42,413 bases of DNA, from positions 1-42,413 of the forward strand of contig SVHA01000014.1 of the NCBI GenBank assembly GCA_015056085.1, given 5' to 3'. The stretch is from Clostridiales bacterium. Lineage in GTDB: Bacteria; Bacillota; Clostridia; Christensenellales; Aristaeellaceae. Positions 1 through 42,413 of the stretch are shown in pieces. How positions within the stretch are numbered: position 1 is the stretch's first letter; every line of letters starts with the position of its first letter. A program made the translations under genes and the position numbers. The notes under the pieces are model-generated. The model was not told where the DNA came from. It was given only the letters and a program-made list of their open reading frames with translations, and searched no databases.

Positions 1-121
<121 letters not shown>

Positions 122-253
122 AATCCTTTTCATACATCCTTCGCTCTCGCTCCGGATGTAAAACTCATTCGGAATTACTGTCTTTGTTTTGCGTTATTCT
201 TGTTCTGTATCGTTTTCAAGGTTCGGCGCTTGCTCTTACGAGTAAGCCTGTAT

Positions 254-282
254 ATCCTATCACCGAAAAGCCGATTTGTCAA
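254..282 (-). promoter_or_regulatory. rRNA operon promoter
   Basis: On the minus strand there is TTGACA (282-277), a 17-bp spacer and TAGGAT (259-254), about 130 nt upstream of the mature 16S 5' end. A consensus -35 and a long leader are usual for rRNA operons. The leader (about 122-247) is AT-rich; I see no gene in it. Confidence 0.8.
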
Positions 283-398
283 GGGTTTTCGTGAATATTT
301 TTGTGTCTTTTTTCATGGTTATGCATTTCCCGAATAGCGGCGTCATCAGCCGCCAAAATCATTCGCCAAAATACAGAATATTTCATCAGCCAAGCATA

Positions 399-1001
399 TC
401 ATCGTTCGTCTTTTGGGAGCCATTTGACCTGAAATTCCTTCCGGGAAAGGCAAAAATCCCGGCAAGCGGGGCCAAATTTCGCTTCCAGAGCAAAATAGTT
501 TTCAGAATTTTTGAGAAAATTTTGCCTTTTCAGGGCCTGCCGGGCGCAGGCGGGCGACACATACAGCAGCCTGGGCAGGGCGGCGGCGCAATCATCCCCC
601 AAAGTGCGGCGCATCCAATCCACCACGGCAGCGGGTGCCAGCAGGCAGGAAGCGAAGTGGTCCGCTTCCTTTTCATGGGCGTCCGTCATTTCAGCATGAC
701 CCAGAACGATGTGGGCGATTTCGTGGGCGAGGGTGAAATTGCGGCGGGCGGGGTTGCCATCCGCCCGATAGGCCACCACGGTCTGTTCGCCCTGGCGGAT
801 GGTGAAGGCGTCGGCGCCGCCGCAGTCGGCCTCCACCTGGGCAAGGGGCAGATCCAGCGCCGCGGCCATTTCCTCATAGGTATACACCCGAGCCATGGCG
901 GAAAGCAGCGCCAGCGGGCTGACGGGCAGACTGTCCGGCGCTGAACGGAGGAGCAACTCTTCAGCCGCCTGCTGGGCCCTAACGAAATCCGGCGCTGTCA
1001 T
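399..1001 (-). CDS. ImmA/IrrE-family metallopeptidase
   Basis: A 200-residue protein with the zinc-protease motif HEIAH near residue 92 and a downstream acidic EKEADHFA segment that supplies the third zinc ligand, as in ImmA/IrrE (DUF955) proteins. The known role of ImmA in ICEBs1 and related phages is to cleave the partner HTH repressor after DNA damage or quorum signalling and so induce the element. Here its ATG overlaps the stop of the upstream HTH gene by four bases (ATGA), which implies translational coupling and a shared function. It is the last gene of the leftward regulatory unit. Only about 280 bp separate it from the rRNA promoter, and no integrase lies there. Family assignment is firm; the target (the adjacent repressor) is inferred from gene order. 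Confidence 0.92.
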   Translation of the reverse strand: MTAPDFVRAQQAAEELLLRSAPDSLPVSPLALLSAMARVYTYEEMAAALDLPLAQVEADCGGADAFTIRQGEQTVVAYRADGNPARRNFTLAHEIAHIVLGHAEMTDAHEKEADHFASCLLAPAAVVDWMRRTLGDDCAAALPRLLYVSPACARQALKRQNFLKNSENYFALEAKFGPACRDFCLSRKEFQVKWLPKDER

Positions 1002-1330
1002 GCATCCTCCTCCCCGGAAAAGGCATGGGCAAACAGTGCCTTGCCCACCGCCAGCACCTTCTCCTGCTCCTCAGGGGTCATGCGGCCCATGGCCCGGGCC
1101 ATCAGGGTGATGTTCCCCGGCTCTTCCTCCCGGCGGCCGCACAGTTCATCCAGCGTCATGCCGAACAGGTCGGCCAATGCGGTCAGGGTGGGGATATCCG
1201 GCTGACTCTGCCCCCGCTCCCATTTGGAGACGGCCACGGCGGACACGCCCATCCTCTCCCCCAGTTGCTGCTGGGACAGACCCATCCTTTGACGATGCCT
1301 TCTGATTTTTTCAGCGTAGAAATGGCTCAT
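998..1330 (-). CDS. HTH (Cro/CI-type) repressor
   Basis: A 110-residue protein with an N-terminal HTH_3 domain (roughly residues 6-60; GLSQQQLGERMGVSAVAVSKWE carries the two helices). The C-terminal half is probably for dimerisation and contacts with the ImmA partner. I chose the ATG at 1330 because GAGGTGATC lies directly upstream. A longer reading frame exists, but its extra N-terminus would lie upstream of the promoter. It is transcribed leftward from the promoter at 1349-1377 and is coupled to the ImmA gene. By analogy with ImmR-ImmA pairs it should repress the divergent phage-operon promoter, where a perfect palindrome (1428-1442) overlaps the -10/start region. The repression target is inference. 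Confidence 0.92.
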   Translation of the reverse strand: MSHFYAEKIRRHRQRMGLSQQQLGERMGVSAVAVSKWERGQSQPDIPTLTALADLFGMTLDELCGRREEEPGNITLMARAMGRMTPEEQEKVLAVGKALFAHAFSGEEDA

Positions 1331-1348
1331 ATTGATCACCTCAGCTCC

Positions 1349-1377
1349 ATTATATAACTTCCAGTTTAATTTTTCAA
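1349..1377 (-). promoter_or_regulatory. Promoter of the repressor/ImmA unit
   Basis: Minus strand: TTGAAA (1377-1372), 17-bp spacer, TATAAT (1354-1349). Transcription would start near 1342, giving only about a dozen leader bases before the repressor ATG, just enough for the GAGGTGATC ribosome binding site. Confidence 0.85.
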
Positions 1378-1400
1378 GGGATTTTTCGAAAATTTTCCCC

Positions 1401-1429
1401 TTGACACGAACATATTTTCGCATTATAAT
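1401..1429 (+). promoter_or_regulatory. Rightward promoter of the phage operon
   Basis: TTGACA (1401-1406), 17-bp spacer, TATAAT (1424-1429): a full consensus vegetative promoter. It reads into the regulator gene at 1480 and is divergent from the repressor promoter. Such a strong promoter would need repression to keep the phage genes silent; the palindrome at 1428-1442 is the likely site. Confidence 0.88.
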
Positions 1430-1442
1430 AACCTCAGGTTAT
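1428..1442. promoter_or_regulatory. Probable operator (perfect palindrome)
   Basis: ATAACCT-C-AGGTTAT is a perfect 7+1+7 inverted repeat that overlaps the last bases of the -10 box and the expected start site of the rightward promoter. Its position suits a repressor operator; the likely ligand is the HTH protein at 998-1330. A second short palindrome (TTTTCGAAAA/GAAAATTTTC, about 1384-1396) lies between the two promoters and may be a further site. Confidence 0.65.
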
Positions 1443-1479
1443 CACGAGAACAGCCGTTCTCTTGTGAAGGAGGCACTGT

Positions 1480-1947
1480 ATGACTGATTTTGAAACTTTG
1501 CAGACCTATCGGGAGCTGGTGCTGGAGCTGCAGGAACTGGAAGAGCAGCTTCGCCTGTGCGGCACCAACGGCGGCCCCCGGGGATATGCTGCCTTCCGCC
1601 CCGACACCCTCCCCGGGACGAATGATCCCGCAGCGGCAGCGCTGCAGCTGGCGGACGGCCTGGAAGCCATGGCGGCAAGAAAGCGGGCGGAGCTGGCCCG
1701 ACTGGCGCCGGAGATCAGCCGCATCACGGGAAGAATCACCCAGGTGAAGATGTTCACCGTCATCCATCAATATTATGTGCTGGCCCGCTGCACGGCGGAT
1801 ATTGCCGACTTCCTGCTGATTACTCCCCGGAGCGTCAATCGCCTCAAGCACCAGTTTCAGCAGGAACTGGAACGTGCTGAAAGGCACGCTTCCTCCCCTG
1901 TCCCGGCCTGTCCCACGCTGTCCCCCCATTTCCCTTCATGTCCGTGA
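1480..1947 (+). CDS. Phage late-gene regulator, sigma-like/DUF1492 type
   Basis: A 155-residue protein: N-terminal alpha-helical region with charged, Glu/Leu-rich heptads (about 5-25 and 60-85), then a C-terminal helix-turn-helix resembling a sigma region 4 (CTADIADFLLITPRSVNRLK, about residues 108-127). Proteins of this DUF1492/ArpU/RinA-like class sit just before the terminase genes in many Firmicutes prophages and control late transcription. The start has a good GAAGGAGG site. The last codons, encoding a Pro/Ser/Cys-rich tail, coincide with the 10-bp-phased TGTCC array, so the gene's 3' end doubles as a regulatory site. The class is inferred from HTH, size and location; the precise mechanism (activator, sigma factor or antiterminator) cannot be read from sequence. 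Confidence 0.75.
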   Translation: MTDFETLQTYRELVLELQELEEQLRLCGTNGGPRGYAAFRPDTLPGTNDPAAAALQLADGLEAMAARKRAELARLAPEISRITGRITQVKMFTVIHQYYVLARCTADIADFLLITPRSVNRLKHQFQQELERAERHASSPVPACPTLSPHFPSCP

Positions 1948-1964
1948 ATGTCCTTGACTTGTCC
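1899..1964 (+). repeat. Phased TGTCC repeat array upstream of the late promoter
   Basis: TGTCC occurs at 1899, 1909, 1919, 1939, 1949 and 1960, with a one-mismatch copy (TTTCC) at 1929. This gives seven copies almost exactly 10 bp apart, all on one face of the helix, ending in the spacer of the promoter at 1954-1983. The arrangement is what a multi-site activator array would look like. The adjacent regulator (1480-1947) is the obvious candidate ligand. Confidence 0.75.
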
Positions 1965-1983
1965 CTATGGACCGTGATATGAT
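1954..1983 (+). promoter_or_regulatory. Probable late promoter before terminase
   Basis: TTGACT (1954-1959), 18-bp spacer, TATGAT (1978-1983), directly after the regulator stop codon. The spacer is one base longer than ideal and contains the last TGTCC copy within an inverted GTCC-ctat-GGAC. A suboptimal promoter preceded by phased repeats suggests activator dependence. The start would fall near 1990. Confidence 0.65.
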
Positions 1984-2021
1984 GGCACCGTGGAAAACAG
2001 AACAAACATTCCCCTAACGAT

Positions 2022-2051
2022 ATGCGACCGGATTTATCCGGCCGCATTTTT
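2022..2051 (+). terminator. Leader terminator between late promoter and terminase
   Basis: Arms 2022-2033 and 2036-2047 (ATGCGACCGGAT / ATCCGGCCGCAT) pair over 12 positions with one A-C mismatch and are followed by TTTTT (2047-2051). It lies about 30-60 nt after the presumed late start site and before the small terminase. It would therefore make a ~60-nt RNA unless read through. It could equally close the upstream regulator transcript. Confidence 0.7.
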
Positions 2052-2123
2052 GTTGCGGGAAAATGTTGGGCTGGAGGTGAGACGCCATGTTTTCCGCAGA
2101 GAAATCAGGAAAGGAGGAAACCC

Positions 2124-2354
2124 ATGCCGGACGATCGGATGAACAAAACGGACATTGCCACACCCCAGGAAGTGTTGGAGACCTTCACCGCTCTGATGCG
2201 GGGAGAAAAGCCTGCTGAACAGATGAAGGCTGCTGAAACCCTCGCCAAGCATTATGGTCTTCTGACGCCCCGGGAAGACGCCGTTGTCCGGCCCGAGATC
2301 GCCCAGGAGATCGAGGCAGCCATGGCGGAGTTGCCCGATCCACCCCTGCCATGA
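2124..2354 (+). CDS. Small terminase-like protein lacking the DNA-binding domain
   Basis: A 76-residue protein. The start at 2124 follows AAAGGAGGAAACCC. Its core (PQEVLETFTALMRGE ... MKAAETLAKHYGLL) matches the oligomerisation part of Terminase_2/XtmA small subunits. The N-terminal helix-turn-helix that normally binds pac/cos DNA in these ~150-residue proteins is absent. The same frame upstream to 2022 contains no HTH. The stop overlaps the large-subunit ATG by four bases (ATGA), as usual for a terS-terL pair. Role: ring that presents DNA to, and regulates, the packaging motor. Assignment rests on a short region plus position. Loss of the HTH suggests little or no packaging-site specificity. 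Confidence 0.65.
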   Translation: MPDDRMNKTDIATPQEVLETFTALMRGEKPAEQMKAAETLAKHYGLLTPREDAVVRPEIAQEIEAAMAELPDPPLP

Positions 2355-3586
2355 ATCGCCGCGCCCTCCGGCTGCTGGCGGAGCATCCTGCTCAGGTGGC
2401 ACGGTGGTGCGGCCTGAGCCTCATTAGGGACGACATTCACAACGACTGGATGCGCCTGATGATCACCGGGCGGGAGGACATGACCCTGCTTGCTCACCGG
2501 GGCAGCTACAAGACCACCTGCCTGGCCATGAGCATGGTAATCATGATGCTGGTGTATCCCTCAAAGAACATTCTTTTTCTGCGCAAGACCGATGACGATG
2601 TGGTGGAAGTCATCAGGCAGGTGAAACAGCTCATTGCCTGCCCTGCCATCCACACCTTGTCAGAAAAACTCTACGGAACGGCCGTCCGCTTGCGTAAAAG
2701 TGATATGTTCTGCGTGGTGACGGACTGCTATTGCCCCGTCCGGGGTGCGCCGCAGCTGCTGGGACAGGGCACCCGGTCATCCCTGACGGGCAAGCACGCC
2801 GACATCATCATCACCGATGACATCGTCAACCTCCAGGACCGCATCAGCCCCGTGGAGAGGGAGCGCATCAAGGGCGTGTATCAGGAACTTCAAAACATCC
2901 GCAATCCCGGCGGGCGCATCATCAACACCGGCACGCCGTGGCACCCGCAGGACGCCATCTCCCTGATGCCCAACATCCTGCGCTACGACTGCTACACCAC
3001 AGGGCTTCTCACCCAGGAAGAGCTGCAGCGCCTCCGCCAGGCGATGGCGCCGTCGCTGTTTGCGGCGAATTACGAACTGCAGCACATCGCCCAGGAAGAC
3101 GCCCTGCTGACCCAGCCGCCCCGCTACATAAGCGACGCTTCCCTGCTCCGGGATGGCATCGCCCATGTGGATGCGGCCTACGGCGGACAGGATTACACCG
3201 CCCTGACCTGTGCCAAGCGTCTGGGAGATGAGGTGGTTCTGCTGGGCAAACTGTGGCGAAAGCCGGTGGATGACGTGATGCCGGAGATCCTCAGCATCTG
3301 TAATGAGCACCTGTGCGCTCCCATCTTTGTGGAAACTAACGGCGACAAGGGGTATCTGGCCCGGGAACTACGCCGGGAAGGCGCGCTGGTGCGGCCCTAT
3401 CACGAGCAGATGCCCAAGGCCACCAAGATTGCCGCCTATCTGCGAAAGTGGTGGCCCCATGTCACCCTGCTGGAAGGCACCGACCCTGATTACACCGCCC
3501 AGCTGATGGACTATACGCCCTTTGCCGCCCATGATGATGCGCCGGATTCCGCCGCCTGCGCACTGCGGCTGCTGGACAAGACCTGA
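2351..3586 (+). CDS. terL: Phage terminase large subunit
   Basis: A 411-residue packaging motor. The ATPase domain shows a degenerate Walker A (AHRGSYKTT, residues 48-56) typical of this terminase group and a Walker B with catalytic acid (DIIITDD, 151-157). The C-terminal RNase H-like nuclease begins around residue 270 (HVDAAYGGQDYTAL), with a further acidic ETNGDKG segment near 330. The length is at the short end of the usual 400-500 residues, but both domains are complete. It is translationally coupled to the small subunit. It translocates DNA into the procapsid through the portal and cuts it when full. Confidence 0.93.
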   Translation: MNRRALRLLAEHPAQVARWCGLSLIRDDIHNDWMRLMITGREDMTLLAHRGSYKTTCLAMSMVIMMLVYPSKNILFLRKTDDDVVEVIRQVKQLIACPAIHTLSEKLYGTAVRLRKSDMFCVVTDCYCPVRGAPQLLGQGTRSSLTGKHADIIITDDIVNLQDRISPVERERIKGVYQELQNIRNPGGRIINTGTPWHPQDAISLMPNILRYDCYTTGLLTQEELQRLRQAMAPSLFAANYELQHIAQEDALLTQPPRYISDASLLRDGIAHVDAAYGGQDYTALTCAKRLGDEVVLLGKLWRKPVDDVMPEILSICNEHLCAPIFVETNGDKGYLARELRREGALVRPYHEQMPKATKIAAYLRKWWPHVTLLEGTDPDYTAQLMDYTPFAAHDDAPDSAACALRLLDKT

Positions 3587-3603
3587 TTGTAAGGAGGAAA
3601 CCC

Positions 3604-4953
3604 ATGTTTACGCTCGTCACCTGGCAGGATTACCTCGCTGCCGATGACAAATTCGCCCTGGTGGAAAAGGCCATTCAATCCTACAAGGATTCCAGGGAGT
3701 TTTCCACGGCACTGGATGCCGCCAGTTACTTCCGGGGCGAAAATCCCACCGTGGCCCGCAAGACGATTTTGAGGGCCCGCAAAATGGAAGGCCGGGACGC
3801 CGCCGGCAGGCGCCGCGTGCGCCTGACCACCGAGGATGTGGTGGGAAACAGGATTCCCAGCGCCTTTTTCTACCGTTTCGTCACCCAGCAGAATCAGTTT
3901 CTGCTCTCCGAGGGCGCCATTCTCCCCGACCTGCATCGGGACGCCCTGGGGCCGGACTTCGGCCGGTGCCTTTCCCTGATGGGGGAAAAGGCCCTCATCC
4001 ACGGCTGCTGCTGGGGATACTGGAACGGCGACCATCTGGAGATCATCGAAGCCGCCCGCAACCCCTACTCCGGCTTTTTCCCGCTGGTGGATGAAATCAC
4101 CGGCGAGGTGATGCTGGGCGTGCAGTTCTGGCAGATCGCTCCGGAAAAGCCCATGTACATCCGCCTGTTTGAAATGGATGGCGTGACGGTGATGCGCCTT
4201 GAAGGCAAAGACCTGCAAATCGTCCATCCCAAGCGGGCCTACCGCATCCAGACCCGCAAGGACATTCTGGGCGAGGAAATCTGCCATCAGGAGAATTACG
4301 ACGCCCTGCCGGTGATTCCCCTGTATGCCAACAGCGAATGCCGCAGCGAACTGACCCCTGCCATCCGGGCGAAGATCGACGCCTATGACAACATCCTCTC
4401 CGACTTTGGCGACAACCTGGACAGGGCCAATGACGTCTACTGGGTGCTGAACAACTTCGGCGGCACCAGCGACGACATTGCGGAGATGCTGGAGGAGATC
4501 AACCGCATCAAGGCGGTGGCGAATCTCTCCGACGGCACGGGCAATGCCGCCACGGCGGAGCCCCACACCATTGAGGTGCCCTATCACGCCAGGCAATCCG
4601 CCCTGCAACTGCTGGAAAAGGAGCTGTATCAGGACTACATGGCGCTGGACATGGACGCCCTCACCGGCTCCAGCCTGACCAATGTGGCTATCCACTGCGC
4701 CACCGCCAACCTCAACCTGAAGGCGGATCGCTACGAGTGGCAGGTGCGCCAATTCATCAGCCGGCTGATTGATCTGCTGGGTCTGCCCGCTGCGGCGGTA
4801 TCTTTCCGCCGGCAGTGGATCGCCAACGAAAGCGAGATGGTGGCAGACATCGCCGCCATGCGCCCGGACATCGACCGCCGCACCGCCCTGCAGCTCAATC
4901 CCTACATCCGCCCGGAAGACATCCCGGCGCTGCTGGCATCCGCCCCCAATTAA
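3604..4953 (+). CDS. Phage portal protein (SPP1 gp6-like)
   Basis: A 449-residue portal subunit, preceded by AAGGAGGAAACCC and 17 bp after terL. Recognisable features are the N-terminal segment with YFRGENPTVARK, the central DLQIVHPKRAYRI beta region, and the long helical section around DAYDNILSDFGDNLDRANDVYWVL, followed by the MDALTGSSLTNVAI stretch. These match the SPP1 gp6/phage_prot_Gp6 family. Twelve copies form the DNA channel at one capsid vertex and dock the terminase. The gene is intact. No SPP1 gp7-like minor head protein follows it, unlike many relatives. Confidence 0.9.
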   Translation: MFTLVTWQDYLAADDKFALVEKAIQSYKDSREFSTALDAASYFRGENPTVARKTILRARKMEGRDAAGRRRVRLTTEDVVGNRIPSAFFYRFVTQQNQFLLSEGAILPDLHRDALGPDFGRCLSLMGEKALIHGCCWGYWNGDHLEIIEAARNPYSGFFPLVDEITGEVMLGVQFWQIAPEKPMYIRLFEMDGVTVMRLEGKDLQIVHPKRAYRIQTRKDILGEEICHQENYDALPVIPLYANSECRSELTPAIRAKIDAYDNILSDFGDNLDRANDVYWVLNNFGGTSDDIAEMLEEINRIKAVANLSDGTGNAATAEPHTIEVPYHARQSALQLLEKELYQDYMALDMDALTGSSLTNVAIHCATANLNLKADRYEWQVRQFISRLIDLLGLPAAAVSFRRQWIANESEMVADIAAMRPDIDRRTALQLNPYIRPEDIPALLASAPN

Positions 4954-4980
4954 CCCTCAACCGAAAGGAGACAGAAGCAC

Positions 4981-5544
4981 ATGTCACTGACCCGCAGGCA
5001 ACTCAAAGCACTGAATCTGGAAGAATCCGCCATTGAAGAAATCATCTCTGCCCATGTCAAAACCGTGGACGACATCCGCCAGGAACGCGACGCACTGCTC
5101 AAAGAGGCGGAAGAACTCCGCGCAAAGACCGCCGAGATGGACCGCATGGCAGATGAATCCGCCCGTGTGACGGCGGAATACGACGCCTACCGTCAGGAGG
5201 TCATGCGGCAGGCACATCAGGAAAAGGCCAAAGCGCATCTGCGCACTGCCCTGCTGGATGCAGGCGCCAACGAGAAGGCCATTCCCCTTTTGATGCACGC
5301 CCTTGACCCCGACGCCCTCACCTTTGAAGGAGACACGCCCGTCAACACCGCCGATCTCATCGGCCCCGTCAAAGCAGCGTACGGGGACTTCTTTTCCAGA
5401 AAAACCTGCCTGCCCACGCCGCCCATCGCACCGCCTTCCCCCACCCAGGGGATGCTCACCTGCGATGACATTCGCCGCATGAGCGAATCCGATATTCTCA
5501 ACAACTGGAGCGCCGTGCGCTCCGCACTGACGAAAGGAGTCTAA
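4981..5544 (+). CDS. Phage scaffolding protein (gp20-like)
   Basis: A 187-residue protein dominated by a coiled coil (residues ~10-80: Glu/Lys/Arg-rich heptads such as ERDALLKEAEELRAKTAEMD), then a helical, less charged C-terminus ending RSALTKGV. Size, coiled coil and position between portal and major capsid match the phage minor structural GP20/scaffold family, which guides procapsid assembly and then leaves. It has a good AAAGGAGA site 10 bp upstream. No separate head maturation protease is present, so the scaffold would have to exit without proteolysis. Confidence 0.85.
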   Translation: MSLTRRQLKALNLEESAIEEIISAHVKTVDDIRQERDALLKEAEELRAKTAEMDRMADESARVTAEYDAYRQEVMRQAHQEKAKAHLRTALLDAGANEKAIPLLMHALDPDALTFEGDTPVNTADLIGPVKAAYGDFFSRKTCLPTPPIAPPSPTQGMLTCDDIRRMSESDILNNWSAVRSALTKGV

Positions 5545-5549
5545 GATTT

Positions 5550-6359
5550 ATGTCTGTTCTGAGCTTTATTCCCCAGGTCTGGTCCGCCCGTCTGCAGGAG
5601 TCCCTGCACAAGTCCCTGGTTTTCGGCAACCTGTGCAACCGCAACTGGGAGGGTGTCATCACCAAGTACGGCGACACCGTGCACATCAACAATCTGGCGG
5701 ACATCACCGTCAAGCCCTACACCCCCAACGTGGACATCGATGATCCCGAGGAGCTGTCCACCACTGACACCACCATGACCATCAACCACGCCGCCTACTA
5801 CAACTTTTACATCAACGACGTGGACGCCGCCCAGGCCCGCACCGACCTGATGGAAGCTGCCATGCGCAACGCCGCCATCAAGCTGGCCGAGGACACGGAA
5901 GACTACATTCTGGGCGTCATCCGCACCCATGCGGGCACCCAGACCACCGGCCCCATCCCCGCAGGCGGCGTGTATGAGCTGCTGGTGAACATCAAGACCG
6001 CCATGGACGACCTGAACGTGCCCCGCGTCGGCCGCAAGCTGGTTGTGCCTCCCTCTGTGGAAGGTCAGCTGCTGCTGGACAACCGCTTCATCACCGGCAA
6101 CGGCGCCATCTCCGACGCCCGCCTGGCGGAAGGCAGTATCGCCCGTGCCGTGGGCTTTGACATCTACATCAGCAGCGACCTGAGCGATGAAATCATCGCC
6201 ATGACCTCCGACGGCGTGACCTTCGCCCAGCAGCTGAGCGAAATCGAGGCCTATCGCCGTGAAAAGGGCTTTGATGACGGCGTGAAGGGCCTGTCCCTGT
6301 GCGGCGCCAAGGTCGTCATTCCCGACTGTGTGTACATCCACACCATCACCAAGGAATAA
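5550..6359 (+). CDS. Major capsid protein
   Basis: A 269-residue protein, five bases after the scaffold gene. The N-terminus (FIPQVWSARLQESLHKSLVF) and the P-domain-like segment with NRNWEGVITKYGDTVHI and DPEELSTTDTTM match the P22-coat/gp5-like group of HK97-fold major capsid proteins. The C-terminal part (FDIYISSDLS ... KGLSLCGAKVVIPDCVY) is the usual A-domain end. It would form the icosahedral shell. At 269 residues it is near the short end for the fold. The frame is clean, and its codon use is as GC-rich as that of neighbouring host genes. Confidence 0.88.
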   Translation: MSVLSFIPQVWSARLQESLHKSLVFGNLCNRNWEGVITKYGDTVHINNLADITVKPYTPNVDIDDPEELSTTDTTMTINHAAYYNFYINDVDAAQARTDLMEAAMRNAAIKLAEDTEDYILGVIRTHAGTQTTGPIPAGGVYELLVNIKTAMDDLNVPRVGRKLVVPPSVEGQLLLDNRFITGNGAISDARLAEGSIARAVGFDIYISSDLSDEIIAMTSDGVTFAQQLSEIEAYRREKGFDDGVKGLSLCGAKVVIPDCVYIHTITKE

Positions 6360-6373
6360 AGGAGGCGTCACTT

Positions 6374-6817
6374 TTGTCCCTGAGCATTGCCGACATCATG
6401 CGATCCATCCGCAATCACTTTGTGACCGGTCAGGTTTTGACTGGTGAGTGGACCGCAAAGGACGGCGTGCTGACCGGACCTGAAACGCTCCCTCCCAACG
6501 GCTGGATCGCCGTGACGGGCTCAAACGCCTGCCGCGGCGTATTCCGCCTGGAGGAGGGCAGCGTTTTGGGCGGGATGGCGGACGGGAACTGGACGGGCAG
6601 CGTCCATCTCCTGTCCCCGCCCGGGGATTTCCTCGCCCTGTGCGAGGAGATCATCCTCTGGGAAGCCGCCCACAAAAGCACCGCCGCCCAGGAATCCTTC
6701 GGCGCTTACAGCCGCCGGGAAGCCCTGCGCCCCGATGGTCTGCCCCTGACGTGGGAGGACGCTTTCGCCTCCCGCCTGCGCCCATGGCGCAGGATGTTTC
6801 AGGAGGTGGACGTCTGA
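6374..6817 (+). CDS. Head-tail connector protein
   Basis: A 147-residue protein with a TTG start at 6374, set by AAAGGAGG eight bases upstream. The first residues (SLSIADIMRSIRNHFVTG) form a helix of the kind seen in gp6/gp15-type adaptors. Position directly after the capsid and its size suggest the head-completion/adaptor ring between portal and tail. I recognise no strong family motif, so the function is mainly positional. It abuts the next gene with no gap. Confidence 0.6.
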   Translation: MSLSIADIMRSIRNHFVTGQVLTGEWTAKDGVLTGPETLPPNGWIAVTGSNACRGVFRLEEGSVLGGMADGNWTGSVHLLSPPGDFLALCEEIILWEAAHKSTAAQESFGAYSRREALRPDGLPLTWEDAFASRLRPWRRMFQEVDV

Positions 6818-7165
6818 GTGCTGACTGATTATTTCATCCCCTTTGTGCACCTGGAAAAGAGCACCACATCCGACGGCCTGGGCGGCGTTTCCACCCTGTG
6901 GACGGAAGGCGTGACCTTTCAGGGGAACATCACCGCCGTGTGCGGCAGCGCAAAGAAAGACCCCGCCCGTCACCTGAAGGTGACCCCCACGCTGGTGCAT
7001 GAATACGACGTGACCCTCACCCCCGGCGATATCGTCCGCCGGGTGCATGACGGCGCCCTGTTTCGGGTCATGGCCGCCTCCAGCGACTTCCGCACGCCGG
7101 AGGTCGCCGCCACCCTCTATGCCCAGGTGCCGGTGGAAAGGCTGGTGAACGACTCATGGATGTAA
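6818..7165 (+). CDS. Head-tail adaptor / head closure protein
   Basis: A 115-residue protein with a GTG start immediately after the preceding TGA; AGGAGG lies 12 bases upstream. The sequence is beta-rich, with a conserved-looking core (KVTPTLVHEYDVTLTPGDIVRR.HDGALFRV) like SPP1 gp16/phage head-tail joining proteins. It probably plugs the portal after packaging and forms the tail docking surface. Its end overlaps the next start by ten bases. Confidence 0.65.
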   Translation: MLTDYFIPFVHLEKSTTSDGLGGVSTLWTEGVTFQGNITAVCGSAKKDPARHLKVTPTLVHEYDVTLTPGDIVRRVHDGALFRVMAASSDFRTPEVAATLYAQVPVERLVNDSWM

Positions 7166-7533
7166 AGCGGATGTTCCGGGCACTGACGGACTTCTTTGCG
7201 CCCCTGGGGCTGCCTGTGTATGTAAGGGGTGCAGAGCCTCTTCACCCTGATTGCCCCTTTCTGCTTCTGGAACCTGCCCTGCCCGCCCCCAACAGCCATG
7301 CGCCGCTGACCTTCACCGGCTGGTTTTCCGGCGAAAGCGCCCACATCAATCGGCTGGATTTTTCCACCGCCGCGGGGCTGCTCATCCCCGAAGGCGGGGC
7401 CCTTTTGCCCCTTGATGAAGAGGACCGCATGGTGGCCGCTGTGTATCCGGCGCAAAATTTCGCCGTGCCCACTTCCAGCGGAGAAATGCAGGGCATGAAG
7501 ATGAAGGCGGAGATGTATGTCTACACCCTGTAA
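7156..7533 (+). CDS. Tail completion / tail terminator-like protein
   Basis: A 125-residue protein overlapping the previous gene. The N-terminal helix (MDVKRMFRALTDFFAPLG) followed by a beta-rich body ending MKMKAEMYVYTL resembles minor tail/tail-completion proteins, which sit between the adaptor genes and the tail tube gene in siphophages. It would cap the tail tube and join it to the head. The assignment is from order and secondary-structure pattern, not a clear motif. Confidence 0.55.
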   Translation: MDVKRMFRALTDFFAPLGLPVYVRGAEPLHPDCPFLLLEPALPAPNSHAPLTFTGWFSGESAHINRLDFSTAAGLLIPEGGALLPLDEEDRMVAAVYPAQNFAVPTSSGEMQGMKMKAEMYVYTL

Positions 7534-7557
7534 CCGAACTGGAAAGGAGGCAGCCCC

Positions 7558-8133
7558 TTGCTGCATCAGATGACCGCCCGCACCCTGAGCCAGTTGACGC
7601 TGGGTGCAGGCGTTTTTTTATCCGATTTTCCCCTCACCGCCACTTCCCTGGAACAACTGCGGGAACAGGTGGCCCAGGCCATCCAGGACCCGCAGAAATA
7701 CCTGGGACAGACCACCGGCAAGGGGGAATTCCGCTGCGTACCGCAGATTCGTTCCCTGGGGGAGGCCGGTCAGCGCACCCCCACCCCCTGGGACACCCTC
7801 GTCGACGGCTGGACCGTGACCCTTTCCGGCACCCTGACTTCTTCAGGCGCAGAATCTTTCCTGCGCCTGCTGCCCGGCTGGGAGGAAGAAACCGCCGGGC
7901 GCATCACCACCCTGACCTGCCCGGGGTGCGTGCCCTTCCCCATGAAGGATGTGTGCTGGGTGGGAGACACCTCCGCCGGGCTGGCATGCATCCATCTGCA
8001 TCAGGCGCTGCATCTCAAAGGCGCTGCGCTGACGCTGATGGATCAGGGCGCCGCGACCCTCCCCTTTTCCTTTCAGGTCCGCCACATGGGCACGGATTTG
8101 CCCCTGCCTGTGACGGTGGCCTTCTTTTCCTGA
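7558..8133 (+). CDS. Major tail (tube) protein
   Basis: A 191-residue protein with a TTG start preceded by AAAGGAGG. It is beta-rich throughout, including WDTLVDGWTVTLSGTLTS, the type of strand/loop seen in tail-tube subunits of the lambda gpV/SPP1 gp17 fold. It is the last gene before the point where tail chaperones and the tape-measure gene would be expected; instead there are only about 90 bp before the distal tail gene. Function is by position and size. Confidence 0.6.
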   Translation: MLHQMTARTLSQLTLGAGVFLSDFPLTATSLEQLREQVAQAIQDPQKYLGQTTGKGEFRCVPQIRSLGEAGQRTPTPWDTLVDGWTVTLSGTLTSSGAESFLRLLPGWEEETAGRITTLTCPGCVPFPMKDVCWVGDTSAGLACIHLHQALHLKGAALTLMDQGAATLPFSFQVRHMGTDLPLPVTVAFFS

Positions 8134-8147
8134 CAGGAGGTGCCGGA

Positions 8148-8225
8148 TTGAACCCGATTTTCCCCATGGCTGCCCTCCGGCAGCATGAATTCCCCCATCC
8201 CCTGACAAGGAGGCGCATGGCATGA
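8148..8225 (+). CDS. 25-residue open frame where tail chaperone/tape measure should be
   Basis: A TTG codon with AGGAGG upstream opens a 25-residue frame (MNPIFPMAALRQHEFPHPLT, then RRRMA). Its last codons contain the AAGGAGG site of the next gene, and its stop overlaps that gene's ATG (ATGA). It may be a coupling leader peptide or the scar of a deletion joining the start of a chaperone gene to the end of the tape-measure gene. No homology is recognisable; whether it is translated is uncertain. Confidence 0.4.
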   Translation: MNPIFPMAALRQHEFPHPLTRRRMA

Positions 8226-8995
8226 GAACGCAATTTGCCGTCTGGCTGGACGGCATCGGCCTGCAGGACCTGGATCCCCGCATCTATGTGACGGATGTGG
8301 AGGAAGCCCCGCTGCAAACGAAGCAGCACCTCCACCCCCGGCTGAGCAGCGGCGGGATGTTTGCCTCCCCTGCCCTGCGCCAGAAACTGACCGTCACCGT
8401 TCACTTTCTGATTCACGAGTCCGACCCCATCCGCCGCAAGCGCCTGCTGATGCAGGTATCCGCCTGGGCGCAACGGGGCAGCACCCTCACGGTGAGCGAC
8501 AGGCCCCATCAGCAGCTCCATGTGCAGGCGGAAACCCTGCCCGCCATGGCGTCCTCCCTGAAATGGACGGACCCGCTGTCTTTGACCTTCGCTGCCTGCG
8601 CCTACCCTTGGTGGGAAGAAATCGTCCCGGTATCTCTCACCCTCCTAAGCGGCGAAACGGCGGCGATGCACCTGCCGGGCACGTCGGCCCATGTGCCTGT
8701 CAGCGTGAATGCTGTCAATACTTCCGGCGGAACCATCAGCAGCCTGACCCTCACCTGCGGCGAGACGACCCTCACGCTGGAAGGCCTCGCCTGGGCAAAC
8801 GGCGAGGAACTGCTCATCGGCCCGGACAGCCTTGGCCTGATGACCATGACCGTGGGCGGTCGGAATGCAGCCTCCTGTCGCACGCCCCAAAGCAGCGACT
8901 GGCTGCTGATTCCCTGCGGTGCTCCGGCGACCATCAGCGTTTCCTGTGAAAGGAACGTTGCCGTGACCGTATCTGCAAAGGGGGCATGGGTATGA
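8222..8995 (+). CDS. Distal tail protein (Dit-like)
   Basis: A 257-residue protein. The N-terminal half (IGLQDLDPRIYVTDVEE ... RQKLTVTVHFLIHESDP) has the pattern of Dit/phage-tail-component proteins that form the hub at the end of the tube. The C-terminal half is a beta-sandwich of the galectin/carbohydrate-binding type common in Dit (HVPVSVNAVNTSGGTI). Position before the Tal-like gene agrees. It overlaps the next gene by four bases (ATGA). Confidence 0.75.
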   Translation: MRTQFAVWLDGIGLQDLDPRIYVTDVEEAPLQTKQHLHPRLSSGGMFASPALRQKLTVTVHFLIHESDPIRRKRLLMQVSAWAQRGSTLTVSDRPHQQLHVQAETLPAMASSLKWTDPLSLTFAACAYPWWEEIVPVSLTLLSGETAAMHLPGTSAHVPVSVNAVNTSGGTISSLTLTCGETTLTLEGLAWANGEELLIGPDSLGLMTMTVGGRNAASCRTPQSSDWLLIPCGAPATISVSCERNVAVTVSAKGAWV

Positions 8996-10995
8996 TGCGT
9001 TTGCCCCGGCTGCTGGACGGGCAGATGAACGAAATCGCCCGCCTGCAGCCCTCCTCCCTGCAGATAAACCTGACCCTCAGCGGCCTGTCCACCGCAGTGA
9101 TGACGCTGCCTGACACGAATGTGCTGATATCCCTGAGGCAATTCGTGGAACTGTACACCTCAGACGGCAGCGCCGGCATCTTCCGTATCAGCGGTGTTGA
9201 AGCCGGGCCGGAATCAGGCGTCAAAATCACCATGCAGCACGGCCTTTGCACCCTGTCTGATCACCTGATGCCCGGGGAAGGCAGCGCCTTTTCCACCGCC
9301 GAAAACATTCTCTCGCAGATGCTGGACCTTCAGGGGGATAACGCCCTGTGGCGCCTGGGGGACGCCGCTGACACCGGGGACATCCACTGGTCCTGGGACA
9401 GCAGCAACCTGCTGGTCTCCCTGTTTGACCTGATGGAGGAACTGCCCGGTTACTTCCTGAAGTGGGATCAGTCGTCCCTGCCCTGGAAGCTGCACCTGAT
9501 GTCCCCCGAAAACGACGATGACCTGTGCGAAGCGAGGCTGTCCCGCAACGTCACAGGGCTGTCCATTCACCGGGATGATTCCGCCCTGTGCACCCGGCTG
9601 TATGTGGGGGATTATCCCACCCCCATCGATGCGGACACGCAAAGCGCCTGGGGCGTCATCAGCCGCAGAGTGACCCTGCGGGAAGAACTCACCTATGCCC
9701 AGCAGGAAACCCTCGCCCGGGCCTGGCTGGAAGCCCACAAGCATCCCCGCCTGACCGTCACCATTGATGCAGCCGCCCTTTCTTCCCTGACGGGCTGTCC
9801 GCTGGACGAATTTTCTCCCGGCAGGATGTGCCGTGTCTGCCTGCCGGAAGAGGGCGTTTCGCTGACCCAGCGCATCGTCGCCCTGAAGTACCCTGACCTC
9901 GTGTCCGACCCCCACAAGGTGCAGGTGGTTTTGTGTAACGACGCCCCAAACCCCGGTGCTTCCCTGTCGGGGCTGGAAGTCACCGCCGCCGTGTTCCGCC
10001 AGAAGGTACGCAAGCGCCTCAAATACTGCACTGATCGAATCGACGTGGTCACCGACACCCTCACTCTGCAAGCGGAATCGCTGGACGCCGTCATCGACGA
10101 AATGTCCGTCCAGTCCAACGACATCTCCATCCTCACCAGAGACCTCGACCTGCAGGCGAAGGAGATTTCCACCCAGGCGGAACGGATTGACACTGTGGCG
10201 GAAGATGTTTCCACACAAGCGCAGCGCATCACAACGCAGGCCCAGCGGATTGACACCGTGGCCGAGGACATCAGCACCCAGGCCAATCGCATCACGACAG
10301 AAGCCGGGCGCATTGACACGCTGACCAATAACCTGAACACCCAGGCCGGGAAGATCAACACCCAAGCCGGGCGCATCACCACGCTGACCAACAACCTGAA
10401 CACCCAGGCCGGAAAGATCAACACCCAAGCCGGACAGATCACCACGCTGACCAACAATTTGTCCACGCAGGCAGGACGGATTGATACGCTGGCGGAGGAC
10501 ATCAGCACCCAGGCAGAGCGAATCGACACCCTTGCCAATGACGTATCTGTTCATGCGCAGAATCTGACGGCCATCACCGACACGCTGACGCTGCACACAA
10601 GCACGCTGGATCTGAAGGCGGACAAGGTGACGCTGGACGCCAACATCACTGCGGTGGGCAAGTTTTTCACCGGTGAAACCAAGGCGGAAGTCATCAGGGC
10701 CAGTACCATCAACACCGAGGACCTGTGGGTGACCAATGACTCCCATTTTGCCTTGCTGACGGCGGATACCTTCGTGGTTTCCGGCACCGTGGTGGTGGGA
10801 GACATCGATGTGACGTGGAAAGAGGTTTCCGCCATCACGGGCATTACCATGCCCTCCTACAGCGTGCAGACGTCCACCATCAATTACATCAACACCAGCG
10901 GACAGGCAGCCTCGAAAACGGTGGTCACCGGCATCAGCCGTGACAGCACCGGCGGTCTGACCCGCACGACCCTCAAATATCTGGGAGGCAACTGA
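8992..10995 (+). CDS. Tail-associated (Tal-like) protein with coiled-coil fibre
   Basis: A 667-residue protein. Residues ~1-340 are the gp27-like hub/tail-associated region (beta-rich, with FVELYTSDGSAGIFRISG and FSPGRMCRVCLPEEG). Residues ~384-523 are an almost perfect seven-residue repeat (TQAGRID-TLTNNLN-TQAGKIN style), predicting a long parallel trimeric coiled coil. The C-terminus (GETKAEVIRASTINTEDLWV ... RTTLKYLGGN) is a beta-rich tip. I prefer the ATG at 8992: it overlaps the Dit stop (ATGA), and AAAGGGGG is correctly spaced for it but too close to the in-frame ATG at 8986. The role would be tail tip, cell contact and penetration. The DNA of the coil contains 63-bp tandem repeats. Confidence 0.8.
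   Translation: MMRLPRLLDGQMNEIARLQPSSLQINLTLSGLSTAVMTLPDTNVLISLRQFVELYTSDGSAGIFRISGVEAGPESGVKITMQHGLCTLSDHLMPGEGSAFSTAENILSQMLDLQGDNALWRLGDAADTGDIHWSWDSSNLLVSLFDLMEELPGYFLKWDQSSLPWKLHLMSPENDDDLCEARLSRNVTGLSIHRDDSALCTRLYVGDYPTPIDADTQSAWGVISRRVTLREELTYAQQETLARAWLEAHKHPRLTVTIDAAALSSLTGCPLDEFSPGRMCRVCLPEEGVSLTQRIVALKYPDLVSDPHKVQVVLCNDAPNPGASLSGLEVTAAVFRQKVRKRLKYCTDRIDVVTDTLTLQAESLDAVIDEMSVQSNDISILTRDLDLQAKEISTQAERIDTVAEDVSTQAQRITTQAQRIDTVAEDISTQANRITTEAGRIDTLTNNLNTQAGKINTQAGRITTLTNNLNTQAGKINTQAGQITTLTNNLSTQAGRIDTLAEDISTQAERIDTLANDVSVHAQNLTAITDTLTLHTSTLDLKADKVTLDANITAVGKFFTGETKAEVIRASTINTEDLWVTNDSHFALLTADTFVVSGTVVVGDIDVTWKEVSAITGITMPSYSVQTSTINYINTSGQAASKTVVTGISRDSTGGLTRTTLKYLGGN
10321..10461 (+). 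repeat. 63-bp tandem repeat in the tail fibre coding region
   Basis: Unit 1 at 10321-10383 and unit 2 at 10384-10446 differ at only a few positions; a partial third begins at 10447 (CTGACCAACAAT). Each unit encodes three seven-residue coiled-coil repeats, so unit gain or loss changes fibre length by 21 residues without a frameshift. Confidence 0.85.
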
Positions 10996-10997
10996 CC

Positions 10998-11159
10998 ATG
11001 ACTGAATCCATGCTCGTAACCCTCAAGGCCATGCGCCGCACCCTCAATCAGGTGGAAGTGTGCGGCGAACACAACCTGAACTGCCTGCTGGCGTCCATTC
11101 AGGCGCTGGAAAAACTCATCAGCGAAGGGGAACTGCCCCAGGAGGTGAACCATGACTGA
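10998..11159 (+). CDS. Small phage tail-module protein (53 aa)
   Basis: A 53-residue, mostly helical protein that starts MTESMLVTLKAMRRTLNQVE and ends PQEVNHD. It lies two bases after the Tal-like gene and overlaps the next gene by eight bases. Its last codons carry that gene's AGGAGGTGA site, so the frame is under coupling constraint. Comparable short helical proteins occur at this place in many Firmicutes prophages, but I know no function for them. The internal pattern (VEVCGEHNLNCLLASIQALEKLI) suggests an amphipathic helix. Confidence 0.7.
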   Translation: MTESMLVTLKAMRRTLNQVEVCGEHNLNCLLASIQALEKLISEGELPQEVNHD

Positions 11160-11535
11160 ACTGACCCCCACCTGCCTCACCTTTGAAACAGAGATGACCA
11201 GCGGCCTGTCGCTGCAGATCATCCGGACGCTGTTTCTTCAGGGCGATCAGCAGGCCCACCAGCTGAAGGTGAACCTCACAAATGACGGCGAGCCCTGCGA
11301 CCTGGCGGGCTGCACCGTTTCCGGGCTGATGCAGCGCTCGGACGGCACCACCCTGCCCATGACCGGCGAGGTTTCCGGCGGCGCTGCCTGCCTGACGCTC
11401 CCCGCCCAGGCCTACGCCGTGCCGGGCCGCTTCCTGCTGAGTATGCAGGTGGCCAAGGGCGCCATGACCTGCACCGTGCTGCTGGCGGAAGGCGCCGTCA
11501 CTGCCACCCGCACCGCCTGTGTGCTGGGAGAATAA
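11152..11535 (+). CDS. Baseplate upper protein-like (BppU N-terminal type)
   Basis: A 127-residue beta-rich protein. The pattern QGDQQAHQLKVNLTNDGEPCDLAGCTVSGLMQRSDG resembles the Ig-like N-terminal domain of BppU/DUF2479 proteins, which attach receptor-binding parts to the baseplate. No receptor-binding extension is present, so it may be a stand-alone adaptor. AGGAGGTGAACC precedes the ATG. Family assignment is moderate. Confidence 0.6.
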   Translation: MTELTPTCLTFETEMTSGLSLQIIRTLFLQGDQQAHQLKVNLTNDGEPCDLAGCTVSGLMQRSDGTTLPMTGEVSGGAACLTLPAQAYAVPGRFLLSMQVAKGAMTCTVLLAEGAVTATRTACVLGE

Positions 11536-11604
11536 CCCCATGACACACAGGACGTCCACCATTCATCTGATGTACTGAGAAGGAAAAGAAAGGAGGAATG
11601 TGCC

Positions 11605-12360
11605 GTGAGCACTGTATCCCTGTCCGCATGGCTTCAGGCGCTGGACCAGATCGAAGCCTCGGCGCCCACGTATCGCCTGGGCGGCGACGGCTCCGACGGC
11701 ACCTGCGACTGCATCGGGCTGTTGATCGGCGGGCTGAAAAGAAACGGCGTCACCTGGCCGGGCATCCACGGCAGCAACTGGGCCGCCCGCAATGTGATCA
11801 GGGCCCTGTCGCCCATCACCGGCAGCGATGACCTCGCCGTGGGCGATGTGGTTTTCAAGGCCCGGTCTCCCGGTGATGTGGGCTACAGCCTACCTGACCG
11901 ATATGCCGATCACCCCGACCGGCTGGATTATTATCACGTGGGCGTGGTGAGACAGGTTTCGCCCCTGGAAATCATGCACTGCACCACCCCCGGCATCCGG
12001 CGGGATACCCGCCTGGGCGCCTGGGCGTGGAAGGGCCGCCTCACGCTGATTCAGCAGGAGGACGCCTCTCCCCTGCGCCATGCCCTTGTCACCGCTGCCA
12101 CCGGCTCCACCGTCAACCTGCGCCGCACGCCCGATGGCGCACTGGTGGTGCGTGTGCCCGTGGGCGAAACGGTGACCCTTCACGAAACCAGCGGCATCTG
12201 GAGCCGCATCACCTGGCACACCCATTCCGGGTGGATGAAAACCGCTTTCCTGTCCCCTGAAGAGGAAGTGCAGGAAACCCCGCTGACGCTGACGGCCCTT
12301 CAGGAGCGCATCGCCCGGCTGGAAAACCGGGTGACGGCGCTGGAGGAGGCGTCCGGCTGA
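11605..12360 (+). CDS. NlpC/P60 endolysin with SH3 domain
   Basis: A 251-residue protein with a GTG start and AAAGGAGG upstream. The catalytic domain has the NlpC/P60 cysteine in CDCIGLLIGG (about residue 35) and the histidine in YYHVGVV (about residue 113). An SH3_3 domain follows (~165-220, STVNLRRTPDGALVVRVPVGE), then a short coiled coil (LQERIARLENRVTALEE). Such proteins cut the gamma-D-Glu-diamino acid bond of peptidoglycan; here it is the phage lysis enzyme, next to holin genes. It has no signal peptide, so export needs the holin. Its stop overlaps the next start (TGATG). Confidence 0.9.
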   Translation: MSTVSLSAWLQALDQIEASAPTYRLGGDGSDGTCDCIGLLIGGLKRNGVTWPGIHGSNWAARNVIRALSPITGSDDLAVGDVVFKARSPGDVGYSLPDRYADHPDRLDYYHVGVVRQVSPLEIMHCTTPGIRRDTRLGAWAWKGRLTLIQQEDASPLRHALVTAATGSTVNLRRTPDGALVVRVPVGETVTLHETSGIWSRITWHTHSGWMKTAFLSPEEEVQETPLTLTALQERIARLENRVTALEEASG

Positions 12361-12578
12361 TGTCATCCGACCTGATCGTAGCCGTTGTTTCCGGCGTATG
12401 CACGCTGCTGGGCAGTTGTCTGGGCGTGATTGCCTCGTCCCGCCTGACCCAGTATCGCATCCGCCGCCTGGAAGAAACCGTCAGCCGGCACAACCAGCTC
12501 ATCGAGCGCACTTATCGCCTGGAAGGCCAGATGTCCGAAGTGCAGCATGATCTGCGGGACCTGAAAAGCCGCCGCTGA
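12360..12578 (+). CDS. XhlA-like/holin-associated membrane protein
   Basis: A 72-residue protein with one membrane segment at residues ~5-27 (IVAVVSGVCTLLGSCLGVIA) and a charged coiled-coil tail (RIRRLEETVSRHNQLIERTY ... EVQHDLRDLKSRR). Single-span proteins with a coiled tail beside endolysin and holin are typical of XhlA-type lysis accessories. It is coupled to the endolysin gene by a TGATG overlap. Confidence 0.7.
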   Translation: MSSDLIVAVVSGVCTLLGSCLGVIASSRLTQYRIRRLEETVSRHNQLIERTYRLEGQMSEVQHDLRDLKSRR

Positions 12579-12604
12579 CGAAACATCACAAAAAGGAGTT
12601 GCCC

Positions 12605-12835
12605 ATGAATATCAACTGGAAAATCCGCATGAAAAACAAGGTATGGCTGACGGCGCTTTTCTCCGCCGCCGTGTCCTTTGTGTTTGACCTGCTGGCGCTG
12701 TTTGACATTGCGCCGGCGCTGACCCAGGAGGGCGTGATGAGCGCCCTGTCCGCCCTGCTGACGCTGCTGACTGCCCTGGGCGTGGTGATCGACCCCACCA
12801 CTCCCGGCGTACAAGACGTTTCGCAAAAGTGCTGA
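12605..12835 (+). CDS. Phi LC3-family holin
   Basis: A 76-residue protein. The N-terminal INWKIRMKNKVWLTALF, two hydrophobic segments (~13-37 and ~47-65) and the DPTTPG motif near the end are the hallmarks of the phi LC3 holin family. AAGGAG six bases upstream selects the ATG at 12605. The family consensus normally continues with a LSDS-like tail; here the reading ends VQDVSQKC inside a hairpin repeat (12821-12849), so the C-terminus looks replaced. It is the last phage gene of the block. Confidence 0.88.
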   Translation: MNINWKIRMKNKVWLTALFSAAVSFVFDLLALFDIAPALTQEGVMSALSALLTLLTALGVVIDPTTPGVQDVSQKC

Positions 12836-12908
12836 AGGCATTTTTGCGAGTTTTGCACTCCGTCACTGTCAGGAAGCGATTTCTGACGAAATCGCACGAA
12901 AACTGACG
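12821..12908. repeat. Extragenic palindromic element at the phage block edge
   Basis: Hairpin 1: arms 12821-12832 and 12838-12849 pair over 12 bp (one G-T) with loop TGAAG and include the holin stop codon. Hairpin 2: GCGATTTC-tgac-GAAATCGC at 12876-12895 is perfect. Flanking CGTCA (12861) and TGACG (12904) could close it. No T-run follows either hairpin, so they are not simple terminators. A short GGGGC-TTT-GCCCC hairpin comes next at about 12913-12925. Probably a dispersed repeat of this genome. Confidence 0.65.
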
Positions 12909-13019
12909 CACAGGGGCTTTGCCCCGTTTCATCGCCCCGATGAGGCTCGTCAGTATTCGATTGGAAGTCTGCCGGCAGCGAGTTCCTGCACTGAATGCCC
13001 GACCTGATTTACACACCCC

Positions 13020-13053
13020 GCCCCCTGCATCCCCGATGCGGGGGGCTTTTTTG
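13020..13053 (+). terminator. Rho-independent terminator after the phage block
   Basis: Stem CCCCCTGCAT (13021-13030) with ATGCGGGGGG (13036-13045), extended by G13020-C13046, then a T6 run. It would end any transcription coming through the lysis genes and separates the block from mnmE. Confidence 0.88.
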
Positions 13054-13087
13054 TGTTTTGGGTACTCCCTCTGAATGTGCGAAGGGC

Positions 13088-13116
13088 TTGCCTGTTCCCC
13101 CAAAAGGCAGTATAAT
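13088..13116 (+). promoter_or_regulatory. mnmE promoter
   Basis: TTGCCT (13088-13093), 17-bp spacer, TATAAT (13111-13116), about 70 bp before the mnmE start. Confidence 0.75.
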
Positions 13117-13187
13117 GTTGCCATACGCAGGCGCTTTCCAGCCTGACGCCGAAGAAACCAGCCCATCTGCTGGCAAAAGGAAGAACC

Positions 13188-14540
13188 ATGATGAAGAACG
13201 ACACCATCGCCGCCATCGCCACCGCCCCGGGACAGGGAGGCGTGTCCATTGTGCGCCTCAGCGGCCCCGAGGCAGAACGCATCCTGATGGCCCTGTTCCA
13301 CCCCGCCGGGAAAGTCACCGCCCTGCAAAGCCATCTGCTGACCTACGGCTTTGTGTCCGACGGCCCCCGCCGCCTGGACGAATGCATGGCGGTCATCATG
13401 CGGGCGCCCCGCAGTTACACCCGGGAGGATGTGGCGGAAATCCAGCTCCACGGCGGCGGATATATCGCCCAGCAGCTGCTGGAACTCTGCCTGAAAAACG
13501 GCGCACGGTTGGCCGACCCCGGTGAATTCACCCGCCGTGCCTTCCTCAACGGGCGGATTGATTTAAGTCAGGCCGAGGCGGTCATGGCGCTGATTTCCGC
13601 CAGAGGCGAGCAGTCCCATCAGGCAGCCATGCGGCAACTCTCCGGCGGCGTGTCCGCTTTCATCCGCAAGGCCGCCGACGACCTGTACACCATCCAGGCC
13701 GGCGCCGCCGCCTGCATTGACTACCCCGAAGAAATCAGCGAGGAAGAATCCGCCGCCGACCTCCTCCCCCGCATCACCGCTCTGGCGGATAGCCTTGAAA
13801 GCGCCTGCGACGAGCGCTCCGTGCGGATTTTGTCCTCCGGCTTGCGCACCGCCCTGTGCGGACAGCCCAATGTGGGCAAGTCCAGCCTGCTCAACGCCCT
13901 TTTGGGCGAGGACAGGGCCATCGTGACGCCCATTCCCGGCACCACCCGGGACATGGTGACCGGCGAAATGACCCTGGGCGGCAGCGTGATTCACCTCACG
14001 GACACCGCCGGGCTGCACGACACCGACGACCCGGTGGAGCAGCTGGGCGTTGCCCGTGCCCGCCGGGCAATGGAGGAATCCGACGTGGTGCTGGCGGTGT
14101 TTGACGTCTCCCGGCCCCTTTCCGGCAGCGACCGCACCCTGCTCAACAGCCTTTCCGGGCGTGTGTGCGCCGTGGTGCTGAACAAATCAGACCTGACGCC
14201 GGTGCTTTCCCCGGCAGATTTTGCCGATGTGCTGCCCGATGTGGAAGTGTTCACCGTTTCCGCCGCCGAGCCTGCCACCCTTGCGTCGCTGAAGGACTTC
14301 CTGGCCCAGCAGGCCGCCGTGTCCGACCATCTGGCGCTGACCCAGCCCCGGCATCTGGAAGCCGCCCGCCGTGCCGCCGCCCACCTGCGGCAGGCCGCCG
14401 AAACCCTTTCCGCCTACACGGTGGATTTGTGCGCCATTGACCTGCAGGCCGCCCAGAGCGCACTGGCGGAAATCACCGGCGACGACGTGGAAGAGCGCCT
14501 GCTGGACCGGGTGTTTGAAACCTTCTGCGTGGGCAAGTAA
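13188..14540 (+). CDS. mnmE: tRNA modification GTPase MnmE
   Basis: A 450-residue protein that with MnmG installs the carboxymethylaminomethyl group on U34 of certain tRNAs. The N-terminal tetrahydrofolate-binding domain starts TIAAIATAPGQGGVSIVRLSG. The G domain has G1 GQPNVGKSS (~225), the GTTRD switch I (~250), DTAGL (G3) and NKSD (G4). It ends in the conserved CVGK, so it is full length. ATGATG starts are both possible (13188/13191); AAAAGGAAG precedes them. The gene stands alone here, away from the usual oriC cluster (rnpA-yidC-jag-mnmE-mnmG), with its own promoter and terminator. Confidence 0.97.
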   Translation: MMKNDTIAAIATAPGQGGVSIVRLSGPEAERILMALFHPAGKVTALQSHLLTYGFVSDGPRRLDECMAVIMRAPRSYTREDVAEIQLHGGGYIAQQLLELCLKNGARLADPGEFTRRAFLNGRIDLSQAEAVMALISARGEQSHQAAMRQLSGGVSAFIRKAADDLYTIQAGAAACIDYPEEISEEESAADLLPRITALADSLESACDERSVRILSSGLRTALCGQPNVGKSSLLNALLGEDRAIVTPIPGTTRDMVTGEMTLGGSVIHLTDTAGLHDTDDPVEQLGVARARRAMEESDVVLAVFDVSRPLSGSDRTLLNSLSGRVCAVVLNKSDLTPVLSPADFADVLPDVEVFTVSAAEPATLASLKDFLAQQAAVSDHLALTQPRHLEAARRAAAHLRQAAETLSAYTVDLCAIDLQAAQSALAEITGDDVEERLLDRVFETFCVGK

Positions 14541-14562
14541 CCTCCCCTGCTGACAAAAATGT

Positions 14563-14594
14563 GCCCCTCTTTCGCAAGGAAGAGGGGCGTTTTG
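14563..14594 (+). terminator. mnmE terminator
   Basis: Stem GCCCCTCTT (14563-14571) with AAGAGGGGC (14580-14588), followed by GTTTTG. Confidence 0.85.
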
Positions 14595-14616
14595 TGCTGA
14601 TTTTAGATACGCCGAC

Positions 14617-14652
14617 ACAAAAAATCCCCCGACCTGTGAAGGTTGGGGGATT
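14617..14652 (-). terminator. Terminator of the beta-helix protein gene
   Basis: Arms 14623-14635 and 14640-14652 pair over 13 bp (one G-T) with loop of four. On the minus strand it is followed by a T6 run (14622-14617). It lies about 75 bp past the stop of the leftward gene. Confidence 0.85.
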
Positions 14653-14728
14653 GTGTTTTGGGAGATTACTTGAATGCAGGCTGGACAGACCAGCAGCCCG
14701 GTAGGGTTGTGGGCAGAAACCATCCTGA

Positions 14729-16399
14729 TTATTCCACTTCGTTGATAGTTACATTTTTGACGGTCAGCCAGTCTGCCATCGTCACAGTGACGTTAGTATA
14801 ATTCTGGGTCTTAACGCCCTTATCAAAGGTGCCGCCAGTGATGGTAGCCTTCATGTTGGAAAAATCTTTGCTGAAGTTCAGCAGGCGCACATTTGCGTTC
14901 ACACGATCGGTGGTGGTGAAGTTGCCGCCGGAGATGTTCAGGCGACCATAGCCAGGAGTGTTGTAGTTGTTGTCAGGGTTCTGGAAAGTAATGCGATTGA
15001 CGATTTCGCCGCCGGAGATGTTCACTTCAGTCACCTTAGTAACGCTGTTGCAGAACATGCGGATGCTATCGTAATTAGCGCTCTTCACAACGCCGCCGGT
15101 GATATTGGTAACAGAGCCCTCATACACATCAATGGCATGGGGATAGCCATAGTTCCGTACATTATCGCTGCTTGCGTTTTCGATGACGCCGCCTTCAATA
15201 TTCAGAACACCAGTATTCCTGATGGTATTGGAGGCATAGTTGATGTCCGCCGTGTACACAGTGGTATCGGCATAGGACACGGTGCCCTCGCCGGTGATGG
15301 TCAGGGTGCCCTTGTTATCGATCATGGCATAGACATCGGTCTGGGCCTTCTGCTGGGAAATCTTGCGACCATTCAGCACCAGTGTGGTGTTGACGCCAGC
15401 GGGAACCTCGATGGCGTCATCTTCGGCACCCAGCACGATATCTTCGGTCAGCACCACAGTGCCGCCCTTTGCCATTTCGGTCTTCAGCTCAGCAGCAGTA
15501 GAAACCAGCGCGGGGATCTTAGGCTCGTTGCCTTCGCCCTTCCAGGGATTGTTTTCAACCGTCGCCTCGCCGAAAGCGGCGGTCAGAGCCTGTTCCGCAT
15601 TCTCAAAGTTGTTGGTCTGCACAGCCTGGGTGAAGGTCAGGATTTCGTAGGTCTCGCCCAGCAGAGCTACATCCTCGTTGGTGGCGTGGTGGCTCATGAC
15701 CACCTGCAGCAGGGAGGGACGGGCGATTTCGCCAGCAGGCAGGACGCCGTTGTTGCGATTGTAAGTAGCGCACTCGATGTGGTACCTGACACCATCGATC
15801 TCTGCCTCGCCCATGTATTCCCATTTGTAGTTGACATCAACATGCGTCTGGCCATGGTCATTACCATTAATCTCAATCTGGTGTTTTCCGGTTTCGGCAC
15901 TGTCGCCAATGGAGATGCCTTCGGGGCATTCAAAAGCAAACCAGGTGCGGAAATAAGCGTCCGAAGTGCCGGTATTCTCCACGAACACAAACTTGTCCAT
16001 GACGCCCTTCAGCTTGCTGTCATTCCACAGGCCGTTGCCAGCACCGCCAGTGGGATTGTCAGCCGTCACATAGGGGCCCCACTTGAGCAGCTCGGTGTTG
16101 CCTTCATTGTCGCTCTTTGCAGCTTGGTAGGGATCATCTGCACCGACCACCGGATACGCAGGATACAGCGCCTTGCCCTGCTGGAAGGGTACCAGCTCGC
16201 CCAACTCAAGCAGTTCGCCGCCGTTATTGTAGTCAACGCCTTCAGCACGCTGCAGTTCGATCTGCTTGATCTGCACATTGCCCAGCGTCATGACATTCAC
16301 GGCTTCGTCGGTGTCCGTCAGGTAGGCCAGGGTGCCACCCAGACCCACTGCCATAGACAGAACCAGCGCAAGAATCAGAAACAACTTGCTCTTCTTCAT
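14729..16399 (-). CDS. Secreted surface protein: SipW-type signal, beta-helix C-terminus
   Basis: A 556-residue protein. The start at 16399 has GAGAGGAA upstream. The N-terminus MKKSKLFLILALVLSMAVGL followed by GGTLAYLTDTDEAVNVMTLG is the SipW-dependent signal class of TasA/camelysin-like proteins. Residues ~45-300 resemble the TasA-like fold (WFAFECPEG ... HVDVNYKWEYMG). From ~310 on, repeated short strands (GTLTITGEGTVSY, GVLNIEGGVIENAS, SVTNITGGVVKSA, EVNISGGEIVN, RLNISGGNFTT, KATITGGTFDKG) indicate a right-handed beta-helix of the pectate-lyase type. No catalytic site is evident, so an adhesive or matrix role is likelier than an enzyme. No sipW gene or second TasA homologue is nearby. Promoter at 16448-16476. 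Confidence 0.82.
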   Translation of the reverse strand: MKKSKLFLILALVLSMAVGLGGTLAYLTDTDEAVNVMTLGNVQIKQIELQRAEGVDYNNGGELLELGELVPFQQGKALYPAYPVVGADDPYQAAKSDNEGNTELLKWGPYVTADNPTGGAGNGLWNDSKLKGVMDKFVFVENTGTSDAYFRTWFAFECPEGISIGDSAETGKHQIEINGNDHGQTHVDVNYKWEYMGEAEIDGVRYHIECATYNRNNGVLPAGEIARPSLLQVVMSHHATNEDVALLGETYEILTFTQAVQTNNFENAEQALTAAFGEATVENNPWKGEGNEPKIPALVSTAAELKTEMAKGGTVVLTEDIVLGAEDDAIEVPAGVNTTLVLNGRKISQQKAQTDVYAMIDNKGTLTITGEGTVSYADTTVYTADINYASNTIRNTGVLNIEGGVIENASSDNVRNYGYPHAIDVYEGSVTNITGGVVKSANYDSIRMFCNSVTKVTEVNISGGEIVNRITFQNPDNNYNTPGYGRLNISGGNFTTTDRVNANVRLLNFSKDFSNMKATITGGTFDKGVKTQNYTNVTVTMADWLTVKNVTINEVE

Positions 16400-16447
16400 G
16401 GTAACATTCCTCTCTTTTGTGTGGTTTTCCCACACCTACTCCAATAT

Positions 16448-16476
16448 ATTGTATGAATATTTATTCTGAAGCACAA
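16448..16476 (-). promoter_or_regulatory. Promoter of the beta-helix protein gene
   Basis: Minus strand: TTGTGC (16476-16471), 17-bp spacer, TACAAT (16453-16448), about 50 bp before the ATG. The region 16480-16599 up to the metH stop is AT-rich and holds one small bulged hairpin (about 16578-16600, GGGC-TTC-GCCC core) without a T-run. Confidence 0.55.
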
Positions 16477-16599
16477 GAGGGGCGCCCCATTGTTCAGAAA
16501 AGTGTTATCTTTGCGTGTTGTTTTTTTGAAATTTTTCGTAATTTGTGTTCACAGTTCTGTTATCTTTTTGGGAGCCTCATGCGAGGGCTTCGCCCCGCA

Positions 16600-18957
16600 T
16601 CACCCGCCCAGCACCTGCCGGGCGATTTCCACCGCCTGGCGGGCGTCTTTGGCATAGGCGTCTGCGCCGATAAAGCGGGCGTATTCCTCCGTGACCACAG
16701 CGCCGCCTACCATCACCCGGGGCGGATTGGGCAGCGCCTTGAGGCGCCCCACCGCTTCCTCCATGGCGGGGAGCGTGGTGGTCATCAGCGCCGACAGCCC
16801 CACGAGGGGAATGTTCTGCGCCTGAACGGCTTGAATGAGGGCCTCCGGGCGCACATCCTTGCCCAGGTCGGTCACTTCATAGCCGTAGTTTTCCAGCACC
16901 GTGCGCACGATGTTCTTGCCGATGTCGTGGATGTCCCCCCGCACGGTAGCCAGCAGGATTTTGCCCTTGGGGGCGCTCTTTTCGCCCCGGAGGGCCAGGG
17001 AGTCCTTCACGGCGGTGAACACCTGCTGGGCTGCCTGCGCCGCTGAAAGCAGCTGGGGCAGGAAGGCCTCTCCCCTTTCATACCGGGCGCCGACTTCATC
17101 CAGCGCCGGAATCAGGCAATCTTCCACCAGCGCCATTTCTTTGCCGGGGCGGATGGCCGCTCTGGCCAGTTTCGCCGCCTCGCCGGGCAGTCCCCGCACA
17201 ATGGCGTCAAAGAGCGTCATGGCGGCGGAATTTTCCGCAGAGGCTTGTCCGGCAAAACGCCCGATGTAGCGCTGCGCCCGCTCGTCCTCCCCGGAAAGCA
17301 CCCGGAAAGCGACGATGGCGTCCATGATTTCCCGCTGATTGGGGTTGACAATGGGCAGCGTCAGCCCGGCGTGAAGCGCCCTGAGCAGGAAGGCCTGCGT
17401 CAGCACCAGACGATTGGGCAGTCCAAAGGAAATGTTCGATACACCCAGCACCGTGGGCGTGCCCAGTTCCCGGCGCACCCGCTGCACCGCACGGAGCGTT
17501 TCTTCCGCCTGTTCCTGCTGGGCGGAAACCGTCAGCGTCAGGCAATCCACCCACACATCTTCCCGGGGAATGCCCGCCGCTTCTGCCCTGCTGATGATTT
17601 TTTCAGCAATGGCAAAGCGCTTGTCCGCCGTGTCCGGCAGACCGGATTCGTCCAGCGTCAGCGCCACCACCGCAGCGCCGTATTTTTTCGTAAGCGGCAG
17701 AATCGCCCGGCACTTGTCCTCTTCGCCGCTGACGGAATTGACCACCGCCTTGCCGTTATAGAGGCGCAGCGCCTTTTCCAGCGCCACGGGGTTGGAAGAA
17801 TCCAGCATCAGCGGCGTGTCCACCGCCTCCTGAATCTTCTGGACGACGAGGGGCAGCATCTCCGTTTCGTCCACGCCGGGATAGCCCACGTTCACGTCCA
17901 GCACCTGAGCGCCGGCGTCTGACTGTTCCACCGCCAGAGCCACGATGTAGTCCAGATCCTTTTCCAGCAGCGCCTGCTGGAACCGCTTTTTCCCCGTGGG
18001 GTTGATTCTCTCGCCGATGACCCGCACGCCCTGAATCATCACGGTTTGGGTGGGCGTGCAGACGCAGCCATCCGCCATGAAGGGCGCCCGCTCGCTTTCC
18101 GCCTGCACCGAGGCCAGTCGGCGGATGTACTCCGGCGTCGTGCCGCAGCAGCCGCCCACCAGTTTCGCCCCCGCCCGGATGCACTGCGCCATGCCGGCGG
18201 CAAAATCCTCCGGCGTCAGGTCGTAGTGGCCGTCGAGGGGATCCGGCAAACCCGCATTGGGCTTGGCGATGATGGGCAGGTGGGTGTGCCGGGCGATTTC
18301 AGCGATCATCCCGGCCATCTGGTTCGGCCCCAGGGAGCAGTTGAGGCCAATGGCGTCAGCGCCCAGCGCCGTGAGCGTCCGGGCCATGGCAGCCAGCGTG
18401 CAGCCGGTGAAAGTGCGTCCCGTTTCCGTGAAGGTCATGCTGACCATCACCGGCAGGTCGGAGTTTTCCTTCACCGCCAGCAGGGCGGCCTTGGTTTCGT
18501 ACAGGTCGGACATGGTTTCAATCACCGCCACGTCCGCATCCCGTCCGGCCCGCACCACTTCGGCATACAGGCCGCAGGCTTCCTCAAAGGGCATGTCACC
18601 CAGGGGTGCCAGCATCGCCCCCAGCGGGCCGATATCCAGCGCCACCAGCGCCTCGGTGCCCCTGACGGCCTCCTTCGCCGCCCGGACGCCCGCTTCCACC
18701 AGTTCAGCGGCGATGAGCCCATAACGGCGCATTTTGCCCTGATTGCACCCGAAGGTATTGGCATACACAATGCGGCTGCCGGCGGCCATATACGCCCGGT
18801 GGATGTCCGTGAGCAATTGCGGCTGCGAAAGGTTCAGCCGCTCGGGCAATTCCCCGGCGGCAAGGCCGCTCTTATGCAGCATGGTGCCCATGCCGCCATC
18901 CAGCAGCACCGGCCCGGGCTGATTCAGCAGCGCCTGAAAGCGCTCTTTCTTCGTCAT
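16600..18957 (-). CDS. metH: Cobalamin-dependent methionine synthase (no reactivation domain)
   Basis: A 785-residue protein transferring a methyl group from methyltetrahydrofolate to homocysteine through B12. Domains in order: homocysteine S-methyltransferase (~10-290; zinc-ligand cysteines in GLNCSLG and GGCCGTTPEYIR), pterin-binding barrel (~320-560; GERINPTGKKRFQ, DVNVGYPG, GVSNISFGLPNRL), B12 cap (~590-670) and B12-binding Rossmann domain with the cobalt-ligand motif DIHDIGKN (~690). The ~330-residue C-terminal AdoMet reactivation domain of E. coli MetH is absent; a separate protein encoded just upstream supplies it. The ATG at 18957 overlaps that gene's TGA by four bases. The longer N-terminal reading frame is only read-through into that neighbour. 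Confidence 0.94.
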   Translation of the reverse strand: MTKKERFQALLNQPGPVLLDGGMGTMLHKSGLAAGELPERLNLSQPQLLTDIHRAYMAAGSRIVYANTFGCNQGKMRRYGLIAAELVEAGVRAAKEAVRGTEALVALDIGPLGAMLAPLGDMPFEEACGLYAEVVRAGRDADVAVIETMSDLYETKAALLAVKENSDLPVMVSMTFTETGRTFTGCTLAAMARTLTALGADAIGLNCSLGPNQMAGMIAEIARHTHLPIIAKPNAGLPDPLDGHYDLTPEDFAAGMAQCIRAGAKLVGGCCGTTPEYIRRLASVQAESERAPFMADGCVCTPTQTVMIQGVRVIGERINPTGKKRFQQALLEKDLDYIVALAVEQSDAGAQVLDVNVGYPGVDETEMLPLVVQKIQEAVDTPLMLDSSNPVALEKALRLYNGKAVVNSVSGEEDKCRAILPLTKKYGAAVVALTLDESGLPDTADKRFAIAEKIISRAEAAGIPREDVWVDCLTLTVSAQQEQAEETLRAVQRVRRELGTPTVLGVSNISFGLPNRLVLTQAFLLRALHAGLTLPIVNPNQREIMDAIVAFRVLSGEDERAQRYIGRFAGQASAENSAAMTLFDAIVRGLPGEAAKLARAAIRPGKEMALVEDCLIPALDEVGARYERGEAFLPQLLSAAQAAQQVFTAVKDSLALRGEKSAPKGKILLATVRGDIHDIGKNIVRTVLENYGYEVTDLGKDVRPEALIQAVQAQNIPLVGLSALMTTTLPAMEEAVGRLKALPNPPRVMVGGAVVTEEYARFIGADAYAKDARQAVEIARQVLGG

Positions 18958-19640
18958 GTGTTGATTCTCTCCTCTGTGCAGGTGCGGCCCGATTCCCGGG
19001 CAATGCAGCCCTCCCGCAAGGGACAGGCGGCGCAATTTTTCGTGTGAGAAGGCTCCATCGGCGCATCTGATATGCCGATGATCGCCGTGACCGTCTTGCG
19101 GGGCGACATCAGGCAGCGGTCGTTGACCGTCACGCCCAGGCGGGTCATGGCGGATGTGGCCGTCAGGAAATCCGGCTGGATTTGCAGGGGCAAATCACCA
19201 TAACCGGGGCTGAACCGGGCGGTGAAATGCTTGCCCGGAAACTTGCTGCGCAGGACGATTTCCGCCTCGTCGCAGCCGTGCTCCACCCAGGCGCTGCCGC
19301 AGGCGTCGAGGATGACGGCGTCCGCCATGGAGCGGTGCTGGAGCTGCAGCAATTTTGCATCAAAATCAGCGCCGAGGGTGCACACCAGCGCTGCGGCGCT
19401 TTCGCAGTGATCGAGCATTTTTTGCGCCAACGTGCCCGGCGTGGGGATGCGCTGTCCTGCCGGGCTGACCAGTGCACCCGGCTGCACCTCACAGATGGTG
19501 AGGGTGTATCTCGGCGGGGTGGAAGACAATTCCGCAAGGGTTTTCTCCACCTGCGCCCGCAGCGCCTGCCCGGAGGCGGTGGATGCGCCGTCTCCGCCTG
19601 CGCCCAGATAGCGCATGGCTTCATCTGCAATGCGATGCAT
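18954..19640 (-). CDS. Methionine synthase reactivation (AdoMet-binding) domain protein
   Basis: A 228-residue protein. The core FSPGYGDLPLQIQPDFL (about residue 155) matches the AdoMet-binding signature RxSPGYGD of the MetH activation domain, and NDRCLMSPRKTVTAIIG is also typical. It ends in a cysteine cluster (CAACPLREGCIARES...C) that could bind a metal or cluster. It would remethylate oxidised cob(II)alamin on the MetH partner, with which it is translationally coupled (ATGA). Start at 19640: GGGAGGCGGGAGA directly upstream. The frame stays open another 380 bp upstream through the repeat region, but nothing there looks coding. Confidence 0.88.
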   Translation of the reverse strand: MHRIADEAMRYLGAGGDGASTASGQALRAQVEKTLAELSSTPPRYTLTICEVQPGALVSPAGQRIPTPGTLAQKMLDHCESAAALVCTLGADFDAKLLQLQHRSMADAVILDACGSAWVEHGCDEAEIVLRSKFPGKHFTARFSPGYGDLPLQIQPDFLTATSAMTRLGVTVNDRCLMSPRKTVTAIIGISDAPMEPSHTKNCAACPLREGCIARESGRTCTEERINT

Positions 19641-19665
19641 TCTCCCGCCTCCCTTCGTTGCTTCC

Positions 19666-19694
19666 ATTATACGGGACTTGGGCGGAATTGTACA
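19666..19694 (-). promoter_or_regulatory. Promoter of the methionine synthase pair
   Basis: Minus strand: TGTACA (19694-19689, weak -35), 17-bp spacer, perfect TATAAT (19671-19666). The start site would be ~20 nt from the ATG, leaving no room for a SAM or cobalamin riboswitch. Confidence 0.65.
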
Positions 19695-19706
19695 GAGGTG
19701 GACGGT

Positions 19707-19890
19707 TTTTTTGCGGGGCTTTGCCCCGCACCCCAGTTGGGGGGGCGCTACCCCCGACGCCCTCACCAAAGGGCTTTGCCCTCTGGACTCCCAGTTGGGG
19801 GCCCTGCCCCCAACACCCCCGCAAGGGGCATTGCCCCTTGACCCATCACCCGGAAATCCTGAAGGATTTCCGGGGTGTTTTATTTTGGGT
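19707..19890 (+). repeat. Composite hairpin array A1 (rightward)
   Basis: A run of short G/C hairpins (GCGGGGC-ttt-GCCCCGC, GGGGG/CCCCC, AAAGGGC-ttt-GCCCTCTGG, GGGGGCC-ct-GCCCCC, AAGGGGC-att-GCCCCTT). Then TTGACCCATCACCC, a 10-bp stem (CGGAAATCCT-ga-AGGATTTCCG, 19851-19872) and a T-rich tail. An inverted relative with the same order lies at 20158-20298. No gene is seen here. Confidence 0.75.
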
Positions 19891-19925
19891 AGTCTTATGG
19901 ATTTGGCTTGTCTTTGCCGGGGCAA

Positions 19926-19952
19926 CCAGGGGGCTTTCCGATCGCCCCCTGG
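19926..19952 (+). repeat. Covarying hairpin B1
   Basis: CCAGGGGGC (19926-19934), loop TTTCCGATC, GCCCCCTGG (19944-19952). The inverted partner B2 has the reverse-complement loop and a differently composed but still perfect stem. Confidence 0.75.
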
Positions 19953-20058
19953 ACCCCTTCGGTCTGCATCCTTGTAAGTAGTTTTTGCCGGAACAACGAA
20001 AACCGTTTCCTCAACAAGCACGCTAAAATCCCTTCATCCGAAGGGGGCCCGAAGGTTT

Positions 20059-20085
20059 CCAAAGGGCGATCGGAAAGCCCTTTGG
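20059..20085 (-). repeat. Covarying hairpin B2
   Basis: CCAAAGGGC (20059-20067), loop GATCGGAAA, GCCCTTTGG (20077-20085). Read on the minus strand the loop is TTTCCGATC, identical to B1, while the stem has compensating changes. A further GTGAGGG-cgaaa-CCCTCAC hairpin follows at about 20092-20110. Confidence 0.75.
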
Positions 20086-20157
20086 TCGCCCGTGAGGGCG
20101 AAACCCTCACCTCGCATAACAAAACATCATGTAAGGAAAATCCTACATACAAACAAT

Positions 20158-20298
20158 CCCCCAAGCCCTTGGGCTTGGGGTGATGGGTCAAGGGCCAATG
20201 GCCCTTGCGGGGTGCAGGGGCGGCGCCCCTGCCGGGGTGTGGGGCAGAGCCCCACAAGCAGGATTCCAAAGGGCGCAGCCCTTTGGCGGAGACCCTGG
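20158..20298 (-). repeat. Composite hairpin array A2 (leftward), likely 3' end of the VanW operon
   Basis: Read leftward from the VanW stop: AAAGGGC-tgc-GCCCTTT, TGTGGGGC-tct-GCCCCACA, CAGGGGC-gcc-GCCCCTG, AAGGGCC-att-GGCCCTT, then TTGACCCATCACCC and a 10-bp stem (20159-20180) with a T-rich tail. It has the same order as array A1 but inverted. The last stem could act as the operon terminator. Confidence 0.75.
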
Positions 20299-22101
20299 TC
20301 AGTCTTCGGGTTTCTTGGTGCCGGTGTAGATGGTCACCGGCTTGGCCTCATAGCGGTCAAGGTACATGGGCGTGCGCTCGACTTCCACGCCGTTGACATA
20401 TTTCACCCGATAACTCTGCACCACAATGCCTTCCTTGCCGGCGATTTTCTTCTCGTCGGTGGTATAGGTCAGACCGTACATATTGTTGGTGTCCTTCTTA
20501 TACACCTTTTCTTCCGGGATGGGCAGGGTTTCCACCGTTTCCGTCACCAGATCATAGGTGACGCCCTCTTCCATCGCCTTGCCGTAAATGACCACCTTCG
20601 CCACCCAGCGCTTGCGGTTGTCCGGGTCGGACTGAAGCATCGCCATGATGTAGATGTCGCTGTCGGTGTTGTTCCTGAAGGTGAAGTCGATCTTCTTTCC
20701 GTCCCAGTTGACGGTGGCGTCTTTGCCGTAATCGGTGTAATTCACCTTGTCAGAGTGTTGCTCACGCTTGACAATTTCCAGATTCGCCTGCACGGCTGCA
20801 ATGTACAGCGTCGTGCTGGCCTGACAGATGCCGCCGCCGATGCCCATGCGCTCCTCGCCGTAGGCATACTCGATGGCATAATGGAATCCGTTTTCCAGCG
20901 AGCGCTTGCCCACCACACCATTGAAGGAGAACACCTCGCCGGGGTGGAGAATGGTGCCGTTGATCAGTTCCAGCGCCCTTGCGATATTATCCGTGCGCTC
21001 CTTCGTGGAGGTGGTGGAAATCTTGGTGTAATAACTGGCCCGTACCGACACCTGATCCTTCAGTTTGGCTACGGTGATGGTGGGCGTGATCTCCGTGGGC
21101 TCCACGGTCAGATCGCCGCTTTCCATCTGGGCCATCATGCGGTAGAGTTGGTCCTTCAGGGTGGTGACGTCCAGCATCCGACCGGGGATTTCATCATGGA
21201 AGGTGAAGGGATTACTGGGCTTGGAGGTGTCAAACACCACATAGGCGTCCTGGGGCGCACGATAGACATCCTGCTGCATATTCGCCAGAATGGCGTCGAT
21301 GGCGGAGGTGTCTCCAGCAGGCAGTGCGGAGAACGCCTCAAAAGGCGTCACCGTCAGGGCGTCCATGGCCTGTTTGCGGGAGTATGCATCCCCCTGCCGG
21401 GCCTGTCCCCAGGCCTGATTGAGGGCTTCCTGCACATTGACGGTCATGCCCAGTTCGCCGGCGGTGATTTCCCGCACCAACTGGCCCCGGTACATCAGCC
21501 GCACCGACCAGGCGTCATTGCGGCTCTGCGCCTTTTCCGTCACGGCCTGCACGCCCTGCTCCCAGGTCATGCCGCCCAGATGAATGCCGTCCACATACAC
21601 ATTGGGGACAAACTTATCATTGTAAAAGGCCACGATTTCCTGGGTTTCCCTCTCCGCCTGCAGGTGGTCGTTGACGTTTCCGCCCACCACAATGGCCACA
21701 ATAGCCACCGCCAGCACGGCCAGCAGCGGCAGAATCTTTTTGAGGGACTTGCCGGGCTTGCGGGGCGGCTTGGCCGGGGATGCCGGGGGCGTTGAGCCCA
21801 TGGGCGGAGGCTGATAGGACTGCTGATAGCCTCCCTGCTGCCCGGAAGGCGGGACCGGCTGCTGCCATCCCCAGGCGCCGTATCCGCCGGACTGGGCCGC
21901 AGGATAGGCCGCCTGATTGCGCTGGGCCTGATGGCCCTGCCCATAGGCAGAAGCCCTGTCCGTCATGGGCTGCTGATAGTATCCTTCCCCGCCGGAGGGG
22001 GGCATGGGAGCGGACGGAGCAGGAGGTGTCGCCCCATCATAGCGGGTGCTGCGGCGGCTGCGCTGCGGCGCCTGCTGCTGGAACGAGTCGTTCCCGTTCA
22101 T
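20299..22101 (-). CDS. VanW-family protein with G5 domain and Gln/Pro-rich tail
   Basis: A 600-residue membrane-anchored protein. Residues 1-110 form a low-complexity Pro/Gln/Tyr/Gly-rich cytoplasmic tail. One transmembrane helix spans 123-141. Outside follow YoaR-like peptidoglycan-binding repeats (~150-370, e.g. VDGIHLGGMTWEQGVQAV), the VanW domain (~375-510; HPGEVFSFNGVVGKRS, GGGICQASTTLYIAAV) and a C-terminal G5 domain (~515-595). The family is widespread in the Gram-positive cell envelope and linked to glycopeptide resistance clusters by name, but its biochemistry is not established. AAGGAGG precedes the ATG. It is the last gene of the leftward operon, 56 bp after the PHP gene. Confidence 0.88.
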   Translation of the reverse strand: MNGNDSFQQQAPQRSRRSTRYDGATPPAPSAPMPPSGGEGYYQQPMTDRASAYGQGHQAQRNQAAYPAAQSGGYGAWGWQQPVPPSGQQGGYQQSYQPPPMGSTPPASPAKPPRKPGKSLKKILPLLAVLAVAIVAIVVGGNVNDHLQAERETQEIVAFYNDKFVPNVYVDGIHLGGMTWEQGVQAVTEKAQSRNDAWSVRLMYRGQLVREITAGELGMTVNVQEALNQAWGQARQGDAYSRKQAMDALTVTPFEAFSALPAGDTSAIDAILANMQQDVYRAPQDAYVVFDTSKPSNPFTFHDEIPGRMLDVTTLKDQLYRMMAQMESGDLTVEPTEITPTITVAKLKDQVSVRASYYTKISTTSTKERTDNIARALELINGTILHPGEVFSFNGVVGKRSLENGFHYAIEYAYGEERMGIGGGICQASTTLYIAAVQANLEIVKREQHSDKVNYTDYGKDATVNWDGKKIDFTFRNNTDSDIYIMAMLQSDPDNRKRWVAKVVIYGKAMEEGVTYDLVTETVETLPIPEEKVYKKDTNNMYGLTYTTDEKKIAGKEGIVVQSYRVKYVNGVEVERTPMYLDRYEAKPVTIYTGTKKPED

Positions 22102-22157
22102 AGTGTTCCTCCTTGCGTGTAAAGGTCAAAAGGTTCTTTGGTGTCTCTTGCGGGCGA

Positions 22158-22988
22158 TCAGCCCATGGCGTCCAGCAAGGCATCATAGTCCTCCTGGCAG
22201 GAGCGCCAATGTTTGAGCATGGCGCCCAGTTCGCCGTGGTGATCTCCGGGGGTGTGGAAATCGCTGCCGCCGGTCACCAGCAGGTGCATTTCTCTGGCCA
22301 TGCGGTCCAGGGAATCCATGCCGTACTTTCTGGCGGAAGGGTGATAGACCTCCATGCCCATCAGCCCCAGACTGCGCCACTTTTCCACCAGCACCCGCAA
22401 ATCTTTGAGAGGCAGTTTCAGTTCCGCCGGATGGGCCAGCACGGGCACAAAGCCGCTGATGCGCATCAGATGCAGCGCCTGCTCCATGGTCAGCCTTTCG
22501 CCGCCCACATAGGCGGGGCCGTCATTGCCGATATAGAGGCGGAACGCCTCCTCGTTGCTGAGGACATACCCCGCTTCCACCATGGCTCTGGCAATATGCG
22601 GCCTGCCCAGCGACCCCTGACAGGAAGTAATCAGCCTGTCGGCGTCCAGGGGCATTCCCAGTTCGGCGAGTTTTTCCAGCATGAGGCGCGCCCTGTTCTT
22701 GCGGCGGAAGGACAAGTCCTCCACCGTGCGGCGCAGTTCCCCGCCAAGCGCTGTGCCATACCCCAGCAGGTGCAGCCCGGACATATCCCGGATGCTCAGT
22801 TCCACGCCGGGAATGACCGTCACGCCGCTCATCAGCGTGCGGGCCTGATCGCTGCCCACAAAACTATCATGATCCGTCAGTGCGATCACATCCAGACCGT
22901 TCCTGAGGGCTTCACGCACCAAATCCGGCGGCGAAAACACGCCGTCGGATGCGGTGGAATGGGTATGCAAATCAACCCTGATGCTCAT
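22158..22988 (-). CDS. PHP-domain phosphoesterase
   Basis: A 276-residue metal-dependent hydrolase. PHP motifs: HTHSTASDG (residue ~8), TDHDS (~38), VIPGVELSI, a histidine in VLAHPAEL and the C-terminal GSDFHTPGD. The size and [12 protein letters not shown] start match the YciV/RNase AM-like family of 3',5'-nucleoside bisphosphate phosphatases/5'-3' exonucleases; which substrate applies here cannot be told. The ATG at 22988 lies within the end of ftsH (17-base overlap) with only a weak AGGA upstream, so translation is probably coupled to ftsH. Confidence 0.88.
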   Translation of the reverse strand: MSIRVDLHTHSTASDGVFSPPDLVREALRNGLDVIALTDHDSFVGSDQARTLMSGVTVIPGVELSIRDMSGLHLLGYGTALGGELRRTVEDLSFRRKNRARLMLEKLAELGMPLDADRLITSCQGSLGRPHIARAMVEAGYVLSNEEAFRLYIGNDGPAYVGGERLTMEQALHLMRISGFVPVLAHPAELKLPLKDLRVLVEKWRSLGLMGMEVYHPSARKYGMDSLDRMAREMHLLVTGGSDFHTPGDHHGELGAMLKHWRSCQEDYDALLDAMG

Positions 22989-24993
22989 GGTCCTGTTCTT
23001 CCTGCGTGTCATCATCCGTCGCTTCCGGGGCTGCTGCTTCTTCAGCAGTTTCAGCAGATACAGAGGCTGCTTCTTCTTCGGCAGCATCCTGCAGGGCGTC
23101 GGGGGCGTGCTCGGTTTCTTCCGCCACATACTCGCCCGTTTCCATCAGGGTCACAAACTCCTTGCGGCTGAGGGTGTCGTGGGCAACGAGCATCTTCACC
23201 AGCAGGTCGAAGCGTTCCCGGTTGTCGTCGATCATCTGAAGGGCCAGCTGATAGCCTTCGTCCAGGAGTTTCCGCACTTCCCGGTCGATCTTGGCAGCGA
23301 CTTCTTCGGAATAGCTGCGGCTCTGACCGAATTCCATGCCGACAAACACTTCCTGATCGCTGTCCAGATACACCGGGCCGATCTCTTCGCTCATGCCGAA
23401 CATGGTCACCATGCGGCGGCAGAGTTCCGTAGCGTGCTGCAGGTCGCTGGTGGCGCCGGTGGTGAATTCACCCAGGCCACGCTGCTCGGCGGCATGGCCG
23501 CCCAGAGCCACGGCAATGCGGGCCATGAGCTGGCTGCGGGTGGTCAGTTCATGCTCCTCGCCGGGCAGGGACAGGGTGTGGCCGGCAGAATTGCCCCGGG
23601 GCACGATGGTCACCAGATGCACGTCGTGGGCCTGGGGGGCAAAGTGACCCACAATGGCGTGGCCCGCCTCGTGGATCGCCACCATTTCCTTGTCCCGTTC
23701 AGACACCTTGTGGCTGCGCTTTTCCGGGCCCATCTGCACACGGCTGATGGCTTCCAGCAGCGTCTTCTGGTCGATCTTCTTGCGCCGTGCCCGGGCAGAA
23801 AGGATCGCCGCTTCGTTCATCACGTTTTCCAGTTCAGCGCCGGTGCCAAAGGGCATCCGCTTGGCGATGACCTTCAGATCCACGTCATCCGCCAGGGGCT
23901 TGCCCTTGGAGTGCACCTTCAGGATCGCCACACGACCATCCAGGTCGGGATAGTTCACCGTCACCTGGCGGTCAAAGCGGCCGGGGCGCAAAAGGGCGGG
24001 GTCGAGGATATCCCGGCGGTTGGTGGCAGCCATCACGATGACGCCTTCATTGACGGCAAAGCCGTCCATTTCCACCAGCAGCTGGTTGAGGGTCTGTTCC
24101 CGCTCGTCATGACCGCCGCCCAGGCCGGCGCCACGATGGCGGCCCACAGCGTCGATCTCGTCAATAAACACGATGGAGGGAGCGGACTTCTTCGCCTGAT
24201 CGAACAGGTCGCGGACACGGCTGGCGCCCACGCCTACGAACATTTCCACAAAGTCAGAGCCGGAAATGGAGAAGAAGGGCACGCCTGCTTCACCGGCCAC
24301 AGCCTTGGCCAGCAGCGTCTTGCCCGTGCCGGGAGGGCCCACCAGCAGCACGCCCTTGGGAATGCGGGCGCCCATGTCGATATACGCCCGGGGATTCCGC
24401 AGGAAGTCCACCATTTCCTGGAGTTCTTCCTTCTCTTCGTCAGCGCCGGCCACGTTTTCAAAGGTGATCTTGTTCTTGGCGGGGTCCTGCATCCGGGCAC
24501 GGGATTTGCCGAAGTTCATCACCTTGCTGTTGCCACCGCCCTGGGCGCGCATCATCAGCACCCAGAACACCACCAGCAGCACCACCGTCAGGAAGAAGGG
24601 CAGCAGTTCCAGCCACCAGGGCGTGCCCTGGGGCTGGGGATACTGCACGGTGAAGCGCAGGTCGCTCACCGACAGGGTCTCTGCGTCCACACCCAGGCGC
24701 TTGGCCTCCATGCGGATGGCGGTGTCGATGAAATCGCCGCCGATGGTGGTTTCAAAGTCATACCTGCCGGGGAAATCCGAGGCAAGCACACGGGTGCCCC
24801 GCAGCACGCCCACAAGAGCCGTGCCGCTGATGGCCACCTTCTCCACCTGATCCTTTTCGATCAATTCCAGCAGTTCGGGATATTCAATTCGGATAAAGTC
24901 GTGACCGTTCAGGCCACCGGAGAGCAGCATGGAAATCAGCACCAGCGCGCCGATAATCACCACATAGCTCATCAAACCCCGGGATCGTTTCAA
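22972..24993 (-). CDS. ftsH: ATP-dependent zinc metalloprotease FtsH
   Basis: A 673-residue membrane protease that degrades unassembled or regulatory membrane and soluble proteins. Transmembrane helices lie at ~9-26 and ~127-147 around an extracytoplasmic loop. The AAA domain has Walker A GPPGTGKT (219-226), Walker [11 protein letters not shown] (~274-283) and the second region of homology (~320-340). The zinc site HEAGH is at 441-445. A long acidic Glu/Ala-rich tail (~615-673) follows. The start is TTG at 24993, supported by AAAGGAGG nine bases upstream; the next Met is residue 8. It lies after hpt, as in many Firmicutes. Confidence 0.97.
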
Positions 24994-25035
24994 GGCAGGA
25001 ATCCTCCTTTATTGTCTGTCAACCGCTTCGCCTTT

Positions 25036-25602
25036 TCAGGCGTCCTCACCGCCATAAATGCGGGGGTGCAGCACGCCGATGTCGGGCAGGTTGCGGTATT
25101 TTTCCGCATAATCCAGGCCATAGCCCACTACGAATTCGTCCGGGATGGTGAAGCAGAAATAATCCGCCTGCAGATCCACCCGGCGCCTTTCGGGCTTATC
25201 CAGCAAGGTGACAATCTTGATGGAAGCAGCGCCACGGCTGGAAAGATACTTCTTGAGGTAGCTCAGCGTCATGCCGGAGTCCACGATGTCCTCCACGATC
25301 AGCACGTCCATGCCGGTGATGTCGCAGGTGATGTCCTTGACCAGATTCACCACGCCGGTGGTCTTGGTGGAGGCACCGTAGCTGGACACAGCCATGAAGT
25401 CGATGGTCAGGGGCAGGTCCACTTCCCGGATCAGATCAGAGAAGAACACCACCGCACCCTTGAGGATGCACAGCATGACAACCTTGCGCCCCTGATAGTC
25501 GCTGGTGATCTTCTGGCCCAGGTCACGAATAGCCTGTGCGATTTCTTCCCTTGTGATGAGAACTTTTTTGAGGTCAGCGTACAGGTTGGCATTGGTATCC
25601 AT
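25036..25602 (-). CDS. hpt: Hypoxanthine phosphoribosyltransferase
   Basis: A 188-residue purine-salvage enzyme making IMP/GMP from hypoxanthine/guanine and PRPP. The PRPP motif is VLIVEDIVDSGMTLSYL (~100-116). The flexible-loop Ser-Tyr is in VSSYGAST (~75) and the C-terminal DEFVVGYGLDYAEKYRNLP binds the base. Full length. It sits between tilS and ftsH, a conserved order. Confidence 0.96.
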   Translation of the reverse strand: MDTNANLYADLKKVLITREEIAQAIRDLGQKITSDYQGRKVVMLCILKGAVVFFSDLIREVDLPLTIDFMAVSSYGASTKTTGVVNLVKDITCDITGMDVLIVEDIVDSGMTLSYLKKYLSSRGAASIKIVTLLDKPERRRVDLQADYFCFTIPDEFVVGYGLDYAEKYRNLPDIGVLHPRIYGGEDA

Positions 25603-25635
25603 GGCGTATCCTCCTTAGCATTCACTGATATGTGT

Positions 25636-26964
25636 TCACTCGATGGAAGGTGCGTCCTGATGATTCGGGCGCATCCAGGGCATTTCACCGGTAAAGGAAA
25701 CCAGACAGGCGTCTTCCCCGCCGGAGAGATGGGGCAGCGCACCGGCGCCGACGCCGCAAACCAGCAGCACCTCGTCTTCCCGGCACAGGAGGGGAATCTC
25801 GTCCCGGAAGGGGGCGTCCACCCGGCGGTTGACCAGATAATCCTGCAGGGACTGGCGTCCCGCCTGCCCGAAGGGGCGAATCCAGTCGCCGGAGCGCCTT
25901 GTGCGAAGGATCAGCCCATTGAGCAGGGCTGTCGGCATCGCCTGGGCGCTGCGGCCATCGCCCCAATCCTTCTCCACCGCGGTGATGTGCACCGTCACGC
26001 CGCTCATCTGTGCGCCGTTATGCACTTCGCAGGGCGTGGGGGACGTTTTTCCCTCCGTGGGGGACATCAGATGCAGGTGGGTGTAGCACCGCTTGGCCTG
26101 CCCGCCGCCGGGCAGGTTGCACACAGCGCCAGGGGCTTGCGCCAAAAGGGTCAATACGTCTTCCGTCTGACGCTGGGATAGGCTTTCCCCCTGCCAGGCG
26201 CTGCGGATCACCCGCCGTCTGAGGGCCAGGGGCAAATCCAGCAGTTCGGAAATAGGCAGGGCGCTGCGCTGCAAATGTCTGGCAAGGAAATCCTCCGTCC
26301 ATTGACGCATCAGCTGCTCTTCGCCCTGAATGATCTGCGCCGCCGAGGCCATCCGCTGGGCGGCGCCGGGCGCCATGCTTTCCAGCAGGGGCATGACTTC
26401 CAGCCTGAGGCGGTTGCGCAGATACCGGGTGTCCTGATTGGATTCATCCTCCCGCCAGGATTGTCCCCGGCTGAGGAGGTATTGCTGCAGTTCCCTGCGG
26501 GAAATCTCCAGCAGCGGCCGCATCACCCGGATGCCGCCGATGACAGCGTCCGGCAGCATGGCCGTCAGACCCGACAGGCCCGTGCCCCGCAGCAGGCGCA
26601 TCAGCAGCGTTTCCGCCTGATCATCCTGATGATGGGCCAGCAGCAGCGCTTCGCAGCCGGTCTGTTCCATCGCCTGACGGAAGAAGGCGTAGCGCACGTC
26701 CCTCGCCCAGGCCTCCCCGGCATTCGGCGGCGGGCAGGCGTGGAAGCACACCAAATTCCAGCCGTTTTCTTCGCACAGGCGGCGGACGAAGGTTTCATCT
26801 CCGTCGGCGCTTTCGCCCCGCAGGCCATGGTGCACATGGACGCAGGTCACATCCCTGCCGACATCGTTCAGCAGGCACGCCAAGGCCACGGAATCAGCAC
26901 CGCCGGAAAGCCCCACCAGTACTTTTTGCGGTACCTGGGAAAAATCAGGGGCAAGGGTGTTCAT
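25636..26964 (-). CDS. tilS: tRNA(Ile)-lysidine synthase
   Basis: A 442-residue protein that attaches lysine to C34 of tRNA-Ile(CAU), changing its decoding from AUG to AUA. The PP-loop ATPase motif SGGADS lies at residues ~19-24. The middle region includes AHHQDDQAET and ESNQDTRYLRNRLR, both standard. The C-terminal TilS domain is present (~350-430; WIRPFGQAGRQSLQDYL). I start it at the ATG at 26964, whose first base overlaps the upstream stop (TGATG); a GTG three bases earlier is possible. It is essential in most bacteria. Confidence 0.95.
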   Translation of the reverse strand: MNTLAPDFSQVPQKVLVGLSGGADSVALACLLNDVGRDVTCVHVHHGLRGESADGDETFVRRLCEENGWNLVCFHACPPPNAGEAWARDVRYAFFRQAMEQTGCEALLLAHHQDDQAETLLMRLLRGTGLSGLTAMLPDAVIGGIRVMRPLLEISRRELQQYLLSRGQSWREDESNQDTRYLRNRLRLEVMPLLESMAPGAAQRMASAAQIIQGEEQLMRQWTEDFLARHLQRSALPISELLDLPLALRRRVIRSAWQGESLSQRQTEDVLTLLAQAPGAVCNLPGGGQAKRCYTHLHLMSPTEGKTSPTPCEVHNGAQMSGVTVHITAVEKDWGDGRSAQAMPTALLNGLILRTRRSGDWIRPFGQAGRQSLQDYLVNRRVDAPFRDEIPLLCREDEVLLVCGVGAGALPHLSGGEDACLVSFTGEMPWMRPNHQDAPSIE

Positions 26965-28403
26965 CACTGTTCCCTCAGGGGGGCGCCGCAGGAGGCGCAG
27001 GCCTTGAGCTCGTTATAGGGGGCGTCATTGACCTGACTCCAGGTGAAGGAGCCCCTGAAGGGCAGATTGCTGGCATGGGCCGAAATGCAATTCTGGTCCA
27101 GATGGTAGAAGGAGCCGCCGTCGGGGTTGAAATACAGCACCGTGCTGGCAGTGGGCACAAACTGCGGCGGCTGGGTGGGCATGGTGTTTTCCGTAGCGGG
27201 CGTGGGGGTGACAGTCTCGTTGGATTTCAGCGACCGGGGATCCACATACCATGCGCCGTTTTCCTTGGTCAAAACCACGCTGAACAGATACACTTCAGGA
27301 TTGAGGCCGTTGCGCTTGTCAATGGTCGCCTTGACCACCGCCGTGCGGCTGATGTCATTGGAGGTGCCGCTCATGTCCTCCATGGAGTATTCCAGGGGAT
27401 AGCGGTTGGCAAGGATGGCAAACAGCTGGGTTTTGGGCTCGGTCTGCTGCTTCTGCCAGGAGGGCAGCGTCAGTTTCACCAGCTGGTCGTAGTCGTTCTG
27501 GCTCCAATAGTGGAAGAAGGTCATCAGGCACTCCGCCGTGGCGTTATCCATGGGCGGGGTGGCGGTGGGCATATCGGTGGTCGCAGGCATGGACTGGGGG
27601 AATCCGCCATGATTCTGCACATTGGAGACGTTCTGCCCCTGCGTGCTCACCTGCTGGCCCTGCTGATTGCCCTGATTCTGGTTGGTATTGTCCTGGGGCG
27701 GGGCCGCAAGGGCCGTCACCACCGCCACCAGCGCCAGAATGCCGCCGATGAGGGAGAGGGTCGTCCGCAGGGACTGATTGAGCTGCCTGGTGATCCACAG
27801 ATAGGCAATGGTCGCCACCGTCACCACGGCAAACACCCACTTGAGGGCCGGCACGCCGGAAAGCACCATCGCCACGATGAACAGTACGGGCAGCAGGCCC
27901 GCCAGCACCAGCAACACGAGGTTTTCCGGCTGAATGGGCTTTTTCGGACGGGGCGGCTGATAGCCGATGTAGGAGCCGTTGGACGGGCCGGGAGCCACAG
28001 GCGCCGGAGACGCCGGGGGCTGGCCATACATACTCTGGGGATTCACCCCGGCGGAATAGCCCATCTGGCCATAGGGGGCCTGCTGGGGGTAATTCTGCTG
28101 GGGATAGGCAGGCTGACCATAGGGGTTCTGCTGGGGGTACGCCTGCTGGCCATAGGGATTCTGCTGGGGATAGACGGGCTGCTGATACACGCTGCCCTGC
28201 CCCACCGGCGGACGCTGCTGATATCCTTGCGGCATCTGCTGATTCATCTGAGGATTCATCTGCTGGGACATCGGCTGATTCATCATCGGCTGATTCATTT
28301 GCGGATTCATTTGGGGATTCATGGGCTGATAGGGCGCCTGACCGGCAGAGGGCGTCTGCCCCCAGGTCGGCTGATTCCCATACGGAGGACGGCCTTGATT
28401 CAT
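26964..28403 (-). CDS. Pro/Gln/Met-rich membrane protein with C-terminal Cys motif
   Basis: A 479-residue protein, first gene of the tilS-hpt-ftsH operon. Residues 1-150 are low complexity (MNPQMNQPM-like and PQQNPYGQ-like repeats). Three membrane helices follow (~161-183, 186-205, 212-234), then a Gln/Asn/Thr-rich linker and an extracytoplasmic domain with an NTF2-like look (~275-395; ATAECLMTFFHYWSQNDYDQLVKL). The C-terminus is a YFNPDGGSFYHLDQNC...KACASCGAP module. Its Tyr-His-x4-Cys and Cys-x2-Cys pattern is common at the ends of clostridial envelope proteins and may bind metal. Start 28403 is chosen because the promoter at 28496-28523 excludes the earlier Met codons; the ribosome site is weak. 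Function unknown. Confidence 0.75.
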   Translation of the reverse strand: MNQGRPPYGNQPTWGQTPSAGQAPYQPMNPQMNPQMNQPMMNQPMSQQMNPQMNQQMPQGYQQRPPVGQGSVYQQPVYPQQNPYGQQAYPQQNPYGQPAYPQQNYPQQAPYGQMGYSAGVNPQSMYGQPPASPAPVAPGPSNGSYIGYQPPRPKKPIQPENLVLLVLAGLLPVLFIVAMVLSGVPALKWVFAVVTVATIAYLWITRQLNQSLRTTLSLIGGILALVAVVTALAAPPQDNTNQNQGNQQGQQVSTQGQNVSNVQNHGGFPQSMPATTDMPTATPPMDNATAECLMTFFHYWSQNDYDQLVKLTLPSWQKQQTEPKTQLFAILANRYPLEYSMEDMSGTSNDISRTAVVKATIDKRNGLNPEVYLFSVVLTKENGAWYVDPRSLKSNETVTPTPATENTMPTQPPQFVPTASTVLYFNPDGGSFYHLDQNCISAHASNLPFRGSFTWSQVNDAPYNELKACASCGAPLREQ

Positions 28404-28495
28404 CCCTGCACCTGTACCTTTCCGCCGCCAAAGCGGCCAACTGTATCGGGCTTTCGCCACGTTAAGTCCTGAAGGGGAAAATTGATTCATCTTAT

Positions 28496-28523
28496 AGTAT
28501 AGCACACTTTACGCCCTTGTAAA
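28496..28523 (-). promoter_or_regulatory. Promoter of the tilS-hpt-ftsH operon
   Basis: Minus strand: TTTACA (28523-28518), 16-bp spacer, TATACT (28501-28496). All gaps between the six downstream genes are under 60 bp or overlaps, so this probably drives the whole leftward unit to 20299. Confidence 0.75.
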
Positions 28524-28668
28524 CCACAAAATTCAAAAAATCGCCACAGGAAGCGCCGGTTACAGGCCATTTTCCCGCCAGGAGGCATGGCGGCGCCTTT
28601 CCAGGCATATTCTCCCCCAGACCGTCATCCGGCCATCCAGGCCATTCATTTGAGAAAGGAGCATCATC

Positions 28669-29289
28669 ATGTCTGATTGTGCCAAATCGCCTCAGGAGAA
28701 AATCTGCGCCTATGAGTACACCGTGCGCCGGGGAGATAGTTTCTACCTCATTGCCCATCGGCTGGGCGTGCCCCTGCGGGACCTGCTCAACGCCAACCCG
28801 GACATGAATCCCGCCCGGCTGATGGTAGGCGATGTGCTGTGCATCCCCATGGAAGAAGACGATGCGCCGCAAACGCCAGCGCCCTCCCCTTCCACGCCCC
28901 CTGCAGAGACTCCTCCCCCGCAGGAGGACATGGATACCCCTGCCATGCCCGAACAGGAAGTGCCCGACCTGTGCCCCGGCGGCACGCTGCGCACCATACA
29001 GGAAGGCGAAACGGCAGCGGACATCCAACTTTCCGAAGGATTGAGCCGCAACACGCTGCAATCCGCCAACCCCTCCACCAATCTGGAGCAGCTCATCGCC
29101 GGGGAGACGCTGTGCATCCCCAGTGAGAATATTCCCTGCCCCGCCGCTTCCTATTATACGCTGCGTACCGGCGAAACGCTGGAATCAGCGGCCCTTTCCC
29201 TGAATGTGTCCATCGGGGCGCTGCTCAGGGCCAATCCCTGCCTGGCCCCTGCGGATTTTGTGCCCGGTGCGTGCATCCTTTTGCCGTAA
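28669..29289 (+). CDS. Triple LysM-domain protein
   Basis: A 206-residue protein without signal peptide or membrane helix. Three LysM-type modules: ~14-57 (YTVRRGDSFYLIAHRLGVPL ... VGDVLCIP), ~100-145 (RTIQEGETAADIQLSEGLS ... AGETLCIPS) and ~155-205 (YTLRTGETLESAALSLNVSI ... GACILLP). An acidic Pro-rich linker (~62-97) separates the first two. LysM binds N-acetylglucosamine polymers such as peptidoglycan. The lack of a signal suggests a cytosolic or forespore/coat role, or non-classical release. AAAGGAGC precedes the ATG. The gap 28524-28668 shows no gene. Confidence 0.9.
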   Translation: MSDCAKSPQEKICAYEYTVRRGDSFYLIAHRLGVPLRDLLNANPDMNPARLMVGDVLCIPMEEDDAPQTPAPSPSTPPAETPPPQEDMDTPAMPEQEVPDLCPGGTLRTIQEGETAADIQLSEGLSRNTLQSANPSTNLEQLIAGETLCIPSENIPCPAASYYTLRTGETLESAALSLNVSIGALLRANPCLAPADFVPGACILLP

Positions 29290-29410
29290 GGAAAAATTTA
29301 TCAGCACAATTTTTCAAAATGGCGGGAACAATTCGCCCTGCTGATGCGTCTGACTGAATGTAAGCCGACAGCGCTTGCACACAAATCAGAAAAACACGGA
29401 GGTACCACTT

Positions 29411-30394
29411 ATGAAGAAGATCTTTGCCCTGCTGCTCATTCTGGCCCTGGCGCTGCCTGTCATCGCCCTGGGCACCGCCACCCCCACCGACACCGATGTT
29501 CCCAGTGATGTTTTCACCGTCTCCGGCGTGGTGACGGAAATCACCGACGAATACATCCTCATCGCTGACGAAAACGACCAGATGGTGCAGGTGAACATCA
29601 TCACCGGCGAGGAAGCCACGGTCATCGAAACCAGCAAGGAAAACGGCATCGCCCTGGGCGATTTCATCGTCGCCATGTACAACGGCATGATGACCCGTTC
29701 CCTGCCCCCGCAGGTGGCTGCCCAGAAGATCATCTGCTTTGAAAAGACCGGCGAGGTGTCTGCCATCACCGAAGAAACCTTCACCCTGACCACTGACGAC
29801 GGCGAGGAGATCATCGTCAACGCCACCGCTGAGCAGATCGAGCTGTTGGTTGAAGGCGACCGCAAGTCCGTCTACTTCGACGGCGTGATGACCCTGTCCC
29901 TGCCCGCCCAGATCAGCGCCCTGCACATTTCTGACCCGGTGGAGGACGTGTACACCCTCTTTGGCGCCGTGACGGAAGTGACCGAGGAGTACATCATCGT
30001 CATGGATGAAATCTTCGGCGAAGTGCAGGTGAACATTGCTGCCGGCGAGGATGGCACCATCATCGAAACCACCAGCGAAGCCGGCATTGCTGCGGGCGAC
30101 TATGTGACCGTGATGTATGACGGCAAGATGACCCGCTCCCTGCCCCCGCAGGTCAGCGCCCTGCGCATCACCTGCTACACCATGGAAGGCACCGTGAGCG
30201 ACATCACCGAGGAAGGCTTCATGCTCAACCGGGAAGGCCTCGACGCTGTGCAGGTCAACGCCCCCGCTGACATGATGGCCGGCATCACCGACGGCGCTTT
30301 TGTCACCGTGACCTTTGACGGCGCCATGACCATGTCCCTGCCCGCCCAAATCAGCGCCCAGATGATCCTCATCACCGAAACCATCGTTGACTGA
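29411..30394 (+). CDS. Secreted protein with A-B-A-B internal repeats
   Basis: A 327-residue protein. The signal peptide (residues 1-20, MKKIFALLLILALALPVIAL) is followed by four ~70-75-residue beta-rich repeats. Each starts with a G(A/V/E)VTEIT(D/E)E-type strand and ends with YxGxMTRSLPPQVxAxxI or FDGxMTxSLPAQISA. Repeats 1 and 3 are most alike (EYILIADE...TRSLPPQV), as are 2 and 4 (SLPAQIS), so an A-B unit was duplicated. CGGAGG lies upstream of the ATG at 29411. There is no lipobox or sorting signal. I recognise no family with known function; the strand pattern hints at small OB- or SH3-like barrels. Confidence 0.8.
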   Translation: MKKIFALLLILALALPVIALGTATPTDTDVPSDVFTVSGVVTEITDEYILIADENDQMVQVNIITGEEATVIETSKENGIALGDFIVAMYNGMMTRSLPPQVAAQKIICFEKTGEVSAITEETFTLTTDDGEEIIVNATAEQIELLVEGDRKSVYFDGVMTLSLPAQISALHISDPVEDVYTLFGAVTEVTEEYIIVMDEIFGEVQVNIAAGEDGTIIETTSEAGIAAGDYVTVMYDGKMTRSLPPQVSALRITCYTMEGTVSDITEEGFMLNREGLDAVQVNAPADMMAGITDGAFVTVTFDGAMTMSLPAQISAQMILITETIVD

Positions 30395-30412
30395 TCCCCA
30401 CATATCAAAACG

Positions 30413-30451
30413 GCGGCTGATTCCTGCTTATGGGAATCAGCCGCTTTTTTT
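30413..30451. terminator. Bidirectional terminator
   Basis: Stem GCGGCTGATTCC (30413-30424) with GGAATCAGCCGC (30433-30444), then T7 on the plus strand and, reading leftward, CGTTTTG. It serves the repeat protein gene and, in reverse, the SNF2 gene ending at 30461. Confidence 0.9.
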
Positions 30452-30460
30452 GTTTGCCGT

Positions 30461-33400
30461 TTATTGGAAAAGTTGGAGAATCTCCTGGGTGCTCAGGCCG
30501 GTCACCATCTGTTCGCCGGGGGTGATGAGCTGATCGAACAGCGCCTTTTTTCGCTGGCCCAAGGCCACCACCTGCTCCTCGATGGAGCCGTGGGTCACCA
30601 GGCGGATGACGTCCACCTTGCGGGTCTGGCCGATGCGGTAGGCCCGGTCGGTGGCCTGATCCTCCGCCGCAGGATTCCACCACGGGTCGTAGTGAATCAC
30701 CATGTCGGCGCCCGTCAGGTTCAGGCCCGTGCCGCCGGCCTTGAGGGAAATCAGGAACACGTCCGCTGCACCGCCGTTGAAGCGCTCCGTCAGGGACAGG
30801 CGTTCCTGGGCAGGGGTGTCGCCGTCCAGGTACATCACCGTGAAGCCCGCCTCCGTCAACTGGCGGCGGAGAATTTTCAGCATGGAGGTGAAGGCCGAGA
30901 ACAACAGCACCCGCCGGGAGGACGCCCGGGCGGCGGTGAGCAAGTCCAGCAGCAGGTCATACTTGCCGGAGGAGCCGATGTAGTCTTCCAGCACCAGTTG
31001 GGGGTGGCAGCAGATCTGCCGCAATTGGGTGATGGCCGCCAGCACCTCGGTGCGACTGCGGTCAAAGCCCTTTTCCGCCAGCACTTCGCTGACCCGGTCC
31101 CGGAGCCTGAGCATGGCGGCCCGGTAGACCTTGGTCTGCTCCGGCGTCATCTGAGCGGTGAAAGTGTGCTCGATCTTATCCGGCAGTTCCGTCAGCACGT
31201 CCTTTTTCAGCCGCCGCATCAGGAAGGGGCGAATCCGCTTGCGCAGGTCCTCTGCGTCCATGCCGTCCTGATACCGGCGCAGGAAGGCGCTGTATCCCAG
31301 CAGATACCCCGGCAGGACGAAATCAAAGATGGACCACAGTTCGCCCACGCCGTTTTCCATGGGCGTGCCGGTGAGGGCAAACCGGGTGCGGCCTTTGAGC
31401 TGCTTGACGGCGACAGCCGCCTTGCTGCCGGCATTTTTGATGTGCTGGGCTTCGTCCAGCACGATAAAGCGGAAGTTGATGTCTGTCATCAGGTCGATGT
31501 CCTGGCGGATAAGGGGATAGGACGTGATGAGCACGTCCACATCGTGGGCTTCCTTCACATGGCGGATCTGGCTGGCCCGCTGGGCCGCCGAGCCGCTGAT
31601 AACCATCACGGAAAGTTCCGGCGCAAACCGCTCCAGTTCGCTGAGCCAGTTGTAGGTCAGCGTGGTGGGCGAAACCACCAGGGACGTCTGTCCCGCTTCC
31701 CGGTTGGCCTTGAACAGGGCAATCACCTGCACCGTTTTGCCAAGGCCCATATCGTCTGCCAGCACGCCGCCCATGTGCAGGCGATCCAGCGTACTCAGCC
31801 ACTGATAGCCCCGCTGCTGATACGGCCGCAAAGACAGTCCCTGGGGCAGCTGCACCGTATCGGCGGGCGCTTCGGTGAGGGCCCGGACGGTGGTTTCGAC
31901 GGATGCATCCCGATGAACGGGCAGGTCGCTGCCTTCCAGCAGACCGCTCAAATAGGCCGTGCGGTATGCCTGCAGGGTGATGGTATCCCCCGCAGCGCTG
32001 GCGCCCTCCAGAGAGGCCGCTTCCGTCACGGCGTCCGCCAGGGGCTGCCACTGTTCCAGCCCCGACAAATCCAGGAAGGAGCCGTCCTTGAGGCGGAAAT
32101 ACCTCCTGCGGCGGCTGAGGGCTTCCATCATCGCCAGAATTTCCTGGGTGGGCTCGCCATCCGCATCAAAGGTCAGTTCCAGCTGCCCGCCGGAGACCTT
32201 CATGGCGCCGGAGAGGTTGGGCTTGCGGGGCGCCAGGCGGCGGAAATCATTGGACAGGTAGACCTCGCACATCTCCTGCAGGCGGGGCAGACCTTCCGTC
32301 ATGAAATCAAAGATGGCCTCCTGCCCGGAGAGATACACCATGCCCCGGGAAACGAAGAATCCCGATGCACCCAGGGCGTCCAGCACCTTGCGCTCGGCAG
32401 CGGCGTCCCGCAGGAGCAGTTTTTCGCCCCGGCGGATGGATTCCGGCATGGGCGTTTCATCAAAGGGATCGATTTCCCTGTCGCCATAGCAGAACTGCGC
32501 CCTGGCCACCACATCCCGGCCCGCCCGGTCCAGATAGATTTTCGGCACCAGCGGCAGACGAATCAGCTGCTTTTGCAGTTCCGGGGACAGTTCCACCACG
32601 CCGGTGAGTTTCAGAAAAGGAATCAGCTCGCCAATGACCCGGGCGGCGTCCCTGACGGGGAAATCAAACTGGCAGCGGCCCATGAACTGCTTTTGCCACA
32701 ATACCCGCATCACCGAGCGCTGATCCTCCGCCACACAGATGACGTTGCCGCCAGCCATGGCGTAGGAGCAGGAAGGCGTCAGTGGCCGGAAATCCCGGGG
32801 GAACAGCGCCTGCACCGTCAGGCCCCGCAAATCGCTGGACACCCTGAAATGCAGGGGAATCCGGGCTTCCCGCACGCAGCGCACGGCGGAAGTGTTGCCG
32901 TCAATGGTCAGGCGGAAGGGCATCTCGTTAAGACACCGGAGGATTCTTTCCGCCATGGGCTCCGGCAGGGGCATCACCCGCTGATCCGCCGGTTTCAGGG
33001 TGCAGCCCGCTTCCTTCTGGGTCAGGCACATTTCCTTCAAAATCTGCACGATCTGCCTTGCAGCGGGGGAAAAGTGCATCCATTCCGGGTGGAAGGCAAA
33101 GCCCTTGCCGTACTGGATCACCTCGCCCGTTTCCATGGCGCTGATCATCTGCGGGATGGAGCGGACTACATACATCCTGTCCTCGCCCATCCGCAGGCCG
33201 ATTTTGAGTTTCTCATCCTCCTGATGCTGGGAGACGATCAGGTTCACTTCCAGATGCACGGCGCCGTCTTCCGGCAGGGCGGATTCCATGGCGCCCATCA
33301 GCGCCGGGGCACTATTGACGGCATTGAGACGCAGCATTTCATCCGCCGCACCGCTTTGCGTCACAGACAGCGCCGCTGCTACCGTATGCCGGCAGGCGCC

Positions 33401-33613
33401 CCGCAGAGAACAATCCTCGCAGCCGCACCGGGGCAATCCTTCCGGCGTGACCGTCACTTCATACCGGCCTTCGTCCATCACCGTCAGGCGGATCATCCTG
33501 GCATTCTGGGAGGTGATGCGCACGTTGCCAGCGCCAAAAAGCGCCTCGCCTTCACGGCAGGCGTCCTCCCCGGCCCGGATCTTCAACAAATAAGGGATCG
33601 CACTTTGGCTCAT
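30461..33613 (-). CDS. SNF2-family helicase with SWIM zinc finger
   Basis: A 1050-residue protein. The SWIM finger is at ~62-77 (CGCEDCSLRGACRH). A bacterial-SNF2-associated region spans ~100-560. The ATPase lobe 1 follows, with Walker A DDMGLGKTVQ (~620) and LDEAQHIKN (~725), then helicase lobe 2 (~860-1010; LLFSAFTSMLKIL, SLKAGGTGLNLT, DRAYRIGQTRKV). Such bacterial Rad54/HepA-like proteins move on double-stranded DNA or displace bound proteins. The SWIM/SNF_rapA group is common in Firmicutes, with no settled role. The gene is complete and stands alone; no methylase or defence partner flanks it, so I do not call it a defence gene. The ribosome site is weak. Confidence 0.93.
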   Translation of the reverse strand: MSQSAIPYLLKIRAGEDACREGEALFGAGNVRITSQNARMIRLTVMDEGRYEVTVTPEGLPRCGCEDCSLRGACRHTVAAALSVTQSGAADEMLRLNAVNSAPALMGAMESALPEDGAVHLEVNLIVSQHQEDEKLKIGLRMGEDRMYVVRSIPQMISAMETGEVIQYGKGFAFHPEWMHFSPAARQIVQILKEMCLTQKEAGCTLKPADQRVMPLPEPMAERILRCLNEMPFRLTIDGNTSAVRCVREARIPLHFRVSSDLRGLTVQALFPRDFRPLTPSCSYAMAGGNVICVAEDQRSVMRVLWQKQFMGRCQFDFPVRDAARVIGELIPFLKLTGVVELSPELQKQLIRLPLVPKIYLDRAGRDVVARAQFCYGDREIDPFDETPMPESIRRGEKLLLRDAAAERKVLDALGASGFFVSRGMVYLSGQEAIFDFMTEGLPRLQEMCEVYLSNDFRRLAPRKPNLSGAMKVSGGQLELTFDADGEPTQEILAMMEALSRRRRYFRLKDGSFLDLSGLEQWQPLADAVTEAASLEGASAAGDTITLQAYRTAYLSGLLEGSDLPVHRDASVETTVRALTEAPADTVQLPQGLSLRPYQQRGYQWLSTLDRLHMGGVLADDMGLGKTVQVIALFKANREAGQTSLVVSPTTLTYNWLSELERFAPELSVMVISGSAAQRASQIRHVKEAHDVDVLITSYPLIRQDIDLMTDINFRFIVLDEAQHIKNAGSKAAVAVKQLKGRTRFALTGTPMENGVGELWSIFDFVLPGYLLGYSAFLRRYQDGMDAEDLRKRIRPFLMRRLKKDVLTELPDKIEHTFTAQMTPEQTKVYRAAMLRLRDRVSEVLAEKGFDRSRTEVLAAITQLRQICCHPQLVLEDYIGSSGKYDLLLDLLTAARASSRRVLLFSAFTSMLKILRRQLTEAGFTVMYLDGDTPAQERLSLTERFNGGAADVFLISLKAGGTGLNLTGADMVIHYDPWWNPAAEDQATDRAYRIGQTRKVDVIRLVTHGSIEEQVVALGQRKKALFDQLITPGEQMVTGLSTQEILQLFQ

Positions 33614-33816
33614 TCCATAATCACCATTTCATCACGTTGATGATGCTCCAAAAAACAGCATCCTTATGTTATTCGCCTTTGCGCCCGGCAATCCCTCCCG
33701 GCAAACGGAATTTTCCCCGGCAAAATCAGGAACTTTCACTGTCCCGCCCCTTTTTGCATAGGATGATGCAGCCCTTCCCTTGCGGGGAGGCACTAATCTG
33801 CGAGGAGGCGGTTTGC

Positions 33817-34596
33817 GTGAGCGAACTGTTTCATATATCCCCTTTGTGGCAGGCGCTGGCGGCTTCCCTGATGACCTGGGGCGTGACGGCGCTGGGGGCC
33901 GGCATGGTGCTGGCGGCAAGGCGGCCCCGCCCCCTGTGGCTGGACGCCATGCTGGGCTTTGGCGCCGGGGTGATGCTGGCGTCGTCCTTCTGGTCGCTGC
34001 TGGCCCCGGCCATCAGCCGCAGCGAGGCCCTTGGCCAGACGGCGTGGCTGATTTGCGGCATTGGCTTTCTGGTGGGCGGCGGGCTGATGCTCCTGTGTGA
34101 CGCCCTTCTCCGCCATTTGCAGCCGGAAAATCCCCGGCAGCGGCGCTCTCACCTGCTGATGTGGTCCATCACCCTGCACAACATCCCGGAAGGCCTGGCG
34201 GTGGGCGTGGCTTTCGGCGCTGCCGCCCGGGGAGATACCGCCGCCCTGGCCGCCGCCTGGATGCTGGCCATCGGCATTGCACTGCAGAATTTCCCGGAAG
34301 GCGCTGCCGTCAGCCTGCCCCTGCGGCGGGAAGGCTACAGCGTGGGCCGGGCGCTGTGGATGGGGCAGCTCAGCGGCATGGTGGAACCTGTGGCCGCCGT
34401 GGCGGGAGCCCTCCTGTGCCTGTATGTGTCCGCCGTACTGCCCTTTTTGCTGGCCCTGGCTGCCGGAGCCATGGTGGCGGTGGTAATCGCCGAACTGGTG
34501 CCGGAAAGCCAGCGCAGCAGCCATGCGCCGCTGATGACCCTGGCCACGTTGGTAGGCTTTGCGGTGATGATGGCGCTGGATGTAACCCTGGGGTGA
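33817..34596 (+). CDS. ZIP-family metal transporter
   Basis: A 259-residue polytopic protein (about eight membrane helices). Helix 4 carries HNIPEGLAVGVAFG and helix 5 carries QNFPEGAAVSLPLR, the metal-binding signatures of the ZIP/GufA family (His-Asn-x-Pro-Glu-Gly; here the second His is Gln). It imports divalent metals such as zinc. The GTG at 33817 is supported by GAGGAGG eight bases upstream. The open frame extends further upstream, but that part has no hydrophobic segment and no ribosome site. The Gln for His change in helix 5 occurs in some relatives and may alter selectivity. Confidence 0.9.
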   Translation: MSELFHISPLWQALAASLMTWGVTALGAGMVLAARRPRPLWLDAMLGFGAGVMLASSFWSLLAPAISRSEALGQTAWLICGIGFLVGGGLMLLCDALLRHLQPENPRQRRSHLLMWSITLHNIPEGLAVGVAFGAAARGDTAALAAAWMLAIGIALQNFPEGAAVSLPLRREGYSVGRALWMGQLSGMVEPVAAVAGALLCLYVSAVLPFLLALAAGAMVAVVIAELVPESQRSSHAPLMTLATLVGFAVMMALDVTLG

Positions 34597-34712
34597 ATTC
34601 GTTCACCCCTTTTTGATTTGCACGGCGTTATCCCCTGTTGGGCTTCTGCACAAAATGACGCATCAACATCGTCAGATAGCAGGATATGACGAAATAATAG
34701 CAGGAATTATGG

Positions 34713-34740
34713 TTGTTTTTTTACCAGATTACTGTATAAT
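34713..34740 (+). promoter_or_regulatory. Promoter of the first solute-binding protein gene
   Basis: TTGTTT (34713-34718), 16-bp spacer, TATAAT (34735-34740), with a leader of about 105 nt. The segment 34597-34712 is AT-rich for this genome and shows no gene. Confidence 0.6.
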
Positions 34741-34765
34741 ATGTAATATAGAAAATGTAATATAG
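34741..34765 (+). repeat. Direct repeat at the start site (possible operator)
   Basis: ATGTAATATAG occurs at 34741-34751 and 34755-34765, a perfect 11-bp direct repeat with 14-bp period immediately after the -10 box. The position suits a repressor or activator site. Confidence 0.5.
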
Positions 34766-34850
34766 CAAGAAATGAACGGCAGCACATCCCTTTGTTCACT
34801 CAGTCTCAGCACATGAGACGTTTGAAAAATACATACAAGGAGGTTCCCCC

Positions 34851-36227
34851 ATGAAGAAGATCGTTTCCCTGTTCCTGGCCCTGGCGATGGTGCTTGGTCT
34901 GGTTCCTGCTGTGGTGGCTGATGAAGCGCCCGCCAGCGACCTGCTGACCATTACCACCGAAGAAATCACCCTGCGTTATGCCTCTGATACGCAGGACTAT
35001 GAACTGTGCCTGCTGCTGGCAGACGAGTTCATGAAGGACTATCCCAACATCACCGTTGAAGTCCTGGAAATGGACATCGGCACCTACGCTGATTCCCTGG
35101 CCAACCTGGCCTCCACCCAGAACCTGCCCGACGTGTTCTGGCCCGGCAAGATCCAGTATGCCCTGCTCAACGACTGGCTGATGTGCCTGGATCCCTGGTA
35201 TGCGGCTGATCCCGACGCCCAGATGATCAACAAGACCATCCTGTCCGGCACCGTCATCGGCGGCCGTCAGTACTGCGTGCCCATGCAGAATGCCCCCACC
35301 TCCATGATCGTCAACAAGACCATCTTCGATATGTACAACGTGGAACTGCCTTCCCTGACCTGGACCTGGGAAGAGTACTGCTACGCAATGGAAAACGTTT
35401 CCCATCCTGAAGATTACTACTACGGCGCTCCCGAATCCTTCGACGCTGGTTTCTTCACCACTGAATGGGGCTGGGACGGCAACTCCTACACCTTTGAGCC
35501 CTGGACCGAGCTGACTGAGACCATCGAAGACTGGTGCGCCCGCGGCCTGACCGCCGTGACCATCAGCGAAGATGTGAAGCAGAACATCTTCGCCGGCAAC
35601 AGCGCTTCCTCTCAGGGCCATGTGGCCATGGAGCCCCTGGAGAATTACGGCTGGAATTCCCAGGCCTATCTGGACGGCACCTGGGAAGCCCAGACCGGCA
35701 GCGAGTTGCTGTTCTACCCCATGCCCACCATCGACGGCAAGCAGATCACCAACATCGGCAGCGCCGCCATCGCCAAGTCCTGCAAGTATCCCAACGAAGC
35801 CTGGGAACTGATGAAGTACATGGGCTGGGGCAAGAAGGCGAACCTGATTTCCCAGCAGTACTACTATGATAACGAAATCGCCAGCACCTACATGCCCGTC
35901 ATCGACGACGAGGAAGTGTGGGAGGATTGCAAGGCTAAGGCCCATCCCCGCATGGTTGATTTCATCTCCAACGTGGGCGAGTGCTTCCCCAAGAACGACA
36001 AGTATTCTCCCGACGGCGACGGCCGCCGCATCAACTGGCTGTTCGTGATTCGTCCCAAGGTGCAGGACGGCAGCCGCACCCTGGCCGACGCTGTGGCTGA
36101 AATGTACACCAAGTACAACAACGCCGTGGCCAACTACTTCAAGAAGTGTCCCGAATTCAAGGACAGCGGCTATGTGTTCAGCACTGCCACGGATCTGGAC
36201 ATCGCCACTGTTTCTGACGCCGAGTAA
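34851..36227 (+). CDS. Secreted ABC-type solute-binding protein (family 1), copy 1
   Basis: A 458-residue periplasmic-binding-type protein. The signal peptide spans residues ~1-23 (MKKIVSLFLALAMVLGLVPA, VVA-DEA cleavage) and has no lipobox cysteine. The body has the sugar-binding family 1 pattern: LRYASDTQDYELCLLLADEF, NITVEVLEMDIGTY, NLPDVFWPG, RQYCVPMQNAPTSMIVNKTIF, TWTWEEYCYAM, and a late WELMKYMGWGKKANLI. It should bind a carbohydrate or oligomer. No permease or ATPase genes adjoin. It ends TATDLDIATVSDAE, identical to copy 2. AAGGAGG precedes the ATG. Confidence 0.88.
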   Translation: MKKIVSLFLALAMVLGLVPAVVADEAPASDLLTITTEEITLRYASDTQDYELCLLLADEFMKDYPNITVEVLEMDIGTYADSLANLASTQNLPDVFWPGKIQYALLNDWLMCLDPWYAADPDAQMINKTILSGTVIGGRQYCVPMQNAPTSMIVNKTIFDMYNVELPSLTWTWEEYCYAMENVSHPEDYYYGAPESFDAGFFTTEWGWDGNSYTFEPWTELTETIEDWCARGLTAVTISEDVKQNIFAGNSASSQGHVAMEPLENYGWNSQAYLDGTWEAQTGSELLFYPMPTIDGKQITNIGSAAIAKSCKYPNEAWELMKYMGWGKKANLISQQYYYDNEIASTYMPVIDDEEVWEDCKAKAHPRMVDFISNVGECFPKNDKYSPDGDGRRINWLFVIRPKVQDGSRTLADAVAEMYTKYNNAVANYFKKCPEFKDSGYVFSTATDLDIATVSDAE

Positions 36228-36275
36228 ATCATCTCCCTTTCGGACGGTTTAACAAGCACCGACCGAAACCTCCTT

Positions 36276-36305
36276 CCCCCTGCTGAGAAATCGGCAGAGG
36301 GTTTT
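36276..36305 (+). terminator. Terminator after solute-binding protein copy 1
   Basis: CCCCCTGCTGA (36276-36286), GAAA tetraloop, TCGGCAGAGGG (36291-36301), TTTT. Eleven pairs with one mismatch. The same structure follows copy 2. Confidence 0.85.
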
Positions 36306-36428
36306 GCGTGGGAGAAATCAGAATCGAAAAAAGGCAGCGCAATCATTAAATGACCCTCAAACACGCAAAGATAGCAGACAAGTATGAGTTTTTTAGCAGT
36401 GGCGTATGAGCGCCCGTGTGCGTTTTTA

Positions 36429-36437
36429 TGCTACAAT
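36429..36437 (+). promoter_or_regulatory. Extended -10 promoter of copy 2
   Basis: TGC-TACAAT (36429-36437), an extended -10 element; no good -35 is visible. The start codon is 85 bp downstream. The rest of 36306-36521 shows no gene. Confidence 0.5.
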
Positions 36438-36521
36438 AAAATCAATAGGCTGGGTATAAGCCTAAAATCTGTTTTGCACCGCTTCACAAAAAGGTGCGAC
36501 AATTGAACAGGAGGTATCCCC

Positions 36522-37865
36522 ATGAAGAAGATCGTTTCCCTGGTTTTGGCTCTGCTGATGGTTTTCAGCGTAGCAGCCTCTCTGGCTGAACTGGAAATCA
36601 CTACGGAAGAAATCACCCTGACCTACGTATCCAAGGAGGATCCTGAACTGGTTCAGCGTCTGGCGAATCAGTTCATGCAGGCCTATCCCAACATCAAAGT
36701 AGAGATCCTGGAACTGGACATCTGGACCTACATGACTGGTCTGGGCAACCTGGCCGCTGAGAAGAATCTCCCCGATGTGTTCTGGGTGGACGGCGTGCAG
36801 GACCCCGTTGCCAACGATTGGGCACTGCGTCTGGACGACCTGTATGCGGCTGATCCCGACGCCCAGCGCATTATGGGCAGCATTCTGGATGGCTCCAAGA
36901 TCGGCGGCCGCCGCTACTCCATCCCTGTGCGCAGCCAGCCTTACGTCATGGCGATCAACAAGACGCTGTTTGACAAGTACAATGTGGAACTGCCTGACTA
37001 TGACTGGACCTGGGAAGAGTTTGTCTCTCTGGCAGAAGAAGTCGCCCATCCCGAAGTGTATGACTTCGGCTACGGCGATTGCGGCGGCGCCGGCTACTTC
37101 ATCGAGGAGTGGGGCTGGGACGGCGAATCCTACACCTTCGACGACACCTGGGTGATGATGGAAGAACACTGGTATGACTGGATGGAACGCAAGATTCAGG
37201 AAAACATGACCCCCGAAGAGCGCGAAACTGCATTCGGCGATTCTTCCGCCCTTGCCTTTGGCACCGGTCACGCTGCCATGAATGTGTATTCTTCTCACTT
37301 TGTGGGGGCCCTGCTGGACGGCTCTCTGGAGCAGACCCTTGGCTGCGAATTCCTGTTCTATCCCGTTCCCACTCCCCGCGGCACCCAGAATTCGATTGTA
37401 GACTTCGCCTGCATTTCCAAGGCGACGAAGTATCCCAACGAAGCATGGCTGCTGGCGAAGTGGATGGACTGGGGTCGTGAAGCCACGCTGCTGCGCAACG
37501 AGTATTTCGCAGAAGTGATGCAGGATACCGGCGCAATCAGCCTGCGCGTCCCGATTCTGACGGATGAGGACCTGTGGGTGGATACCCGTGCCAACACCAG
37601 CCCCCGTCTGGACAATTTCCTGGAGAATCTGCCTCCGCTGCTGCCCTACATGGGCGCTCATGCTCCCGGTCACATCAACTGCATGATCAACTATGCCTTC
37701 GGCGGCGTTGGCAACTCTATCCTGAGCGGCGAAAAGAAACCTGCCGATCTGGCTGCAGAGCTGCGCCAGAAGTACAACGGCTATCGCGACAACTGGTTCG
37801 CTTCCTGCGCTGAATTCGCCACAGCCACGGATCTGGACATCGCCACTGTTTCTGACGCCGAATAA
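36522..37865 (+). CDS. Secreted ABC-type solute-binding protein (family 1), copy 2
   Basis: A 447-residue paralogue of the preceding protein, by eye about half identical in the central part (LYAADPDAQRI, IGGRRYSIPV, VELPDYDWTWEEF, EEWGWDGESYTFD). The signal peptide is ~1-23 (SLA-ELE cleavage), again without a lipobox cysteine. It lacks the short Ala-Pro linker that follows the signal in copy 1. The C-terminal tail ATDLDIATVSDAE and 3' DNA are nearly identical to copy 1. Ligand unknown; no transporter genes adjoin. CAGGAGG precedes the ATG. Confidence 0.88.
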   Translation: MKKIVSLVLALLMVFSVAASLAELEITTEEITLTYVSKEDPELVQRLANQFMQAYPNIKVEILELDIWTYMTGLGNLAAEKNLPDVFWVDGVQDPVANDWALRLDDLYAADPDAQRIMGSILDGSKIGGRRYSIPVRSQPYVMAINKTLFDKYNVELPDYDWTWEEFVSLAEEVAHPEVYDFGYGDCGGAGYFIEEWGWDGESYTFDDTWVMMEEHWYDWMERKIQENMTPEERETAFGDSSALAFGTGHAAMNVYSSHFVGALLDGSLEQTLGCEFLFYPVPTPRGTQNSIVDFACISKATKYPNEAWLLAKWMDWGREATLLRNEYFAEVMQDTGAISLRVPILTDEDLWVDTRANTSPRLDNFLENLPPLLPYMGAHAPGHINCMINYAFGGVGNSILSGEKKPADLAAELRQKYNGYRDNWFASCAEFATATDLDIATVSDAE

Positions 37866-37911
37866 TCGAATATAACCGGGCGGTTTACCAATTTCCGACC
37901 GAAACCTCCTT

Positions 37912-37943
37912 CCCCCTGCTGAGAAATCGGCAGGGGGTTTTTT
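37912..37943 (+). terminator. Terminator after solute-binding protein copy 2
   Basis: CCCCCTGCTGA (37912-37922), GAAA tetraloop, TCGGCAGGGGG (37927-37937) and T6: a complete 11-bp stem with one T-G pair. Confidence 0.92.
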
Positions 37944-37968
37944 CTGCCCGAAAGCATCGCACCCACGC

Positions 37969-37992
37969 AAAAAGCCGATGCAAGCATCGGCT
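37969..37992 (-). terminator. Terminator of the HAD phosphatase gene
   Basis: AGCCGATGC (37973-37981), loop AA, GCATCGGCT (37984-37992). On the minus strand it is followed by T5 (37973-37969). Confidence 0.88.
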
Positions 37993-38012
37993 CTGAAAGT
38001 GATATTCGTCTA

Positions 38013-38777
38013 TCAGATAAGCCCTAACTCATGCAGCCCCTTCATGATGCCATCTTCCTCCGCAGAGGCGGTCACCCGGTCGGCGGCCTGCTTGACCGTT
38101 TGCCGCGCATTTCCCATCGCCACGCCGATATGGACATACCTAAGCATCTCCACGTCGTTCTCCCCGTCCCCGAAGGCGACGGTTTCTTCCCGGCGATAGC
38201 CCTTCAGGGCCAGATACTTTTCAATGCCGGTGACTTTGCTCGCACCTTTTTCCACAATGTCCACAGCCCTGTCGTTCCAGCGGGTGATCTGCTTATCCCC
38301 AATGCGCCGGGCCATTTCAGCCTGCTCCTCCCGGGTGACATACACGATGGCCTGATAAATCGAGGCGCCTTGGTACTCCCCTACCTCCGGCACAGGCGTG
38401 GCGATGTCCAGTTGGGCAGCAATGACCTTCTCGTTTACGAAATTGATGTACATCCTGTCCTTTTCCACCAGCATCACGGGGATGCGCTTTTCGTGGAACA
38501 GTTGCAGGAGGCCCTCCGGCCCGGTCAGCGGGTTTTCAAAAAAGATGCGGCCTTGCCCGTCATAGCACAGTTGCCCGTTGAGGGTGATCCAGGCGTCGAA
38601 GGGTACGTCCCGGATGGGCAGGAGGTCGATCTCCGTGGTGTGCCTGCCGGTAGCGATCACCCTGTCGATGCCCCGCAAAGTCAGCGCATCCAGCGCCGCT
38701 TGGGTGCTTTCAGGGATTCCCGGTGCACCGAAAGGCATCAGCGTGCCGTCAATATCGAAAAATACCGCTCTGATCAT
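38013..38777 (-). CDS. Cof-type HAD-IIB phosphatase
   Basis: A 254-residue haloacid-dehalogenase hydrolase. Motif I FFDIDGTLMPF (nucleophile Asp ~8), motif II in RVIATGRH, motif III Lys in SKVTGIEKYL, motif IV FGDGENDVEML. The Cof/IIB cap lies between motifs II and III. It probably dephosphorylates sugar phosphates or cofactors; the substrate is not readable. Start 38777 has AGGAGGGCGAAGG directly upstream. It stands alone between the solute-binding genes and aspS. Confidence 0.92.
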   Translation of the reverse strand: MIRAVFFDIDGTLMPFGAPGIPESTQAALDALTLRGIDRVIATGRHTTEIDLLPIRDVPFDAWITLNGQLCYDGQGRIFFENPLTGPEGLLQLFHEKRIPVMLVEKDRMYINFVNEKVIAAQLDIATPVPEVGEYQGASIYQAIVYVTREEQAEMARRIGDKQITRWNDRAVDIVEKGASKVTGIEKYLALKGYRREETVAFGDGENDVEMLRYVHIGVAMGNARQTVKQAADRVTASAEEDGIMKGLHELGLI

Positions 38778-38827
38778 CCTTCGCCCTCCTTTTCCTGATG
38801 ATACCATGATGCCCCGATTCCGTCAAG

Positions 38828-38856
38828 AAAAGCTGCGCCAGACATTCCGGCGCAGC
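38828..38856 (-). terminator. Terminator of the hisS-aspS operon
   Basis: GCTGCGCC (38832-38839) pairs with GGCGCAGC (38849-38856); on the minus strand TTTTCTTG follows. Confidence 0.82.
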
Positions 38857-38872
38857 ATTTGACATTTTGGGA

Positions 38873-40645
38873 TTATTCTTCCACAGGCACCAGCGCGATG
38901 TGGAGTTCGTCCAGCTGCTTTTGTTCCACGCAGCCGGGAGCGCCCATCATCAGGTCCTGAGCGTTCTTGTTCATGGGGAAGGTGATCACCTCACGGATGG
39001 ACTCTTCGCCGGTGAGCAGCATGATCAGGCGATCCACGCCGGGGGCAGCGCCGGCATGGGGCGGTGCGCCGTAGGTGAAGGCGTTATACATGGCGGGGAA
39101 CTTGGCCTTGACGTCCTCTTCGCCCAGACCCACCATCTGGAAGGCCTTGACCATGATTTCCGGGTCGTGGTTACGCACAGCGCCGGAAGCGGACTCGTAG
39201 CCGTTGACCACCAGGTCGTACTGATCGGCGTTGATGGCCAGCAGTTTCTCGGTATCGCCCTCGGCGTCCAGCAGCGCCTGCATACCGCCCTGGGGCATGG
39301 AGAAGGGATTATGGCAGAATTCCAGTTCGCCGGATTCCTCGCCCATCTCGTACATGGGGAAGTCCACGATCCAGCACATGGCGTACTGTTCCTCGTCGAA
39401 GTGGCCGGGCACACGGCGGCCCAGCATGGTGCGGATGACGCCGGCGGTCTTCTGGGCGGCAGTCTTCTTGCCGGCCGCCATGCACACAAAGGAGTTGGGC
39501 TTCAGGCCCAGCTGCTGGGTCAGTGCGGGGGCGCATTCCTGCAGGAACTTGCTCACGCCGCCGGTCAGGGCGCCATTTTCGTCCACCTTCACCCAGCAGG
39601 CCTTGTTGCCGGTCTGCACTTCCACATCCGCCAGCAGCTTGTCGATCCACTTGCGGGCCTGAGCGAAATCATGCACCACCACAGCCTTGACGGTGTTGCC
39701 TTCGAAGGGGCCAAAGCCGCAGCCCTGCACAGCTTCGGTGATATCATCGATTTCCAGATCGATACGCAGGTCGGGCTTGTCGGAGCCATAGCGCTCCATG
39801 GCCTCGTTGAAGGGAATGTGGCGGAAGGGCGCCTGAGTTATGCGGTCATACTTGCCGTACTTCTCAAACACGGGCACCAGCACGCTCTCCAGGGTGGACA
39901 GCACATCTTCCTGGCTGGCGAAGGCCATTTCCATGTCCAGCTGATAGAACTCGCCGGGGGTGCGGTCCGCACGGGCGTCCTCATCACGGAAGCAGGGGGC
40001 AATCTGGAAATACTTGTCGAAACCGGAGGCCATCAGCAGCTGCTTGAACTGCTGGGGCGCCTGGGGCAGGGCGTAGAACTGACCGGGATGCTTGCGGGCA
40101 GGCACCAGATAGTCACGGGCGCCTTCGGGGGAAGAAGCCGTCAGAATGGGCGTGGTGATCTCCAGGAAGCCCTTCTCGGTCATCAGGCGGCGGAGTTCCG
40201 CCACCACCTGGCAGCGCAGGATGATGTTGGACTTGACGGCGGGGTTGCGCAGGTCCAGGAAGCGGTTCTTCAGGCGCACATTTTCATCAGCGTCCTTGGA
40301 CTTGTTGATCTCAAAGGGCAGCTGATTGTGGCGGCACTTGCCCAGCACCTCGATGGACTGGGGCACCACTTCGATATCGCCGGTGGCGATCTTGCCGTTC
40401 TTGGATTCACGCTCCCGCACAATGCCGGTGACGGCCAGGGTGGATTCCTTGTTGATGCCCTTGACCACGGTCATCATCTCTTCGTTCTCGATAACCACCT
40501 GGGTGGTGCCGTAGAAGTCACGCAGCACCACAAAGGCCAGCGCAGCGGACACTTCACGCACGTTTTCCATCCAGCCGCAGATTTTGACAGTCTTGCCTGC
40601 GTCGCTCAGGCGCAGTTCGTTACAGGTATGAGTACGATTCTGCAT
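38873..40645 (-). CDS. aspS: Aspartyl-tRNA synthetase
   Basis: A 590-residue class II synthetase of the bacterial type. The N-terminal OB-fold anticodon domain has GWMENVREVSAALAFVVLRD. Motif 1 region is RRLMTEKGFLEITTPIL; motif 2 is FRDEDARADRTPGEFYQLD. The bacterial GAD insertion is at ~290-410. Motif 3 is PGVDRLIMLLTGEESIREVI. Full length. It lies 32 bp after hisS in a shared transcript controlled by the T-box leader. Whether it is the discriminating or nondiscriminating (Asp/Asn) type was not decided. Confidence 0.97.
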   Translation of the reverse strand: MQNRTHTCNELRLSDAGKTVKICGWMENVREVSAALAFVVLRDFYGTTQVVIENEEMMTVVKGINKESTLAVTGIVRERESKNGKIATGDIEVVPQSIEVLGKCRHNQLPFEINKSKDADENVRLKNRFLDLRNPAVKSNIILRCQVVAELRRLMTEKGFLEITTPILTASSPEGARDYLVPARKHPGQFYALPQAPQQFKQLLMASGFDKYFQIAPCFRDEDARADRTPGEFYQLDMEMAFASQEDVLSTLESVLVPVFEKYGKYDRITQAPFRHIPFNEAMERYGSDKPDLRIDLEIDDITEAVQGCGFGPFEGNTVKAVVVHDFAQARKWIDKLLADVEVQTGNKACWVKVDENGALTGGVSKFLQECAPALTQQLGLKPNSFVCMAAGKKTAAQKTAGVIRTMLGRRVPGHFDEEQYAMCWIVDFPMYEMGEESGELEFCHNPFSMPQGGMQALLDAEGDTEKLLAINADQYDLVVNGYESASGAVRNHDPEIMVKAFQMVGLGEEDVKAKFPAMYNAFTYGAPPHAGAAPGVDRLIMLLTGEESIREVITFPMNKNAQDLMMGAPGCVEQKQLDELHIALVPVEE

Positions 40646-40677
40646 GGTGATTGCTCCTTACATCGTCTTTTGGGGGA

Positions 40678-41943
40678 TTATTTGCTCAGCAGGCTGCGGC
40701 AGCACTTATCGGCGGCCTCCAGCTTGGCAGTATGCTCTTCACGGGTGTTCATGTTGCGGATTTTCGCAATGCCCTGGGCCACTTCGTCATCCCCCAGGGT
40801 GATGCACAGGGGGGCGCCCGTCTTGTTGGCGAACTTGAACTGGGCCTTGAGGCTGCGGGCACAGTGATCCATGTCCGCCTTGATGCCGGCACGGCGCAGC
40901 TGCTGCACCAGCGAGAAGGCAGCGATCTGGTTGTTGCCCATGTAGGTGACAAACACATCCACATGGCGGGGCTGGGGCAGTTCAATGCCCTCGCCGTCCA
41001 GCAGCATCAGCACACGCTCAATGCCCATGCCGAAGCCCACCGCCGGCAGGCTGGGTCCGCCCAGTTCTTCCACCAGATTGTCATAGCGTCCGCCGCCGCA
41101 GACGGTCAGGTTGCCTTCCCTGGTGGTGGTGATCAGTTCAAACACCGTCTTGGTGTAGTAATCCAGACCACGCACGATGCGCTTGTCCACCTGATAGGGA
41201 ATGCCGGACACGTCCAGGCACGCCTTGAGCTGCTCAAAGTGAGCGGCGCATTCCTCGCACAGCACGTCCAGCATGGCAGGAGCGTCCTTCACCAGTTCCT
41301 GGCAGTGGGCTTCCTTGCAATCCAGCACACGCAGGGGGTTGCGGTCGAAGCGCTCCTGGCAGGTCTTGCACATCCCCGCCACGCGCTCGCCCAGGTATTC
41401 CTTGAGCATGGCGTGATACTTCGGGCGGCAGTTGGGGCAGCCGATAGAGTTGATGTTCACGGACAGATTCTTCACGCCCAGGCCGGAAAGCAGCTTGTGG
41501 GCCAGCAGAATCAATTCGGCGTCCGCCGTGGCGCTCTTGGCGCCGAAGCATTCCAGGCCAAACTGGTGATGCTCCCTCAGGCGGCCGGACTGGGGCGCCT
41601 CATAGCGGAAAATGGGCGCATTGAGGTAGTACATCTTGCAGGGCAGCGGATCAGCATACATTCCCGATTCCAGGAAGCAGCGCACTGCGCCCGCCGTGCC
41701 CTCAGGCTTGAGGGTGATGGAGCGGTCTGCCTTGTCCCTGAAGGTGTACATTTCCTTCTGCACGATGTCGGTGGTGTCGCCCACGCCGCGCTGGAACAGC
41801 TCGGTGTGTTCAAACACTGGCGTGCGGACCTCCCGGAAGCCGGCTTCCGCCGCCACCTGGCGCATCTTGCCTTCCACGTACTGCCAGCGGAAGGAATCCG
41901 TCGGCAGCACATCCCGTGTGCCGCGGGGTGCCTGAGTCAACAT
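40678..41943 (-). CDS. hisS: Histidyl-tRNA synthetase
   Basis: A 421-residue class II synthetase. It starts LTQAPRGTRDVLPTDSF; motif 2 contains LKPEGTAGAVR; the histidine-specific loop is GLDYYTKTVFE (~265); motif 3 is GFGMGIERVLML; the C-terminal anticodon domain is DVFVTYMGNNQIAAF onward. AAAGGAGGATACTGAT precedes the ATG. It is the first gene of the hisS-aspS operon, downstream of the T-box terminator. Confidence 0.97.
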   Translation of the reverse strand: MLTQAPRGTRDVLPTDSFRWQYVEGKMRQVAAEAGFREVRTPVFEHTELFQRGVGDTTDIVQKEMYTFRDKADRSITLKPEGTAGAVRCFLESGMYADPLPCKMYYLNAPIFRYEAPQSGRLREHHQFGLECFGAKSATADAELILLAHKLLSGLGVKNLSVNINSIGCPNCRPKYHAMLKEYLGERVAGMCKTCQERFDRNPLRVLDCKEAHCQELVKDAPAMLDVLCEECAAHFEQLKACLDVSGIPYQVDKRIVRGLDYYTKTVFELITTTREGNLTVCGGGRYDNLVEELGGPSLPAVGFGMGIERVLMLLDGEGIELPQPRHVDVFVTYMGNNQIAAFSLVQQLRRAGIKADMDHCARSLKAQFKFANKTGAPLCITLGDDEVAQGIAKIRNMNTREEHTAKLEAADKCCRSLLSK

Positions 41944-41977
41944 ATCAGTATCCTCCTTTTGCCTGATGCGGGGGATG

Positions 41978-42220
41978 AAAAAACCGCCCCACGCAGGCGA
42001 AATAAATCATCTGCATGGGGCGAATGTCTTCGCGGTGCCACCCATTTTTACGGCAAACCTCATAGGGGCTGCCGCCTCTTTTCCCATAACGCAGGAAACA
42101 GCGCCCGGCTCTCACCGGGAGGCTCCAAGGTGTCTTTACGCCCACGTCAACGGAAACTTTCAGCCGTGGTTTCCTCTCTGGCAGATGACCATCAGGCGCA
42201 CATTCCTCTTCCATGCCATA
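41978..42220 (-). ncRNA. T-box leader of hisS-aspS
   Basis: Minus strand, 5' to 3': Stem I with CAGAGAGG and GGAAAC/GUUUCC distal helix; a specifier region AAAGACACCU at about 42128-42137; then the invariant T-box core GGGTGGCACCGCG (about 42031-42043). The terminator pairs 42011-42022 with 41985-41996 (12 bp, one U-G), followed by T6 (41983-41978). Uncharged tRNA pairs with the T-box and specifier and favours the antiterminator. The specifier reads GACAC, containing GAC (Asp) and CAC (His). Confidence 0.93.
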
Positions 42221-42227
42221 CACATCT

Positions 42228-42256
42228 ATTTTATCAGGATTCCGCCCGCTTGTCAA
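42228..42256 (-). promoter_or_regulatory. hisS-aspS promoter
   Basis: Minus strand: TTGACA (42256-42251), 17-bp spacer, TAAAAT (42233-42228). The start falls near 42221, just before the T-box Stem I. Confidence 0.88.
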
Positions 42257-42385
42257 CGGTAAACCGGGCCAGACGGCATTTGGCCATGTTGAGGTACAAT
42301 ACATAGGTAACACCGGAACGAAAAAAGAGAACCAAACTGTGGTAAGATAGTTCTGCTACAAACACCACACACAGGGAGGTTCTCC

Positions 42386-42413
42386 ATGGACAGGATAACA
42401 CAGGAAGCATACA
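42386..42413 (+). CDS. Start of an unidentified gene (cut by window edge)
   Basis: ATG at 42386 after GGGAGGTTCTCC, reading MDRITQEAY before the window ends. The upstream DNA (42300-42385) is AT-richer than average, with a possible -10 (TAAGAT, about 42345). The first residues recall the start of some clostridial transposases, but nine residues cannot establish this. Confidence 0.45.

Follow-up and report, generated by a model that had tools for sequence, protein, structure and literature searches.

What is a 12.4 kb run of phage-derived structural and packaging genes doing beside a ribosomal RNA gene in an uncultured, gut-associated member of the Clostridiales? The question arises from the window, by which we mean the whole stretch of 42,413 nucleotides that was analysed, in which the block occupies positions 399 to 12,835. 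A preliminary description had proposed a gene transfer agent (GTA)-like element, and we followed up this proposal by comparing the block with related phages, with other genomes of the genus and with known particle systems.

Gene content and setting of the block

The block comprises 18 open genes, from an ImmA-type peptidase and a repressor to a holin. The first two genes lie on the minus strand and are followed by gene g3, the terminase genes, an SPP1-type portal, a scaffold and a capsid; beyond the capsid come three connector genes, a tail protein, Dit-like and Tal proteins, a BppU_N protein, a lysin, g17 and the holin:

1..121, minus strand, 5′ end of a 16S rRNA gene, left neighbour at the contig end (Rfam RF00177, 63.3 bits)
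399..1001, minus strand, ImmA/IrrE-type metallopeptidase, putative anti-repressor (PF06114, 39.5 bits; homologues in 12 genus genomes, window included)
998..1330, minus strand, XRE/HTH_3 repressor (PF01381, 62.4 bits)
1401..1459, plus strand, g3 promoter TTGACA-17-TATAAT with two LexA-like boxes (sequence; scan and relatives)
1480..1947, plus strand, gene g3, small protein, putative late activator (family with a sigma-70 region-4-like HTH)
1899..1983, plus strand, late promoter with upstream TGTCC-type repeats (-35 TTGACT, 1954-1959; -10 TATGAT, 1978-1983)
2000..2011, plus strand, LexA-like box GAACAAACATTC, one mismatch (sequence)
2022..2055, plus strand, intrinsic-terminator-like hairpin between late promoter and TerS (sequence)
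2124..2354, plus strand, putative TerS, 76 aa (phrog_51, E 7e-5; family alignment)
2351..3586, plus strand, TerL (phrog_38, E 8e-66)
3604..4953, plus strand, portal, SPP1 gp6 type (PF05133, 77 bits)
4981..5544, plus strand, capsid scaffold (PF06810, 43 bits)
5550..6359, plus strand, major capsid protein, HK97-type fold (phrog_267, E 1.6e-51; PDB 8e16)
6374..6817, plus strand, g9, connector/head protein (family HMM to Chenonceau "head protein", E 8.7e-21)
6818..7165, plus strand, g10, connector protein (phrog_17977, function unknown, E 2.8e-11; Chenonceau gene, E 2e-15)
7156..7533, plus strand, g11, connector/tail completion (Chenonceau "head protein", E 1.3e-6)
7558..8133, plus strand, g12, major tail (tube) protein (Chenonceau major tail protein, E 1.2e-23)
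8222..8995, plus strand, Dit-like tail-tip protein, which we take to be Dit by its position (phrog_5577 minor tail protein, E 0.031; family alignment A3)
8986..10995, plus strand, Tal, prophage tail endopeptidase family, with a long coiled-coil repeat (PF06605, 43 bits)
11152..11535, plus strand, BppU_N-domain protein, putative baseplate/receptor binding (PF10651, 28 bits)
11605..12360, plus strand, putative lysin (weak in the window; the G008 relative matches endolysins, best E 2e-17)
12360..12578, plus strand, g17, small protein before the holin, presumably XhlA-like by position (phrog_1863, function unknown, E 7e-12)
12599..12835, plus strand, holin (PF04531, 72 bits)
13188..14540, plus strand, mnmE, host gene, right neighbour (TrmE_N and MnmE_helical)

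Neighbouring genes overlap at 2351-2354 (TerS/TerL), 7156-7165 (g10/g11), 8986-8995 (Dit/Tal) and 12360 (lysin/g17). Searches of all 18 proteins against Pfam and PHROGs recovered structural and packaging families and no match to an integrase or replication family. The GC content of the block is 61.3%, compared with 60.1% for the part of the window to its right. Gene order, open and overlapping frames, missing integration and replication genes and host-like composition had all been asserted in the preliminary description, and these results bear it out. No att-like repeat beyond chance was found at the flanks, whose longest common word is 9 bases against a shuffled mean of 8.0.

Packaging and head genes

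The core motifs of TerL, HRGSxKT, TDD, DAAYGGxD and DDAPDSAA, are retained unchanged in 16 of 16 genomes of the genus. The phrog_51 match of TerS was obtained with a longer frame from 2049 and covers profile positions 146-229 of 261 only; the better start, with a good ribosome-binding site, is at 2124. With chosen starts, TerS ranges from 71 to 133 aa across the genus and from 80 to 108 aa in the related phages L297, L299 and L302, where other starts give up to about 134 aa. The preliminary description had counted a TerS without its DNA-binding domain in favour of a GTA. The protein is indeed short, but since related phages also appear to have a short TerS, the missing domain is not diagnostic; we dropped it as a hallmark and regard shortness as weak support that related phages may share.

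The capsid assignment is reinforced by PDB 8e16, which matches by sequence profile at E 5.9e-47 and also heads the fold list. Neither g9 nor g11 matched Pfam or PHROGs; the g9 family HMM was run against 23 phage proteins.

Regulatory sequences and predicted SOS control

The promoter of g3 contains a LexA-like box with one mismatch (1408-1419) and a perfect GAACN4GTTC box (1448-1459). Across the genus, late leaders carry a LexA-type box with at most one mismatch in 15 of 16 cases (1.4 expected), and LexA-type boxes stand at all 14 host lexA promoters examined (1.5 expected). Boxes of this type suggest that the block is under SOS control. They were absent from the four tail promoters of one subclade (clade B, below) and from three of eight second loci in the sister genus g81.

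The late-promoter repeats show lag-10 self-similarity across 13 genomes, and a terminator-like hairpin follows in 10 of 16 leaders (1.2 expected) or, under another rule, in 9 of 16 (0.35 expected). As for the putative activator, TIGR02937 is matched at E up to 1 by 14 of the 17 proteins in the g3 family, with 1.3e-7 as the best value; the protein in the window is not among the 14. Homology of g3 to ArpU was weak, with hhalign probabilities of 24% and 4% against two single phage proteins.

Tail reduction and related phages

No separate tape-measure gene was found in the block. A profile built from 10 tape-measure sequences found no match in the window's own genome (94.8% complete), nor in nine other genomes of the genus; for G003, G004, G013 and G014 the contig breaks off or is absent there. 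The coiled coil of Tal (about residues 343-532) does match three tape-measure PHROGs, with E values between 7e-5 and 5e-3; we take these matches as compositional, because many unrelated coiled-coil families match the same part. Some close relatives hold, inside the element, a miniature tape measure of 164-167 aa, against at least 461 aa in related phages, and some genus members have other tape-measure genes in longer frames (e.g. G017:C45, G006:C31). A missing tape measure is a weaker argument than the preliminary description had made it, its loss across the genus being partial and stepwise. The fold list for g12 is led by tail tube and connector proteins, none below E 0.001, and the interval from g11 to Dit held no g12 in G005, G016 and G017.

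In the Flavonifractor siphophage Chenonceau, portal, scaffold, connector and tail-protein genes from related families follow one another as in the element, although its capsid has no clear match to that of the element (E 0.086). Two IMG/VR contigs, L297 and L302, are of this kind as well; the proteins of L302 are 66% (TerL), 59% (portal), 61% (capsid) and 57% (g12) identical to the closest reference protein. Unlike the element, Chenonceau, L297 and L302 all have a long tape measure, and Chenonceau and L302 carry a head-morphogenesis gene; a scan of 10 proteins further assigned a thymidylate synthase to L302 and an HNH endonuclease to L297, both lacking from the element. Contig L184, considered as a possible Ruminococcaceae relative, is laid out like an ordinary phage, and an 872-codon frame occupies the position expected of a tape measure.

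Conservation, descent and selection

TerL is present in 16 of 18 genus genomes, in one copy each and without stops, at identities down to 59%. It is absent from G002, where the element may have been lost, and from G004, which keeps a tail locus. In 14 of the 16 TerL genomes the left contig edge lies inside the 16S leader (the window and 13 placed by BLAST, two of these on 17-18 bases only), and a 15th was recognized by eye. The same block thus recurs at the same locus, as the preliminary description had asked to be checked. The constant side is the rRNA gene, adjacency to mnmE being rejected as a fixed feature of the site. Genes in relatives were predicted with a codon-usage caller that still missed some. 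A few frames stop some residues short of the aligned end: those of ImmA in G010, of gene g3 in four genomes, and of both portal and capsid in G012. In the copy from genus g3 (G019) the portal is broken.

TerL, portal and capsid are under purifying selection, with dN/dS in the eight closest pairs of 0.10-0.20, 0.12-0.30 and 0.04-0.32, respectively. The host gene mnmE gave 0.10-0.14 (six of these pairs), whereas valS and rpoB, at 0.03-0.05, are more constrained than the element. The repressor falls at 0.01-0.12 (six clade-B pairs). Tail-tip and lysis genes evolve faster, with values of 0.28-0.67 in the tail locus and, for the G016-G017 pair, 0.78 for g11 and 0.51 for Dit; a lysin value of 2.11 (G008-G012) was left out as it compared non-orthologous genes.

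Descent of the element is largely congruent with that of the host, as expected of vertical inheritance. Element distances correlated with those of mnmE in Mantel tests for all 13 block genes tested of the 18 (p 0.001-0.016) and, against valS, gave p 0.05-0.07 for ImmA, Dit and Tal; the host-marker distances come from tblastn-bounded genes. Element and host trees have 8 of 13 splits in common, compared with a maximum of 4 among 20,000 shuffles, and disagree in the other 5, with host genes missing for some of the 16 taxa. The purifying selection and vertical inheritance that the preliminary description had predicted for a domesticated element are therefore observed, and the block is neither a recent nor a decaying prophage.

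Two-locus forms and a common promoter pattern

In the window's own genome the element occupies one locus. In one subclade, clade B, the tail-tip and lysis genes reside at a second conserved locus, found with the same host neighbours in G012, G006, G015 and G004. G006, G012 and G015 each contain two copies of a 26-base promoter pattern, one at either locus and none elsewhere in the genome; G008, which has the joined element, contains a single copy, as does G004, at the tail locus. The other seven of the 12 genomes have none, and a reversed control gave none in all 12. This arrangement would place genes at several loci under common control in G006, G012 and G015, as in GTAs.

The sister genus g81 yielded a capsid in 10 of 12 genomes, with capsid and portal on different contigs in eight of the nine genomes holding both, and its operon is cut at a different point from that of clade B. 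As evidence against its own reading, the preliminary description had named a tape-measure or integrase gene in close relatives together with a scattered, decaying block. Relatives do have a tape measure, as a miniature inside the element, and some species do have two loci, but decay is not seen: the split pieces are intact and syntenic and share the promoter pattern.

Origin and possible function

We read the block, with a probability of about 0.76, as a domesticated, vertically inherited, SOS-controlled, GTA-like phage-particle operon of the FpGTA kind. The GTA-like reading of the preliminary description gains support here through domestication: the site stays the same across the genus, the genes are intact and present once per genome, selection on them is purifying, and their trees largely agree with those of the host. 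In the proposed pathway, the XRE repressor and LexA would repress the g3 promoter, and DNA damage, through RecA/LexA and ImmA acting on the repressor, would free the sigma-region-4-like activator g3. This protein would work at the repeat-bearing late promoters and allow polymerase to read through the terminator in the leader. The resulting small capsids would have a mere stub of a tail or hardly any, TerL would load them with host DNA for want of a replicated phage genome, and the cell would be burst by lysin and holin. On a wider view, to which we give even odds, these elements form a separate, family-level Gram-positive GTA lineage, whose domestication predates the divergence of genera g1 and g81 at the least. 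Stepwise taming of a siphophage operon would have reduced the tape measure from some 460 aa or longer to 113-167 aa before removing it, deprived some species of the tail protein, and broken the operon at differing positions into a pair of loci that a single SOS-linked activator, with its promoter repeats, still holds together.

A tailocin, a tail without capsid, portal or terminase, does not fit, as previously argued, given the presence and conservation of all three. The tail of PBSX, the Bacillus subtilis particle, is contractile; no contractile-tail sheath family appears among the Pfam and PHROG matches of the block proteins, and the tail of the element shrinks. The PBSX region also differs in size, at about 33 kb against 12.4 kb, and has bactericidal activity (PMC8347963). 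Common to both are regulator and packaging gene order (XRE repressor, sigma-like activator, TerS, TerL and portal in PBSX-like regions; PMC8347963) and SOS control, predicted for the element; PBSX packages host DNA (PMC12946183). The block might therefore specify a PBSX-like domesticated killer, whose SOS-induced particles package host fragments, kill relatives and deliver no DNA. Its regulatory layout would fit, its tail-tip genes diverge fastest, as target specificity predicts, and domesticated killer prophages are described for solvent-producing clostridia (PMC10538166). Yet a tail would matter more to a killer than a terminase, and here the tail is reduced (tape measure unmatched in the window's genome and nine others, four of these with a broken or absent contig there; g12 missing in three genomes) while packaging and capsid genes are conserved. 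We consider this reading unlikely, although sequence alone does not distinguish a GTA from a PBSX-type killer particle.

Integration and replication genes are gone and the G019 portal is broken, as might be expected of an old defective prophage remnant not yet eroded; with the genes intact in 16 divergent genus genomes, dN/dS well below 1 and a promoter pattern common to split loci, we hold this to be very improbable. Equally little, or slightly less, speaks for a mobile satellite or minimal prophage that inserted repeatedly at rRNA operons and was packaged by a helper phage. The adjoining rrn and the longer tape-measure frames elsewhere in the genus would suit it, but the tree is largely host-congruent, no flanking att-like repeat was found, and two-locus forms could not move as a unit; with no integrase matched and its own capsid, portal and terminase genes, the element also differs from phage-inducible satellites, which have an integrase and use a helper capsid. 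Finally, a particle with some other host function, such as export of DNA or effectors within kin, seems scarcely credible, as the terminase motifs and lysis genes are kept, fitting DNA filling and lytic release.

Relation to known gene transfer agents

One of the nearest counterparts of the element is FpGTA, recently described from Faecalibacterium (Borodovich et al. 2026, PMC12946183). There, a 10.5 kb operon encodes TerL, portal, scaffold and capsid, with no replication genes and a possible TerS without an obvious DNA-binding domain; a second operon of 5.5 kb, about 125 kb away in one strain, holds baseplate, fibre, receptor-binding and lysis genes. Both systems belong to Gram-positive gut anaerobes, and the clade-B form is similarly cut into a head locus and a tail-tip and lysis locus. 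The host lineage differs, however, and the present element occurs both undivided at one locus and in two kinds of two-locus form with different cuts, besides having a common promoter pattern. The two are likened by description rather than by sequence: FpGTA particles, with about 9 kb of DNA, and their proteomics are experimental (PMC12946183), whereas the element is known from its genes.

The alphaproteobacterial RcGTA and CcGTA (PMC7947584, PMC11841831, PMC11150451) similarly combine a compact structural cluster with several loci; RcGTA TerS is described without a specific DNA-binding domain, and CcGTA uses an activator plus anti-termination over a terminator. They differ in hosts and in their regulators, GafA and GafYZ, as opposed to the LexA/XRE-type control predicted here.

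Hardly any GTAs have been described from Gram-positive bacteria: FpGTA was counted as the second GTA-like system there, after PBSX, and GTA-like packaging was reported for Christensenellaceae with its genes unidentified (both in PMC12946183). On the wider view given above, systems of this kind could supply those genes; if our reading is right, the element would add a many-species GTA lineage that permits stepwise reconstruction of a GTA origin. Dispersed genes are among the obstacles to finding GTAs (PMC11841831), and the common promoter pattern offers a sequence handle for locating them. If host DNA is packaged, the particles would open a permanent channel for gene flow within the gut communities of animals. 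In a wider survey, the portal profile matched two of 391 genomes of the class at E<=1e-30, one of the two being the window's own.

Gene content of the element

The window is contig C7 of a 2.08 Mb genome in 26 contigs (G000), and its phage-derived block runs from ImmA to holin:

1-121, minus strand: 5′ end of a 16S rRNA gene (Rfam); the window opens inside the gene
399-12835: phage-derived block

An ImmA-type peptidase and an XRE repressor are encoded on the minus strand. On the plus strand follow a small ORF (g3), TerS, TerL, portal, scaffold, capsid, four unnamed ORFs (g9-g12), a Dit-like gene, Tal, a BppU_N protein, lysin, g17 and holin, and mnmE starts ~350 bases past the block end. The absence of integrase and replication genes noted in the preliminary description was confirmed, as none of the 18 block proteins matched such a family in Pfam or PHROGs. 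The capsid matched PDB 8e16 (phage Che8) by profile (E 5.9e-47), in agreement with fold comparison. The g12 family HMM, compared with 23 phage proteins, identified it as a major tail protein (E 1.2e-23). When its predicted structure (mean pLDDT 76.9) was used as query, tail-tube and connector proteins ranked at the top, with no match below E 0.001. The coiled-coil part of Tal weakly matched three tape-measure PHROGs (E 7e-5 to 5e-3) and many unrelated coiled-coil families; we read these matches as compositional, and a ruler role for this part is conceivable. In IMG/VR this element is entered among the viral contigs (L280; 99.99% identity across 11,367 bases), an example of such systems being filed as viruses.

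Elsewhere in the window (14729-16405, minus strand), a large protein has a signal-peptide-like start and then LAYLTDTDEAVN, an arrangement resembling that of SipW-dependent or TasA-like proteins; Pfam and PHROGs gave no match to it.

Conservation at one site and vertical descent

TerL was present in 19 of 100 relatives searched, including 16 of the 18 genomes of the window's genus (MAGs, 68 to 96% complete, whose assemblies break at rRNA operons). Each of these 16 carries a single copy without stops, the other 15 being 59-69% identical to the window's. Occupation of one locus, expected under the domestication proposed earlier, was borne out: 14 of the 16 have their contig end within the rRNA leader, called via Rfam for the window and via BLAST for 13 others, two of which rest on 17-18 bases. 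The G015 contig begins inside the leader (by eye), and that of G014 ends too early to reach it. Protein lengths across the genus are 411-429 aa for TerL, 446-457 for portal and 267-271 for capsid, with scaffold more variable (145-198).

The purifying selection and vertical inheritance foreseen by the same proposal were also seen. Across the eight closest pairs, dN/dS ranged over 0.10-0.20 (TerL), 0.12-0.30 (portal) and 0.04-0.32 (capsid); host values in six recomputed pairs were 0.10-0.14 (mnmE) and 0.03-0.05 (valS or rpoB). Looser element genes were scaffold (up to 0.51) and, in G016-G017, g11 (0.78) and Dit (0.51). A tree of eight element genes shared 8 of 13 splits with a host tree of mnmE, rpoB and valS, in which some genomes were represented by fewer than the three genes, and differed in the other 5; the maximum in 20,000 leaf shuffles was 4. 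Element-host distance correlations for 13 genes gave uncorrected p values of 0.001-0.016 (mnmE), 0.001-0.029 (rpoB) and 0.001-0.074 (valS).

In the portal tree the window's genus, G019 (genus g3) and the sister genus g81 grouped together (support 72), separate from phage contigs and with G046 and G021 outside, which weakly suggests a single domestication for all three. A portal profile matched 2 of 391 genomes at class level (E<=1e-30), our own being one, and 40 of 300 at family level (E<=1e-20), and the lineage thus seems confined to part of a single family.

The G019 portal frame is split in two (L036:4837-6159). A separate G013 contig has, upstream of mnmE, a lysin fragment (L111:164-655) that shares 59% identity with the lysin of the window, and the G013 element may thus still end beside mnmE. 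In G016, two genes (178 and 587 aa) are inserted between holin and the gene preceding mnmE (L031:10111-12403).

Reduction of the tail

Tape measures of related phage or prophage loci are 461 (L302), 464 (L178), 501 (L180) and at least 685 aa long (L297, truncated at the locus end), and that of the Flavonifractor siphophage Chenonceau is 590 aa (from record coordinates). The elements of one subclade, clade B, encode a 164-167 aa version that aligns to both ends of the long form, with ~300 middle residues missing; the G008 miniature is 55% identical over L178 residues 383-464, with a weaker N-terminal match. The version in L175 is 113 aa long. A profile of 10 such proteins, run against the 18 genus genomes, matched 8, picking up the miniature in four (G006, G008, G012, G015) and other, longer-frame genes in G002, G006 (C31), G009, G011 and G017. 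The other 10, our own included, gave no match; in four of them (G003, G004, G013, G014) the contig of the element breaks off or is absent at this point. In G005, G016 and G017, g12 is absent between g11 and Dit. The shrunken tape measure and the loss of g12 suggest particles that are probably stub-tailed or almost tailless.

Part of the genus carries a 171-174 aa family between the tail protein and Dit (L024:8821-9345, L030:7987-8502, L034:11587-12102); the one member scanned had no PHROG match, and the family is perhaps a tail-assembly protein.

Splitting of the element into two loci

In three clade-B genomes (G012, G006, G015) the tail-tip and lysis genes lie at a second place, away from the rRNA site; in G008, of the same clade, the genes are joined at that site. 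G004 (87% complete) has the tail locus, its head locus being undetected. Neighbours of the second locus are an ABC-transporter ATPase gene pair (4/4 fetched loci, including G004), truA (3/4) and a cytidine-deaminase-family gene (3/4), families identified on the G012 copy; where a neighbour is missing, its place lies outside the fetched stretch or past the end of the contig. Dit had no match in G003, G013 and G014, whose head contigs are short.

In G006, G012 and G015, ATGTCCNNNNNYGTCGTTGNNNGTCM occurs at both element loci and nowhere else genome-wide. It was found once each in G008 and G004 and not at all in the other 7 of 12 whole genomes searched, and its reversed form gave 0 in all 12. Since it was built from these promoters, what is informative is that the rest of those genomes lacks it.

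In g81, capsid was present in 10 of 12 genomes; nine had capsid and portal, on separate contigs in eight and ~10 kb apart on a single contig in G100. Portal follows TerL in seven of the nine, the two forming a small island together with g3 and those of repressor, ImmA and TerS that were called (TerL was not seen next to portal in G100 and G172), and the scaffold-to-lysis genes occupy the other locus.

The tail loci of G012 (L185:11103-13823) and G006 (L186:9707-12406) each encode a BppU_N-related protein of ~900 aa before Dit; G015 has one of 407 aa after Tal, and none was called in G004. By sequence, these proteins form a variable module.

The control region

The -35 and -10 elements of the window's g3 promoter match the consensus, and LexA-like boxes lie inside the promoter and after it; in relatives of both genera the boxes follow the -10. 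Upstream of TerS, 15 of 16 genomes have a LexA-like box (<=1 mismatch), where dinucleotide shuffles predict 1.4, and 10 of 16 have a terminator-like hairpin (1.2 expected; 9 of 16 against 0.35 by a second rule). All 14 host lexA promoters examined carry such a box (1.5 expected), mostly GAACN4GTTT. In the 100 bases upstream of the -10, self-similarity at lag 10 was 0.37 versus 0.24-0.29 at other lags (13 genomes). The four clade-B tail promoters have the repeats and a hairpin in common, and all four lack the LexA box; a perfect box is present at 5 of 8 g81 second loci.

Members of the g3 family match sigma-70 region 4 in 14 of 17 cases (E up to 1, best 1.3e-7), the window's own g3 giving no match. 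In related phages the terminase is preceded by a phrog_36 regulator, whose direct homology to g3 was weak. CcGTA control is described in the abstract of PMC11150451 as an activator with anti-termination, and g3 might act in this way here. In G005, G016 and G017 (L029, L031, L033) the contigs extend to the rRNA leader, yet neither ImmA nor repressor was found beside g3, a sign that this subclade may be controlled by LexA alone.

Function and related systems

For particle genes that are old, intact and apparently co-regulated, yet split and unable to move as one piece, the best explanation is a GTA-like function serving the host. The main rival is a killing particle of the PBSX type, against which stands the loss of tail parts while the packaging motor was retained. 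The GTA-like reading has its closest described counterpart in the Faecalibacterium gene transfer agent (FpGTA), whose two-operon layout is much like that of clade B. FpGTA capsids are ~40 nm with no identifiable tail according to PMC12946183, which fits the stub tails predicted here. The same paper reports GTA-like packaging in Christensenellaceae (3/25 events) and names four MAGs (Onthomonas, Gemmiger, Faecalibacterium) as searched for genes. Of the titles of 31 named loci, one reads Christensenellaceae bacterium HAN034 and 14 mention a ruminant animal, making a link between the element and those packaging events possible.

Literature searches on gene transfer agents (Clostridia, Firmicutes domesticated prophage, Bacillota, rumen, Christensenell; tape measure with LexA), covering neither subscription papers nor preprints, found, among the papers listed, no title or abstract start matching the element. 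The old domesticated prophages and tailocins of solvent-producing clostridia, as outlined in PMC10538166, are of another kind. The phage-type relative L302 (IMGVR_UViG_3300018493_000277) is 66% (TerL), 59% (portal) and 61% (capsid) identical to the closest reference protein, and differs in having thymidylate synthase and head-morphogenesis genes.
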